Shown piece by piece: positions 1-64,000 of a stretch of 64,000 nt of DNA (within the stretch, counting starts at the first letter, position 1; every line of letters begins with the position of its first letter). The notes below the pieces were generated by a model that was not told the DNA's origin, did not search any database, and saw only the letters and a program-made list of their open reading frames with translations. The DNA is from Daphnia pulex (Eukaryota; Arthropoda; Branchiopoda; Diplostraca; Daphniidae). Location of the stretch: NCBI RefSeq assembly GCF_021134715.1, contig NC_060025.1:8494001-8558000 (forward strand), given 5' to 3'. The position numbers and the translations under genes were made by a program.

Positions 1-254
1 TTTATGCCCTCGTCGGGCAGGAATGAGCTTTCCCCGACCAGCTTATCCGGAAAATTAGCTCGGCCTACCCTGCTGGCTCTCACTACCTTGTTGAAATTGC
101 CCGAGATGGCCTACGTCACCTCCTCGTCGGCCAGACGGAAAGAGAATCAAATTAGCCTCTCTCTCTCTTTTTGAGCCTCGCAAGGCACTGTGAAGGTCCG
201 TTGCAATCTTTCACATTTTTCAGCATGTTGATCGCAACCATCGCAACACCTTTT
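1..254. other. Non-coding left edge, no gene seen
   Basis: No open frame of convincing length and no RNA gene is visible. There is a short CT-rich run near 157-172. The stretch leads directly into the tandem repeat that starts at 255. Confidence 0.5.
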
Positions 255-700
255 CAGTAGTGGCGTTACGATTTTATTTAAATCAGGCGAGTATGGATAG
301 GCCGCCGATTCAAGAGAACAGGTTGCTCATCTCTCTCCTTGTCCCTTTTCGTGCCGTATTTGGAAAAACAATCAGTCTGTGGTTTGTTAAAAAAATTTCG
401 TTTGAGTTCCGGAATCGATACGAAAATATTCAGCGCCCACTTGGCGGGAAGTGAGGCTTCGCCACTGGCCGTTTTCAGTGGCCTTTCTATCAGTAGCGGC
501 GTTACGATTTGGTTTAAATCGCGCGAGTGTCGATAGACCACCGATTAAAGAGGGCAGGTCGCCCATCTCTCTCTTCGCCCTTTTTCGTGCCGTAATTGGC
601 AACTCAATCTCAAAAGGGCTGGAATTGATATAAAAAATGCAGAGCCCACTTGACGCCAAGTGCAGCGTCGCTACTGGCCGTTACCAGGGGCCTTTTATAG
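255..700. repeat. Two-unit tandem repeat, period about 236 bp
   Basis: Unit 1 (about 255-490) and unit 2 (about 491-700) both open with a CAGTAG-GGCGTTACGATTT segment. They then share a segment with CGCCGATT/CACCGATT, a CATCTCTCTC stretch, TTTTTCGTGCCGTA, a GCCCACTTG block and a closing GGCCTTT-TAT. Identity is clearly high but not perfect (estimated by eye). Short open frames on both strands here simply follow the repeat and are not supported as genes. The repeat family is not recognised. Confidence 0.75.
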
Positions 701-853
701 ACAAATTATGGCAAGCGTACAATTGGGCCATCAAAATAACGCTCATCAGATTCTACAATCGTAGAACACAAGCAACATTCGCAGCATCGGCTATGGCCGA
801 CGCTTAAGCTTTAAAGTCACCCTTAGGGTTGAGCGGAATGAATTCCGCTGTAC

Positions 854-1484
854 AATTGAAAATTACCAGAGTGATCGCTCAGCGATCACGATAGGTAATT
901 AGAATTGTACTAGGAAGAAATGAGAGAGACCCTAAGGGTCTTATATCCCACCCGCATCCACCCTTCTCATTTCTATCTATTTCAGTTTGCTTAATGTTGC
1001 AGTCTGCCTTATCCCAGTGTCCAGCCGGACAGTCAATCCAAGACAGGCATGAGAGGAGCGTTTTCGATTTCGAGCACCTCGTGAAGCGTGAAAGCGAACA
1101 AAATTCAGCCCAACTTTGTTCTTATGTTCAATTATGTTTGATATAAGAAAGGCCATGTCGGCCTATTCTGTTTTTCTTGTAAATCGGCTTTTTCTGGCTA
1201 ATAGCCAGTTTTTTATGCCTCGATATCTCTTTGTTCATGTTACATTCTTTTCAAATGTTTTCTCATGAAATGTAATTTTTTGACACGCGCACCCCCATTA
1301 TTCTCAAAATAAGTCTGAGGAAAAGGGGGCGTGCCGCGGTCGAGGAAGGCTAGACGGCCTTCATTTTTCTTTGAAGTTGCTAAATAAAATAAGTCTACAC
1401 CCTTAGGGTCTCTCTCATTTCTTCCTAGTACAATTCTAATTACCTATCGTGATCGCTGAGCGATCACTCTGGTAATTTTCAATT
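854..1484. mobile_element. Short element with perfect 86-bp terminal inverted repeats
   Basis: Bases 854-939 and 1399-1484 are perfect reverse complements of each other (86 bp each, about 460 bp apart). Each arm starts AATTGAAAATTACC and contains an inner dyad, GTGATCGCTCAGCGATCAC. No transposase-like frame lies between them, so a non-autonomous MITE or foldback-type element is the simplest reading. AATT may be the target duplication: it is present at the matching point downstream of the other Spätzle A gene, which lacks the element. The element end coincides with the point where homology between the two Spätzle duplications stops. Confidence 0.6.
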
Positions 1485-1528
1485 AAATGAACATCACGAA
1501 GGAATTTCATTCGGGAAAATTAATTTAG

Positions 1529-2422
1529 TCAGTGGAGTTTACCGGGAATGTGGCAAGAGCAGGCTGATGGCAACTTGTAGATGTCGATGAAGATTCCCTT
1601 CTGGGGATCGCAGGGATCGAAGGAAAGCATCCGCTGGTAAACATATTTTTGCAGACATTTGCTGCCGAAACAAGGGGCCAAGGTGCGACAAGATGCACCG
1701 GGGAACAAACATTTTTCGACGCGTTGAGTCTGGGTGTATCCGGGCCAGGCGTTTTCTTGGACGATGACCCGCCATTCTCCATCGACATTCACTGCTCGGA
1801 GTGGGCGAGCATAAACAACGTCGCTAGGGCAGATGTATCCCTCGTCACCAGACCAGTGGCCCTTCTCGAAGAATTTGCCTTTGTAGTTGGAGTAGTCGAA
1901 GTGCGCCTCAGCCAAAGAGGTCAGTCCATCGACCAAATTATCGGCCGACTGATCAGCAACATCGGCGTATTTCTTCAGCACCAACGGGTCGTAATCGATG
2001 GCGTACTGAATCGAAATCAATCAGACAAAAGTAAATGAAACAGTTTGAGAAGTGTATCAAAGTGAGAACTAAACTTAATACCTTGACCTCTTTCTCCGGA
2101 TATTCGGTGTCTTTCAGACAAAAAGTTTCAGTGCCGGTTTTGGCGCAGGTTGGTGCCTTTCGCGGGTTGCAGTAATTGTTGTACTTCTGGCCATAAGCTG
2201 CTGGATAGGCTGGTTTGGGATATTGTTGGGGCTCAGCAGCTGCCTCTGGATGGGCAAACACTCCAGCAAGCAAAATGGCACTGATGCATAACTGTAAATA
2301 TTTAAAAATTGTGAAATTATGATGACGTTAAAGAGGTTGATCAACAATCGATTGTAGAATAAATTAATCGCACTATTATTTCCATTTGCGATAAAGCTAT
2401 AACTTACTATAACAGTTTTCAT
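1529..2422 (-). CDS. spz: Spätzle-like secreted cystine-knot protein A, copy 1
   Basis: Three coding exons on the minus strand: 2422-2408, 2291-2082 and 2005-1529, giving 233 residues with all phases consistent. The start opens a signal peptide (MKTVILCISAILLAGVFA). A proline/tyrosine-rich pro-region follows (about residues 20-130), with cysteines near the exon 2-3 junction. The C-terminal Spätzle knot spans about 134-229: ICPSD, RPLRAVNVDGEWRVIVQ, YTQTQRVEKC, GSKCLQK, DIYKLPSACSCHIPG. Eight cysteines lie in this domain. The family supplies secreted dimeric ligands for Toll receptors, activated by proteolysis; I could not pick the cleavage site by eye. A TATA box and TCAGT initiator precede it. 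It differs from copy A2 by only a few residues, so duplication is recent or homogenised. Which Spätzle subfamily it belongs to is not settled. Confidence 0.9.
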
Positions 2423-3000
2423 TTCGATTGTGCTTTTCGTGAATGCAACTGAGTGAATTAACAAGCTGTACTGTTGATTATCAGTTGCAAACTGATGCAG
2501 ATTAGTCAAAGGACGAGGGTTTTTTATACGTCTCCACCAATTCAGTGAAAAATGCACTCCATTCAGACGGTCGAGTTTACTTATTTCGACTTATTTTCAG
2601 TTTCACTCGTGGTAAACCTATTCTCACCTGAACGAACTCACTTTCCTTTATGTTTCCAATGGAAGCTGCAATTGTGATTGAAAGCAACTCAATTACCACA
2701 ACAGCTCTACAGCAACTAGTTGATTACGCGTCAAAGTTATTACCACACTAAATAATTTGAATTACTCCATCAGCATTGCATAAGGTAACATTTAAATTGG
2801 TTTAGGCAAATTGCGGTTCACCTCATTTCTACCTATCGCGCGTAAATAGAGATGGTCAGCCAATCAGAACGGAAAGGGTGCAACATACGCAGCAGTGAAG
2901 ACAAAACTTGTATATAAAGCTTTCCTGGTTTGTTTTTTGAATCAGTCGTATTCTGAGCAGATAACTGAAACAAATAAAATATCTAACACTGGCTAACAGA
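2423..3000. promoter_or_regulatory. Divergent promoter region between Spätzle A1 and B1
   Basis: Toward gene A (minus strand) a GTATAAAAAA box lies at 2530-2521, with a TCAGTT initiator around 2495-2490, about 33 bp away. Toward gene B (plus strand) a TATATAAAG box lies at 2911-2919 with TCAGTC at 2942-2947, again about 33 bp away. These are textbook arthropod TATA plus initiator spacings. The same arrangement is found between the right-hand copies, so the promoters were duplicated with the genes. No NF-kappaB-type site was identified with confidence. Confidence 0.75.
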
Positions 3001-3729
3001 ATGTCCATCAAATTGACTGTAAGTTGTTTTGTTTTTGATTGTTTTTAATCGAGAAATATTATTCGGGTGTTAATATTTTCTGAAAAATAGAAACCTACGA
3101 ATGATTAATCTTTTTTAAAAACCCAGATTATTGCTTCGCTGATGGTGATTGGCGTTTTCTCCGATCCTGAGCCCAGCCACTACAAAGCTCCTCCTCCCTA
3201 CGGTGCCCAGCCCAAGTACGAATACGTCGAGATTCCGCACTGCGCCAAAAACACGACCAAGTCCTGGTGCCTGGAAGACTCTGAATATCCCCAACACGAA
3301 GTGCAACAAGCCCTGGACCAACACTACCAGGCCGTCGTGGCTTTCTACAAGGACAAACTGGCCAACACTGAGAATTCAGTCGACGAATTGGACAAGTTAA
3401 ACGACGAGATTTACCTTTGCCCGAGTTCCACCGATTACGTCCGTCCTTTCCGGGCCATCAACGTCGACGGCAAGTGGCGGACCATCGTCAACGGCGTCGA
3501 GTCTTACGGCATCAAGTACACGCAAACCGCTCGAATTGAAGAATGCGACGTGGTCGTGGGAACCACCTGCCCCTTGGTCCCGTCCTGCTACGAGTCCAAG
3601 TGCGTCCAGAAAAATATTTTCCATCGCTTCTTGGTCTACAACCCAAAAGACTACACTTTCCCTTTCGCCATTGAAAAATTCAAGTTGCCCGGATCGTGCG
3701 GATGCGTCGTTGGAGCTTTTCACCTTTAA
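3001..3729 (+). CDS. spz: Spätzle-like secreted cystine-knot protein B, copy 1
   Basis: Two coding exons, 3001-3018 and 3127-3729, give 206 residues. Exon 1 encodes only MSIKLT; the signal peptide continues in exon 2 (IIASLMVIGVFS). A pro-region with two cysteines (PHCAKNT, SWCLED) leads to the Spätzle domain from about residue 104: LCPSS, RPFRAINVDGKWRTIVNG, YTQTARIEEC, ESKCVQK, EKFKLPGSCGCVVG. Compared with protein A, the DPC cysteine is replaced (NPKD), leaving seven cysteines in the domain. A and B are clear paralogues arranged head to head. Expected role: a Toll-receptor ligand of innate immunity or development, by family. A separate function from A is plausible given the altered knot, but this is inference. 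Confidence 0.9.
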
Positions 3730-3798
3730 AGTTCAAATTATGACTACATAAATAACACAATAAATAATATGGATTTTTGCTACATAATTTCGACTCCA

Positions 3799-6700
3799 CT
3801 ACTAACAATTGATATGCGCGGCATTTTAAACATTTAAAAAAATAACCTGAGATAAATTCGTTGGGGATGTCAGATCTGTTATCATCGTAAGACGTGGGAC
3901 ATTCTCGTACGCCGTAGTACTCGAACGTTGGCTACTGCTGTAATAGACCGGTAAGAGAGATGACAAACCATGAACGAAAAAGCCTGTTTAATTTTTTTGA
4001 ACGACATTAAATACCCTTTAACTAACTCGGCAGAGGAGATGCGCTAAGAGGTTTAATGTTGATAACGACGCTAAAGGCTGGCGAGAGAACAGTTGACACC
4101 TTGTCTCATCAATATTTCGAGCCTTCATTCTATCATTTCTCCTCTGTTTTCCTTTTTGAAAATAAGCAATAGGGAAAATCGTTACAAAAGCACTGCGAGA
4201 GCCAGAGAATAAAATTCTGGTCTGTTCTGGTCGTTTATAAGAACGTATAGGGGAAAAAACGAACAAGATATAATCTCCCATACAAAAGAGCAACAAGTTA
4301 TAGGTCTAATATAGCCCCGTTTTTATCCCTGTATATCTTTTCTTTTAGTTGTTGAGGGATAGTCGAGGAGGGCAACACACCTATGGGACATATTGCGTGC
4401 CGTCCGGTTGTTATTATCAAAATCGGAATAAATTAGGTCAAAATAAGCCCTAAGTTAGGACTTACCGAAACGTTGTACTGGTGGTGGTGCAATACTCCAA
4501 TGGGATTCCAGGACTATACATTGTACAAGCAGAAAACAGTTGAGTACTGGAGGATGATTTCCAACTTCCGGGAAGATTGCGATCCGCTGGATTATTCCTT
4601 GGTGATTAAAAATTTGTAAAAATTGAAAAACGTTTAGTGTTAAAACAAAAATCGGGTATTAAACCTAAAGATATAAGTTAGTAGCACTATCTGTAATAAC
4701 ACATACAAAATTACTTTTTACTCCAAATAAGGATTACTTGAAAAAAATAATTCTAAATCATAGCGCAAAACATTTAAGACAAAATCTAACGAATCGTTGT
4801 AAAACCGTTTAACAAGCTTGAGCATATGCAACGCAGTCGCTAGTAAGTAGTAAAAGAGGGCGAGCTTATTCTTACGTGTCACAGAACAAATTGTGTTGTT
4901 TTTCGTATTGGTTAGCGAAACTTCAATCAATACGATATTCAAGTCAATACGAAACCAGAAAAGCAGCGTTTTCTAACGTTTATGTTTAGGCTAATATTGT
5001 CGAATGCTCTAACTCCATCAAAACATGCTGCCACCTGTCAGTCCATCACAATAAACGCTTAGAGTAATCAATAGTTTCCTGTAATCATAGTAGTTCACCT
5101 GAGATGACTATATGGAGCAAGAATAATCTTACCAAACAATAGGAATAAAAATGCCATAAAAAAACTTGATAATAGTTGACTGTGGTCTGACTGGCAAAAT
5201 TTTCGATCATCAAAAGCCGAAGTTTAACTAGGTCATACCTTTAAATGACGCGTCCAGCATCAGCAGCAGTAATCCAACTCAAGTAGCTCCTTAATCATGT
5301 TGGAGTAGTAGCTAGCTTTTATTCTCCATCTTTTCTAGATGTTCCATACAAGCAAGCCTGCTAATCCAGCTGACCATCCTTCAACTTGATTTCAAACATG
5401 ACTGCCCCAACATGGCTGTCCCAAATTGCTGAGTCGATGGAAAATAGTAAGTCCAGTTTTCCCATGTCGAACGGAAATCTGCTCTTGTCGCATTCACGTT
5501 TGGCTAATCGACTAAACCTGTAGAATAAATAAATGAATCAAACCAATTCGTAATGTTAACATTTTGCCTTTCTACATTATTAATAAAAATAAAAAATAAA
5601 CGATGACCAGGAGAGTTGATCGCGCCGCCACATTATTTTCTCTAAAGATATGGATGGGCACCTGCCTAAATTTCTCAACCTAATCCAGCAGGAAGACTGC
5701 ATTCTGCAAATTTGACGAGAAATGTGCATCCTATTGTTCTGAGCCACTGCACAGTGTGGAAAAAGCAAATTTGTTTCATTAGCTATGGCTACTCAACTTC
5801 GGACTTAGCACTATCCCACATGTATGAGTTAAGATATACCTTCTGTAGGGTGTTTGAAGCTTGGGGTAATTGACTTGACTTCTGACAGTATAGAACTCAT
5901 TCATTGACCTGTCGAGTAGAAATCTCGGCTGTTAAGAAAAAGATTTCGTAAAATCAGAATAATTCTATTAAAAGGAAGAACTTACTTTATTTGGCTTTAA
6001 TAGCAGCTTGTTCATGACTTCTCCCGAGTCAGGAATCTCAAAGAATTATATGAACCTCCAAATTTTGGATTGTCAATCTCAAATTCCTTTGTCTTTCCAA
6101 GTGGATGTTTTTCCCTCCATCTATGATTCAAGTTGAAAAAATGAATGGTCAATTAGATATTTTGATTGTGATGTGATCATGTGATAGCAATTATTCACTC
6201 TATCTCAACTACTTACTTTACATCACAATGCAATTTACACAAACGCACAACGAATTAATGCTGAACCAGACAATGAATCGAAAGTTCGAAACGGCAATAG
6301 ACTCTATGACAAAGCGTCTTGTGTTACTTCCAATTTTTTCCATAACCGTCCTAAACGACAAGTTGCTTTACTTAATAATTCATGGAAAGGCTTTCCACAT
6401 GGAATTTATTCCCACTATGGATATCGTGTCGATATTATTATAAACCTTTTTTTAAACTATTCTCTATTAACAATTGACACGACTCGCATGGTTGATGCTT
6501 CAATGAACCAATGAAATGAACTTAACTGAACCTACAGCTTATACTTAACTATTAGGCCGGCGAGCTACACACGTTTTCCATCTCCCATTTCCAACTGAAG
6601 CAAAGGGCGCATCTAGCGGTGACATTTCCAACTACATGCTAAAATGCAACAACAATGAGTGCGAATAATCAGGTTGAAAATTCAAACACAAAAATATTAC

Positions 6701-7093
6701 GAAACAAATTAACATTTTTTTTTGTCAAGAAAAATAAAACAACTTCCCTTCTCAAGTTCCCATGAGTGGCGATGTGGTGGGTTTCGTTTTGCATCGCCGA
6801 ATTTCACAATTGGTTCCCCTCGGAATTTCGATTGGCTTTTAAAAAAAAAAAAGAAAAGAAACAATTAACAATTTTCCCGATTTTTATTTGCTTTCTTATT
6901 GATTCCATTTTGTTATATCATCAGCTGCCCAAGAACCATAAAAAAGAAGAGATGGCGCCACGACACACCAGGGGGAGCTCAACTACTCTTTCGTTCTTCT
7001 TCTTCTTCTTCTTCTCGTTTTTATCGGGCGCGGTGGAGTTTGATGCGACGCGCAGCACAAAATCCCGCGGGATCTACGAGGCCAAAAACGAAG
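3799..7093. other. Non-coding or unassigned stretch between Spätzle B1 and the 7.1-kb repeat
   Basis: No recognisable gene. One small plus-strand frame opens after a stop near 4433; from the ATG at 4500 it encodes 39 residues ending at 4619, with a YWWW motif just upstream of the Met. It could be a stray exon, but no splice partner is evident. A (TTC)n run sits at 6994-7014. The corresponding interval on the right side (40115-41317) is unrelated and only 1.2 kb, so the two duplication arms differ here by insertion or deletion. Confidence 0.4.
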
Positions 7094-7375
7094 TCAAATA
7101 GTCTGCATATGTAAATCTGATATTGTCGACCGAATGTATTATTTAATGTTGCCATGAAATAAAATAAACATCCAGGCTTGCAAGTTGCTAAAAGACAAGG
7201 CTAAAAGTAAACGAAAAACAAGTTTGTTATTACTCATAGTCCCTTGCAGCTTCGTGATATATTTTTACCCGAAATTGGCGTCCTAATTTAAAGCGATGCT
7301 TTCATCTTCACTTTGTACCAAGCAAACCCGCCCATCTCCGTTCATGTTATTCCGAGATGCTCCCTTTTTGCTCGT
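7094..7375. repeat. Second inverted-duplication block, left copy
   Basis: About 280 bp matches 39820-40114 in reverse orientation. Shared landmarks include ATTGTCGACCGAATGTATT, CATCCAGGCTTGCAAGTT, CATAGTCCCTTGCAGCTTCG and CATCTCCGTTCATG. The right copy carries short extra segments. No coding potential stands out. Its order relative to the Spätzle pair is mirrored on the right, which places it in the same large inverted structure. Confidence 0.85.
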
Positions 7376-8319
7376 TGATTGAATGAACAGTAAAACAGCT
7401 TCCAAACTTCGTGTCAATCAGTTCCGTCCAAGAAATCTAATCTCGAAGGGCATTCAAGAAATCCAAAAGTCATTCAGAATTTCATTTCAACATTTTTTAT
7501 TTCAAAATTGCGTTAAAATACGGTATTATACATTATACAACATATAAAATTCAATTGTTCAAGTATTATTATTTTAACTTAAATGGTCGTCAAGGGGGAC
7601 GGGAAAAAGAGAATTTCTGACCTAAACATCATCTTTTAAAAATTCCTGCTATAGACTAACATCATGTCCCGCTTCAAAAAATGTTTAATTTTTCCCTCTC
7701 GATTTTAATTTTTAAACGACGCGTCGTTAGTTGAACCGATATTCAAAAAATGCAAATCAAACCAACGACACGATGGGGGATATAAATTTTCACCGTTTTA
7801 AAATCACGGGTGATAAATTGATAACAATTTTTCAAGTTGTATGAGGACAACAAAGACTAAAAGAGTGGGCAGGTACACATTTTTGTTTTCTCTCCTTTGG
7901 GGGGGTTTAATTTAGTTAAAATTTTTCAATGCGTGTTATTTTATTCACCGTCGTCATTAAATCGTAACGGAGGCACAGGATTTGAACAAAAATTAAAATA
8001 ATCTTTTGTTTGAAATCAATATCATTAGCTCTCTTCAGAGCTCTGGATAACGACATCAATTGTGGAAACAATGAAAACAGTGACAAACTCTCAGGCGTCC
8101 CAGAAGAGATCTATCCTATATCAAAAGTCGAATACTCAAATGTCATCAATGACATTTGACATTTCATTCCGGCCAACACAAACGGGCTTTTGTATTGGGC
8201 TATTTTTTTTTGTTTAAGTTTATCCAATTTTCTTCCAAAAAATAAAATGATTAAACTATAAGATAGCCATTAATGAATCGAAGCAACTGTCAGAAAAAAG
8301 TTCATTGTCCAAGTTTTCC
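7376..8319. other. 3' flank of IP6K copy 1, non-coding
   Basis: AT-rich sequence downstream of the minus-strand kinase stop codon. It presumably holds the 3' UTR. Several AATAAA/ATTAAA-like signals can be read on the minus strand, but the poly(A) site cannot be fixed. No gene is seen. Confidence 0.45.
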
Positions 8320-11300
8320 TCAACAGCGCTGAGGTGGTGGTAAGGTGATCTTATCACCCCGCAATTCACTCAAAATACCCGTCAAAGTTTCCAGACCGAA
8401 AAGGTATCCGTTGTCGGGTCCCCAGTGGACCCGTTCGTCCAGTCCCAGGTAACCGGAGAAAGTTGTGTGGGCGAAATCGATCATGCGGACATCGACGCAG
8501 TCCGACCAGCAGTTGTTGTCCAGCTTGCTGCTGCTGGCAGCATCCAGCAGCACTTGTTCTTTGTCCTCATCCATCACTCGCCGTTTCTTCTGCGTTTGGC
8601 TTCCGCCGGCTTCTTCCGTAAACTCTTCGGTCCGGCTGACTTCCAAGACGGGCGTCAATTCGCCCTCATCTTCGCCGGCTGGGCTCATCATTCCGTACTG
8701 GGCGTTGCGCTCCAACTCCAGCGGCCGGCAGAGCCTTTGCTGTTCCATGTCACTTTCGCTATCTTCCTCGCTGTCCATGTACATGGCGGCCGTTCGCTTC
8801 ATCATGGCCGTCTTTTTGATGCTGCTGCCCAGCTGATTGACAGCAGCGGCTGATGATGAGAAGACGCCGCTGTCCGTGCTGTCGGTCGAATTGTCACATT
8901 CGTAGCCCGTCGCACTTCCCGATTGCCTCAAAAGTTTCTTGAGACGGAGGCCGGTTTGGTATCCACTGATACTCGTCCAGCTGCAATGTTCGTTGGTGCT
9001 GCTGGACGACGAAGAGTTTTGATCCATCATGAAACATTCCAGTCCGCTGTCCACCGACTGGGCTGGGCTCGTGCTGAAAGACTGGGCGTCACAGCTGTCC
9101 GTCAAGTAGCAATCGCTCGACGTGTCTGTGATGGACAGCGAGTCGAAATCCAGTTGATTCCTTGGCTGCTGGAGTCGATGAGGGACGGCCACATGTTTCA
9201 GTCTGGGTATCTGGGCATCCGAGCTGGACCTGGTCGGCTTGTAACCAGCAGCACTTTGATGAGCAGCAGCCGTGACGAGCTTCCGGTGTTGGTAATCATC
9301 GGCGTCGCAAATTCTTTCCAGTTCGCAATCCGAGTTGGATCGCCGGCCGGCACCGCCAACAACAACCCCAGGACTGAGAAAATGGAAATCCGGGCTGGAG
9401 AAATATTCGCTACTTTCGTCGCAACCTTCGTAGACGATCAACAGGGAACTGCGTAATAAGCGTGAGAGAAATGATTTCATGATAGAAAAAAATTGGTTCC
9501 GTGCCATCACAATTTGATTTCAATTTTCTATATACCTAGAATAGAAGCGGAACGTCTCCTGTTGTTCGACGGCCTTGCGGAGGAGCCTCAACCGCTCGAG
9601 AATGGCCTCGATGATTCCATCGCGTCGGGCTCCGCCACTGGCGAAGAACTGGACCAGCGCCCTGCGAAGTCCGTCAGCGTCCAGCCGTCGGCCAAAATAT
9701 TTGTCCCGACTGACGAACTTGTCCGACGTCGCCTCGTACACCTTTTAGAAACAAACAAAAAGTTAAAAGTTGAATTATTATTTGACTGGATGGAAATAGA
9801 ATTGTTCAACTAAAATAGGATATCGGCCAATGCCAAACAACAGCAGGATGTTGTCAGTTATTATCCGCTGCGGATAAATAAGCCAAGTGCCTGAGGGCTT
9901 GCAGATATTCACAGTGTCTTTTTAAAAGTGGAGCCCAAAAATAAACATAAACACGTATAGCGTTTAGCACTTTTAACTTATACATTTCGACCTAAATAAT
10001 ACACACCTTCATGCCACAGAGACGGAGTCCGAGGGAGGCGGATGTGCTGGCTGCGCACTTGGCCATCTGCCGGGTGCGTTTCTCGGCGGAAGCGTCGTCG
10101 CCGTGCTGCCTGGTGCCCATCTTCAAGTCCAGCACGCATGGACGCTCGAACTTGAAAGCGGACGCCACATTTTCCAGCATCATGAAAACTGTATGATGGA
10201 TAAACGAGAGTCGACCAATTAAAATTGATTCGACACTCAATTAGACGCAAACTGGAATTTTAATTGGTTATTCTATTTAGTCTAGAATCTGAGCTTTAAC
10301 TAATTCGGTAATTAGTCCAGGGTTCGGTTTTCTCTAAAGGTTTTCCTCTTGCAAGACGGCCAGCAGGAAATCGGACACGGATATTTAATGATACAATATA
10401 CCCTCCAGACTTATCCATTCTATTAACGTGCTTGTCTGAATAGGATAGAGTCCCTGGATATTTCCTGGATAGACTCATTACACATTGAGCCGAGAGAGCA
10501 ATAAATCATTTAGTTGTGTTCCATCAGTTACATAAGAACCTTTTACTGGGCAATGGACTGGATAAAAACTCACTCCATCTTTTTTATTCTCTTGTAATTG
10601 TTGCCCTGGACAACTGGGACAGGGGTCAATCGAGCCGGGGGGAGGTGGCCAATAACGGTCACATTCAATCAGGAGGCCCGGTCAGCAGGTATAATTGTCC
10701 AGCCCAAAGGGCGCCCATCAATTTCTCGCATTTCCTTTCGCAAATACTCGACAATAAGAACGTCAGCATGACCTGGACATCCTTGGAAATGACATAAACG
10801 TCCCCATCCTTTTCAATGGATAATAACCTCATCCCGTTGCGCCCCAACGGATTCAGGACGTAAATTACATTTAGGCTGACGTGACCTTGTTTTATGTCTA
10901 CACTATAAGGAGCCTATCGTTCATCCGTCCAGCCAATCAGTCGTCGAAAATGTCCGACGGCCATATATACACACAAATTCACGCAATGTGCATACATACA
11001 GAAGAGAGGGGGGATGAGAGAAAGTTTGGCGAATGGCCCAAATCAGTCATTGGCTTTTGGGTCTTTTTTATCTTTTCTCGACGCGCGGAGATTATTTTCG
11101 TTTGAACGTGCAGAGCTAAAAGAGGAGAGCTGCTGTTGGTCTGCTGGGGTACACGAGAGCGCTGGATCAGAGCGGGAATTCAATGGAATGCAGCGTGCTC
11201 CCAGAGAGAGAGAGAGAGATGTATAACTGGCGACTATTCCATATGGGTACGAAAATAAACCGACGAGACGATATAGCCTAAATAAAAATTCCGACTCACA

Positions 11301-12417
11301 TTGAGACGATCCATCAGTGTAGGTGTGGGCCGGATGATAGGAAATGGCTTCATGGCCGGCCAGGGATATCCTGCGCGCATCAAGAGATTATAGAACCAAT
11401 TAAATTTGAGTTGTCCATGATTGGGGTGGGTGGAAAAAAGGTTTTCGGGGGGTTTTTGTACCTCAACGGGGCGTCGTGGCGGCTGTTGTGGTGCGACGAA
11501 ATTTCCGAATGTTCGGCCGTGACGCTGATCTCGTCCATGGCGAATCGCCTCCAGTATTGGCGGCCTTCTTGATGCCACGTCTGGATCACACCTATGCGAA
11601 ATAGACAAAAGAAAAAAGCTTGATTATTATGACAAGTTAACGTTGATACAACCCCTCCTGGAAATTGATTATTTGACTATAAAGAAAAGAGCAATGCAAC
11701 ACCGACCCGACAAAAGCCTATAGAACGTTCTGATTAAGTAAGTAATATCAGCGCTTATTAATAACTGCGGTACGGTACTTTGGGTCCGCATAAATATGGA
11801 ATCACGCCATAAATGCAGTATAACAGGCCGTTGGTATAGGATCAGCAGCTTATCACCATTGAATAATGCAGCAAAGCCCGTCTGAGTTTCACGCTGTTCA
11901 CGGAGAACTGGCAACGCAAGTTGTTCAATTTGTCTCAACAGCAAATAAACCAGGATTGCATAAATTATTAACTTGTTGTTGTTATTTGCTTTGGCCTTAA
12001 TAGCACCGAATAACCAAATTCCTTAATGGCTAAAATGGGTCAATGATTGGGTGGGTATATCTTTCGTACCTTTGCACTGGGGCGTGAAGATACGAATGTC
12101 GGCTGGTGCGTTCAGGTAGAAACTCAACTCCCGCGGAATCAACGGCTTGCAAACGGTGGATTGATCCAGCTGCAGGAACTGGGTGTGGCCTCCGACCTAA
12201 TTCGAACATTAGCAAAGAAATTCGATTAGTATTAATGAGCTATAGATTCCCAATTTGTATTAATGTGTAATACCTGGTGACAAAATGGGCGGAGGAGCGG
12301 ACAAGGATCGGCCGGAAGAGGTGGTGGCGGTTTGATTTGCTTGTCCGGCAAATGCTGTCGATGCTGCTGATGATCCTCTTGCAATTTGAATTTTTTAGCA
12401 TTGCGCTGGACGTCCAT
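8320..12417 (-). CDS. IP6K: Inositol hexakisphosphate kinase, copy 1
   Basis: Seven coding exons on the minus strand: 12417-12274, 12196-12070, 11591-11462, 11370-11300, 10188-10007, 9741-9536 and 9448-8320, giving 662 residues with every phase consistent. Family marks in order: VGGH and VCKPLIPRE (about 49-70), the IPK-superfamily motif PCVLDLKMG at 174-182 followed by [19 protein letters not shown] near 217, SSLLIVYEG near 287, and MIDFAHTTF at about 609-617 close to the C-terminus. IP6Ks phosphorylate InsP6 to the diphosphate 5-InsP7 in cytosol and nucleus. About 300 serine-rich, probably disordered residues separate the last two motifs, making the protein longer than the ~440-residue vertebrate enzymes. 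The first coding Met lies after two short upstream ORFs, and the frame above it is shifted relative to copy 2. Confidence 0.93.
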
Positions 12418-12506
12418 TGCGCGTTTTGTTATCGATCCCGGTGGTGGTGGTGGTCGCTGATCAAGAAATTCCTCGTTTCACCCAACCGCATTCCAACATC
12501 CGCCAA

Positions 12507-15500
12507 CTTATAAAAACAACAACAACAACATTTTTCCGTTATAAGTACAGTAGATTTCGCTTCAAATAATTCAACCAGACAGAAATGTGTCCATTAGTCA
12601 CGGACCAGAGTTTTCCAACGTGAAAGTTTTCGACATCTTGCCAGCAATAACCAAATAATTCCACTACCAACACAATATCTGTGCCATTCGAATTGCCATT
12701 CCCAATTGTTGTTGTTGTCATGATGCCAACAATTCGCCTGCGCCAAAATTCGCACACAAAACTCAACACACTCGTTTCCATCCTACAACAACATTTTACG
12801 TAATCCTTTTATGGAAAAATTTTAGAAATGGCGATGAGTTGAATAAGAGGGTGTCTGACGTCATAGCGAGAAATCTATCGTTGCTCGTGCAGATCCCTCA
12901 CTTTATTCTTCCGACTGGAAAAATGAACGCATATTGACGGCGGTCTGATTAAACAGACAATTAACATAAGCTGCGTATTACGACGAGTGTACATGTCCCT
13001 GCCGGAAAGGTTTTCCTCCATTGATGCCCAAAGGCGTAATACATTTCCGCTCCATCAGTTAGTATTTCTCATCGTAGAGAAAAAGAAAGGGAATTCCCCA
13101 CACTCTCCCGATTACATTTTTCATACCCGGAGGAGCACTAGTAAATAGTTCCGTCCCGCGTGTGTAATCAACTTTTTGGCGTCTCCTCCGTGTGTGATGG
13201 AGCGCAAATTCTGCGCAATATGCCGGAAAAAAGAAAAACTGATTACAACAAATGGCGAAAAAGGATATAAATAAATCTGCTGTTGCCGAGTGCCAACACA
13301 GCAGACGACTGACGGACTCTCTCGTGCACAGTCCTTTTGCGTGTGCACGACAGCTCACGAATTGTTCTTTTTTTCCATTTTCGCGATTAGAGTTTTGCAG
13401 AGTTTCTTATCGACTCTGACAGTTCATTAGTTGGATTGCCAACGGGAGGAGCTGCGCTCTCTCTACTCAGTAGTCATTTCTCCCGAGCGGTGATGGCCAA
13501 TTCCCGCTCGAAGGGCAGAGCAATCTCTCCCGATATCATTTCGGGAGTCGACGAAAAAGAGAGAATGACACGGGGAGGGGTCGAATAGAGGTCATACGCA
13601 AACAAGAGATTACACAAGTCAAGTACATACACAGCAGCAGCAAATAATAATTTTCGTGAATATTACGTGACGTGAAAAACAAAATAGTCGTCTAGTCTAG
13701 AACTTTGACGGGTTAGCGGACTCACTTGAGAATAGAACGAAAATGTATTACCGCTCGTGTGTAACTTTCTGAAATCCATCAAAAGTCGAATGTACATAAG
13801 TTCTCTCCCCTATAGTGAAAGTTCTTATAGACGTGGTCGTCGCGGGATGCGCAAATATATTCACGAAGGGTTTTCACACAGAGTGAAAACGAACCCCCCT
13901 TTTGTCGCTGCGGGGGGTAATGTACCCAGCAGACTATACGGCGGGATAAATATTTAAATAACGGATAGTCTCTGCTGCCAGCTACTGCTCAAAGTCTGGG
14001 TCACGAACTGTGCGGGATAGGAAGTCACGATGTTCTCTGCTGTTGCCAACCGGATTTCTTTTTTATTTTCTAGCGGAGCAGCAGACAAGATGGGAACGAG
14101 TTTTCTTTGACGTGTCGGACGTCACGCACGATATCACACGAAACTGTTGTGCAGTCGGGACAGCCAAATTCAACCAATAGAAACAAAAGAGGAGCGACGG
14201 GCCGAGACTGACCCAACCGAGTGGCTCACGGCGACTGAGTTGAACCTGAGACTCGGGACGTGAAATAATAAGACCCGTCAGGCGATTAGGTTTCCTTTCA
14301 CGAGCGAAAAACGCACAAGAGAATAACCCTAGACGGAACACTCACGCAAGAGTTGTTATATTGCGCAAACATTTTTTGGCCCGACTCTATAGATTGCTGA
14401 TGTGCACTAGACAGACTCGACGGAATTGCGTGTAAGATTGGTCGAGGGTTTTTTTTTTCGTTCAGTCCCGCGTCATTGCTCAGAAGAAGGACGGGAGGGG
14501 GGCCCTTGTTCGAGTGACCTGAAACATTTTTACTGGGCGAATAACAGTCGAGCGCATTGACGTCACACGTGTGTACAATTCTTACATCTTTCTTATTATT
14601 ACATTTGCGCATTTGTTTTAAAAAAAGAATCACGATCGTGACAACAGACGGTCGGTTATTTCCCACACATACAACTATGTTATATGAGTTGCTGGGACAA
14701 GGTAATTTGTGTTAACGATTTGTTGTCCTTGTGTTGACCACACCAGCAGGTTCTCGGTGGTAACGTGAGTAGCCCTTAAATGAGTAACGGACGTCGTTAA
14801 AATGAAATTTGGTCGGAATAACATTGGACACGCTGGCCCAGCAGCAGCTGGACTCGTTAGATTACGTAATTCGATCGATTTATATGGAATCTGTCGACCG
14901 AGGGGAAAAACCCAATTTCAAATTTATTTTTCCTTTTTCGCCAATAATATTATTGTCGACTGTCCGTTTGTGTAGAAACACGAACGCTGACGCCATTCCT
15001 TTTCCCGTTTCCATTTCTTTTTGTTTGAAAGTGGGTCAGGCCGTTCGATCGATACTGTGAGCAGAGGAGCAGAAAAACGCCATGAATATTAAATGCGGCC
15101 GACTAGACTTTTGATATGCACAAATACTTTTGATATTTCTTGTTGCTCATTTTTTCCCGACTGTCGCACCCGTTTCGACATTTCGCGAGTCCTTCGGTGC
15201 TGATGGCATCCCTTGAAGGGATTCCAAGATCGATGTCCGATAACAAGGACGTGTGTACATCACATCCGCTGGATATACACCAGCTGGATAAATGGCCATG
15301 AGAGACGGAAAAAGGTATGCCGAATTGCTGCAATGCCAATTCGGTTGGCTCGCAACATTTTAATTCGCGGCGGGAAAATTTGAAAAAGTCGCAATGACGT
15401 CATTTCCTGGAAAATTCTCTATTTCGTAATAATGTCTGAAGCTTTTTTTAAAACTGAAATTCTCGGTATAGAATTGCCCACTTACTTATATAACTTGTAA

Positions 15501-17410
15501 TTTCCGGAGGCTAGATATTAAAATCCTGAATGGCAACCAGATATTAGGCGACTGACTGTCTGGTTCCACCCGTGCGTGTGATTTTGCATTTCATTGAAAA
15601 AAGAATCTATCCTCCCGCTGCGAAGCAAAAAAATAATCTCTGCCAGGTAGTTTCCAAACCGTGAAAAATAAAAGAATGGCACAACACAGCTGACGGCAAC
15701 TGTTTCTGGGTTTTTGTGACGTCATCTCGAATTAATGCGCATTCTCCCATTTTATCTTTTATTATAAATGTTTCTTTCTTTTTTACTAGCAAGCACGAAA
15801 AAGTTACGACAATTTTATATACGACCTGATGAAATGGGACTCGTTTTTTTTAACCATTGCAGGACGCCATGTCGTCACGCTGGATGTTATATCTGATGAA
15901 CGCGTGAACGTTACACGCTATAGTAGACTGCTGGGGTTGACTCGACGACCTCATGATCAACCTCAATTGTATACTGTCACTCACGAAAAAAAATAAAGTT
16001 TTTGAATGAAGAGGATTGTCGATGAGGGGGTCATAGCGTCCGCCAATTCCTAGTTGCACGAACGCGGGAATTTAAAAAAAAAAAGAATCGGTAGAATTGG
16101 GCCTGGCCTTTTTCCATATGTGTCAAGAAAATCGTCTCGGGAGTGAAATGGAAATTCGGGACAAGGTATACACACACACACACACTAGTCCCTTCTCTTT
16201 TAAATAAGAAAAAAGAATGGTGTGTTACGCAGCGTTGCATCAGCCAATATCCCGTTATTATTATATTTCTTTTTTAAAATTCACTGCAGGGGGAATCTCT
16301 TCGCAAGGCCAACGGTTCAAAAAATATTTCTTTTCTACTGGACCCGTGTTGTAGCCAGCAGGGTTCAAAGCTCTCGGCCTCTTTTTCGTCTATTTTTAAA
16401 TCCAAACCTTTTGGCCAGTTTCTTTTATTGTGCAGTCGTACACACATCGAGAGAGTTGAATTATTTGCTACCGGTTAATAGCACACCGAGTGCTGGTGTG
16501 GGGCTTCCTTTGTGTCTACTTCCCAACATTTGTGTGCCGCCGCCGAATATAATCCGCACACAACAAATTCACTCACATTGTGTAAGGTTTGGTTATGCAA
16601 TTCGTTTCAAACTTGAATAGGAGGAGCATTAACTGGCGCAATGGAATATTTCAAATCTCGTTATGAAAAGAAGAAGCCGCCATGTCTGATGTTCACTGGG
16701 CCTGGACGATGGCGAAATGTATACACATAACGGGCGACGCCCTTCCGTTACAATCTAAACATAGATGGGCCCCCCCATCCATCATTCCTTTTTTTGACTG
16801 TACGAGTGTTGATAGATAGAAGCCCCCCTCCGTATAGGGGAGTTTCACTGCCGGCCTGGAGCACCCCTCAAAAAATTTCCGTCCGTATTGATCCGGGCCG
16901 GTGTCAACCAATCGGAGAAGAGCTGTACAACGGTAGAGCCGGGGCCAACAGCTACTTGTATGTGCAGTGAAACGATGGCACAGTCAAGAGAGTGGGGATT
17001 CCCATTCGGGTTTTCTCTACTGAACGCCAAAACTATCCTCCCACCCACCCAAACCAACTGAACTTTGTGCCAACAAACGTCCGGAATTATTTACTCGACT
17101 CCCGCTAAAGTCATTTCAATAACTGCACTAGTGTAGAGCCTATTAAGCTGACGTAATATACGAAACAAAATCAAATGCCCTCCCCAACACTGAACACAGT
17201 TGACTACTTCACTTGCCAAAAAAAGAAAGATGGACGATGCCTAAAAACTATCCCGACTAATCAAAAGTTGAAAACCGTCAGCTGTTTGCTGATGATGACG
17301 GACCTCCCGGGGTTTCGACCGAACAAAACGACAAAGTCGGAATTGGAAAACAACAAAAAAACATGGCCAACGAACGACGAGTGTGGAATAACAAAGAGAG
17401 AGAGACTTAC
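12507..17410 (-). other. Long 5'UTR intron of IP6K copy 1
   Basis: A strong donor (AATAAG|GTAAGT, minus strand, exon end 17411) pairs with an acceptor before TTGGCGG (exon start 12506). The implied intron is 4.9 kb. It contains no credible gene. It holds an (AC)n run at 16170-16185, a GA run near 11203-11219 just downstream, and the conserved CCAAT-containing element at 16885-16917. The splice join is a prediction; a cDNA would settle it. Confidence 0.55.
16885..16917. promoter_or_regulatory. Conserved CCAAT-containing element in the IP6K 5'UTR intron, copy 1
   Basis: The segment starts GTATTGATC and ends GTGTCAACCAATCGGAG. It is nearly identical to 36737-36769 in the second IP6K unit, while the surrounding intron has diverged. 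Conservation within a non-coding intron suggests a regulatory site or an alternative promoter; the factor is unknown. Confidence 0.5.
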
Positions 17411-17770
17411 CTTATTGTGCAGAAATTGGTTTTTCGGGATAGATCCAGCCAGCGTCGTTCGTTCACTGTCCAGAAGAAAGAAAAAAAGAAATTCCGTTGT
17501 CTGATATTTGTTTTTCGTCTTTTGGCTGGAAGAACTTTAATCAAGTTGAGCTGCAGCACTGGTGAAAGAAGAAGAAGATGGGCCACCACCACACACAAAC
17601 AAAGAAAGTCTTTTAACAGCAGAGCCCGTGTGGCTTAGAATGGCAATGTTGTCTTTGTCTGTCTGTCTGCTGCTGGGGGTAGTGGCGAGTTTTACACACA
17701 GCTGCGGGAAAAAATGGGGGAGCTCGGCACGAAACGGTGTTGACTCGGAGACGAGCAGTCGCTCTGTGAG
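17411..17770 (-). other. Predicted untranslated first exon of IP6K copy 1
   Basis: On the minus strand this segment contains no ATG, ends in a consensus donor at 17411, and shares blocks with the equivalent segment of copy 2. These include AACATTGCCAT and, at its start, a block read on the plus strand as CGGAGACGAGCAGTCGCTCT (17747-17766). Absence of ATG plus conservation supports a 5' leader. The transcription start is not fixed and is guessed at the conserved block near 17744-17769. Confidence 0.5.
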
Positions 17771-18050
17771 CCGAGCCCAGCAACTAACGCATACAGTATA
17801 GTCCCCCCACCTCTCTTCTTCCTCCTCTCTTTGCACAGAAACCCCACCCACCTCTGGTCCACCTCCTCCCCCCTCCCCTTTGGTGTATGGGGTCCTTTAA
17901 GTTGGCACGTCGATTCGGATCAACGAGTCACGTGACCCGTTTCTATTGGCTTGGCCCTTTCTCTTTCCGTACGCATTCACAAAATAAAAGTGGGAAGATA
18001 CGCGAACGTCTTTTTTCTTTTCTTTTTGCTTTTCGATGAACGCGGGAGAC
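17771..18050 (-). promoter_or_regulatory. Probable promoter of IP6K copy 1 with an E-box
   Basis: Immediately upstream of the predicted leader lies a C/T-rich stretch and then the palindrome GTCACGTGAC at 17927-17936, an E-box of the bHLH-ZIP (USF/MITF) type, followed by an inverted CCAAT (TATTGG) near 17943. No TATA box is evident. Copy 2 does not show this E-box at the equivalent place. Confidence 0.4.
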
Positions 18051-18059
18051 GAATATCTC

Positions 18060-19670
18060 TAGTGAACATCATCGGCACCGTCTAAGTGACTAGAGAAATG
18101 GAAGATTTGTAAATGGATTTCGTGTAATTAACGTAGGGTAAACGACGAATCTCGTGACTTGTTGCAAATCGTCGTTCGAGAGTTATTCCTTTATTAAATC
18201 CGAAGTTTATTCTTGAAAATTTATAGAATTGTTATCCTGGGCTCCTGATGATTATGGTAATTGCCATTGACCTTATCATATGGGGAACGCAAACAAATTG
18301 CCATTTCAAAGCGAGTTAGAATGAATTCTCTCGTTTGCTTAATGATTTGTTTGATATTCAGGAAATCACTTAAAAATACTGATGTCCGGATCAGAATATC
18401 AATACTTAATTGAAAGCGTAAACCGATGGCGTTGAGAGCGTCTTTATAACGATAGAACGCATCTTAATATTATGTAATTTTCGAAAAAATACAGTCATCA
18501 ACTGTGGTAAATCTTAATATGTAAAATGTTCACTTTTAAATTTTTTAGGCTTACATAATATTCACTGAAATATTCATAGAAGTTGACAAAATATAGGGCA
18601 CTCAACAGAATTTAAAATACCGAAACTGTCACATCTCTCCCATTGGAGAATCATTTCAAATAGACCGCAATGTTTTATTTAATTTAATTAAACTGCCTTT
18701 CTCTGAGAAAATAATATTAAGTTTCATTCTTCACTCTCGAATCGTTTTTTCGAATAATCGCGGCGAATAATCAGGCGCCTTATAAATTTCATTTAAATGA
18801 ACTGTATCTGCACTGTCTTAGTGATTAGAATAATGCGTGATTGGTATTGGAATTCGTGTTACCCACGAAGTTTAAACGTCAAGAAGCGCGACACTGTTAA
18901 CCATTCGGAATCCGATATAAGCATTCTTTCAATTAGAGCCTAAGGTTATTATTAAAAGATTAACATCTTGAGTTCCGATACCATCCAATTCCTAACTAAG
19001 CTTTAGTCATGAGAGCTTCGGAAAATGGTTGTATTGAAGTAATATTATCGGATTACGACACTTGTATAAACCAAGATACGGGTCTCGATGTTATTACTAT
19101 CAGAAGAACTCAAGGATGCGGAATTAGAGTCCGAAACTGTAAATAACTGATATCCGAATCAGAATATCAATTAACTAATACGTGCGTATGCTAGTGGCGT
19201 TGATAGCAAATCTTTAATATCTCAACTCTTCGTTATAAGTTGAAACGACGACAAACTGCAGTCATCAGCTGTGGTAAATCTTAAGACGTAAAATGCTCAA
19301 TCGTACATTTTAAGGCCGACATTAAATTCGCTTAAATATTCAATAAAGTCGACAAATTATAGAGTGTTGGCTCGGAGTATTCAACGTCATTATTCTCTCG
19401 AATCGTTTTTCGTAAAATCGCGGCAGTTTTATTTCGATGGAAACCTCTCCGTCTCAACGCTAGATGGCTCCAAAATGAGTAAGAAGCGGGACTTTTGAAA
19501 TTTCTAGCAAAGTTTGATTCAAGTTGGTGCTCACTGCTCAGTGACAATGATTTATTGTGAAAAATGAATGATATCTCCATCACAAAACGGACGTCGTTTT
19601 GAAATGTTGTATGTATGCCCTGATGAGAGTGGAAGAATCATTTTCCCATTTTTAAATACCGTCACAAAGA
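18060..19670. repeat. Repeat mosaic, two adjacent plus-orientation copies
   Basis: Two related units follow each other (about 18060-18760 and 18795-19670). Both contain a CTGT(C)TAAGTGA-type block, a TCAGAATATCAAT block, an ATTCA(T/A)-GAAGT-GACAAA block and a CTCTCGAATCGTTTTT end. The second unit continues with AACGCTAGATGGCTCC and AAGAAGCGGGACTTTTGAAA. It is repeated as a whole, in the same orientation, at 23945-24815. No transposase or reverse transcriptase frame is visible; small frames inside just follow the repeat. Confidence 0.7.
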
Positions 19671-21129
19671 AAGAAACTTCCGGGGTGGACCTACGGACTT
19701 TTTTATGCGGGCAGATCTCCACGTGCTGTACCGTGAATTTCTGCAATTTGTCGGATTCAAATCGAGGGGGTTGGGAATAAGAAAATTCGCAGTAAAAACG
19801 GCGGTCATCTTTTTTCCCCCATCTTATAAAGGGAGGAAGCAGGAAGGGTAAGCTTTTTTTCTCTTGGCGGAAAAGGGCGCCTACAATAACAACCGGAGGT
19901 CATTTTTAACCATTTCTTTGAGCTTTTTTTTGATAATGTTAGAAAAAAATCAATTCGATGGATATTATGAGCTACTTTAGTATTTTTTTTACGTGAACTG
20001 TGTTTGTGAACAATAGTATCATTCCGTGAGCTTTACTTTTCTTTGCACCAGTTAATTCTCTATGTTACACAAGCGCTCGATGTATTCATTGACACTAATG
20101 ATATAAATTTTTGTGTTACTATTTTAGAAGCCACATTTTTTATTTTAACATACGGGCTGCTCATCGATGGATCATCTATCTATTAGGCATAATGTGTCAT
20201 TATGAATGCCTAATTTAATAGAGGTCTTTCTGGGAAATGGAGTAACCCATCTCTTTAAGGAAACGTTCACACTACTTGAGCAGCAATGTGATTTATTACA
20301 ACAAAACTAATAGAATATCAATGATATTTAATAATAGCCACGGGTGGCGAATGAAATGAAGATCTATCAGTCGCGTATACACTAATAGGAAGTTAATCAA
20401 GAAACAAATTTCCGTTTTACAAAAACGTCAAAGTTAATATCAGAGTTCATTTATTACTTGATCGATAAATAGCAACAATTGCGTTGAAAAGCCCATACAG
20501 TCTGGCAAGTTTATTAATTATGCCGATTGTAAATTCCCAGACCAACGTCAATTGTTAAATGAAAGCCGTTCGATCGATCATTATATTCGCGATCAAAATT
20601 AACACGATCTCACGTTCAAATCGTTGAGATGCGTCTAACGATTCCACAGTTTCGAACCTACTACGAGTCTAAGTTTAAAATTTGACAATCTACGCAACCA
20701 GGATATTTACGTTGGTAATAAAAGCCATCAAAAAGAGATATGAAGGTATTAAGTCGGTAATACTCGAATCGCACCACATCTCGCACGATAACCCATTGAC
20801 ACCGTTTAGCATTTATACGTATCGACGCTCCGTCTACTTTCAGGTCGACGGACGACGTAACATAAAGACTTGGCAAAAAGCCTAGCAAGAATTCTTTTAC
20901 GACATCCTAATAGTTTCGCCTGTGTTATATCGAGTGCTTCTGTGCATTTACAACACCCAGTCTCATATATATATACTATGTGCAGATAGAGATACTTTTC
21001 AAATAAAAAGGTATTCGACGTTTATTGATCCCGAATCTCCCAATCGAAATGAAACGGGAAAGTTATCACAATTCCCGACGGCTTTTTCTCGTGTTTCGGT
21101 TTTGTGTAGTATAGTAGTATATAGAAGAA
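19671..21129. other. Non-coding stretch within the repeat mosaic
   Basis: AT-rich, with no credible gene and no repeat partner found by eye within this window. Short frames (for example on both strands at 20661-20888) overlap each other and lack family signals. Confidence 0.4.
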
Positions 21130-21470
21130 GCAATGGGACTAGCCTATTTTACCATTCACGAGAAATCGAACGCGATATTAAGATCGATTTCCGAACAAGA
21201 GTTTCTCCGCCATAGTCTGGAACGGTTCGTGAAGGTTAGCGAGTCCATGTCGGCCGACGAACGAACGAGGGGCTCGTCTGCTGTTCTTTCTTTCTTAGAA
21301 TCCACATCACGCCATCATTTATAATACACATGATTTCTCCACTTCAAAAGGCCTGGCAGTGGTGGGGAGGTCTGCGTCTACGTCTTGTTGCTGCGCAAAC
21401 ACGTTCTTCGTGGAAATTGCGAAATCGATCTTGACCAGGAAAAACCATTCATTATATTTTAAATAATGCC
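21130..21470. repeat. Inverted-repeat partner of 22325-22645
   Basis: Reverse complementary to 22325-22645 over about 320 bp. Shared landmarks are AAGGCCTGGCAGTGGTGGGG, ATGTCGGCCGACGAACGAACG, GGAACGGTTCGTG and ACGAGAAATCGAACGCGAT. Together with its partner it would form a large hairpin with an ~850-bp loop. A minus-strand frame of 63 codons at 21495-21686 lies in the loop but has no recognisable features. Confidence 0.75.
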
Positions 21471-22082
21471 AACAAGTGAGCAAATACGACGAAGTTATTG
21501 ATCTCTTGATACGAAACTGCCTAGCGATGCCCGAGGAAAGAAAAATTGGGCAGAATAAATCAAATGGAATAGCGCGGATTTCACGTTATCGACGTAAAAT
21601 TTGACCAAAGTTGCCGTCAACTCCCCATCAGAAAAATTGCGCATTCTTGACGGCATGCCTTCTTGACTACGAGGGACGCTATCCATTGATTACTTCCATG
21701 GATTGAGTGAACTTTATAATATAACCCATTCACAATAAGTAGATCTGCAAATAAATTTGCCACAAGTGAAACACCACCCGATTAAAATGTGCATGTTTGT
21801 CTCACAATCATCACTCACTTATCACAGATTTCAAGATTTAAATACAGTCATTTTTATTCGTTTTGTAAAGAATGAATTACCCTAAGCGACAGTTGTTTAC
21901 CATCAGCCCATCTATTTCCAGAAGAATTTCTGGGTTTACGGTCTTCTTTAGGGAAATTCTTACTACATCCATAACACTAATTTTACATGAAAATATATAC
22001 TTGTCTTAAGGTAATATCAGCTGTAGCGATAAATTGTTCTTGTCCGTAATAAAATTCTGGATATGTAATCTTGTTTATATCT

Positions 22083-23900
22083 ATGCGTCATTCAATCAAA
22101 TACGCACAAGTTAGTAAGATTAAAGTTCACGAAAAAAAAATTGTCATTACATTTCCTGTATACCAGCTTTGTTTTTTAGCTTCTAATCATTTCTCAGTTC
22201 ATTCGTCAAACAGCGTGCATTGTGCTGCATTTTTTAAAATTTGAGTTGCATTTTTTTTTCAAATCGCGCCAGTTTTGTTTTTAACTATGCATCATTCGTT
22301 TAACGACGCACAAGTCAGTAAGATTATACAATGAATGGTTTTTCTGGTCAAGATCAATTTCGCAATTTCCACGAAGTACGAGGTTGTGCAACAACCAGAC
22401 GTATACAGTAGACACAGACCTCCCCACCACTGCCAGGCCTTTCGAAGTGGGGCAATCATGTGCATTATAAATGATGGCGTGAAACGAATTCAAAGAAAGA
22501 AACAAGAAACAACAGCAGACGAGCCCCTCGTTCGTTCGTCGGCCGACATGGGCTCGCTAACCTGCACGAACCGTTCCAGCAGACCATGGCGGAGAAACTC
22601 TTGTTCGAAAAACGATCTAAAAATCGCGTTCGATTTCTCGTGAATAAAAAAAAATAAAAATAGAAACTGTCGTGATTTTTCAAAATAAACGATTCGAGAG
22701 AATAATGAAGAAGGAAACTTAAAAATTATTATCTCAGAGGAGCTCCAGACTTTCAGTCTCTAGGAAATGAAATTTTTATTTCTCAAATCGGAGAGATGGG
22801 ACGGTTTCGGTATTTTAAATTATGTGGGATACTGCGAGCCAACTCCCTATGATTTGTAAACTTTCATGAATATTTCCGCGAATTTATTGTCGGCCTTAGA
22901 AATTTACGAGTGAACGTATTACGTCTTCAGTATGACCACAACTGAGGAATGTAGGTTTCGTAGGTTACATAATTTAACGATGTATTCTTTCGTCAAGATA
23001 CGCTCTTAACGCCACTGGTATGCGCACGTTATGGATAATTGATATTCTGATTCGGAAATCAGTCATTAGGCTTGCTTCCCTGGAATCTATCAAAGAGCTG
23101 ACATCCTCTAGAATTTTTAGAGATTCTATGAGACGCACAGTCAATTGGAGAAATATTTAAATCTGTTGCTGTGTGCCTGTGTACACAATAGCATGATTTG
23201 AATGTTATCAGGGAAACATCTGTAAATTCAATTATGTAAACTACGGCTATTATAAAGGAATAATTTACGAACGCCGAGTGATAAAACTTCTAACGAGTCT
23301 CTGCGTTTAAACTTCGTGGTTTCCACGAATCCTAATACAAATCACGCATTTCTCTAGTCACAAAGACAGTGCCGATACAGTTCATTTTTAAAGAAACACA
23401 ACTTATATGTTATATGGTAAACAAAGAGCGGATGTACTTGTCGGAATATCCACGACTGAAACAAAAATTTAGAAAATGCAGTTACGCACCCTGTTCGACG
23501 AATAAACTGAGAAATAATTAGAAGCTAAAAACAGGGGTGTTGGCTCGCAGTATTCGACAGAATTAAAACTACCGAAAATGTCCCATCGAGCCCATCTAAG
23601 ATATAAAATTATATAAAGACTGGAAACCCTCTGAAATAACATCGAATTTCCTTCTTCATTATTCTCTCGAATCGTTAATTTCGAAAAATCACGGCAATTT
23701 TCTTCTTTTAATCTTTGCGTCATTCGTTCAACGACGCACAAGTCAGTAAGATTAAAGTTCACGAAAAATATATTTTAAATTATATAATGCTACCCATGTC
23801 TTGTATATTAGCTCTGTTTCTAATTATTTCTCAGTTCATTCGTCAAACTCAAAAAGCGTGCATTGCTGCATTTTTTTAAAATTTTTGGATTCAATCATGG
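22083..23900. repeat. Repeat mosaic, inverted copies and short direct repeat
   Basis: Three parts can be distinguished. A direct repeat of about 170 bp occurs at 22083-22250 and 23717-23890, with CACAAGT-AGTAAGATTAAAG and TTTCTCAGTTCATTCGTCAAA. The segment 22325-22645 is the inverse of 21130-21470. The segment 22690-23395 is a minus-orientation relative of the 18.06-19.4 kb units, with TTGATATTCTGATTCGGA and TGCGTTTAAACTTCGTGG. No gene is supported. Confidence 0.65.
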
Positions 23901-23944
23901 ATATCTAGACAATCCGGTCCTTGCATACTATATATACTGTATTT

Positions 23945-24815
23945 CTGAATAATGAATTGCATCAACACTGTCTTAGTGACAAGATTGGTGCGTGATTGGT
24001 ATCAGGAGTCGAGTAAACCACGTAGTTTAAACGCAGAGTCTCTTAACTCGTTTTACCAATCGGCATTCAAAAGTTATACCTTTTAAATAGCCGAAGTTAA
24101 TTTGATTTGAATAAGGCGGATGTTACCCTGCAACCCAAATTATTTCCCACTACTGAGAACTCCTCAATAGACGAAACCCAACCCACCATATCAACATGGT
24201 TTTTAACCATGCGATCACATCACGACCACCGCAATGCGATCGACATCTTATTGATATGAGTGGGATCATTAGTTGAGGGTAACAACACTTAAATTAACTG
24301 ATGTCCGAATCAGAATATCAATTATCCATTACGTGCATATACTAGCGGCGTAAAGAGCGTGTCTGTAACGATAGAACATATCGTTATATAACGTCACCTA
24401 CGAAAGCTACACTTGTCAACAATGGAAAAAATTAAGACGCATAATGTTCACACAAACATTTTAAGGTCAACATTAGATTCACTGAAATATTCATGAAAAT
24501 TGACAAATTAAAGGGTGTTGGCTCGCAGTATTCCACGTCATTATCCTCTCCAATCGTTTTTTTCGAATAGACGCGCAATTTTATTTTGGAAGATAACCCC
24601 TCCGTCCCAACGCTAGATGGCTCCAAAAAGTGTAAGAAGCGGGACTTTTGAAATGTCTAGCACAGTTTATTCAGGTTGGTGCTCGGTGACGATACTTAAT
24701 TATGAAAAATGATCTCCATCACAAAACGGGCGTCGTTTTGAAATGTTGAAATACATGCCCTGATGAGAGTGGAAAAATCATTTTCTCATTTTAAAATACT
24801 GTCACAAGAATTGAT
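23945..24815. repeat. Repeat mosaic, direct copy of 18795-19670
   Basis: About 0.87 kb aligns end to end with 18795-19670. It begins near CACTGTCTTAGTGA and runs through TCCGAATCAGAATATCAATTA and GGTGTTGGCTCG-AGTATT, then AACGCTAGATGGCTCC, ending near ATGCCCTGATGAGAGTGGAA. Divergence is moderate, with small indels throughout, so this is older than the Spätzle duplication. Confidence 0.75.
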
Positions 24816-24830
24816 GGAATCGATCCTCAA

Positions 24831-27800
24831 ACTTCAAAATTGTTAAAAAAAAAAACTTATTCGCTCGTCTGGTCGGGTTCGCGTGTCGGTTGGATTGCCG
24901 ATGGGACTTTTGTCGATGTAGTTTGTTTCTCAGAAATCAGCCCATCACGCCATGGCATTAACTATGTAGATGATTGGCCAATCTGGCAACAAGCATTGAG
25001 CCGCCCGTCTGGCCGCCTGAAACTCTAAAGAAAACTTGTGTCTTTCCTGGAAATGGCAAAATCGATTCCCAAGAAAACTGGCCTCTTATTTTTCGTTGGT
25101 TTGTTTGTTGGCCCCCTCATTTCTCAAACAAAAATTCGCACGAATCATTTCGACATGTCAAACTCTTGTCTGGGGAAATAATATCCACGTCCGACAGACG
25201 AGACGCGCAACAACATGTTGACGGCCAAACACAAAAATATGCAGGAGAGATAATCATTTATTGAACCTAATCGGAGAGCCTATAATTTATAATAGTCAAA
25301 GTAGATAAAAGGTCGAACGCACCGGTGCAAATCCAAAGTATACAAGTCTATGCCCGAGGCGGAATTCCTAAATGATAAAACAGGATCGCACTGCAATATG
25401 TTTATGCGACGGCATATATACCTTTAGCTGCGCGCAATACCGTGTTGTATACTACATACGCTTGTGTACTATAAATGAGGTAGTAAATTTCTGTGTGTTG
25501 CGTAGAGTATAAACAGATGAGAGCTCGGCAGTCGGGAGGGACGGTATAAACAAGTTATGTAATCAACGCGCAGTTGAGAACAGCCAGCGGAGCGGGAGAA
25601 AGCTATACGGCCCTGCTGCGCTGTTTGTTGGAGAAGATGAAAGCCACGCCGCTAAAAACTGCGCCGCAGATTTGCCATTCAGCGCATAAATATTGCGTAT
25701 AGACTCAAAGGGAAGCCCATCAACTTTACTTAGTCCGTATACGCGGATTCTCTATAGCAACTAATGGGTTTTTCGACTGCAATTTCTCCCGATACTACAG
25801 CACAGTCCCGGCAAATAAAATAAAAAAGTCGTTTAATTATAATAAAAAAAAGATAAATCAATAGTTGTAATCCAATTCGCATCAAACGACCTGATGTAAA
25901 ACCTCTAGAAAGAGCTGTGTCCATTAGAAATACACGGCAGGCAGTTTGGTGTAATTGCATTAGTTTCTCCGAAATCTTCTCTCTCTCTTTATTTATAAGA
26001 TCAAAAGCAGGTCAAACTCCATTTTCATGAGAGAGGAAAAAATCAAATAAAAATAAAAACAAGTTGCGGGGCTTTTGGTTCTGTTCCTTTGCCCAAGTCC
26101 TTTGTGGCAGCAGACTACACACACACACAAGACGATTATCGATGGAGTTATTTTTAGTTGCGCTCTTTCTTTTCTTTTTCCCATAATGAATATGTGTACA
26201 CGTTACTAACATGTCTACATATACATTCTCTGCTGCCCGGTTCTAACTTGGGCTCTATTTCAGTAAAGAACGAATCGATCACGCGCACTTTGTACCTATA
26301 CTCTCTTTGGCCATGCGATATCTGAATTATCGCATGACATATCCCGTCTTGTTTTTTGTTTGTCAATTCATCGACTGAAAACTTGTAAAGATAAAAGCCA
26401 CCAAAGACAAAATTATGATCCGATCGACAACTTTTTTTTTGGTGCATTGTTATCAAGGTCAATTTGTACATTGCCCCGCTGTTTAACAGAGGCCAAATAT
26501 CATGTGGATTGAAGCATTAACCGGGTTATAAACAATCTACTTGTTTCTATAAAAAAATCAACTTAGAAAAAAGTAGGATTTTAAAATTAGGTCATTCATT
26601 CATCGGTGTGGCGGCCGGTCCCTCTCGGTCATATACAATTTTCTAGTTGAAAATATTTAAATTCGATTGTTTACATCCACAGACAAAGTAGTGAAGTACA
26701 AAACAGGCCTGATCTGCAGTCTCTTCTGTGTTATTTAAAAAAATACCCTGACTGAGTGAACAAAAACGTCAAGAGAAAACAGACCCAGTCAAAACCGCCT
26801 ATTAGCTCAGGAATATTCGTACTCCGTTCTCTGTCACGATTTATAACCTAACGCCATCAATGAAGAATAGGGATAGATTTTTCCTACCTTTTCTATGACT
26901 GGGAAAAACGGCCAGGCATCCGCAAGTGCTCCATCCATCCGCTGAAAAGTTGAATCCACCAGACGGGCGATAGGAAAAAGGGCCTCAGTCTCGTGAATAC
27001 ACCCACACTCACATGGGCGTACACGAGAACAGAGGGGATTTAAAGAATGAAGAAGAAGAGAGATGTAACTCGGTCGACATCGGTAGTTTCTCCAATCCAG
27101 AGGGATGCTTGAATCTAAATGGAAAATGAAAAATGGGTTACGAATCTTTACGAATAAATATTGACAGAAACAACAAGTCAGGTAAAGTTGAAAATGATAC
27201 ACTGGTTAAATCCTAAATTGTTATTAAAAAGGAGAACTCAAGTTTTCCATTTAATGCATTTGTGCAAGTCATGCATCAATAAAATATCTAAAAAGTTGTA
27301 GGAACAACAGTCAAACAAATCATTATCCCAGCGAAGATACTGAGATTGTTGTTGTTGACACATCGATACCGGCACAAACAAAACTTGCATTTTGTGTTGT
27401 TATGAAACCTCACGCAGGTCTGAAATCTACACAAAGGAAAAGGTTACATACTGCAAACAAACTGCCATTGCATCGAAAGACGGGCTTTACATGATAAATG
27501 CTAGTCGAAAAACAAAAATAACATTTCAGAAATTTGTAACAGGTTTTCTCTTCTTTTTAAAGCTCCCATAATCATTCCATTTGTTTTTTCAGTTTTATTT
27601 ACCTCGGGAAGTGGCATGGAGAGCCACGACACCAGCAGAGTTAACACTTAACACGACGACCACATTTTAAATTAATCATTTGATTGGCTGTGATACTTTT
27701 CGTAAATGTAATTAAAGTAATCGTTCAGTTTTCTTTGTGATCTCGCACTTTTTCTCGTTTCGAAACTTGTAACGCAGACGACATTAATTTAATTAATCGT

Positions 27801-28357
27801 GCTTGAAGATATCGATATAGAAATTAAGAATCGACAAAAGATAAACAGCAGTTTTTTCAACCTCCAGTTAAATGAGTTAAGATAAAAATAATTAGACGGA
27901 ATAAAATAAACAGGAGGACGATTTAAATTTCATGCCAAATAGTTTATTTTTTTAAAACAATTTTTAGTTTGCGTACAAAACTATTTACAGTCAGTCAAAT
28001 AAAGTCGAAATTTTATTCTCAATAATTTCGGGAATCCAAATATTAGTGGCATATTAGAGACTTCACACCCTCTCGATTTGATAGATGCTCAGTAAAATAG
28101 CAGGTTTGACCTTATTCCTTTGATGTCGACAGCCGACCATCAACTTGTTCTTGAGGTAACAGTTTTCAATGATTTTTGTTTTATTTTTATTTGTTTTGTG
28201 TCAGCAAGGATCTCTATGTTTTGTACTTGTCATCATCATAGTCATCTGGAATTTTTTTAATTTAAATTTTTAAAACGGTGACCAGCAAAAAGGCCGTTGA
28301 TTTCACCGGGCGTCGTCGTCTATAGATCATCACTTTTTGTTACGTCATAGATTTTGT
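24831..28357. other. Intergenic and 3' flank of IP6K copy 2, no gene assigned
   Basis: No recognisable protein or RNA gene. A minus-strand exon-like segment around 26890-27115 has an acceptor before CATCCCTCTGGATTGGAG and a donor GAAAAG|GTAGG. It contains an open frame but shows no family match and could be noncoding. Promoter-like GGTATAAAC near 25542 is followed by only a tiny frame. The 3' UTR of IP6K copy 2 should lie next to 28357. Confidence 0.35.
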
Positions 28358-31300
28358 TTAGGATGAAAGGCACATGGCATTTTTCTGATGAGGAGGACAA
28401 CAACCGTATCCTTGCAATTCGCTCAAAATGTCCGTCAGGTTTTCAAGACCGAGCAGGTATCCGTTGTCGGGTCCCCAGTGGACCCGTTCGTCCAGTCCCA
28501 GGTAACCGGAGAAAGTTGTGTGGGCGAAATCGATCATGCGGACATCGACGCAGTCCGACCAGCAGTTGTTGTCCGGCTTGCTACTGCTGGCAGCAGCATC
28601 CAGCAGCACTTGTTCCTTGTCCTCATCCATCACTCGCCGTTTCTTCTGCGTTTGGCTTCCGCCGGCAGCGTCGCTAAACTCGTCGGTCCGGCTGACTTCC
28701 AAGACGGGCGTCAATTCGCCCTCATCTTCGCCGGGCGGCGATCCGGACAGGTCCGTGGGTTGTTGCTGCTGGCCGTCGTCCAGATGATGAGCCCACGTCA
28801 TGTCAAATTCTCCGTCCTCCTCGCTGTCCGTCGTGTAACTGATGGCGGCCGATCGCTTCATCATGGTCGATTGTTTCAGCTGCTGTTTGACCAGCTGGGC
28901 CACGGCGGATGAGGAAAAGACTCCGCTGTCGGTGCTGTCCGTCGAGTTGTCACACTCGTAATTGGCTGCCGGAGTCTTGGCCAGTTGCTTGGAACGACCG
29001 CCGGCCTGGTGGTGCTGGCCGCCCGACCAGTTATTGCAGCACTCGTTGGTGGTGCTGCTGGACGAAACGGAACTCTGATCCATGTAGCATTCCAGTCCGG
29101 AATCCACCGATTGGGGACTGGTGCTGAACGACTGGGTCTCACCGCAGCTGTCCGTCAGGTAATAGGCGGAGTCGCTCGACGAGTCGGTGATGGACACTTG
29201 ATTGGGATGGCCATGCAGACGGCCCGGAATGGTCATCAATTCCTTCAGTCGCGGAATCTGGGCGTCAGAGATGGATCGGGCTGGCTTGTAGCAACTCTGG
29301 CCGTCATCGTCCAGGTTCTCCAGTTCGCAGTCCGAGTTGGATCGTCGACTTCCGCCGGATTCGCTGCTGCCAAGGAAACGGAAATCCGGGCTGAGGAAGA
29401 ATTCGCAATTCTCGTCGCATCCTTCGTAAACGATCAACAGGGAACTAAAAAATCGCGGGAAAATTCAAATCATTAATTGTCCAGGTGTGTGAAATGCTGT
29501 CGCCATGGTTACACATACCTCGAATAGAATCGGAATGTATCCTGTTGTTCGATGGCTTTGCGGAGTAGCCTGAGACGCTCGAGGATGGCCCCGATGATTC
29601 CGGCCCTTCGGGCTCCGCCGCTGGCGAAAAACTGGACCAGGGCCTTGCGGAGTCCGTCAGCGTCCAGCCGACGGCCAAAATATTTGTCCTGGGTGACGAA
29701 CTTGTCCGACGTCGCTTCGTACACCTGGAAAAAAAACAATTGACACATTATTAGTGGCGGCTGGCGGGAGATTCAAAAATAGAATTGGCACTTTTCATCA
29801 CGGACACAATTCTCTTCCGGCGGCTTTTGTTTATTCTTAGACTCGACGTGATGATTGGCCGACTACCAAATGATATGGCCGCCAAGAAAGAAATGAATGA
29901 TCATTTCTCCCTGCGGGCTATTCTCTTCTTGCGCGGTTTAATACGGACAAACGGAATAACGGACACGAGCATAAATCTCAACTCTCCCGCCGTGGCGAAA
30001 TTTTCAAAATCCAAAATGGCGCAACAGGGAAATTCAACGTTTAGCATTACACACACTCCCCACAGCCCAAACGACGTCATAGTGGAGATGACGAACAACA
30101 CTAGAAATTTGCATAAGATGCATTTTTTTAAGTATTATTATTACCTTCATGCCGCAGAGACGGAGTCCGAGCGAGGCGGAAGTGCTGGCTGCGCACTTGG
30201 CCATCTGCCGGGTGCGTTTCTCGGCGGAGGCGTCGTCACCGTGCTGCCTGGTGCCCATCTTCAAGTCCAGCACGCACGGGCGCTCGAACTTGGACGCCGA
30301 CGCCACATTTTCCAGCATCATGAAAACTAAAAAGAAATGGAAGGAATAATTTACAATCGCGACCTTCAAATAATGAAATTCTTTATTTTTTAAATCATTT
30401 GAATTTCGCGGGCAAATGAAATGGAGGCCAAGAAAAAAGAGGAAACGGGAAACCGTTGCGGGAATTGTACGTGATCGCATTTCACCCATGTGTTGTTCTC
30501 AGGTGACGACGGTTGAGCTCCTAATCGTTTGATGGGCGTCACGTGCTGCGCCAATTCATTAGCTGCGCATTATTACGCGGATATGTAGCCTACTGCGAGA
30601 GGCTGAAATTAATTAGATAACCTTGGGTGGGGTGTTGGCAAATGCGAACCAAGGATATGTCGTAATAAAATTTCTGTCGTTCAATATCTTTTGTTTTTAG
30701 CCTATTCCTTTGATGGCAAGGACTTCACTTTAAATTTCTCACTTCCTTCCTGAATTTGATTTGAAAATAAAAGACCCGTGACTTTCATGAATATTAAAAT
30801 AACCTGATAACGCACAATATAAGGCCTCTGGGGGATTTTTGTCCAACTTATTTGATGTCATTTGAAGAAGAGTGCGACATTTTGACACATCGCTCATCAT
30901 CTGGTGAACTCGTTGCCGATGGCGGGGTGTGAAACGATGGCGGGAAAATACGAAAATTCGAAACTCTCAGACAAATTTACGCAACGACCAGCAGACTTGC
31001 ACTAGTTGTGGATGAAACACACGCGCGCATCAAAAATATCATCTGGCGAAGAGCCCAACTATTTCTCCATTACGGCTAAAGTGGAATAAGAAGAGGAGAG
31101 ATCTGGCACACACGTACACACACCGGGTGAAATGAACCGGAGCGGCAAAACAAACCAGCGGGTGGACCCCGAAATAGACCGTATAATAGACAGAGAGCTA
31201 GAGACTAGGCTACGGACTGTGTGTGTGTGTACTCACATTGAGATGATCCATCAGTGTAGGTGTGGGCCGGATGATAGGAAATGGCTTCATGGCCGGCCAG

Positions 31301-32751
31301 GGATATCCTGTGCGCATCAAGAGATTATAGAACCAATTAAATTTAAGTCGTCGATGATTGGGGTGGGTGGGAAAAGGTTTTCGGGGGTTTTTGTACCTCA
31401 ACGGGGCGTCGTGTCGGCTGTTTTGGTGCGACGAAATTTCCGAATGTTCGGCCGTGACGCTGATCTCATCCATGGCGAATCGCCTCCAGTACTGGCGGCC
31501 TTCTTGGTGCCACGTCTGGATCACACCTAAATGTTCCCAAAAATTAATTCCAGGATTAGAATATAGTACAATTTTTTGTAAAACATGTCACGATATCACG
31601 ATAGAAATAGCCGCGCCCTTTGTACACACACACATGTCCCCAGTCACCTCTCATGTCGCCGGGGGGTTGATGAACGAGGAATTCTATAAAACGCGTCGTT
31701 CATCTTTTCAGTTGACGGGCCACTTTTCCTTTTTGTTTTGTTTTTCAACTTGTCAAATTTCTTTGGTGGTGACGTCACAAGATCAAACGAAACAAGCCGA
31801 CAAAAGGTTTTATACCAGTGGAATAGAAATGAGCTGGATGTATACATATTTCTATACGCAAACCAAATTTTTTGTTTTAACTTTTTTCGTTTCGTTTAAA
31901 AAATTCACGAGGCTTCCCGCTCTATTTGCAGTGCGAACCTCATTAAGACCTTTTTCCCCTCGCCGACATACATACATAACAACAACATAGACAAAAGGTT
32001 TGACGTCAGACATTATTCATTAAGTGTGTAAAAAGGACTATGGAGGGACTAAACTTAGACAGTCGTCCATCAACTCATTAAATCTCTCCCAATTGGGGAA
32101 ATGACGTCAATGTCTAGAACCTACAACAAAATGTGGGACCTGCACAGCATATCTACCATTTTGTTTACACAGTTTGGGCAATAATAAAACTTATTATATA
32201 CTTTGTTCTGTGATTGATGGGTGACGTGACTTTGCATCAAGCGGGAACAATATGGCAACACAAACTGATTATTTGATTGCCTCATTTCGTCTATCTTTTA
32301 CATGTTTGGATGATGAAAAAATAATAATAATAATTGAGTTCGTTTTTTACCTTTGCACTTGGGCGTGAAGGTGCGAATGTCTGGCGGTGCATTCAGGTAG
32401 AAACTCAACTCCCGCGGGATCAAAGGCTTGCAGACGGTGGATTGATCCAGCTGCAGGAACTGGGTGTGGCCTCCGACCTTTCAGAAAAATTTGTTTAGTA
32501 TTGTATTTAAATGTAATTTTTAAAATATGAATTTTTACCTGGTGACAAAATGGCCGGAGTAGTGGGCAAGGATCGGCCGGAAGGAGCGGAGGCTGATGCA
32601 GGTCCGTCTGCTGATGACGACCCTCCTCCTCTTGCTGGAATTTGCACTTTTTGGCATTGCGTATCACTTCCATGGGGTTATTGATTCTGGCAGTCGCCGA
32701 GTTATTCATGACAGCTGCTGGTGGTTTCTCGTTGGCCGTCCAACAGACCAT
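28358..32751 (-). CDS. IP6K: Inositol hexakisphosphate kinase, copy 2
   Basis: Seven coding exons on the minus strand: 32751-32539, 32477-32351, 31526-31397, 31307-31237, 30326-30145, 29724-29519 and 29444-28358, giving 671 residues. Exons 2-6 match copy 1 exactly in length and phase (127, 130, 71, 182 and 206 nt). The first coding exon is 69 nt longer and the last 42 nt shorter. Catalytic features are all present: [18 protein letters not shown] at 197-205, [28 protein letters not shown] and MIDFAHTTF near the C-terminus. The long serine-rich insert keeps the same motifs as copy 1 ([24 protein letters not shown]). The N-terminus ([14 protein letters not shown]) has no counterpart in copy 1. 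It looks functional, and is a tandem duplicate in the same orientation about 20 kb from copy 1. Confidence 0.93.
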
Positions 32752-32763
32752 CCCATCCGCCAA

Positions 32764-35700
32764 CTAATAAAACCAAACCAAAATAAAATAAAAATAAAAT
32801 TGTCTATCAGCTGTTTGGGTACATAACATTCAACAGTTCAACATTCGGAAAAAGGGGAATTCCGGGTGAAAGTTTCTATACACAACAAATTCCACCTATT
32901 TTATTATTTTAGATTTTCTCTTATTTTGTTCTATTTCACGTTGATTGGCGGGAGGGGGTCTCACGGTCGTGAAAAACCGCTGACTGTGCTGGCGGGCGAA
33001 TTGTCTGAGCGTATAGCGATGACGTCACCGGAAAATAATAAAGACTACTATTATTTTGTGAAATCGGCCAACGTTAAACATTTTTTATTTTCTATACGGT
33101 CGCCTCGTGACTGGTACGCGCTCTCCTCCCGCCATGCAGATAATAATTGGTCGCTCCGGGCTTTTTTGTATTTTAATCTTTGTGTGCGGGTTTTCGTTAA
33201 AAAAATAAAATCAAGTCAAAAGTTATTCTTTTGTCGGTGCAATTTTTCGTTCTGCAGGGGAAGTCCTGGCATAATAATAATAATAAGAGAGTTCCGCACT
33301 CTCTCTCCCATTAATTTGAAAAGGGACTTGGGTATTCCCCCCCCTTTATTTTGCACGTAATAAATGACACGCCAGGTGGGTGCTGATGAACCAAAAAAAC
33401 ATTTGCGGGTTTATCGCCAAACAAGAAATGAAAGAATTCAGTAGAGTGTGTGCGGGTTTGGATATCACGGTCAAGGATAAAAATGTTGTCTGTGTGTGCT
33501 GCTGCGTTTCTTTCTGGTGGTATGGAAATTTGGGCGGGCCTTGCCAGCTGTGTGGCCCATATAGTGGCAGTCGGTCAATTAATTGCGCATGTATCAATTT
33601 TCGCCAATGAAAACGAATCGTGAAAACCTTCCAAATGGTGGCACGAGGGTACAGGCACAAATATCCCGTTGCGCAATTTCCTTATTGGTCACGTAATAAT
33701 CAAATTTTAATTAAAAATACTAGCACACAGGAAATGAATGAAGGTAAAATTGGACCGCATCTTCACAGGTTAATCGAGACGGCAATGTTTTATATTGCAT
33801 AAATGTCTAAATGTTAATTAAATTACCTTGTTGAACGAATGAAGAAACAGGTGATTGTACAACTATGGAGAAAGTGTTTCACTTATTTGGCGAGGTACAG
33901 CAACGAGCTGAGTATACAACAGACAGACAGGAGAGCTTTTCACGTGACGGAGAACAACACTGGACTGACTGAGACTGTGCTCTTGACGGAGAATATATAA
34001 GTATCACGAAATCTAACTGGCGGGCTGATTGCCAACAAAATAAACCGGATTTGAAAAAGGTAATTTCCTTTTCGATGTCCAACTCGTTCTGGTTTTGTTC
34101 TGTTTGGGGTCGGTTAGATTTGAATTTATAGACTCTCCTATATTGCCGCAATAACATACGACGGATTGTCACGAGCCAACAAAGACACAGCAGGCTCAGC
34201 ACTGACGAGGTTTTTTTCAGTATTTGAACGAGGCAGGAATGAGCTGTGTTATGTAACACGTCACCCGACAAAACACAAGATCCGACTGTAATAATTCAAT
34301 GTGAACTGAGGGGGAAATCACGCGGACGTGCATAATACCACGGTCACTTGATAAGGAATACGCCAGCCAACTCAAAACAAATCAAACCAAAATATGCTGG
34401 GCAGAACTCGGAAAAGAGCAACGATCCGAACGACTGGACGATGGCGACTGAAATGATACTGTCCAGCTCCCGCTAGTGGGAGCTGATATACCCTGTCTGA
34501 AATAAAGGGGTGGCGAGGTGGGCGGTTTTTCCCATACCGTCACTCTATTCTATACTGATTGCGTGTCAGTCTGATATTCGTTTGACGTCACTCCGTATAA
34601 AATCCAACATTTAAAAATTTTATCTCTTGTTTTTGAACAGTCGGTCGATTTTCTCTGACGTCGACTTTTGTCCTACATCGTACCGTTTTTTATTCCTTCG
34701 GTCGTGAATTTCATAAGATTCACGTAAGATCGTAAGACAGAGGAGGTAAGTAGAAAAACAACAGGCGATTACAAATAACTCATTTCGGTTTTTCCTGCTC
34801 CACTTTGATTTCGTTTTATTTCTACATCGATCGTGTCCGCACAGACCAGCACAGCCCCCTACACGTAATTGTCATTTTCTTCTTTGAATGGTAGTACTAG
34901 CTTGTGTGTGTGTGTGTAATTGTTGGTTGCGAAAGTGGGTCATGGTACGTTTAACCGATCAATCCAAATGGTGACGGCACACTCTCAGCTGTGAGCTTCG
35001 TTCTGATTTCTTTGATTCCGGTTGAATTCCACCGCGCTGCTGCTGCAACTGCCATTCTTCTTCTTCTTTTCGTGACTGATGCACATTACAGTTCAGACGA
35101 TGCGTACGTGACCTATCGTGAATCTCTTTCCTTCGCAACGGCCATCAGAAAAGAAAGAATATAAGAAAAAAAAAGGGATTTTTACACGAGATTGATGTTG
35201 GATAAAAGAGCTGAAGGGTCCCATTAGTTATAGCCGACTGCAGCAGCACCAGTCGATGCTGAAATCGATCTGATTATTAAATTGCTCAACATTCACCAGC
35301 GGTCTCTACCCAACAAATTGCAGTTTTTGGGAATTTCGTAATTTCGCGGGAAATTTGAAAAAACAAAACAAACAAAAAAGAAGTTTGAAATTAAAGAATG
35401 TTATACAGTATAGCAAAAGGAAATTTCCAGGAACGCCGGGGGTAGTTCCCTTTGATGCATAACATTAATATCACGCCGTGGTAGGTACCGCGCGCTCGTG
35501 TTTGGTTTCTTTTGGCGGCTCTACAAGCTTCTGTGCAAAATGCCTGGCGGCTGCCAGTTCTATATCTACACGCAAGAAACACGAAGAAACAAAAGGAGAA
35601 TTGAATTTAATTGGCGACTGCTTGTCTGGGGCCTTTTTTTGTTGGCTGTTGCTACCGCATCACGCGCGGGACTCGGCGAGGTTTTCCCCTATGTATAACC

Positions 35701-37211
35701 GGCGAAAAAACCGGTGGGGGTGGTGCACGAACGCCACCGGGAAACACGATAACAAAAACCAAACAAAACAGAACTTAGAAAAGAACTGCTGTATATACTG
35801 CTGTCGGGATTTTAGCCATTGAAACAGCTGGTTGGATGACGTCACATCGTGGGAATCCATTGATGGGAATTTAATCGCCAGCGCGGAAATATCCGATCGA
35901 TTATTTTATTTTATTTTTGCCCAAATAGATCTGCCAATAATAAGTTGGCAACGACATTTGTCATCAGCATTGCCGGGAATTTCACTTGATCACGCCTTAA
36001 TCGTGTATAGGGGGGTGTAGGGAGGTGTTCTATGGCCCTAATAAAAACCGCCAGCAGCTATTATACATTAGCGTGAATGATGAAGCAAAGCCATTAAGGT
36101 TTATGCTGTTATAAGTGATGATCACAGAAAGTTGGGAGTATTTAAATTAGACAATGTCGGATTCTACACACAGTCATGGGAATTCAAAATAAAAAAAAGG
36201 GTTTGCACGACATCAGCAGGCCGCTCCCGCGTCTACATCAGCCTTTCGCCATCCGCTATCCGCCGAAAATTTGTGTGTTTCGTGCACCATATCAATTCGG
36301 GACAAGGAGAAACGAATTTCCCTTCTCTTTTTGCTGCTGGAAAGGCCCAGAATAATAATAATAAAAGTGAAAAGAATGATTAGATAATGACAGTTGGGAA
36401 TATCCCGGAATATCCCGTTCTATTCACTATTACATTACGCAATCAGGTCAAATTAAATTTGTCGGGATGGAATGAATCAAATTCTTCCTTTATTTTGATT
36501 CCCGAATAAGATAAATATTTAAAATGATATGGTGATGAAGGTGAGTTCAAAGCCCTCACGCGGTCAGTCGCTTCTTCTCTTTGTCTATTTTCAGCAGCAA
36601 CCTTGGGAATGTTATAGTAGAGCTTTAGTAAGCTTTGCACTCTTAACGACATAGTTTCGGGACAGTTGCGTAACAAAAAACAAAACAGCTGGGTCTGTTT
36701 CGACGGGGAATAATAAATATCCAAATTCCCGGGGCTGTATTGATCGGGACTGGTGTCAACCAATCGGAGCAGTGGGTTGGCCATAGACACAAGGAATATA
36801 TAAGAGGACGTGAAGATATATAATATAGTCTATATAGGGATGTGTGTAACTCTATAGACGGTCCCCCTAAAGAATTATAAGGGATTCCCGCGTCATCACA
36901 TAGTTGAGCATACGGTGCCTGGGCTATATACTGCCTGGGCGGTTGCTCTCGTTTTTCTCTCTCTCCGGTATGCAGCCGCCGTCTACACACACACACACCG
37001 TGTAACCGCATTCCTTTTTAACCGCGCCGATATATAGTAGTACACTCTTAACATGTGCAGTGACGTCACTGCTGTGGCGTGAGCCACTTCCTTTATTACA
37101 TATCCCGCTCTTAATCTCGATTTCTATATACAACTCTTGTGTGTACACTTGCAATTGGAGAGCTTCGGAATTTTTTAATCAAATAATTGAATTGTGTAAA
37201 TAGAAACTTAC
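32764..37211 (-). other. Long 5'UTR intron of IP6K copy 2
   Basis: Donor TTGGG|GTAAGT (minus strand, exon end 37212) and acceptor ATTAG|TTGGCGG (exon start 32763) imply a 4.4-kb intron parallel to the one in copy 1. No gene is seen inside. It contains a (TG)n run at 34903-34917, several (ATA)n runs, and the conserved CCAAT element at 36737-36769. Confidence 0.55.
36737..36769. promoter_or_regulatory. Conserved CCAAT-containing element in the IP6K 5'UTR intron, copy 2
   Basis: Starts GTATTGATC and ends GTGTCAACCAATCGGAG, matching 16885-16917 with only a few differences in the middle. It sits at a comparable depth in the equivalent intron (about 0.5 kb from the first exon in each copy). Confidence 0.5.
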
Positions 37212-37530
37212 CCCAAGGCGCTGAATTTCGTTCAATCGGAAATATCGAGAAGAAGAATAACACACTGGAACAGGTTTTCACACGGCGTGAATGATTTTAA
37301 AATAACGACACGAAATTTGTTTTAGCAAAGAATTTGGTCGAGCCCGAACAAAGAAGGGGGGTGAGGGCTGCTGCTCTGGGTTTTTGGATAGAAATATGGC
37401 AATGTTGCCTTTTGTCTGCGTGAAACGTGTGTGTGCTGTATATGGGGGGCTGATGTGCGTGCGGGAGTGCTGGCGAGGAGAAAACTTTCGACGTTGTGCT
37501 CAGTCGGAGACGAGCAGTCGCTCTGTGAAA
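37212..37530 (-). other. Predicted untranslated first exon of IP6K copy 2
   Basis: Parallel to the copy 1 leader. It contains no ATG on the minus strand, shares GCAACATTGCCAT and the start-side block at 37503-37528 (plus-strand CGGAGACGAGCAGTCGCTCT), and ends in a consensus donor. The rest has diverged strongly. An 11-G run sits upstream at 37708-37718. Confidence 0.5.
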
Positions 37531-37718
37531 GGAATCACGCCACCTTACCCGAATATATACGAACGCTCCTTCCCTTCCTCTTCTGGTTTTTCACGCAACC
37601 CACCACCCTTCCAGTCCCGCGAAAAAAGTAAGCCAAAATCCTTGGGTACATTCACAAAAACATATAAGAGATGGGAGGGGGGTCAGGTGGGGTGGAGTAT
37701 AGAGTCAGGGGGGGGGGG

Positions 37719-39819
37719 TCCTTCTGCCTAGGGGGAGACTGCACGCGCAGACGCAATCAAACTGGTATGTATAAAATAATCGTGTCCCGGGTTTTTCACG
37801 AAATACTTTTAATTTTGTTTCTTTACTTTCTCGTCGTGAATAAAAGAACGATATCTTATGTAACGATCGAATTAAAATTGAATCAATTAAAAAACTTCAA
37901 TTTATTAATTTTTAATTAAAAGTGGAAAAATTTATAGGAACGTTCGTCTGACATGTGTAAAAAAAACTAGATTCAAGGTTGATTACTATCTGGGATTTAA
38001 TTGATTTTCAAAGCGCGCGGATGGCGACGGTTTGGCGCGGATGCGATAAAAGGCGGAAGATTATTTGCCCTGCTGCCCGGAATCGTTAAGCGTGTAATAT
38101 TCTCGTCAGCGCAAGTCGCCCGAAATGTGCTGAAATGATGGTTGACATGTTACACACGAGTGTCTCTCCTAGCTTCTGTATCTATAAAAAAGTTACTACT
38201 ACCTGGTTCATTAATATTATCTGGGTTTTTGAGCTGACGCCCTTGAGACAAGCTCAGTGAACTTCTTTCGTTTATTTTTAAAAAAAGATGCGGAAAAGTC
38301 GGAAATAATTTTTTGGCTCCAGCCAAATTAGATCATAGATAAACCGGTAATATTCGTCATGCTAGATAGACGTGTTTCAGATGATAGTATCTATCAAAGG
38401 ACGTAATATCAAATCGGTTTGCCGCATCACGTACGCAACGGTTACATCACACCTGAATAGGTGTCGGTGAGCCAACAGCAGAGTAGATAATTATTCTGAA
38501 TTCATTTGCTGTTTCCTAATTCATTTGACTTCAATTCCCTACCGAGTAAATTCGATTTTTCTATGTTCAGTTTTAGTTTTTCAACATTTCCCATAGATGC
38601 ATATTTAGCATAGATAACGGCTGACGTAGAAATCGAGGGATATTGCGTAATCAACCACGACATCAACGGACGGGAGCCAAATGCCTGCAGGATGTTTATA
38701 ATACAGCATTGGAAACCGGAGCCTATCGAATCGGATTTTCCTTATACAGACACACACACCACAACAACCCAGATTGGCACCGTTTAAATTAACCAAATCG
38801 ACTCCAGCAGCAGCAGCGGATTCTCTCATTTCATCCATCTCCGAGCGGTGGTCCAAATAATCAGAGTCTGCAAAAGAGATATCGCCTATCATTTTATATA
38901 TAATTCATCCGATATTCTACAACTAAGACATCTTTCCCCGAATTGTTTTGTCAGCGCCAAATTTTCCAGTCAAGACAGGGATCACTGATAGTTCCAGGAA
39001 TGATGTGCTGCGTCGATTGACCATATCCGACGCATGCTGCTGATTGTTGTTATGTCTGTCTCTTTTGGAAACGTGCAAGTCGCGTGACTGGGGCACCCAA
39101 CTAAGTCGCCAGCGTATGTAGTTTAACGATCAAGTAACTTTAAATCTAAAGAGTCGAGGTGGAGTGGTTTAAAGTGTATGTCGGACATTGTTTTGTTCAC
39201 GCAGCAGCAGTCACCGTAATTTATTTATTAGCATGCAAGTTGGAAGTCAGCCCAGCATAAAATTGATGTTGCCCATTTAGAATAAAAAGCCTTCCAGCGG
39301 AGGATCGATCGGCTGTGCTGCTGCTGGATGTGCTGGTGGGAGAGAAATACATGTGTCGGCTGACTCTCCGCCTGCGGATGAGTCTCTATAACAGTTGGCG
39401 TGTTTTATATACCAGGCCGGAATAGCCAAACAGCTCATGCGAGGGTTTACTTTACACGTCGTCAACAATAACTAATAAAATAAGGGAAATATGAAAATAA
39501 CAAAATAAATTGTATTGAAATACGTTTAGCATAATCAGGATTTAAAAATAAATAAATATGATGGAATCGTGTCGATAAGAAAACCGACGACATTTGCTGA
39601 CGTCCGAATGAATTGGTGCGTAAAAACTAGTAAAGTGGGATGACGTAATACCGATTGAAACGGATCTACATAGCGTAGGATGTGGGCATATTATATGAGA
39701 TCACATTCACAATTTGATACATTACGTACGCATCTTCTGAAAGCAAACACAACGAGTCACCGACCCTTCTGAATAGCGCAGTGAGAAAACAAGACTATCA
39801 TCATCGTTCGGTCGAGATC
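37719..39819. other. Intergenic, upstream of IP6K copy 2
   Basis: Mostly without features. One minus-strand segment, 38867-38781, looks like a coding exon: acceptor TCTTTTGCAG, an open frame encoding DSDYLDHRSEMDEMRESAA followed by an alanine-rich part, and a GT donor. A TATATAAAA box on the minus strand near 39411-39403 could belong to the same unit. No family is recognised and no further exon was found, so this is only a candidate. Confidence 0.3.
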
Positions 39820-40114
39820 CTGACGGAGCATCTCGGAATAACAGCATGAACGGAGATGGGCGGAGTAGGCTAGTTTGCTTGGTACAAGCGAAGATGAAAG
39901 CATCGCTTTCAAATAGGACGCCAATTTCGGGTAAAAATATACCACGAAGCTGCAAGGGACTATGAGTAATAACAGCCTTGTTTTTCGTTTACTTTTAGGC
40001 TTAATTGTCTTTTTAGTAACTTGCAAGCCTGGATGTTTATTTTATTTCATGGCACAACATTAAATAATACATTCGGTCGACAATATCATATTTTCATATG
40101 CATCATATTTGACT
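39820..40114. repeat. Second inverted-duplication block, right copy
   Basis: Reverse complement of 7094-7375, with short extra segments (for example an added AATTAAGC near 40000 and an extra block near 39868). It confirms that the inverted duplication originally reached beyond the Spätzle pair. Confidence 0.85.
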
Positions 40115-40458
40115 AAAAATGTTATTCAACCATATTTATAGATTTAACCAGATTTAACTGCTTTAAAAAAATCGAATGAGTGTTTGAAACATTTTATTAG
40201 CAACAAGTAGAATTGGCAACACCGGTTCCAATCTGATACAAGTTCGTCTGCTGACCGCAGCTTCCGGCCGCCAAAAATCACGTCGGAGTGGCCATCGATT
40301 CGAAGTCTACTTTGCCTGTGTTGGTAGGGCTTTTATTTCATCGATACACATTTTATAATTTATGAAGAAGCTCATCAATTGTAGTTGAAAGATTAAACTT
40401 AGAATTGCTACCAGTGTAGTGAGCATTTGCAACACAATTTCGGGCAACTTATGTAGAA

Positions 40459-41094
40459 ATGAGCCATGGTTCTTTCACCTGCATTGGATTTTCACAATCT
40501 TTCCATACTGAAAGAGAGACTCTACAGGTAAATTTTTCCTTGTGGACCTTTGCCTGTTCAATGTTACACCATGTCACACAATCCCTTAGCTAAAAAAATG
40601 CCACAATATTAAAAAAAACTGGAAGTCTAGGCTTCCCAATAACGGTGTGACTGTTGCAGTCGTTTCTACTTGATGAAGAATCCAGTGAATAGCCAGTGTC
40701 TGATGAAGGGGACCCAAGCAAGGTACACCAACACTAGTCTATACTGAAACTTGACATTAACAACTGAATTTTTCATCTTATTAAAGATTATCCCGAAAGA
40801 AATGGAGAAACATAGACCCAAGTCAACAGTGAAAAGGAATGTCCCAGATATTTACACCCCTGATATTGCTACGCCATCAAAACAAAACGTTTATCAGCAT
40901 TCACTTATACTGGAGTAAATATCTATATTTTACTTGGAATTCCCATTAAAAGTGAAACATATTTATCCTTTTTTCGTTGCCTTTTTAGGAACAATGTGTT
41001 GATATTTTACTACAACTGCATCTGAATTTGAAAGAAGTTCTCCACGCGGACGACCGTTCGACCGAGAAGTCATCGTCGAAGATTTTACACAAAG
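40459..41094 (+). pseudogene. 5' exons of an unrecognised plus-strand gene, apparently broken
   Basis: Four exons fit together with matching phases and good splice sites: 40459-40527 (start ATG, MSHGSFTCIGFSQSFH), 40660-40722, 40787-40888 and 40989-41094. The second exon has an in-frame TAG in an otherwise acidic reading frame (LLDEESSE, stop, PVSDEGDPSK). The third encodes EKHRPKSTVKRNVPDIYTP, the fourth EQCVDILLQLHLNLKEVLH. No family is recognised. The frame is open at the 41094 donor, but the next 3 kb contain the inverted Spätzle pair. More exon-like sequence on the same strand appears at 43.9-44.5 kb. The simplest reading is a gene interrupted by the Spätzle-bearing segment and now decaying; a real TAG-bypassing splice form is not excluded. 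Confidence 0.45.
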
Positions 41095-41386
41095 GTATGA
41101 ACATTTCTTTTCAATCCCATTGCATGACCCCTGTTGATTTTAGTGGTAGTGCACACGTTACATGCGAAACGAGAATCTCTTCTCATTGTTAGACGATTCT
41201 GATAATTACGAAAATTCGTGCAATCGTCGAATCTTATAAAACATTGACATGTCTTACGTCTGAACTGTTAGGGCCTTTGCATTTTATCTACAAAACAAAC
41301 GCCCTAAAAAAATTATTTGGAGTCGAAATTATGTAGCAAAAATCCATATTCTTTATTGTGATATTTATGTAGTCATAATTTAAACT

Positions 41387-42120
41387 TTAAAGGTGAAAAG
41401 CTCCAACGACGCATCCGCACGATCCGGGCAACTTGAATTTTTCAATGGCGAAAGGGAAGGTGTAGTCTTTTGGGTTGTAGACCAAGAAGCGATGGAAAAT
41501 ATTTTTCTGGACGCACTTGGACTCGTAGCAGGACGGGACCAAGGGGCAGGTGGTGCCCACGACCACGTCGCATTCTTCAATTCGAGCAGTTTGCGTGTAC
41601 TTGATGCCGTAAGACTCGACGCCGTTGACGATGGTCCGCCACTTGCCGTCGACGTTGATGGCCCGGAAAGGACGGACGTAATCGGTGGAACTCGGGCAAA
41701 GGTAAACCTCGTCGTTCAACTTGTCCAGTCCGTCGACTGAATTCTCAGTGTTGGCCAGTTTGTCCTTGTAGAAAGCTACGACGGCTTGGTAGTGTTGGTC
41801 CAGGGCTTGTTGCACTTCGTGTTGGGGATATTCAGAGTCTTCCAGGCACCAGGACTTGGTCGTGTTTTTGGCGCAGTGCGGAATCTCGACGTATTCGTAC
41901 TTTGGCTGGGCACCGTAGGGAGGAGGAGCTTTATAGTGGCTGGGCTCAGGATCGGAGAAAACGCCAATCACTATCAGCGAAGCGATAATCTGGGTTTTTA
42001 AAAAAGATTAATCATTCGTAGGCGTTCTTTTTACGGAAAACATTGACATACGAATAATATTTCTCTATTAAAAACAATCAGAAACAAAACCAAACAACTT
42101 ACAGCCAATTTGATGGACAT
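41387..42120 (-). CDS. spz: Spätzle-like secreted cystine-knot protein B, copy 2
   Basis: Two coding exons on the minus strand, 42120-42103 and 41989-41387, encode 206 residues. It is almost identical to B1: the visible changes are conservative (T to A at the end of exon 1, M to I in the signal peptide, E to G and I to V before the first domain cysteine). The frame is intact with the signal peptide, the Spätzle core (RPFRAINVDGKWRTIVNG, YTQTARIEEC, ESKCVQK, KLPGSCGCVVG) and the same missing cysteine (NPKD). A TATAAAAAG box at 42210-42202 and a TCAGTC initiator at 42179-42174 lie upstream. This is expected to be a functional duplicate of B1. Confidence 0.9.
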
Positions 42121-42699
42121 TCTGTTAACCAGTGTTAAATATTTTATTTGTTTCAGTTATCTGCTTTGAACACGACTGATTCAAAAAACAAACCAGGCAA
42201 ACTTTTTATACAAATTGTGTCTTCATTGCTGCGTATGTTGCACCCTTTCCGTTCTGATTGGCTGACCATCTCTATTTACGCGCGATAGGTAGAAATGAGG
42301 TGAACCGCAATTTACCTAAACCAATTTTATTTTATAATTAAATCCGTTATGCAATGCTGATGGAGTAATTCAAATTATTTAGTGTGGAAATAAATTTGAC
42401 GCGAAATCAACTAATTGTAGAGTTGTTGTGGTAATTGAGTTTCTTTCAATGACAATTGCAGCTTCCATTCGAAATCTAAAGGAAAGTGAGTTCGTTCAGG
42501 TGAGAATAGGTTTACCACGAGTGAAACTGAAATTAAGTAAACTCGACCGTCTGAATGCAATTGAGGGCATTTTTCACTGAATTGGTGGAGACGTATAAAA
42601 AACCCTCGTCCTTTGACTAATCTGCATCAGTTTGCAACTGACAATCAACAGTACAGCTTGTTAATTCGCACAGTTGCGTTCACGAAAAGCACAATCGAA
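42121..42699. promoter_or_regulatory. Divergent promoter region between Spätzle B2 and A2
   Basis: Both promoters keep their TATA and initiator. For B2 (minus) these are TATAAAAAG at 42210-42202 and TCAGTC at 42179-42174. For A2 (plus) they are TATAAAAAA at 42594-42602 and TCAGTT at 42627-42632. Spacing is about 33-35 bp in each case. The middle part aligns with the left-hand intergenic region but carries small indels. Confidence 0.75.
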
Positions 42700-43591
42700 A
42701 TGAAAACTGTTATAGTAAGTAATAGTTTAATCGCAAACAAAACCATTTGGGATTCATTTATTCTGTAATCGAATGTTGATGAACCTCTTTAACGTCATCC
42801 TAATTTCACCATTTTTTAACATTTACAGTTATGCATCTGTGCCATCTTGCTTGCTGGAGTGTTTGCCGATCCAGAGGCAGCTGCTGAGCCCCAGCAATAT
42901 CCCAAACCAGCCTATCCAGCAGCTTATGGCCAGAAGTACAACAATTACTGCAACCCGCGAAAGGCACCAACCTGCGCCAAAACCGGCACTGAAACTTTTT
43001 GTCTGAAAGACACCGAATATCCGGAGAAAGAGGTCAAGGTATTAAGTTTAGTTCTCACTTTGATTCACTTCTCAAACTGTTTCATTTACTTTTGTCTTAT
43101 TGATTTCGACTCAGTACGCCATCGAATACGACCCGTTGGTGCTGAAGAAATACGCAGATGTTGCCGATCAGTCGGCCGATAATTTGGTCGATGGACTGAC
43201 CTCTTTGGCTGAGGCGCACTTCGACTACTCCAACTACAAAGGGAAATTCTTCGAGAAGGGCCACTGGTCTGGTGACGAGGGATACATCTGCCCTAGCGAC
43301 GTCGTTTATGCTCGCCCACTCCGAGCAGTGAATGTCGATGGAGAATGGCGGGTCATCGTCCAAGAAAACGCCTGGCCCGGATACACCCAGACTCAACGCG
43401 TCGAAACTTGTTTGTTCCCCGGTGCATCTTGTCGCACCTTGGCCCCTTGTTTCGGCAGCAAATGTCTGCAAAAATTTGTTTACCAGCGGATGCTTTCCTT
43501 CGATCCCTGCGATCCCCAGAAGGGAATCTTCATCGACATCTACAAGTTGCCATCAGCCTGCTCTTGCCACATTCCCGGTAAACTCCACTGA
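42700..43591 (+). CDS. spz: Spätzle-like secreted cystine-knot protein A, copy 2
   Basis: Three coding exons, 42700-42714, 42829-43038 and 43115-43591, encode 233 residues with exon lengths identical to A1 (15, 210 and 477 nt). Visible differences from A1 include S to C and H to D around the signal peptide, D to E after the second intron, K to T before LFPGASC and Y to F in CLQKFVYQ. All knot cysteines and the DIYKLPSACSCHIPG end are kept. Intron 2 is nearly identical to that of A1, pointing to recent duplication or gene conversion. The expected role is the same as A1, a secreted Toll-type ligand. Confidence 0.9.
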
Positions 43592-43914
43592 CTAAATTAA
43601 TTTTTCCAAATGAAATTCCATCGTGATGTTCATTTAATTTTAAACTGTCATGTGGACCTTACGATGATAACTTAACTAACACTTTTCTTAAAATAACATA
43701 ACTTGAATCTATCAATTTGAAATTCTGCTCTTGTATTTCATTTGGTTGAAATGTGAAATCTGAAGAATATTATTACCAAATCATACAGAGAAATTTCAGA
43801 ATAAAAATGGATAAGATTGGGCTTCCACAAAAGAAAACTTTTTAAATATTTTGTCGTTGAAATTGAATTGAAAGAAATAATTTGCCTATTGTTAGAGGAA
43901 TTCCAATCTTCAGC

Positions 43915-44496
43915 CTATATTTGTTGGTATCAACACTGACGATGGTTCCAAATCAGGCAACAAGATGTCACTTGAAGGACTCTCACTCAATAAGGAACGA
44001 CAACTGAGTCGTGAGATCCAGTGATTTTTGTGGATGTCTGACACTGCGGTATCGTCGGTTAGTAGCCTAGTTTTCGCCAATGTGTTTCAGGGTTAAATGG
44101 AGAAAAAATAATTTAGTTCATCGAGATTTGTTTTTTCACTGAATTGTTGACCCACTTGCGTAATAACGGATTAAATTTAAAAAAAAAAAAACCTCATATT
44201 CCATAGCACTACCACAAGATTTTTAGGTCTTTTTCAACTCGGTAATATTTAATAAAAATATCATTTTCTATGCATTTTACTGGAATTCCTCATTTCCCTT
44301 CTTAATTTCTGATTTATTTTGTTTGTAGTTTCAGACTCAATGTGAGTGACTATGTGGAAACGCTGCAGCTCCTCCTAAAAGACGCATGTCACACATCAAC
44401 AACCAGCAACAAGAGAACGGTCTAACTAAAGGCTACAAATTTCCTCGAAATCGATATTGTGCAGCAAATGTATGCTACAAATCCTGAATATTTCCG
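43915..44496 (+). pseudogene. Further exon-like fragments of the interrupted plus-strand gene
   Basis: Two open segments lie just outside the right Spätzle arm. At about 43915-44022 a frame encodes PIFVGINTDDGSKSGNKMS and more, then stops. At 44335-44496 a segment with a CAG acceptor and a CG|GTAAGT donor encodes LNVSDYVETLQLLLKDACH, then an in-frame TAA, then LEIDIVQQMYATNPEYF. The first part of the gene would be 40459-41094. The phases across 41094 to 44335 do not join directly, so at least one exon is missing or lost. No family is recognised. Confidence 0.35.
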
Positions 44497-44898
44497 GTAA
44501 GTCTTATCTGGTCCTGTAAAAAATTGCTTTAATTTGTAATGGTTTCCTATTTTCATTAAGGGCTGATGGGTTGAGCTTTTCGAAGACAAGTCTTTTATTA
44601 TTTAGTTGCTTTCAACAATGGAGCGAATAAGGAGTCAACACGATAATATTCGTAAGAGATTTTAAAAAATGTTTATTGATAGCATCCAGGATGTATTATT
44701 GATTAAGTAAGGTTATTCATATTAAAAGTCATAGTCATTCTCAGTTCAATTGTTCTTCCTCTTCGGGCCATATTTTTCCATGTCAAACTTCCTGAACCTT
44801 TTCCTCTTCTCTTTTAACCTCTTCCAGTTTCTATCTCCCTTCCAGTATCTCTCTAACCACTCCTCCGTTGCAATACTACAGATCCATTTCTTCCGGTT

Positions 44899-45693
44899 TT
44901 ACGGCAGACAACAACAAAAGAAAAACAATAGTGTATTTCTGCATATCTTTTTCCAGGAAATCTTGTTTGAAGATTTTGTGGCCTGCTTAGATGTCCGTTC
45001 TTCTTTCCCGCCACCAGTAAGACCTTCTGATTGTGGTTTTTCAGCAGCGACCGGAAGCTTTGGAGCCCCAGCGGAAGTCGCCTTGGACGAAGATATTTCC
45101 GGTACCGTGGACGGTTTACCTAAAGCCTCTGCTGGTCTGGCTACAGAGTTTGGGGCAACAGCCGGTACAATTATTGGTGGTATCGGTGCCGCTTGGGTCC
45201 GTCTGGCCGGAAGAGAACTGGCGGAAGTTGCAGGGCCACTCTGTGTAGGGGCCGATCCAGGTGTCACCGGTATTACCGCAGACGGTTGACGCGGAGGTAC
45301 TGCCGGTCGGGCTGCAGAGTTTGTGGTGACTACAGGTTCAGTTTTTGGCGGAATTGGAGCCGGTCCGTTCGATCTGGCCGAAAAGAGACTCTTGGAAGTT
45401 GCAGGGCTTTTTTGTGAAGAGGATGATCCCTGACTGACCGGAGTAACTGATTCAGATGTTGCTTTTATTGGAGACGGTTTAACCGGAGCTGACGGTTTGT
45501 CTTCAGATGCTGAGCCGACAGGTTCCGTTTTGGGGGAAGCGGGAGCCACTTTAGGTCTGGGAGGAGCCGGAATCATTTTCTTAGTAGAAATTAGGCTGGC
45601 AATTTGGGCTGGCTTTACCGGAATCTTTTTGGGATCTGGTAATGATGGTAAATTTGCCGGTGGTGGCGTAGGTGAATCATTACTTTTTTTCAT
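44899..45693 (-). CDS. Proline/serine/alanine-rich low-complexity protein, unknown function
   Basis: A single uninterrupted minus-strand frame of 264 residues starting MKKSNDSPTPPPANLPSL. It is rich in P, S, A and K, and contains two imperfect tandem repeats of about 57 residues: one opens PVSQGSSSSQKSPATSKS, the other PVTPGSAPTQSGPATSAS, and both contain (P)API-PP and NS-ARPA. Several PxxP and PPxP strings could bind SH3-type domains. The last 20 residues change to a hydrophobic, cysteine-rich end (LLFFFCCCLP), which might be a lipidated or membrane-associated tail, or a frame continuing into intron sequence. No homologue is recognised. A TATATA box upstream on the minus strand (near 45745) is compatible with a start here. 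The long open frame in a compositionally odd region could also be chance, but the tandem protein repeat argues for coding. Confidence 0.5.
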   Translation of the reverse strand: MKKSNDSPTPPPANLPSLPDPKKIPVKPAQIASLISTKKMIPAPPRPKVAPASPKTEPVGSASEDKPSAPVKPSPIKATSESVTPVSQGSSSSQKSPATSKSLFSARSNGPAPIPPKTEPVVTTNSAARPAVPPRQPSAVIPVTPGSAPTQSGPATSASSLPARRTQAAPIPPIIVPAVAPNSVARPAEALGKPSTVPEISSSKATSAGAPKLPVAAEKPQSEGLTGGGKEERTSKQATKSSNKISWKKICRNTLLFFFCCCLP

Positions 45694-46680
45694 TTTTGTT
45701 TAGTAATCTCTTTAGTATTTAATGTTACTGTCTTCTTCATCATATATAGAGGAGAACATCCGTTAGAAATCTCGCAAGATTTCAAACACACTCTATTTTA
45801 AAAATTATTAACATAATTTCATTAAATGTCTTTACAAAAATAAGTTTTCAGTTAATATCATGTATTTTCAAATATTGTTCAAACATAGTAAGTGAGCAAT
45901 TTTTGTGGTAATAATATAATTACCTAACTTCCGATCTCATAAAACGAAGACTCGAAATGGCAACGTCACAGTATGGCGATGTACAGTACTGAGTACTTAC
46001 AGTTTCAGAATACAGAGCACAGGGTGCAGTGCTGATGCTGCGAAAGATAGTGAAAGCATGATTAACAAGTCAGGAATCTAAATTTTAGGGCTAAGGAAAA
46101 AAAAGTCTAGAACGGTCGTTGTTAGTCATTTGATCTTTATAATCTGTAGGGAGAAATTGTAAAGTTCATTTAAGTTTGACGTTTGCATATTGTACCTCAT
46201 TAGATTCTTGTTAATCACGAAGGTAACAAATTAATGATCATTTACGTTGGAAACTGATGGGTTTTAACTCTTAATCATATTGCTACCATAGACTATAACG
46301 TGTTGCTATGTCTACCACGGTTACCTAGGTTACGTATAGTCGCCCTCCAGCAAATTTATTCTGCTCTTCTCTTTTTGTCCACCCTTTTTAGTTTTCTGGT
46401 TCTCTGGACGACGGTCGAGTAATCTCGAGTTCTCGACGCGTCTTCTTCCCCTTTCCCAGGGTCAACAGTTTTATCCCAGCGCCGAAGAAGAGAAGAGTTG
46501 ACGCAGCTGGAACATTTCATAATTGAACCCTTCTTTTTGTATTCCAATTTGGGTAGCTTGGACTGTTCTGAATGTGAGTATTCTGAGCTGTAGTCTTGGA
46601 AATCGTATTAACATTATTGATGGAAATCAACAAGGCAAATTACTAATCTTAAAACTTGAATAGTTAATGAAAAATCCATT
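45694..46680. other. Intergenic, no gene seen
   Basis: AT-rich sequence between the divergent proline-rich ORF and the LRR gene. It should hold both promoters, but no TATA plus initiator pair was found for the LRR gene. Confidence 0.45.
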
Positions 46681-48596
46681 ATGCCGCAATTGATTGCAGT
46701 AAAGTCGCTGTCCCAATTATGTCTTGAATACGTCAAAAACAACATGACTGTGTTGTGTGAGAAGCTACCAAGTGCTGATTTTGCTACCACTATTAGCAAC
46801 CAAACAAGCCAAAGTCCTTTTGATCAATTACGTAAGTTGCCAACCTAGCACCGATCACAGTTGTTACTGAAATTTTTAAAATTTATTTATTAGCATCGAA
46901 GTTCTTGGAGGAAATCATCTGTGCTCTTCAAACCAAAAGATGTTTGAAAAAATTCCTTGGTTTATTGGCAGCTCCACAACTAGTGACCTTGAATTTGAAT
47001 CTGAGATATTTGTCAAAGGAAGATGATAGTTCTATTCGTTTTGAACCGAATTCATTGAGATGCATAGTAAGATTTTATATTCTTAATAATCTTTATATTT
47101 TTTTAACCACAGAGGCAAAGACCAAGACTTGACAATTCTTTCTTTTTAGTACTTAAAAAACCTATCTCTCCGCTGGTCATCTCTCAGAAATGACAAATTC
47201 TTGACTACTGTCATTCCTATGTTAGTAAAACTACAAGTTCTGGACATTTCACATACTGAAACTGAGGACAGCAGCTTGGAAGTAATAGGAACTTATTGCA
47301 CAGATTTGATGTAGGCCTAAACAAGTTTGTTTGATGCTAGATTTGGTTTAATACATATAAATTTATGTTTTCTGTTGTAGAGAACTGGAGTTAACGGAGT
47401 GCCAAAATATTTCAGATATTGGAGTTAAAAAGCTGTGTGTTAGTGCTGCACATAATCTAGGAAGGGAAGATGAAAAATTGGGACTGCACAAATCTCTTCT
47501 TAAATTGGGTTCGTATGGTACTAAAATCACCAAAGCAGGAATCCAATTGGGCTTGGAAACTTTCCGTAGTCTTAAAATCTGGGATATGGCTACTGTACAA
47601 ATCTTAGCAGGAATTCACAAAAAAGATTTCTTGAATCGATCCCCGGAGATTCAGAAGTATTCCCTGATGAATTTGGAAATAGCTTCTCATTGCGACTACA
47701 TCCCCAAAAGTTTTGGATTGGTTTTGTCTCTGTGTCCCTTTGTGATTGATGTAGAAATCAATATCGTCCAAGGACTGACCGATAGTGATTTGCTAAGTTT
47801 GTTATCCCTTGAAAAACTCCGCAAACTGAAATTGAATGGATCTATTGATGACTGCAGTTCCTATGTCACGTTCACGTTTGGTGGCGGTGTGACTCCAATC
47901 TTAAAAGCTTTTGGAAATTCACTTAAGTCACTCTCTGTATCCAATCTGTGTGATGTCAATATTCAAGTAATCACACAGCTTTGCCCTAACCTTCAATTCC
48001 TTGAGCTCATCGATTGTTTTAGTTATTTCACCGCCAAATTGGATGAAGAATGTGTTAAGAATGAGTCTCTAGTTTTAAAGCAACTTGAAAAGCTGAGCCT
48101 GTATGCGGGAAACTCAAGTAGGCCTATCAGTATTCCGCGCAAACACCTCGTCTTGTTGTTGTCTGCACCTTCTCTTATGGACATATACATTGAGTGTTGT
48201 TGTACGCTCAATGACGACGTCCTCCAAGAGGTCGCTCGAGTTCAAAAGTTCCATCATCTTGAAAGTTTGGAAGTTAAAAAATGCCACAATGTGACCGAGA
48301 AAGGAATTGATGTCTTCATGAACGCCCAAAACCCTCTTAAGAAGATCGTGTTACGTTGGTGTCGTCAAGTAACGAAGAGTAATGTTGATTATTGGAAAAA
48401 GCAAGCTAAAATGAACAACTGGCAAATAGTGATTCAGTTCGATAACTTCGAAGAATGTGATGTTTATTTTCACGGTAAAAGGTCTGAAGACGAATATGAT
48501 TATCATGAGGACCAAAATGGAGAGGCCGGCGATTACGAAAATTGGGAGGAATCTTCGGAATCTTCGGATGGATATGATTTTGAACGGTGGTTGTAA
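46681..48596 (+). CDS. Leucine-rich-repeat protein, F-box/LRR-like, unknown target
   Basis: Four exons (46681-46831, 46894-47066, 47150-47310, 47381-48596) give 566 residues with all phases matching; introns are 62, 83 and 70 bp. The N-terminus (MPQLIAVKSLSQLCLEYVKN, then FDQLPSKFLEEIICAL) resembles the start of F-box/LRR or ZYG-11-type substrate adaptors, but I do not see a convincing F-box. LRR-like segments follow: APQLVTLNLNLRYL, LKNLSLRW, LVKLQVLDIS, DLIELELTECQNISDIGVK, LEKLRKLKLNG, LCPNLQFLELIDC and HLESLEVKKCHNVTEKGID, the last being of the cysteine-containing (CC) LRR class. The C-terminus is very acidic (EDEYDYHEDQNGEAGDYE). By family it could recruit substrates to a ubiquitin ligase; that is inference. 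A decayed relative lies 1 kb downstream. Confidence 0.8.
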
Positions 48597-49554
48597 TTTT
48601 GAAGATTTCCAATAAGATTTATTGCTGTGAGATTTAGCGATTGAGCGATAATCTGTAAATGTTCCTTATTCGTCATGTGTTCATGTGTCGTCTTCATGAA
48701 ATGTGTTGTTTGCAGAAACAAACTCGTATGCTTCTTTTATTGCTTAGTGTCCTAAGTGGTGTTTTAGTTATGAACTACTGTTTTGTTTTCTTCCCTCAAT
48801 TTTCCTAAACTGAAAATGACTCTTGAAGCCTGATAGCGAAAATGATACATCTTGTCTTTCCCTCTTCTCATGTAACATGTATGCCGAAAGGGTACGATTG
48901 GATTTCTGTATTTTTAGCGTGATCACACCCACTAATAAAGGTTTGAACTGATTTTCGGTGAACATTCAGATTTTCCTTCCAAACCAGAAAATAAAAAATC
49001 AGGATCCTAAGAAATCTGGCAACAATGTAACCTGAACTGTCTGCTAGAAACACGTTGTAAATTTGTCTTGTTGAAAACCATGGCCTATTAAAAGCAGATA
49101 GATTTTTAATTGGTGAATTTTAGAGTAATTATCATAATGCCACAAGTAGTAGAAGTTAGAAATGAAAATATGTGTAGAATATTTGGTAACAATATAGATT
49201 ACTGGTGTCATAACTAATAAGAATCCGCCGACTACACAGTCCAAGCCCTTTTCGATTGTTGCGTAAGTTTCCTGTCTCTTATGAGTACATTTCTTTAATC
49301 CAGTTTACTTAATTAACTTAATTGTCTTTGCTACTCAGTGCTGCAACTTTTGACAGAAATGATGAATGTTCTCAATAAAAAACAATCTACAGAACAATAT
49401 CTTATCTTAACAGCATGCTAACAGCCCTGCAGCCCATCTTGAAAGTTTAGAGTTTGATGGCTTCTAGAGGGAAATGAAAAATGAGAATAAATGAGGTGTC
49501 TTGTAAGTATAGATAACTTGTTATGTGATTAATTGACATAGCATCATTTTTTAA
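48597..49554. other. Spacer between the LRR gene and its decayed copy
   Basis: It holds the 3' UTR of the LRR gene and otherwise AT-rich DNA. No frame with family features is seen on either strand. Confidence 0.4.
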
Positions 49555-50760
49555 TTTTAGCAATTGAAATCATTAAATATTAGGTTCTTTGCTTATATGG
49601 GGATGACTTCGTGGCTTTGGTTGTTTCCAAGTTTGAAAATTTGCAAGTCCAACAATTCAGACACTTCTGCAGCAGGACACCTTACACCTCATTGGAGGTA
49701 TCGCAAAAACTCAAGGTGTCCAGTACTTTGGTCTTTTATTATAATTATTTACACTGTTTATTTCTATTTGTAGGGAATTGATTGTATGGATGTTGCCACC
49801 ACATAACAGATGCTGAAATGCAAGGTGTATGTGTTAGTGTTGATCAAATAGGAAAACAAGTTGAAGGAATACAGCAATGCAAGATAGTTGAACAGTTGGC
49901 AATGGAACAAAAATAACCTGAGTGGGATTTTAATTAAGAATTCACAATTTACCTTATCTGAAGCGCTGGGAAATGGTTGCAGCTCTTATTTAAAGTTTAC
50001 CAGGAGGATTTCTTAAACAAAAAGTTACACAGGATGCTGAATTTCTTGATTCACTTGGAACTTAAAGCAACAAAGCACACAACTTGTAGCCTTGACTTAG
50101 CAGTGTCTATGTGCCCATCTCCCATCTGTGAACAGTGACTCAAGTGACGTTCTATACAGTTAATAGTTTAACCAACAGTGATTTACAAGCCTTACGTTCA
50201 CCCAAAAGCTTCATCAACTGAATATCGATGGATCTAATTATGAAGATGTTTGTGAAATTATTTTTAGTGGTGGCTTGACTCCCCTTCGAAGACCTTCGAT
50301 TTCAACTTCGCTGAAAGGTTCTACAATTACGTAGTACGCTCTTCGTCATGGCAACGTTGACGTCATTCGTCATTATCCAGCTGGTGCTCAAATCTCAACT
50401 CATTGAGCCTTATCATTCTTGCCGATTTCTTCGAGTCTTGAGATTTATTATTATTTTTATTCAACGCCAGGAACAGCTCAACATCGAAACCCCAAGGTTC
50501 CAATTCGTTTAGGATTCCTCCCTGAAATTTTCTTTCCTTATTTTCAAGTCTTTCTCTGAAGAGTATTTCTTGTTTGTGTTGTACGACTCTCATTGTTGCA
50601 ATTCTCCAAGTCTGTCGGGCCGCCCGACTTCACGAGATCTTAGAATTGGCCGTGTGTTCTTCAGTTACGAAGAATGGCATTGAGATTTTGATGAATGACA
50701 GAAATGCTATTAAACCGATAGTGTGCAAAGACAGCAGACAGCGATGCGCAGCGATGTTTT
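49555..50760 (+). pseudogene. Decayed tandem copy of the LRR gene
   Basis: Pieces align in order with the intact upstream gene but are broken by stops and frameshifts. QLKSLNIR at 49561 matches YLKNLSLRW. A shifted frame then reads FENLQVQQF against LVKLQVLDI. ITDAEMQGVCVS near 49800 matches ISDIGVKKLCVS. LTNSDLQAL near 50170 matches LTDSDLLSL, and IDGSNYEDV followed by SGGLTPL near 50225-50285 matches SIDDCSSYV and GGGVTPI. LHEILELAVCSSVTKNGIEI near 50625 matches the CC-type repeat HLESLEVKKCHNVTEKGID. The acidic tail is missing. The region between about 50290 and 50600 does not align and may be an insertion. It is a clear tandem-duplicate pseudogene; whether it is still transcribed cannot be seen. 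Confidence 0.7.
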
Positions 50761-51828
50761 TAACTGGAAACATCGAGCATCTCCGAGTAAATGGGATTTG
50801 AATATCTTTGAAGTAAAACATGGAGGGCAACTCGTTAACAATCGTTTTCCATTTGTGCCCTTTGGCGTAAACTTTGGCATTGTCTGCATTTCATGGCTAT
50901 TAAATGTGAACTAATCTAGAATTTGTGAAAAGGATCCTTATGGCTAGCTACAATCCTCGTCTTTATTTAATAATTTTTTTTTCTCATTTACTTAGTAATT
51001 TACATGTTAGACGTTCCCAATCATTGGTGAGTAAAATGTAACGTCACCCAATTTTTTTCTTATTTTTGGTGTTATTAATTTGTCTTTTCTATTTCTTTTT
51101 TGCACTTGGATATGCATATGCTACTATCTGCCGAGTTCATCTGTTATGAATTTATTAGTCCAATGGTGAGACTGGTCAACAAGGTAAGAAATTTTCAGGT
51201 TTTATGTTTCGTCCCGTCAGTATTAAGTGTTATAGTTATTTTTAGTGTACTTAAATAATAACATGTTATCAAATGTATTTTTCGACACAATCAAAATGGT
51301 AATGTACTACATTTAATTTTGAAAAGCCGTCACTGATATTGTAAAAAATATTTTCTGAAGCATCGCGGTTATTTAGGTTTATGTCAATTTATGTTGTTAG
51401 CAACTGTGGTTGCTACAATATAAACGTTTTTTTTTTAATTACTTAAAAGGTCAAAATACCTGTCACATTGCGTGCTACACGATATTAGGCCGCTCGATGA
51501 GAATATTAGTTTGCCGCTCTGAACGTTGAAACCCTGTCAAATTTTATAAACTTAGTGTAAATGCAATTGATCGATCATTTTTACTTAAGGATTCCACATC
51601 GTGCTGGCGCTACCAAAGGGGTTAAAATGTTGATCTCGGTTGCTATGACTCAAAGCAATCACACAGCATTTTTTAAATCACACAGTTTAATAAGTGACAT
51701 GACTTTTTGCTTTACTGTCGTTGAAGGGGTAGGATTGAAGAGCCCATAAATACTACTTGAATGCATGTTTCCTAACTACACTTCTGTCAAGTGGTACCGT
51801 TGATGCAATAGGCAAACTTCAAGTCAAA

Positions 51829-53553
51829 ATGCAAGTTATAGCTACGTACCGGACTAAATACTTAATTTCTACTGCAATTCTAGCGACGCTTTTTTTAATG
51901 GCAGGCGAATTCTCTACCGATGCTGATCCCGAAGGACGGCACTTTAACTACCTCGCTTTTCATGTCGCGTTTTAATTTCTAAATCTTGTATTAGTTTATA
52001 AAATCTGTTTTGGCTATTGGCTGTATTTTGGCGTTTAATTTCGTGTTTTATTTAGAGTCCACCGTTTGATGCTGTGATTCGAGGACCAAATGGGACCTTT
52101 ACAGCTTTCGGAGCATTACTTGAATTGGTTAAATGGCTGTCTGCAAAATTTAAATTTACGTATGTCATTGCGGAAGCTTGCCATTCATATTTTAAAAATC
52201 GTTCTAATTACTTAATGCATTGATTGAAACGGTATTTCAAATAAAGGTTCAACGTCCCCCCTGGGAAATTAAACCCTGATTGAAAAATACGGAACACACG
52301 AGGCTTCATTTTATCAACTTATTATTAACGACAAAGTAAACCATTTCATATAGATCATCCAAACAAGATGTGTGAGTAACATATTTTTTTATAGAATGTC
52401 AATGGAGTATTGTGTTCCTTTTATTTAACTCGATTTAACTATGGACCGAGTGGAAAGGATGGACTTTACAAGTCAGCACACATGGTTTGAAGGATTTAGT
52501 CTTATTGTTCCAAGACCTGCAGAAGAAAGCCGATTGTTCGCTTTCATCGGCACGTTTCAACCAACGGTGAGCTATTTTCATTTCGTAGAATTTATTAACA
52601 CTCGTTTTTATATAATCTCCTTTTATATTGTTTCAGGTTTGGATGCTGATTTTCATTAGTCTCTTTGTTGTTGTCGTTGTCGGTATGATGACTCATTTTA
52701 TTTGGTTCTACAATCGCCCAACGATGGAATAATTTGGGCAGTGCGACTGTAGAAACGGAATCACCAAAAAACAATCAACCAAATAGTGACGACCACAAAA
52801 GGAACGACTCGATCCAAAAAAGCGTTTTGATTTTGAATAATTTCAGTTCTCACATGATTTATGTAATCATCATCATGACAAACCAAGGTAAAAGATTTGT
52901 GCAATATTTTTAGTTTGTAACGGTCGCCAAGTTTCTGATGCTTATTCATACAAATTGTTATTTTGGATGTAAAGAAGCATTTAATCGCACCTCTTTTCGA
53001 CTTACTGGAGTCTGGGTTTTGTGTGCTATGGTTTTGGTGAATTCCTATACGGGAATCGTCACGTCATCACTCAACTCCGAAAATGAAACCGTCCATTGGA
53101 TCGCTGGAAGAATTGGCTGCAAGTAAAGATATTGGCGTACTTCTTCGACATGATACGTCTTTATTTAAATTTTTCAAACCATTTGCTGAAGTAATCTTGT
53201 TTTAAACCTATTCTCATCCAGAAAGCAAATTCTGGCGTTTATAAAGTTTTGGGAGATCAGGCCCGGCTTCATCCAGATCAAGTTCTCGGTGATCCTTTTA
53301 CATTAGACGCAAAACTGAAAACTGGCCGCTACGCTTATCCATTTGTAAGTGAACACGAATCTTTTAAATTCATTACCAATATTTATTTTCTATTTTATGT
53401 TAGCTTCGCACTTTTGCCATAGCGTTTATCGGAAACAAGTATTTAAAGGATGGAAAATGCCAATTTAAATGTTCGATGCCTTTGCCTATTTCAGCGGGAT
53501 ATTATTCATGGCTTTATAAAAAAAAAACAAAAAAAAAACAGTTTATACACTAA
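51829..53553 (+). pseudogene. Ionotropic receptor (variant glutamate receptor) gene, apparently broken
   Basis: The start at 51829 opens a signal peptide (LISTAILATLFLMAGEFS) followed by GRHFNYLAF, the usual IR entry. Exon 52056-52159 encodes the S1 ligand-binding start (SPPFDAVIRGPNGTFTAFGA). A later exon (RMDFTSQHTWFEGFSLIVPR) precedes TM1 (VWMLIFISLFVVVVVGMMTH). A TNQ-type segment, FNRTSFRLTGVWVLCAMVLV and NSYTGIVTSSL form the channel/TM3 part, SLEELAASKDIG and GDQARLHPD belong to S2, and the last exon ends with YYSWLYKK and a stop at 53551. Breaks: a stop right after TM1, several stops in the loop before TNQ, and a one-base frameshift after TSSL near 53073. IRs are chemosensory ion channels of sensory neurons. 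Length and order fit a divergent IR, but function looks lost unless the assembly is wrong. Confidence 0.7.
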
Positions 53554-53739
53554 AGTGCATAGCAGAGCGTACGTATATTAGTGACTGCTCATTTCTACTT
53601 TATTGTTCATTTTCGATGTATCAAGCTTTTTGCTATTGTGAATCTTCGTCTTCTGTGTTTTTCATAATCTGCAATTGTCAATTAGAGAATTCATCATGTC
53701 CAGTGCAGTAGTTTTGATTATTTTTTTGTTGTTATTTTT

Positions 53740-54020
53740 ATTTAGATTTCCATATCACTGAAAGAGAATCAGCGTCCTGGTTGTCCTTCCAAGAGGTTAA
53801 GGATTACAATTTCAAGAACCGGGTGGGGAAAATGAGTAACCAAAATTCTTATTAGTCTTTCACAGATCACAGAGTGCAAAAGTTTGATTATTTTTCATTT
53901 ATTTCTTATTTAGATTTTGCATTCAGAATATACATTAGATTTAATGAGAACCATTTGGTTGTCCTTCCAAGGGAAAAGAAATGAGCAAAACCACCAAAAT
54001 GGTCAACAATGTTCTTTGTT
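53740..54020 (+). repeat. Dispersed repeat related to the 60-bp unit at 61.36 kb
   Basis: Two short segments share GAGAATCAGCGTCCTGGTTG-type and GAGAACCATTTGGTTG sequence followed by TCCTTCCAAG. The second then reads CAAAACCACCAAAATGGTCA and TTCTTTGTTTG. The unit at 61351-61500 has the same order (GAGAACCATTTTGTTGCCC, CACCA, CACGGTCAA, TTCTTTGTTTG). No protein meaning is clear. Confidence 0.5.
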
Positions 54021-54176
54021 TGTTTTCTTCACCCGTTGACTTCTACCCCTTGAATCCCCCTCCCTAATTCCTTATTGGATAGGGCCCCCTCTTATTTTTG
54101 AGGTATTATTGCTTGCTATTGTTACAATCTTACATGTCATTTAAGAAATCTACTGTCACCTCCATTCTCGTTTCAG

Positions 54177-54503
54177 GTTAATCCTGCGCCGCTACTCCAT
54201 GGGCTGAATTCCTTGGTGGAAACTGACGAGAGATTAGAGACCACTGACTCTAATCTGCGGAATGACGGGCTGTCATTCAGCAATACTGCTCACATGCGTG
54301 CCGTCCTTCCGTCGCCCCGAGGCATGGTGCCTGCTCCAGCTACGCGGCCAGCATCATTCGACTACACACCCGACGGCCTGGGCTTTCGACATTCGACTAC
54401 CCAACTTGTTGGGCTTAAGAAAAATATCACTTGTATCTTTCCTGCCTTCCTTTATTTAACTTTTTCTTTACAATTAATTTCTCATTTTTCTCATAGGGCT
54501 TGA
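54177..54503 (+). other. Exon-like open frame, unrecognised
   Basis: After a good acceptor (TCTCGTTTCAG at 54176) a frame stays open for about 108 codons. It encodes VNPAPLLHGLNSLVETDE, a middle section with MRAVLPSPRGMVPAPATRP and DYTPDGLGFRHSTTQLVGL, then a hydrophobic run before the stop. The base composition (GC-rich, few stops) differs from the flanks. No start, no partner exon and no family is recognised. It could be an orphan 3' exon of the decayed receptor locus or repeat-derived sequence. Confidence 0.3.
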
Positions 54504-54732
54504 CGACAATGTGCAGTAGTTCTGCAGCCTGTTTCCAGTTCAGGCTCTTGCATGCCGTCGGTGGTTCTGGTGTTATCCTGGATTGTGTTGATGATCATCT
54601 AGTTGCGGCCAAATGGTGAAAGATGTCATCGAATCAAGTTCACTGTTGCAAGGAGTCTGTGGTACCGGTGTTATCCTGGAGTGTGTTTTGACAAATTTTG
54701 TTTTGCGTGTTTGTGAATGGAGTTTTCTCGTC

Positions 54733-55799
54733 GTGCATATCTGGGCTTCCTTCTTTTCTATGGCCCCGTTTCCCTAACTAACCACTAACCAACGCCCGCC
54801 GGTGGTCACTCACCCGCTGTGAAACCAGGAGGAGGGGAGGGCTCTGGTCGAACGGGGACTTGGAAGGCTCATGATCCGATGAAAACTTTTGGAGGGTCAT
54901 GAGTCTAACCCGGAAGCCTAGTATGACTACATCTCCCCGGAAAAACTTGCCTCGTACTTCTCTCTTCTTCTCGGTCCAGATAAATATCTCTGGGGGCCGT
55001 AGACATGTCCTATAACAGCATGTGCGAGTTAAAACAATGCATCCACTACCCAATGAAACAAAAAGCCATGGTTAATTTTTTGTGGAAATCTCCGTCAGTA
55101 AAGTTACAAAGACTGACGCAGATTTTCGCAAAACTAAACCATCGCTTTTTGTCTCATTGCCGCAGCGGTGGTGGCGGGTTGCGTTTAAACTCGTGCAGTA
55201 GTAAACCGTCTTGAACCGGACGCTCTGTTTATTGAAAATTTTGTACATTAAAAAAAAATTAATAAAAAACAGTTTCATGTATTAAATTTGTTATTTATTA
55301 CAGACATCACATTGTTAGGGTTTAACAATGGTTTATGTGGTTTATGGTATAAATTTGAGAGTTGGTAGATGTAGTTTGTGGGGTTTGAAGAATTGGAAGG
55401 TTTAAGTTAGTGGGACTTGGAGATTAATTGGTGTGGAAGTTTGTAGGGTTATAGTAACTGACTTTTTATCCAAACTTGAAATATCCCCCCCTCCAACATC
55501 CTCCACTTTCCTTTCCCAATCCCAAAAACATGTTTATTATTTGTTGACATAAACATCCCATATTTGTTTTTGTTGCTTCTGAACTTATAAACGGTAAACT
55601 GCATAGTCACGATGACAATTTAACAATATAAAGATGCAATTTTGGTAACACAACACCACCAAGGAACGACCAGTTGAACTTGATGCAGAAAGATCCTTCA
55701 CCAGACACCATAGGCTGCAACAACGTGCGCCACATCAGACAGCAACTTCGCGAACATAAAACACTAAACCTATAACAAAAATTATTTGAATTAATCTAG
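54733..55799. repeat. Long inverted repeat, left copy (about 1.07 kb)
   Basis: Near-identical reverse complement of 61811-62874. The outer end is GTGCATATCTGGGCTTCC; the inner end is a GGTTTAG-type segment with ATTAATCT. Only scattered base changes are visible over most of its length. The inner third contains the recurrent GTTGCAGCC/TCAAGTT module in reverse. No transposase frame is present. Confidence 0.9.
55021..55197. repeat. Long imperfect hairpin inside the left 1.07-kb repeat
   Basis: Bases 55021-55099 and 55112-55197 are imperfect reverse complements around a 12-base loop. The tip pairs AATCTCCGTCAGT with ACTGACGCAGATT. Further out, CAATGAAACAAAAAGCCATGG pairs with CCATCGCTTTTTGTCTCATTG (one base trimmed at each end here for length), and the base pairs GTGCGAGTT with the region ending ACTCGTGCA. 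The fold would be a stem of roughly 80 bp with mismatches. A matching structure lies in the right copy at 62410-62586. Confidence 0.75.
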
Positions 55800-57150
55800 A
55801 TGAATCAATGTCACTTTAAGTTATTTACAAGAGTTAAAGCCCTCAGCTCGCTGCATCAAATCCCTGTGTACGTTGGGCAGCAACAAAGAAGCTCGTACTT
55901 TTACCAGACTGATAACCCTATTTAAAAAAAAAAACTCAATTACATCAAGGAAACAATGTCTTAAATTACAAAAACAAAAATTACAGAAACTAAAGTAAAC
56001 TATAGAAACACAATCCTTCAGAATAAAAGTTGCAAAAGAACCTACAGCTAGCAAGAATTTACAAGGTAGACAACTGAAAATTCTACAACAAATAAGTTAA
56101 GAGATAGTCACCGATGAACTAAGTCTGTAGTCTCACAGTTAGAAAGTTGAACATATTTACCTGAATAGTTCTGAAGTGTTTCTTACAAAACATACAGCCG
56201 GTACAGGAAAAAGAGGAATTTATCCTTGGCATGGTTGTCCAATTTCAAAGAGCTCAATTTCACCTACATGAGGGAAGAAAAGAGTTAAATAACAGGAAAT
56301 CAAATGTGTTTTTTTTTCCTTCTTTTCAGACCTGGAGTGTTACAATTCTGGCTCGGACATCACTCAATGAGGGGAAAGAATTGAGGTAATCAGCACTAGT
56401 TGTGATTGTGATGGGTAAATTATTTTCAATCTTTTCGTTGATATCCAACTCTTAGGCACTCTGTGCAGAACTCTATTAACAAATAATGGTTAAAGCTTTA
56501 TTAAAATATCAATCATACTGCAGGGTTCTCACTTTTCAATGCAAGGCATTGTCTCTCAATAGTGGGCGGTGTCACGTGAAGAAAAGTTGGGGATCTTCAT
56601 CAACTCTGCATTGGCAAATTTACTGGGTGGTGTTGCCCGGAACAACCAAGCCCTGATGAAAGGGCAGCAGGACACTAGCTGGATGGAAAGACCTGGAAAC
56701 TGGCCTGACTGAGGGCCAGTCTTGATCAAAAGCGCGTTATGTTGGAACGTGAACTGCTGTTCTCTTGTATACTTTACGTCCGTAAGATCTCATATTCAAC
56801 GACTTGTTGGGACTCAGATCCAGCGAACGGAATTGTTCATCTTCTAATAAATTTAAACATAAAGCAGGTTACAGGACATGCCATTCACGTGTAAATAATC
56901 TAATGATACTAAGCGCCATTTTAAAAAGATGAAAATTACCATACACTTTTTGAATTTCTTCATTTAAGCGAAATTATGTGGGATAATTAGAAATGGGTCT
57001 CGTTGACACAAACTGCTGAAAATTACGGAAAAACACGTAAGGTGACAATCGCAGACATTTTATTTGACTCTTTTTTAGCAGACTAAAATACTGTTTTATC
57101 GCCATCTATGATTCACATTTACAACTGCGAATAAAATCAAATTGTCCCCC
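55800..57150. other. Spacer within the inverted pair, no gene assigned
   Basis: AT-rich, with no recognised family. A minus-strand frame ending near 55827 (VISLVKVRASLLLPNVHRDL) follows an AG and could be a stray exon, but there is no supporting context. Confidence 0.35.
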
Positions 57151-57179
57151 AGCCGCCAGATGACGCGAGTTTCTTTGAG

Positions 57180-57783
57180 GACGAAATTTTCGCCATTTTG
57201 TTCCGAAACGCCAAGTGAAGTGAAAAGGTATTCCAAATTTGTTACGGAATTGCGGTGTCGATCTACATTTTCAGCATTGAAAATTTAATGGTAAATTCTA
57301 GTTTGGATTTAAATTCTGTTCTGGATTTCTCAAGTGTAATTAATCCTAGACGTTGCTGTGTGAATTTACAGGCAATCTGGCATATAATTTCCGCTTGGCC
57401 AAATAATCGATCACGTGGACTGGAACTGCTTTCCATTTTGCTGAAATGTCGTCCGTTGTTAGCTTTACCTGTTCGGATGTACGTCTCATCTCACGCAGAA
57501 ACACTACAGAGGTAGTAGAGTAATTTTGTTGATCAATTTCCCTGCAATGATGCTATAGATTGTATTAGTTGGTGTTTAGGTTGAAGATCCCGTTGCTTAA
57601 CTGTTGCAGAATGTGAGAACTCAACAAATTCTGAGCTCCATGGCTGGCATCTTGGCCACAGTGGTTTTGTTGCAGCCAGCTGATGAAAGGTGTGATCGAG
57701 TCAAGTTGAGCTGCAGCTGCCGCATGCAATTTATCAAGCTGGTGTTATTCTGAAGTGTCACCGCAGGAAGACGTTCTGAAATG
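57180..57783 (+). ncRNA. Candidate spliced transcript, probably noncoding
   Basis: Three exon-like pieces with good splice sites line up. The first ends at 57227 (GTGAAAAG|GTATTC); the second is 57372-57511 (TTTACAG acceptor, AGAG|GTAGTA donor); the third is 57610-57783 (CTGTTGCAG acceptor, ATG|GTAAGTT donor). A fourth may start after CCCCATAG at 58150. Exon 2 is open in one frame (AIWHIISAWPNNRSRGLELL), but the frame is short and unmatched. Exon 3 is a member of the recurrent GTTGCAGCC module found elsewhere in the 54-62 kb region. A long noncoding RNA is the cautious reading. Confidence 0.3.
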
Positions 57784-58536
57784 GTAAGTTGATTGAATTT
57801 ATTGGTTCTAACTTGGGAAGTTTTGCGTCTTTTTTTAAAAATTCAACTGACAAGTAAACTCTGATCTGATGTAGACAATATGTGGTGCTATTCCCTGCTT
57901 CCAAATAATAGTTTCCCTGAAAGATATCAGATAGCGATCAGCTTCCTTTGAGTTAACAATTTCTTCTGATCAAACTAGAACAAAAATTTCCACTCTGTAT
58001 TACCAAACTGTTTTTCTTAAATAATGTTAATCTTAAATTTAAAATTTAATTTGCCAATGGAATCTTGGAAAAATGTCTTGATGTCATTGGTTTTACACAC
58101 TTTCTTTGGCATCTTTGATCATGGAAAATAATATTCTCTTTTCCCCATAGGTCTTGGTGATACTTAAACTATGCCTGTGCAGTTCAATGTGCGGTGTTGT
58201 TTTTCTGCCTGTTTCCAGTTGAGAGATGTGATTATGCAGCTGATACAGGATTGAAGAAAAAGAACTGAAGTAACTGTGCTGGTGTTCTCCTGAGATTGCT
58301 GTGCCACAGGAGTTGCAGATAGTGTTTGGTTCCGCATAGAAGTTTATTTCAAGAGTCTGGAGATGATCAGCCACTTATGCCTTTTAATTATGTAAAACTT
58401 CAAAGTTATAAGAAATATACAAGTCGAGTGCTAAACATGATTTTATTATAAGTTCTGAGACACAGCAAACAAAAAACTTAAAAGGAATTGCTTTATTGTC
58501 CCACCTCCACCCACAATTCCACCACTTTTTACAATC
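57784..58536. other. Repeat-module region, no gene assigned
   Basis: It contains another exon-like module at about 58150-58330, with CAATGTGCGGT and CTGCCTGTTTCCAGTT, shared with 54505-54560. A minus-strand frame of 93 codons overlaps it with no family features. Confidence 0.35.
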
Positions 58537-58560
58537 ACATACATACATACATACATACAC
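58537..58560. repeat. ACAT microsatellite
   Basis: About six copies of the tetranucleotide ACAT/CATA lie immediately before the MITE. Confidence 0.9.
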
Positions 58561-58569
58561 TTAAGTTAA

Positions 58570-58773
58570 CCCGTTGGCTGCCACGCCACACAACCCGTAG
58601 GTTGTTCTCTACTCTCTACGCGCCATGTCTGAAGGATCCATGACCAAGGTGGGACTTGCCATTGCTGACGAAGTCCAGGGTGACAGGAGAAGATGGAATG
58701 CACGTCTCTAAGAGGCCTCTAGGAGGCCCGTGCTAAGGAGGTAGGGGAGAACAAAGGCGTGGCAGACAACGGG
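58570..58773. mobile_element. 204-bp piggyBac-like MITE with TTAA target duplication
   Basis: The ends are inverted repeats: CCCGTTGGCTGCCACGCC at the left and GGCGTGGCAGACAACGGG at the right (17 of 18 complementary). The element is flanked directly by TTAA on both sides (58566-58569 and 58774-58777), the hallmark target site of piggyBac transposases. At 204 bp and without a long frame, it is a non-autonomous element that must be mobilised in trans. Confidence 0.85.
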
Positions 58774-58778
58774 TTAAC

Positions 58779-59200
58779 TAACACAAACAACAACAAATGA
58801 TGATCCGCGCTGACATTTTGGAGATAACGGAGATGTTTAGGGTTCCATCTTCTCGACGTATCCTCTGCATTACCTAAATAAAGACAAAAATATTGATATT
58901 AAGTGAAATGCCAATAAAAGCTACATAATACAGATAGAAACAATAGTCAGGTTTTTTAGCTCAAAGTTTTGAAAATGCAATTTTTTAAACTTAAAATCAA
59001 GCTTGCAATATTGAGAATTGTAAACAGAACAAAGCTCACTTGCTAGTTTTTTGAAAATTTTCCGGAAGTATACCGGAAGTAACCACAGCGCCTCAACCAT
59101 TGAGCTGTCGTCAAATTAAACCACATATTCGTGATCTCCATGAAATTTGGGGTCGATTAGGTGTGATTTAAACGAAATCCAAAATTTGGCCGAAATCGAG
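58779..59200. other. Non-coding stretch with ETS-like sites
   Basis: No gene is seen. Two CCGGAAGTA motifs (ETS-family core) lie about 14 bp apart near 59060-59083; further copies occur near 59237 and 59361. Confidence 0.35.
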
Positions 59201-59230
59201 AATTTTCCTGAACTATAGTTCAGGAAAATT
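59201..59230. repeat. Perfect 30-bp palindrome
   Basis: Centre ...GAACTATAGTTC..., perfectly self-complementary over 15 bp on each side (AATTTTCCTGAACTA and its complement). It could extrude as a hairpin or bind a dimeric factor. No flanking gene start is evident. Confidence 0.9.
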
Positions 59231-59675
59231 TTCAAAACCGGAAGTACGAAAACGTACAAAAAAAAACATGAACTTTACCACAAATTTAACGAGGATCACG
59301 AATATGTAATTCTTTTGCTCCTCGAATGAATATTTACTGAACTACTGACTGAAATGAGAAAACCGGAAGTAGAAAAAAAACACATTATTTAAAAATCTAA
59401 CAAGTGAACTTTGTTGGTGGAATAGTCATCGTCAGTTTTCACTAAAAAATTTCCACACAACAGTTGCCGATACATGGTTAAAGAGATTTTAAAGTAACTG
59501 AAACTGACCGTTTTAACAGCTGACATTTATCGAAAAGCCATCTAGCGTTAGAAATAAAACGTCGAAGTAACAATACGTTTGCACGCAAGTAGGGCCCGAT
59601 TTCGGAATTATTACAGGCACAAGTAAGTATACTACTAGAATAGATAATTACGAAAATAAGAAAATTGTAGGGTAC

Positions 59676-59939
59676 CTGGGCATAATCTCGTGGTGAGTGA
59701 CTGCAGGTGTGTAACAGCGGCACGAAACACGGAAGCGTCCAGTGAACACTGAAGTGTTCCAACTCGTCAGTGAGGAAAGACAAGTTGTATTTTTGTGTAC
59801 GAAGCGATGAAGCAGAAGCTGAATGAGCGTACGTCGGGAAGATAAGTATTGAGCAGAACGTTGGTCATAGACAAAAGCCAGCGTTGGCTCAAGAATCTCC
59901 GTGCTAGGACCACACGATTCCACAAAGAAACTGCGTGCT
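59676..59939 (-). other. Minus-strand exon-like segment with an open frame
   Basis: A 264-nt segment has a strong acceptor (poly-T then ACAG) and a donor CCCAG|GTACCC. One frame is open throughout (ESCGPSTEILEPTLAFVYDQ at its start, TPAVTHHEIMPR at its end). It lacks recognisable domains. It could be a coding exon of an unknown gene or part of a noncoding RNA. Confidence 0.3.
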
Positions 59940-61350
59940 CTGTAAAAAAAAAATGTTTTACATTAATAAAAATATAAAAATGAATAAAGCATATCAATCT
60001 CTACCTTTTCTAAGAAGCACAATGAAAAGTTCAAAATGACAAACTGTAAAAATGGAATTCACAGCAATCAACAGCATTACTCCACATGTTGAGATAAATT
60101 TCCTGATGCTAAAGAAAGTGTCATGAAGTATTGCAGTAGCGTGGTGATAGGTGGTTTACTTCACACTCTTCATGTCACTGAAACTCTAAGTGGAAATGGG
60201 ACAAGGAAATTCTCTATGTTATTTACAAATTTACACAAATTTACCTATAAGAAATAAAACTCTACCTATCTTTTAGCTGGGTTGCCTTCTTAACCAAAGT
60301 AAAAACAGCCATAACAACAAACATGCTGTTGCAGGGTACACCACCAAAATTGCGAGATTCATAAAAGATCCTATGGTTCATAAGCAAGAATACCTATGTT
60401 ATATGAAAATCTGAATTGTAATGGTCTGGTAGCAGTAATGGGGAAATACCTTATCCCGGCACTTTTGTATTCCACTATATGTGCTCTTCAAACATGAGTT
60501 TTAGGCTTTTGACAGCATGAGGATCGAATGGATGGAAAATGACTGAGCACTAAGTCAACTTGTTGGAATGACTGACTGACAGTATGCATCTAGAATTTGA
60601 AGAAATAAGTTGGTACAGTATAAAAATAAGAGAACTAGGTAAAGATAAACCTACATAAGATACGAAGTTAAATTTGGTATTTGAAATCACAGGAATAAGT
60701 ATATATTAACAACAATTTGTTTTGCTCATTTCGCCTCGTTCTACCATGAAAGAACAACATCGGCGACACTGGCGACATCTAGTAATCAGTTTTGAATCTT
60801 AAGTTGGTTGCACAGTCAGTCACAGACAGAGACAGACATGACATTACACGTCGTAACTTTCGTATTAAGTTACTTAAAAAGTTTAACAACGGAGATCGGA
60901 TAACAAGTTAACTGCTTTAAAGTAATAGACTAATAGATAAAACAATCTTTAGCTAATAATTCTTACTGCATTCTTGACTAAATGTTTTCAGATAATTTCA
61001 GCTGTACCAGAAGTTTTCATGTACCTTGCCAACTAGGTCCTCGTGACAATAGAAATGAAATGGTCTAATCCAATAATGCAAGCTCACAACCTATGTCTTC
61101 TGAAGAAAAATCATCTCTGTTGAAGGTTAGTTACTTTCCAAAAATATTTTGAATTACTGTGTTCTATAAGTCAATAATGTTCACGTAAACTTTTCCATTT
61201 CAAGTTGTAAATCTTCAAGATATTGATGCCTTCCCCAGATCAAATTCTTTGTTGCTGAGAAGAGAAAGAATTCATCATTTTGTGTGCAACAGGTTTAATT
61301 ATTATATTTCTAATTTAAATTTTGCTTTAGTTTTTTTTTTATTTTATAGA
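59940..61350. other. AT-rich stretch, no gene seen
   Basis: No frame or RNA with recognisable features. A short exon-like segment ending GTGCAACAG near 61291 precedes the tandem repeat. Confidence 0.4.
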
Positions 61351-61361
61351 CCGAATGAGAA

Positions 61362-61481
61362 CCATTTTGTTGCCCATCCAAGGATAAGGAAAAGGCCAAC
61401 ACCACAAACACGGTCAACAAGCCATTTTGTTGCCCATCCAAGGATAAGGAAAAGGCCAACACCACCAACACGGTCAAAAAG
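61362..61481 (+). repeat. Tandem duplication of a 60-bp unit
   Basis: Two copies of a 60-bp unit (61362-61421 and 61422-61481) begin CCATTTTGTTGCCCATCCAA and end with CACGGTCAA. Because 60 is a multiple of three, the enclosing frame repeats a HFVAHPRIRKRPTPTRS-type peptide. The frame (61249-61632) is open for 127 codons but has no recognised family, and relatives at 53.74 and 53.93 kb are not open in the same way. Confidence 0.75.
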
Positions 61482-61810
61482 GTTCTTTGTTTGTTTACCC
61501 CTTGGCTGGAGAAATATTGTTGTGCATCAAGTTAATCTGTGGCTGTTCCTTGTTGCTGGTGTCTTGTTATGGAAGCTGCAGGCAGTATTTTGTTCGATTT
61601 GCATTATGTCTGTAGATTTACAGCTAGTTTAAGTCTTAGCTTCACCTTCTTCATTCCAGTCAAATTCACACATGGATTTTTTCAGTCAGTCTGTTGAATT
61701 TGACGTGTACAATTTTCTTATTGGTAAAATTATGATTAGGCTTAACACGTAAATAACATAAAATGACGATTTATTTGTCTTTTCATTGGCAGCATTTCCA
61801 TTGATGCTGA

Positions 61811-62874
61811 AGATTAATTAATTTAATTTTGGTTATAGGTTTAGCGTTTATGTTCGCGTAGTTGCTGTCCGATGTGGCGCACGTTGTTGCAGCCTATGGT
61901 GTCTGGTGAAGGATCTTTCTGCATCAAGTTCAACTGGTCGTTCCTTGGTGGTGTTGTGTTACCAAAATTGCATCTTTATATTGTTAAATTGTCATCGTGA
62001 CTATGCAGTTTACCGTTTATAAGTTCAGAAGCAACAAAAACAAATATGGGATGTTTATGTCAACAAATAATAAACATGTTTTTGGGATTGGGAAAGGAAA
62101 GTGGAGGATGTTGGAGGGGGGGATATTTCAAGTTTGGATAAAAAGTCAGTTACTATAACCCTACAAACTTCCACACCAATTAATCTCCAAGTCCCACTAA
62201 CTTAAACCTTCCAATTCTTCAAACCCCACAAACTACATCTACCAACTCTCAAATTTATACCATAAACCACATAAACCATTGTTAAACCCTAACAATGTGA
62301 TGTCTGTAATAAATAACAAATTTAATACATGAAACTGTTTTTTATTAATTTTTTTTTAATGTACAAAATTTTCAATAAACAGAGCGTCCGGTTCAAGACG
62401 GTTTACTACTGCACGAGTTTAAACGCAACCCGCCACCACCGCTGCGGCAATGAGACAAAAAGCGATGGTTTAGTTTTGCGAAAATCTGCGTCAGTCTTTG
62501 TAACTTTACTGACGGAGATTTCCACAAAATATTAACCATGGCTTTTTGTTTCATTGGGTAGTGGATGCATTGTTTTAACTCGCACATGCTGTTATAGGAC
62601 ATGTCTACGGCCCCCAGAGATATTTATCTGGACCGAGAAGAAGAGAGAAGTACGAGGCAAGTTTTTCCGGGGAGATGTAGTCATACTAGGCTTCCGGGTT
62701 AGACTCATGACCCTCCAAAAGTTTTCATCGGATCATGCGCCTTCCAAGTCCCCGTTCGACCAGAGCCCTCCCCTCCTCCTGGTTTCACAGCGGGTGAGTG
62801 ACCACCGGCGGGCGTTGGTTAGTGGTTAGTTAGGGAAACGGGGCCATAGAAAAGAAGGAAGCCCAGATATGCAC
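61811..62874. repeat. Long inverted repeat, right copy (about 1.06 kb)
   Basis: Reverse complement of 54733-55799. The inner end near 61811 is ATTAATTTAATTTTGGTTATA, where the copies diverge first; the outer end is GGAAGCCCAGATATGCAC. The pair encloses 6.0 kb without a transposase, so this is either one large foldback-type element or two copies of a repeat in opposite orientation. Confidence 0.9.
62410..62586. repeat. Long imperfect hairpin inside the right 1.06-kb repeat
   Basis: Counterpart of the 55021-55197 hairpin in reverse orientation, with the same stem and loop layout. It has one or two base changes, for example at the spot reading AAATATTAACC here. Confidence 0.75.
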
Positions 62875-64000
62875 TTGTAATTTAGCTAACTACACAATTT
62901 ATCACTCTTGAATTACAGCATTCTCTTGTTGATTTTCACCACTGGATAAAGTCCATGACAAGTATCGAAGGATTACTGGTAGGATTACCCTGTAAGCAGA
63001 ATGAACATTTTTTGGATGACAATAATTTTCAAACAAGATTGCAGCAACAGAAAGCAATACCTAAAATGAAGACGAGGGCCCTTGTAAAGAAGTAAATGGG
63101 TAGCAGCCGACAGTTAGCAAACAAGGAACTTTGTTGTTGTCCTTTTTGTTGTTGAAAGGAAATGACTTCTCATAAAGTCTGCCATGCCAATTTAGAAATC
63201 CGTAATTTAGACGAACCTTTAAATAAAAAAATAAGTCACCTTGTTGATCATTTGTTTCATCAATGTGCTTGATGTCTATAATTTAAAGAACAATTATAAA
63301 ACAGTTTTCAGTATACACTTGAAATCTTCTCTTAAACATTAGTAGGACGTAAGTGCAGATCAATACTTTAAATACATAATAGACTACAACAAAGTTCAGT
63401 GACATGACAAGTTAACTTACACATGAAACCGCCGATCAGCTATCCAAGGTTCTCTAAAGAATTAGGAATGATGGATTGGTTCATGTTGTGGTTGGTGATC
63501 TAGCAAGTCCAATACAAATAACAGCTGATAATTAACATGAATCCTAATAAAAGATGAGAAGAATATATGTCAACAAATAAAGCTAGTGTTGGTTGTTACC
63601 TGTATCATTTCGATGGTACATTCAGTAGAACACAATGATTTTGAACAAAATAGTTTACGGTAGGTAGTGGTGTTCTGCTGTCGGGCACTGGAGTTCTATT
63701 GTCGGGTATTTTTAATAATATTTAAAATTTTCTGGAAACCAGCAACTTGTAAAGATTTCCAATTATCCATAATCAAAAGGGAGAAGAATCAGCTGCCTTA
63801 GTTAACTATAAGGGGGAATTCAACTAATTTTTAAAAATTTTAATAAAATTATGTTTTGAAGTACAGTGTACCAATTTGTGTTGTTGGTGTTGTTTCACCA
63901 AGTCCTCCAGAGTCGAGCTGACACTACTCAACACTGGGAAAGCTGAGAGACTGTACAACATCTCCCATCGTCGACACATCAGTGCACATGACTCTGCACA
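62875..64000. other. Right edge, no gene assigned
   Basis: One exon-like 60-nt segment at 62919-62978 has an acceptor TTACAG, an open 20-codon frame (HSLVDFHHWIKSMTSIEGLL) and a donor GTAGGA. No partner exon was found. The rest is AT-rich without visible features. Confidence 0.35.

Follow-up and report, generated by a model that had tools for sequence, protein, structure and literature searches.

The window analysed here, a 64,000-nucleotide stretch of Daphnia pulex DNA, carries two divergent gene pairs that stand as mirror images of one another, and raises the question of whether these are Toll ligands whose dose has lately been doubled, as the original prediction had it, or whether they belong to a larger family in which two kinds of gene are kept together. 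That the partners are Spätzle genes is borne out, as both products match the PF16077 profile above its curated cut-off of 27 bits (A1, 98.4 bits; B1, 86.8 bits); the A and B proteins look secreted. The features are listed by window position and strand, with exons taken from spliced alignment:

1..1475, no strand: ~5.37 kb insertion with inverted repeats (C9:8490106-8495475), its right end
1476..7084, no strand: ~12 kb inverted repeat, outer part of its right arm; 5,609 bases at 99.93%
1529..2005, minus: A1 (Spz7-type) exon 3 with stop, cystine-knot domain (PF16077)
2082..2291, minus: A1 exon 2
2408..2422, minus: A1 exon 1, ATG at 2422
2423..3000, no strand: common A1-B1 ATG-to-ATG spacer, 578 nt, putative two-way promoter region
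2491..2528, minus: predicted A1 core promoter, TATAAAAAA ... TCAGT, 33 nt between first bases
2911..2946, plus: predicted B1 core promoter, TATATAAA ... TCAGT
3001..3018, plus: B1 (Spz8-type) exon 1
3127..3729, plus: B1 exon 2 with stop, cystine-knot domain (PF16077)
41387..41989, minus: B2 exon 2 with stop, mirror copy
42103..42120, minus: B2 exon 1
42175..42210, minus: predicted B2 core promoter, TATAAAAA ... TCAGT
42594..42631, plus: predicted A2 core promoter, TATAAAAAA ... TCAGT
42700..42714, plus: A2 exon 1
42829..43038, plus: A2 exon 2
43115..43591, plus: A2 exon 3 with stop, cystine-knot domain (PF16077)
43640..60783, no strand: flank beyond A2, on the A side of the mirror copy; matches C9:8482246-8490105, to the left of the window, in pieces (80-93%)

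The mirror copy, with all four genes open, is confirmed by the gene models and by alignment of 1481-3798 to 43639-41318 on the opposite strand (94.35% identity over 2,338 aligned bases). Exon lengths are the same in both arms (A, 15/210/477 nt; B, 18/603 nt; stop counted), and each of the four promoters has the anticipated TATA and TCAGT elements, their first bases 29-33 nt apart.

The two pairs belong to a much larger set. A PF16077 profile search of the animal's own genome gave at least 59 matches, 50 of which could be assigned: 23 to A, 23 to B and 4 to a third type (among them C9:9082052, which is in none of the pairs described below). These genes form 22 A/B modules, all 22 divergent, which take up every A but one and every B but one; those two are partnerless within the DNA examined, and 44 of the 46 A/B genes thus keep a divergent partner. 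Spacing from ATG to ATG is 538-836 nt in nine of the 22 pairs, those for which the models include both starts; several divergent gene models have no proper first exon (no ATG), which leaves the knot domain unaffected. The idea of a doubled dose of two ligands is therefore right in that the copies are real, but it understates the case, the pair being one of 22.

Judged by their cysteines, A is the Spz7 type and B the Spz8 type of a known Daphnia expansion: extra cysteines between knot Cys III and IV and between IV and V, the mark of Spz7, are found in 23/23 A, and an extra cysteine between III and IV only, the mark of Spz8, in 23/23 B. Dappu-Spz7 and Dappu-Spz8 were likewise described in multiple copies, mostly on one scaffold (Wilson 2009, PMC2772990), where the genes are given singly and the main text has none of the terms ‘head-to-head’, ‘opposite’, ‘divergent’ or ‘bidirectional’. 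The arrangement resembles that of head-to-head gene pairs with two-way promoters, as published abstracts define them, in having opposite strands and starts less than 1 kb apart (447 bp between the predicted A and B starts in the window module); it differs from head-to-head pairs in general in that its two genes are paralogues of each other and occur as a pair 22 times over.

We propose, tentatively and at somewhat less than an even chance, that A and B are produced together as the chains of a dimer, possibly A-B, held by a disulfide, with a role in or at the cuticle rather than in protease-triggered Toll signalling. The A-B spacer would drive both genes together, and matched levels of A and B would be expected to follow. 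The six knot cysteines are invariant in 23/23 A and 23/23 B, and in aligned columns the invariant cysteines total 11 in 23/23 A and 9 in 23/23 B; since both totals are odd, one disulfide per chain should be left for another chain, most simply through the extra III-IV cysteine, which every A and B copy has. A crude count past residue 30 gives 11 in 18/23 A and 9, 10 or 12 in the others, a variation due to the unreliable first exons of divergent models. The constancy of the pairing makes an A-B heterodimer plausible; the odd cysteine could also give homodimers. There is a partial precedent in Aedes Spz1C, for which the excerpt of PMC9427763 describes a second intermolecular disulfide formed by a loop cysteine, in what is, compared by description, the same III-IV loop.

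The promoter data sit less easily with this proposal. TATA/TCAGT occurs on the A side in 14/22 pairs, with 4.4 expected under the relaxed pattern, but on the B side in just 5/22 (strict) or 6/22 (relaxed, 4.2 expected), so that a general promoter of this kind finds support on the A side but not on the B side, and the B-side count weighs against the proposal.

A cuticular role is suggested by three things taken together: the Pro/Tyr-rich N-termini, the scarcity of Arg near the knot (none in the 35 residues before it in 23/23 A and 22/23 B, the single B exception having its Arg at the far end of that stretch) and a statement on Daphnia magna, in the part of PMC13322756 available to us and taken there from Otte 2024, that Spätzle-like domain proteins are a top-five class of cuticle-associated proteins; that part leaves unspecified which Spätzle proteins are meant. 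The main text of an earlier D. magna proteome (PMC4236883) has none of the terms ‘spatzle’, ‘spaetzle’ or ‘neurotrophin’ and gives this reading no help. On these grounds A and B seem more likely to act in or at the cuticle than to activate Toll. Taken with all its parts, the proposal (22 Spz7/Spz8 pairs encoding a covalent A-B heterodimer from a shared two-way promoter, linked through the III-IV cysteine, serving uncleaved as a cuticle component and amplified by inverted duplication) is one that we would think unlikely to hold throughout. Were A and B obligate, cuticular partners, counts of crustacean ‘Toll ligands’ would be misleading and a cytokine fold would have been reused as structural material; the 1:1 divergent pairing would then offer a simple experimental handle, with one shared promoter and one heterodimer.

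The alternative that survives best is birth-and-death of a clustered family, in which A and B act separately and their pairing means nothing beyond a shared promoter, segmental duplications having carried both neighbours, ~2 kb together, by chance; we regard this as a realistic possibility, albeit one that we would expect to fail rather more often than not. Daphnia commonly has large tandem gene families. Close modules, when compared with their flanks, prove to be parts of longer duplicated segments, and homology runs past the module in the copies labelled 8741, C12 and 8535 (many pieces at 74-94%, some weaker); the copied unit is therefore larger than the A/B pair, and module pairing can persist by hitchhiking in such segments. 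Against this stand the retention of the divergent partner despite third-position differences of ~40-60% between the most distant module lineages, and the strong constraint on both genes: median pairwise dN/dS is 0.21 for A (53 comparisons) and 0.17 for B (84 comparisons, some of which involve the third-type C9:9082052 row), which is purifying selection. Across the 22 pairs, third-position distances of A and B are correlated (Mantel r 0.82, with 0/2,000 permutations as high), and the A and B trees have most groups in common. Weighing against the proposal, the two genes of a module have not always evolved jointly: the 8020, 8171 and 8182 modules differ from nine related modules at 37-46% of third positions in A and only 10-17% in B, and module 9056 groups with 8646 and 9079 in the A tree, with 9049 in the B tree.

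A second alternative, and an unlikely one in our estimation, is that A and B are amplified Toll ligands, an arsenal of immune cytokines under pathogen pressure. Gene-family expansions are typical of immune genes, and A and B do have the Spätzle domain: their knot cysteines and domain align with those of Drosophila Spätzle C-106 (PDB 3e07, 4bv4), and searches against the Drosophila Spätzle chains gave phmmer E-values of 1.1e-5 (A) and 5.7e-5 (B) and a profile E-value of 1e-9. The expansion was read as immune-related in 2009, with numerous ESTs from stressed animals (PMC2772990). However, the excerpted table of PMC8296651 credits D. pulex with 48 Spätzle proteins and 5 Toll proteins, and a median dN/dS of ~0.2 speaks for conservation and not for diversification.

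The proteins themselves also depart from Spätzle (Spz1), lacking Arg near the knot (45 of 46 proteins) and having the extra III-IV loop cysteine. The Spätzle dimer cysteine, beside knot Cys V and presumably Cys98, is absent in 46/46, which, with the missing Arg, renders the label ‘Toll ligands’ doubtful. The part of PMC9427763 available to us names this intermolecular residue Cys-94. In a profile alignment with C-106, the first cysteine of the Spätzle CC pair is replaced by Ala in 22 A, by Thr in one A and by Ser in all B. Two Spätzle genes on other contigs served as controls: that on C5 has RVTR before the knot and the CC pair, while that on C1 has neither the pair nor a furin-type motif, and has Arg-Lys five residues before the knot; because this second control shows both losses, those of the dimer cysteine and of the cleavage site are not peculiar to A and B. 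AlphaFold models, each built on an alignment of two rows, had mean pLDDT values of 39.5 and 31.0, and at so low a confidence they carry no information on the fold.

A third alternative, that one arm is an assembly fold-back or a duplicated haplotype, is very improbable. The window arms differ by 96 mismatches and 8 gap openings in pairwise alignment, and their B-side flanks are unlike. Table 1 of PMC2772990, from an earlier D. pulex assembly and with strands not printed, places on scaffold 9 Spz7D at 986553-987770 and Spz8G at 988211-989048, then Spz8G at 1027151-1027987 and Spz7D at 1028429-1029516 (with a further Spz8G at 1043641): the same mirror order, A-B...B-A, with an inner distance of 38.1 kb there and 37.7 kb here. 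The differences and this shared order rule out a fold-back of the window arms. A duplicated haplotype is conceivable for one structure alone, a ~12 kb inverted repeat whose right arm contains A1/B1 and whose left arm lies outside the window (C9:8468568-8480997): with an insertion removed, its arms have 4 mismatches in 12,218 aligned bases and gaps of 1, 2, 9 and 212. Even these arms differ by that insertion, of ~5.4 kb.

The ~12 kb repeat, mostly outside the window, is the recent duplication event here, and contains A1/B1 plus a further copy just beyond the window; this third near copy of the module, 21 kb upstream, has 3 differences in 2.3 kb. The two window arms are an older copy event. Although the introns had been called near-identical, A intron 1 is 83.3% identical between them (up to 17% difference), the B intron 90.7% and A intron 2 96.1%; the arm-by-arm comparison, carried through as proposed, gives 94.2% for the A-B spacer and 97.8-98.3% for the three coding exons of at least 200 nt. 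With dS of 0.044 (A) and 0.078 (B), and with longest silent runs in common that are not unusual in the A and B genes (p 0.65 and 0.79), the suggestion that these arms are very recent, or undergo ongoing conversion, is rejected.

Nor are 1485-3800 the true limits of the arm: the 2.3-kb match is real, but homology goes on along the A side in pieces of 83-91%; over the whole of the mirror copy's flank, pieces match that of A1/B1 at 80-93%, and the old duplication was thus longer than 2.3 kb. Those pieces are partly out of mirror order, with long stretches that have no match. Beside A1 this homology is broken by the ~5.37 kb insertion, which ends at about window position 1475, splits A1 from its original A-side flank and is absent from the ~12 kb repeat's left arm. 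It has 104-bp inverted repeats (8490130-8490233 and 8495306-8495409), the letters at its junctions point to a target duplication of 4 bp (AATT), and no stop-to-stop frame within its first 3.9 kb exceeds 122 aa. Tandem repeats were looked for at the left edge of the window, and none was found.

Least probable of all, and extremely so, is a reading in which the 2.3 kb module moves as a mobile cassette: aligned to each of the other four close copies, the window module does give matches that start and stop within ~10 bases of common points, but the C12, 8741 and 8535 copies match past both ends once flanks are compared, which largely refutes it.

Exchange among copies is a separate matter. The module has further copies at C9:8741067 (95%) and on contig C12 (90%). 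When non-coding sites are counted too, A1/B1 turns out to be a patchwork: some windows are nearer to its mirror copy, others to the 8741 copy. Six comparisons among four copies gave uncorrected run p-values of 0.034 (window/mirror), 0.02 (window/8741), 0.011 (window/C12) and 0.013 (8741/C12), the remaining two being 0.20 and 0.65; we take this as weak evidence of old exchange among close copies. Conversion is seen between copies other than the window arms, the stronger run signals being those of 9056/9079 in A and 8644/8018 in B (each 0/1,000 shuffles), from 36 comparisons per gene that used 9/23 A and 9/23 B.

As a side observation, GC at third positions is 0.60 in A and 0.66 in B, against 0.64 and 0.70 in two kinase-like neighbours and 0.40 in one other frame; A and B are set apart only from the last of these.

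Finally, of the seven reciprocally closest module pairs six are inverted, and its nested inverted repeats make the locus a natural example of inverted duplication that has recurred.

Comparison of the window with itself returns a single long inverted match, 1481-3798 against 43639-41318 (2,338 bases aligned, 96 mismatches, 94.35% identity), each arm of which carries a divergent pair, or ‘module’, of one Spz7-type gene (A) and one Spz8-type gene (B). This opposite-strand match bears out the inverted repeat of the gene pair put forward in the original prediction, and spliced alignment confirms four intact genes of the expected exon lengths, with exons of 15, 210 and 474 nt plus stop for A and 18 and 600 nt plus stop for B in both arms; the TATA and TCAGT motifs of its four promoters are likewise found upstream of all four genes. 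Between arms, A exons 2 and 3 are 98.1% and 98.3% identical, B exon 2 97.8% and the spacer 94.2%, with A intron 1 at 83.3%, A intron 2 at 96.1% and the B intron at 90.7%. The introns are thus not ‘near-identical’, as had been claimed, and because of this part-by-part identity (83.3-96.1% in introns) a very recent origin of the arms does not hold. Nor does ongoing gene conversion between them, the other explanation offered, since the runs of silent sites that they share are not unusual (p 0.65 for A, 0.79 for B).

The window corresponds to C9:8494001-8558000 of a genome of 133.2 Mb in 13 contigs, where sequences at least 90% identical to the pair occur at five places, the window copy included; the other four are:

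C9:8471852-8474167, strand opposite to the window copy, close copy differing at 3 sites
C9:8741067, close copy, 95% identity
C9:8535318, the mirror copy, 94% identity
contig C12, close copy, 90% identity

A near-perfect tandem repeat of ~684 bases (C12:6791001-6793025) adjoins the C12 copy. In a tree of the five copies, the window copy and that at C9:8471852 are joined with support of 1.0 and the mirror copy stands separate; C9:8741067 groups with C12 (support 0.75). The first two lie in a newer inverted repeat, whose arms are ~2.5 kb apart at its centre:

C9:8468568-8480997, left arm
C9:8483485-8501084, right arm, holding the window pair A1/B1

The right arm carries a ~5.4 kb insertion; once this is set aside, the two arms align over 12,218 bases, where mismatches number 4 and the gaps measure 1, 2, 9 and 212. 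The insertion ends near window position 1475, adjoining A1, and comparison of its junctions with the empty left arm suggests a 4-bp AATT duplication.

The mirror copy stems from an older duplication. Beyond this insertion, its A-side flank matches that of A1/B1 in pieces at 83-91%, and farther out come more matching pieces (80-93%), some of them out of mirror order; on the B side (5.3 kb compared), the sole match to the window arm is a 291-base piece at 88.7%, placed ~3.3 kb away in one of the arms and 1.2 kb away in its partner. That the mirror pair is an artefact of assembly is unlikely, because an earlier assembly lists matching gene order and distance: Table 1 of PMC2772990 gives, on scaffold 9, Spz7D, Spz8G, 38.1 kb, Spz8G and Spz7D, with a further Spz8G 14 kb beyond Spz7D. 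We read this as A2 B2 ... B1 A1 ... B0 (B0 being the B gene at C9:8471852), a match in order and distance only, as the table prints no strands; the distance to B0 fits only roughly (~17.5 kb here without the insertion, against 14 kb).

The Pfam Spaetzle profile finds at least 59 exon matches in the genome, 50 of which were modelled, the other nine being scattered on contigs C1, C5, C9 and C10. The models comprise 23 A, 23 B and four genes of a third type, and 22 A with 22 B form 22 pairs, every one divergent. One B (C9:9065744, +) and one A (C9:9073946, +) are partnerless within the fetched DNA; they are separated by 8 kb, a layout that a rearrangement breaking up or trimming pairs might have left. 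The third type, related to A, occurs at C9:9051238, 9052363, 9062043 and 9082052, within a cluster at 9.05-9.09 Mb, and one of its four genes has a run of basic residues ahead of the cystine knot. The Spz7/Spz8 expansion itself was already known; their divergent pairing drew no remark in PMC2772990 (by term search) or in full-text literature searches, which is not proof, most subscription papers lying outside the search.

Elsewhere in the family, conversion is likely, to judge from shared runs longer than in any of 1,000 shuffles, between the A genes of the modules at 9056 and 9079 kb of C9 and between the B genes at 8644 and 8018 kb. Set against nine related modules at third positions, those at C9:8020530, 8171287 and 8182342 are 10-17% distant in B and 37-46% in A; because their B genes are so much the nearer, B would seem to have been homogenised among modules to a greater degree than A, an uneven conversion inside one two-gene unit.

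A and B are Spätzle-domain proteins with matches to solved Spätzle chains, and their cysteine patterns identify them as Spz7 and Spz8, respectively, as defined in PMC2772990. Conserved cysteines number eight in the domain and three in the pro-region of A (23/23), and seven and two in B (23/23), although in divergent models the first exon is not to be relied on and may hold extra ones. Beside knot Cys V, where Spätzle carries its chain-joining cysteine, every B has Ser and the A proteins have Ala (22) or Thr (one); a cysteine five residues ahead of knot Cys IV is kept in both. The latter falls in the same loop as Cys-59 of Aedes Spz1C, described in PMC9427763 as making a second intermolecular disulfide, near the Drosophila insertion at residues 59-62. 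Were it to join chains, the remaining conserved cysteines would, by count, be even-numbered in A and B alike. The 35 residues preceding the knot lack Arg in 23/23 A and 22/23 B; of two other Spätzle genes of this genome, that on C5 has RVTR ahead of the knot and a CC pair, and that on C1 lacks both, its sole basic motif there being Arg-Lys five residues ahead of the knot. Most close copies have Pro- and Tyr-rich N-terminal stretches. By median dN/dS (A 0.21, B 0.17), selection on both is purifying.

The anatomy of the A/B modules is established. As to function, we favour a reading in which A and B would be produced together and secreted, as subunits of a dimer (possibly A-B) held by a disulfide and located at the cuticle; dimerisation, matched expression and the cuticular site are all what we infer. 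A role in immunity has been proposed for Spz7/Spz8 from stress-derived ESTs (PMC2772990). PMC13322756, citing Otte 2024, places Spätzle-like domain proteins in the top five classes of cuticle-associated proteins of D. magna, and reports that gene set analysis showed them enriched in kairomone-treated D. pulex at one stage. For D. pulex, PMC8296651 gives 48 Spätzle (35 in its unique-sequence network) against 5 Toll proteins, and most of these Spätzle fall there into a separate, divergent group.

The window holds other repeats too. Window 54733-55810 and 61799-62874 form an inverted repeat, 6 kb apart, with 1,028 bases at 100% inside 1,078 at 98.7%, and a third copy (95%) lies beyond the window at C9:8419142-8420198. 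Within the mirror pair, two inositol polyphosphate kinase-like genes (PF03770), at 8323-9519 (-) and 28361-29464 (-), form a direct duplication, 72.5% alike, close to which two stretches, of 186 and 301 bases, still match at ~95%; positions 18063-24807 are crowded with inverted and direct repeats that have diverged (69-87%).
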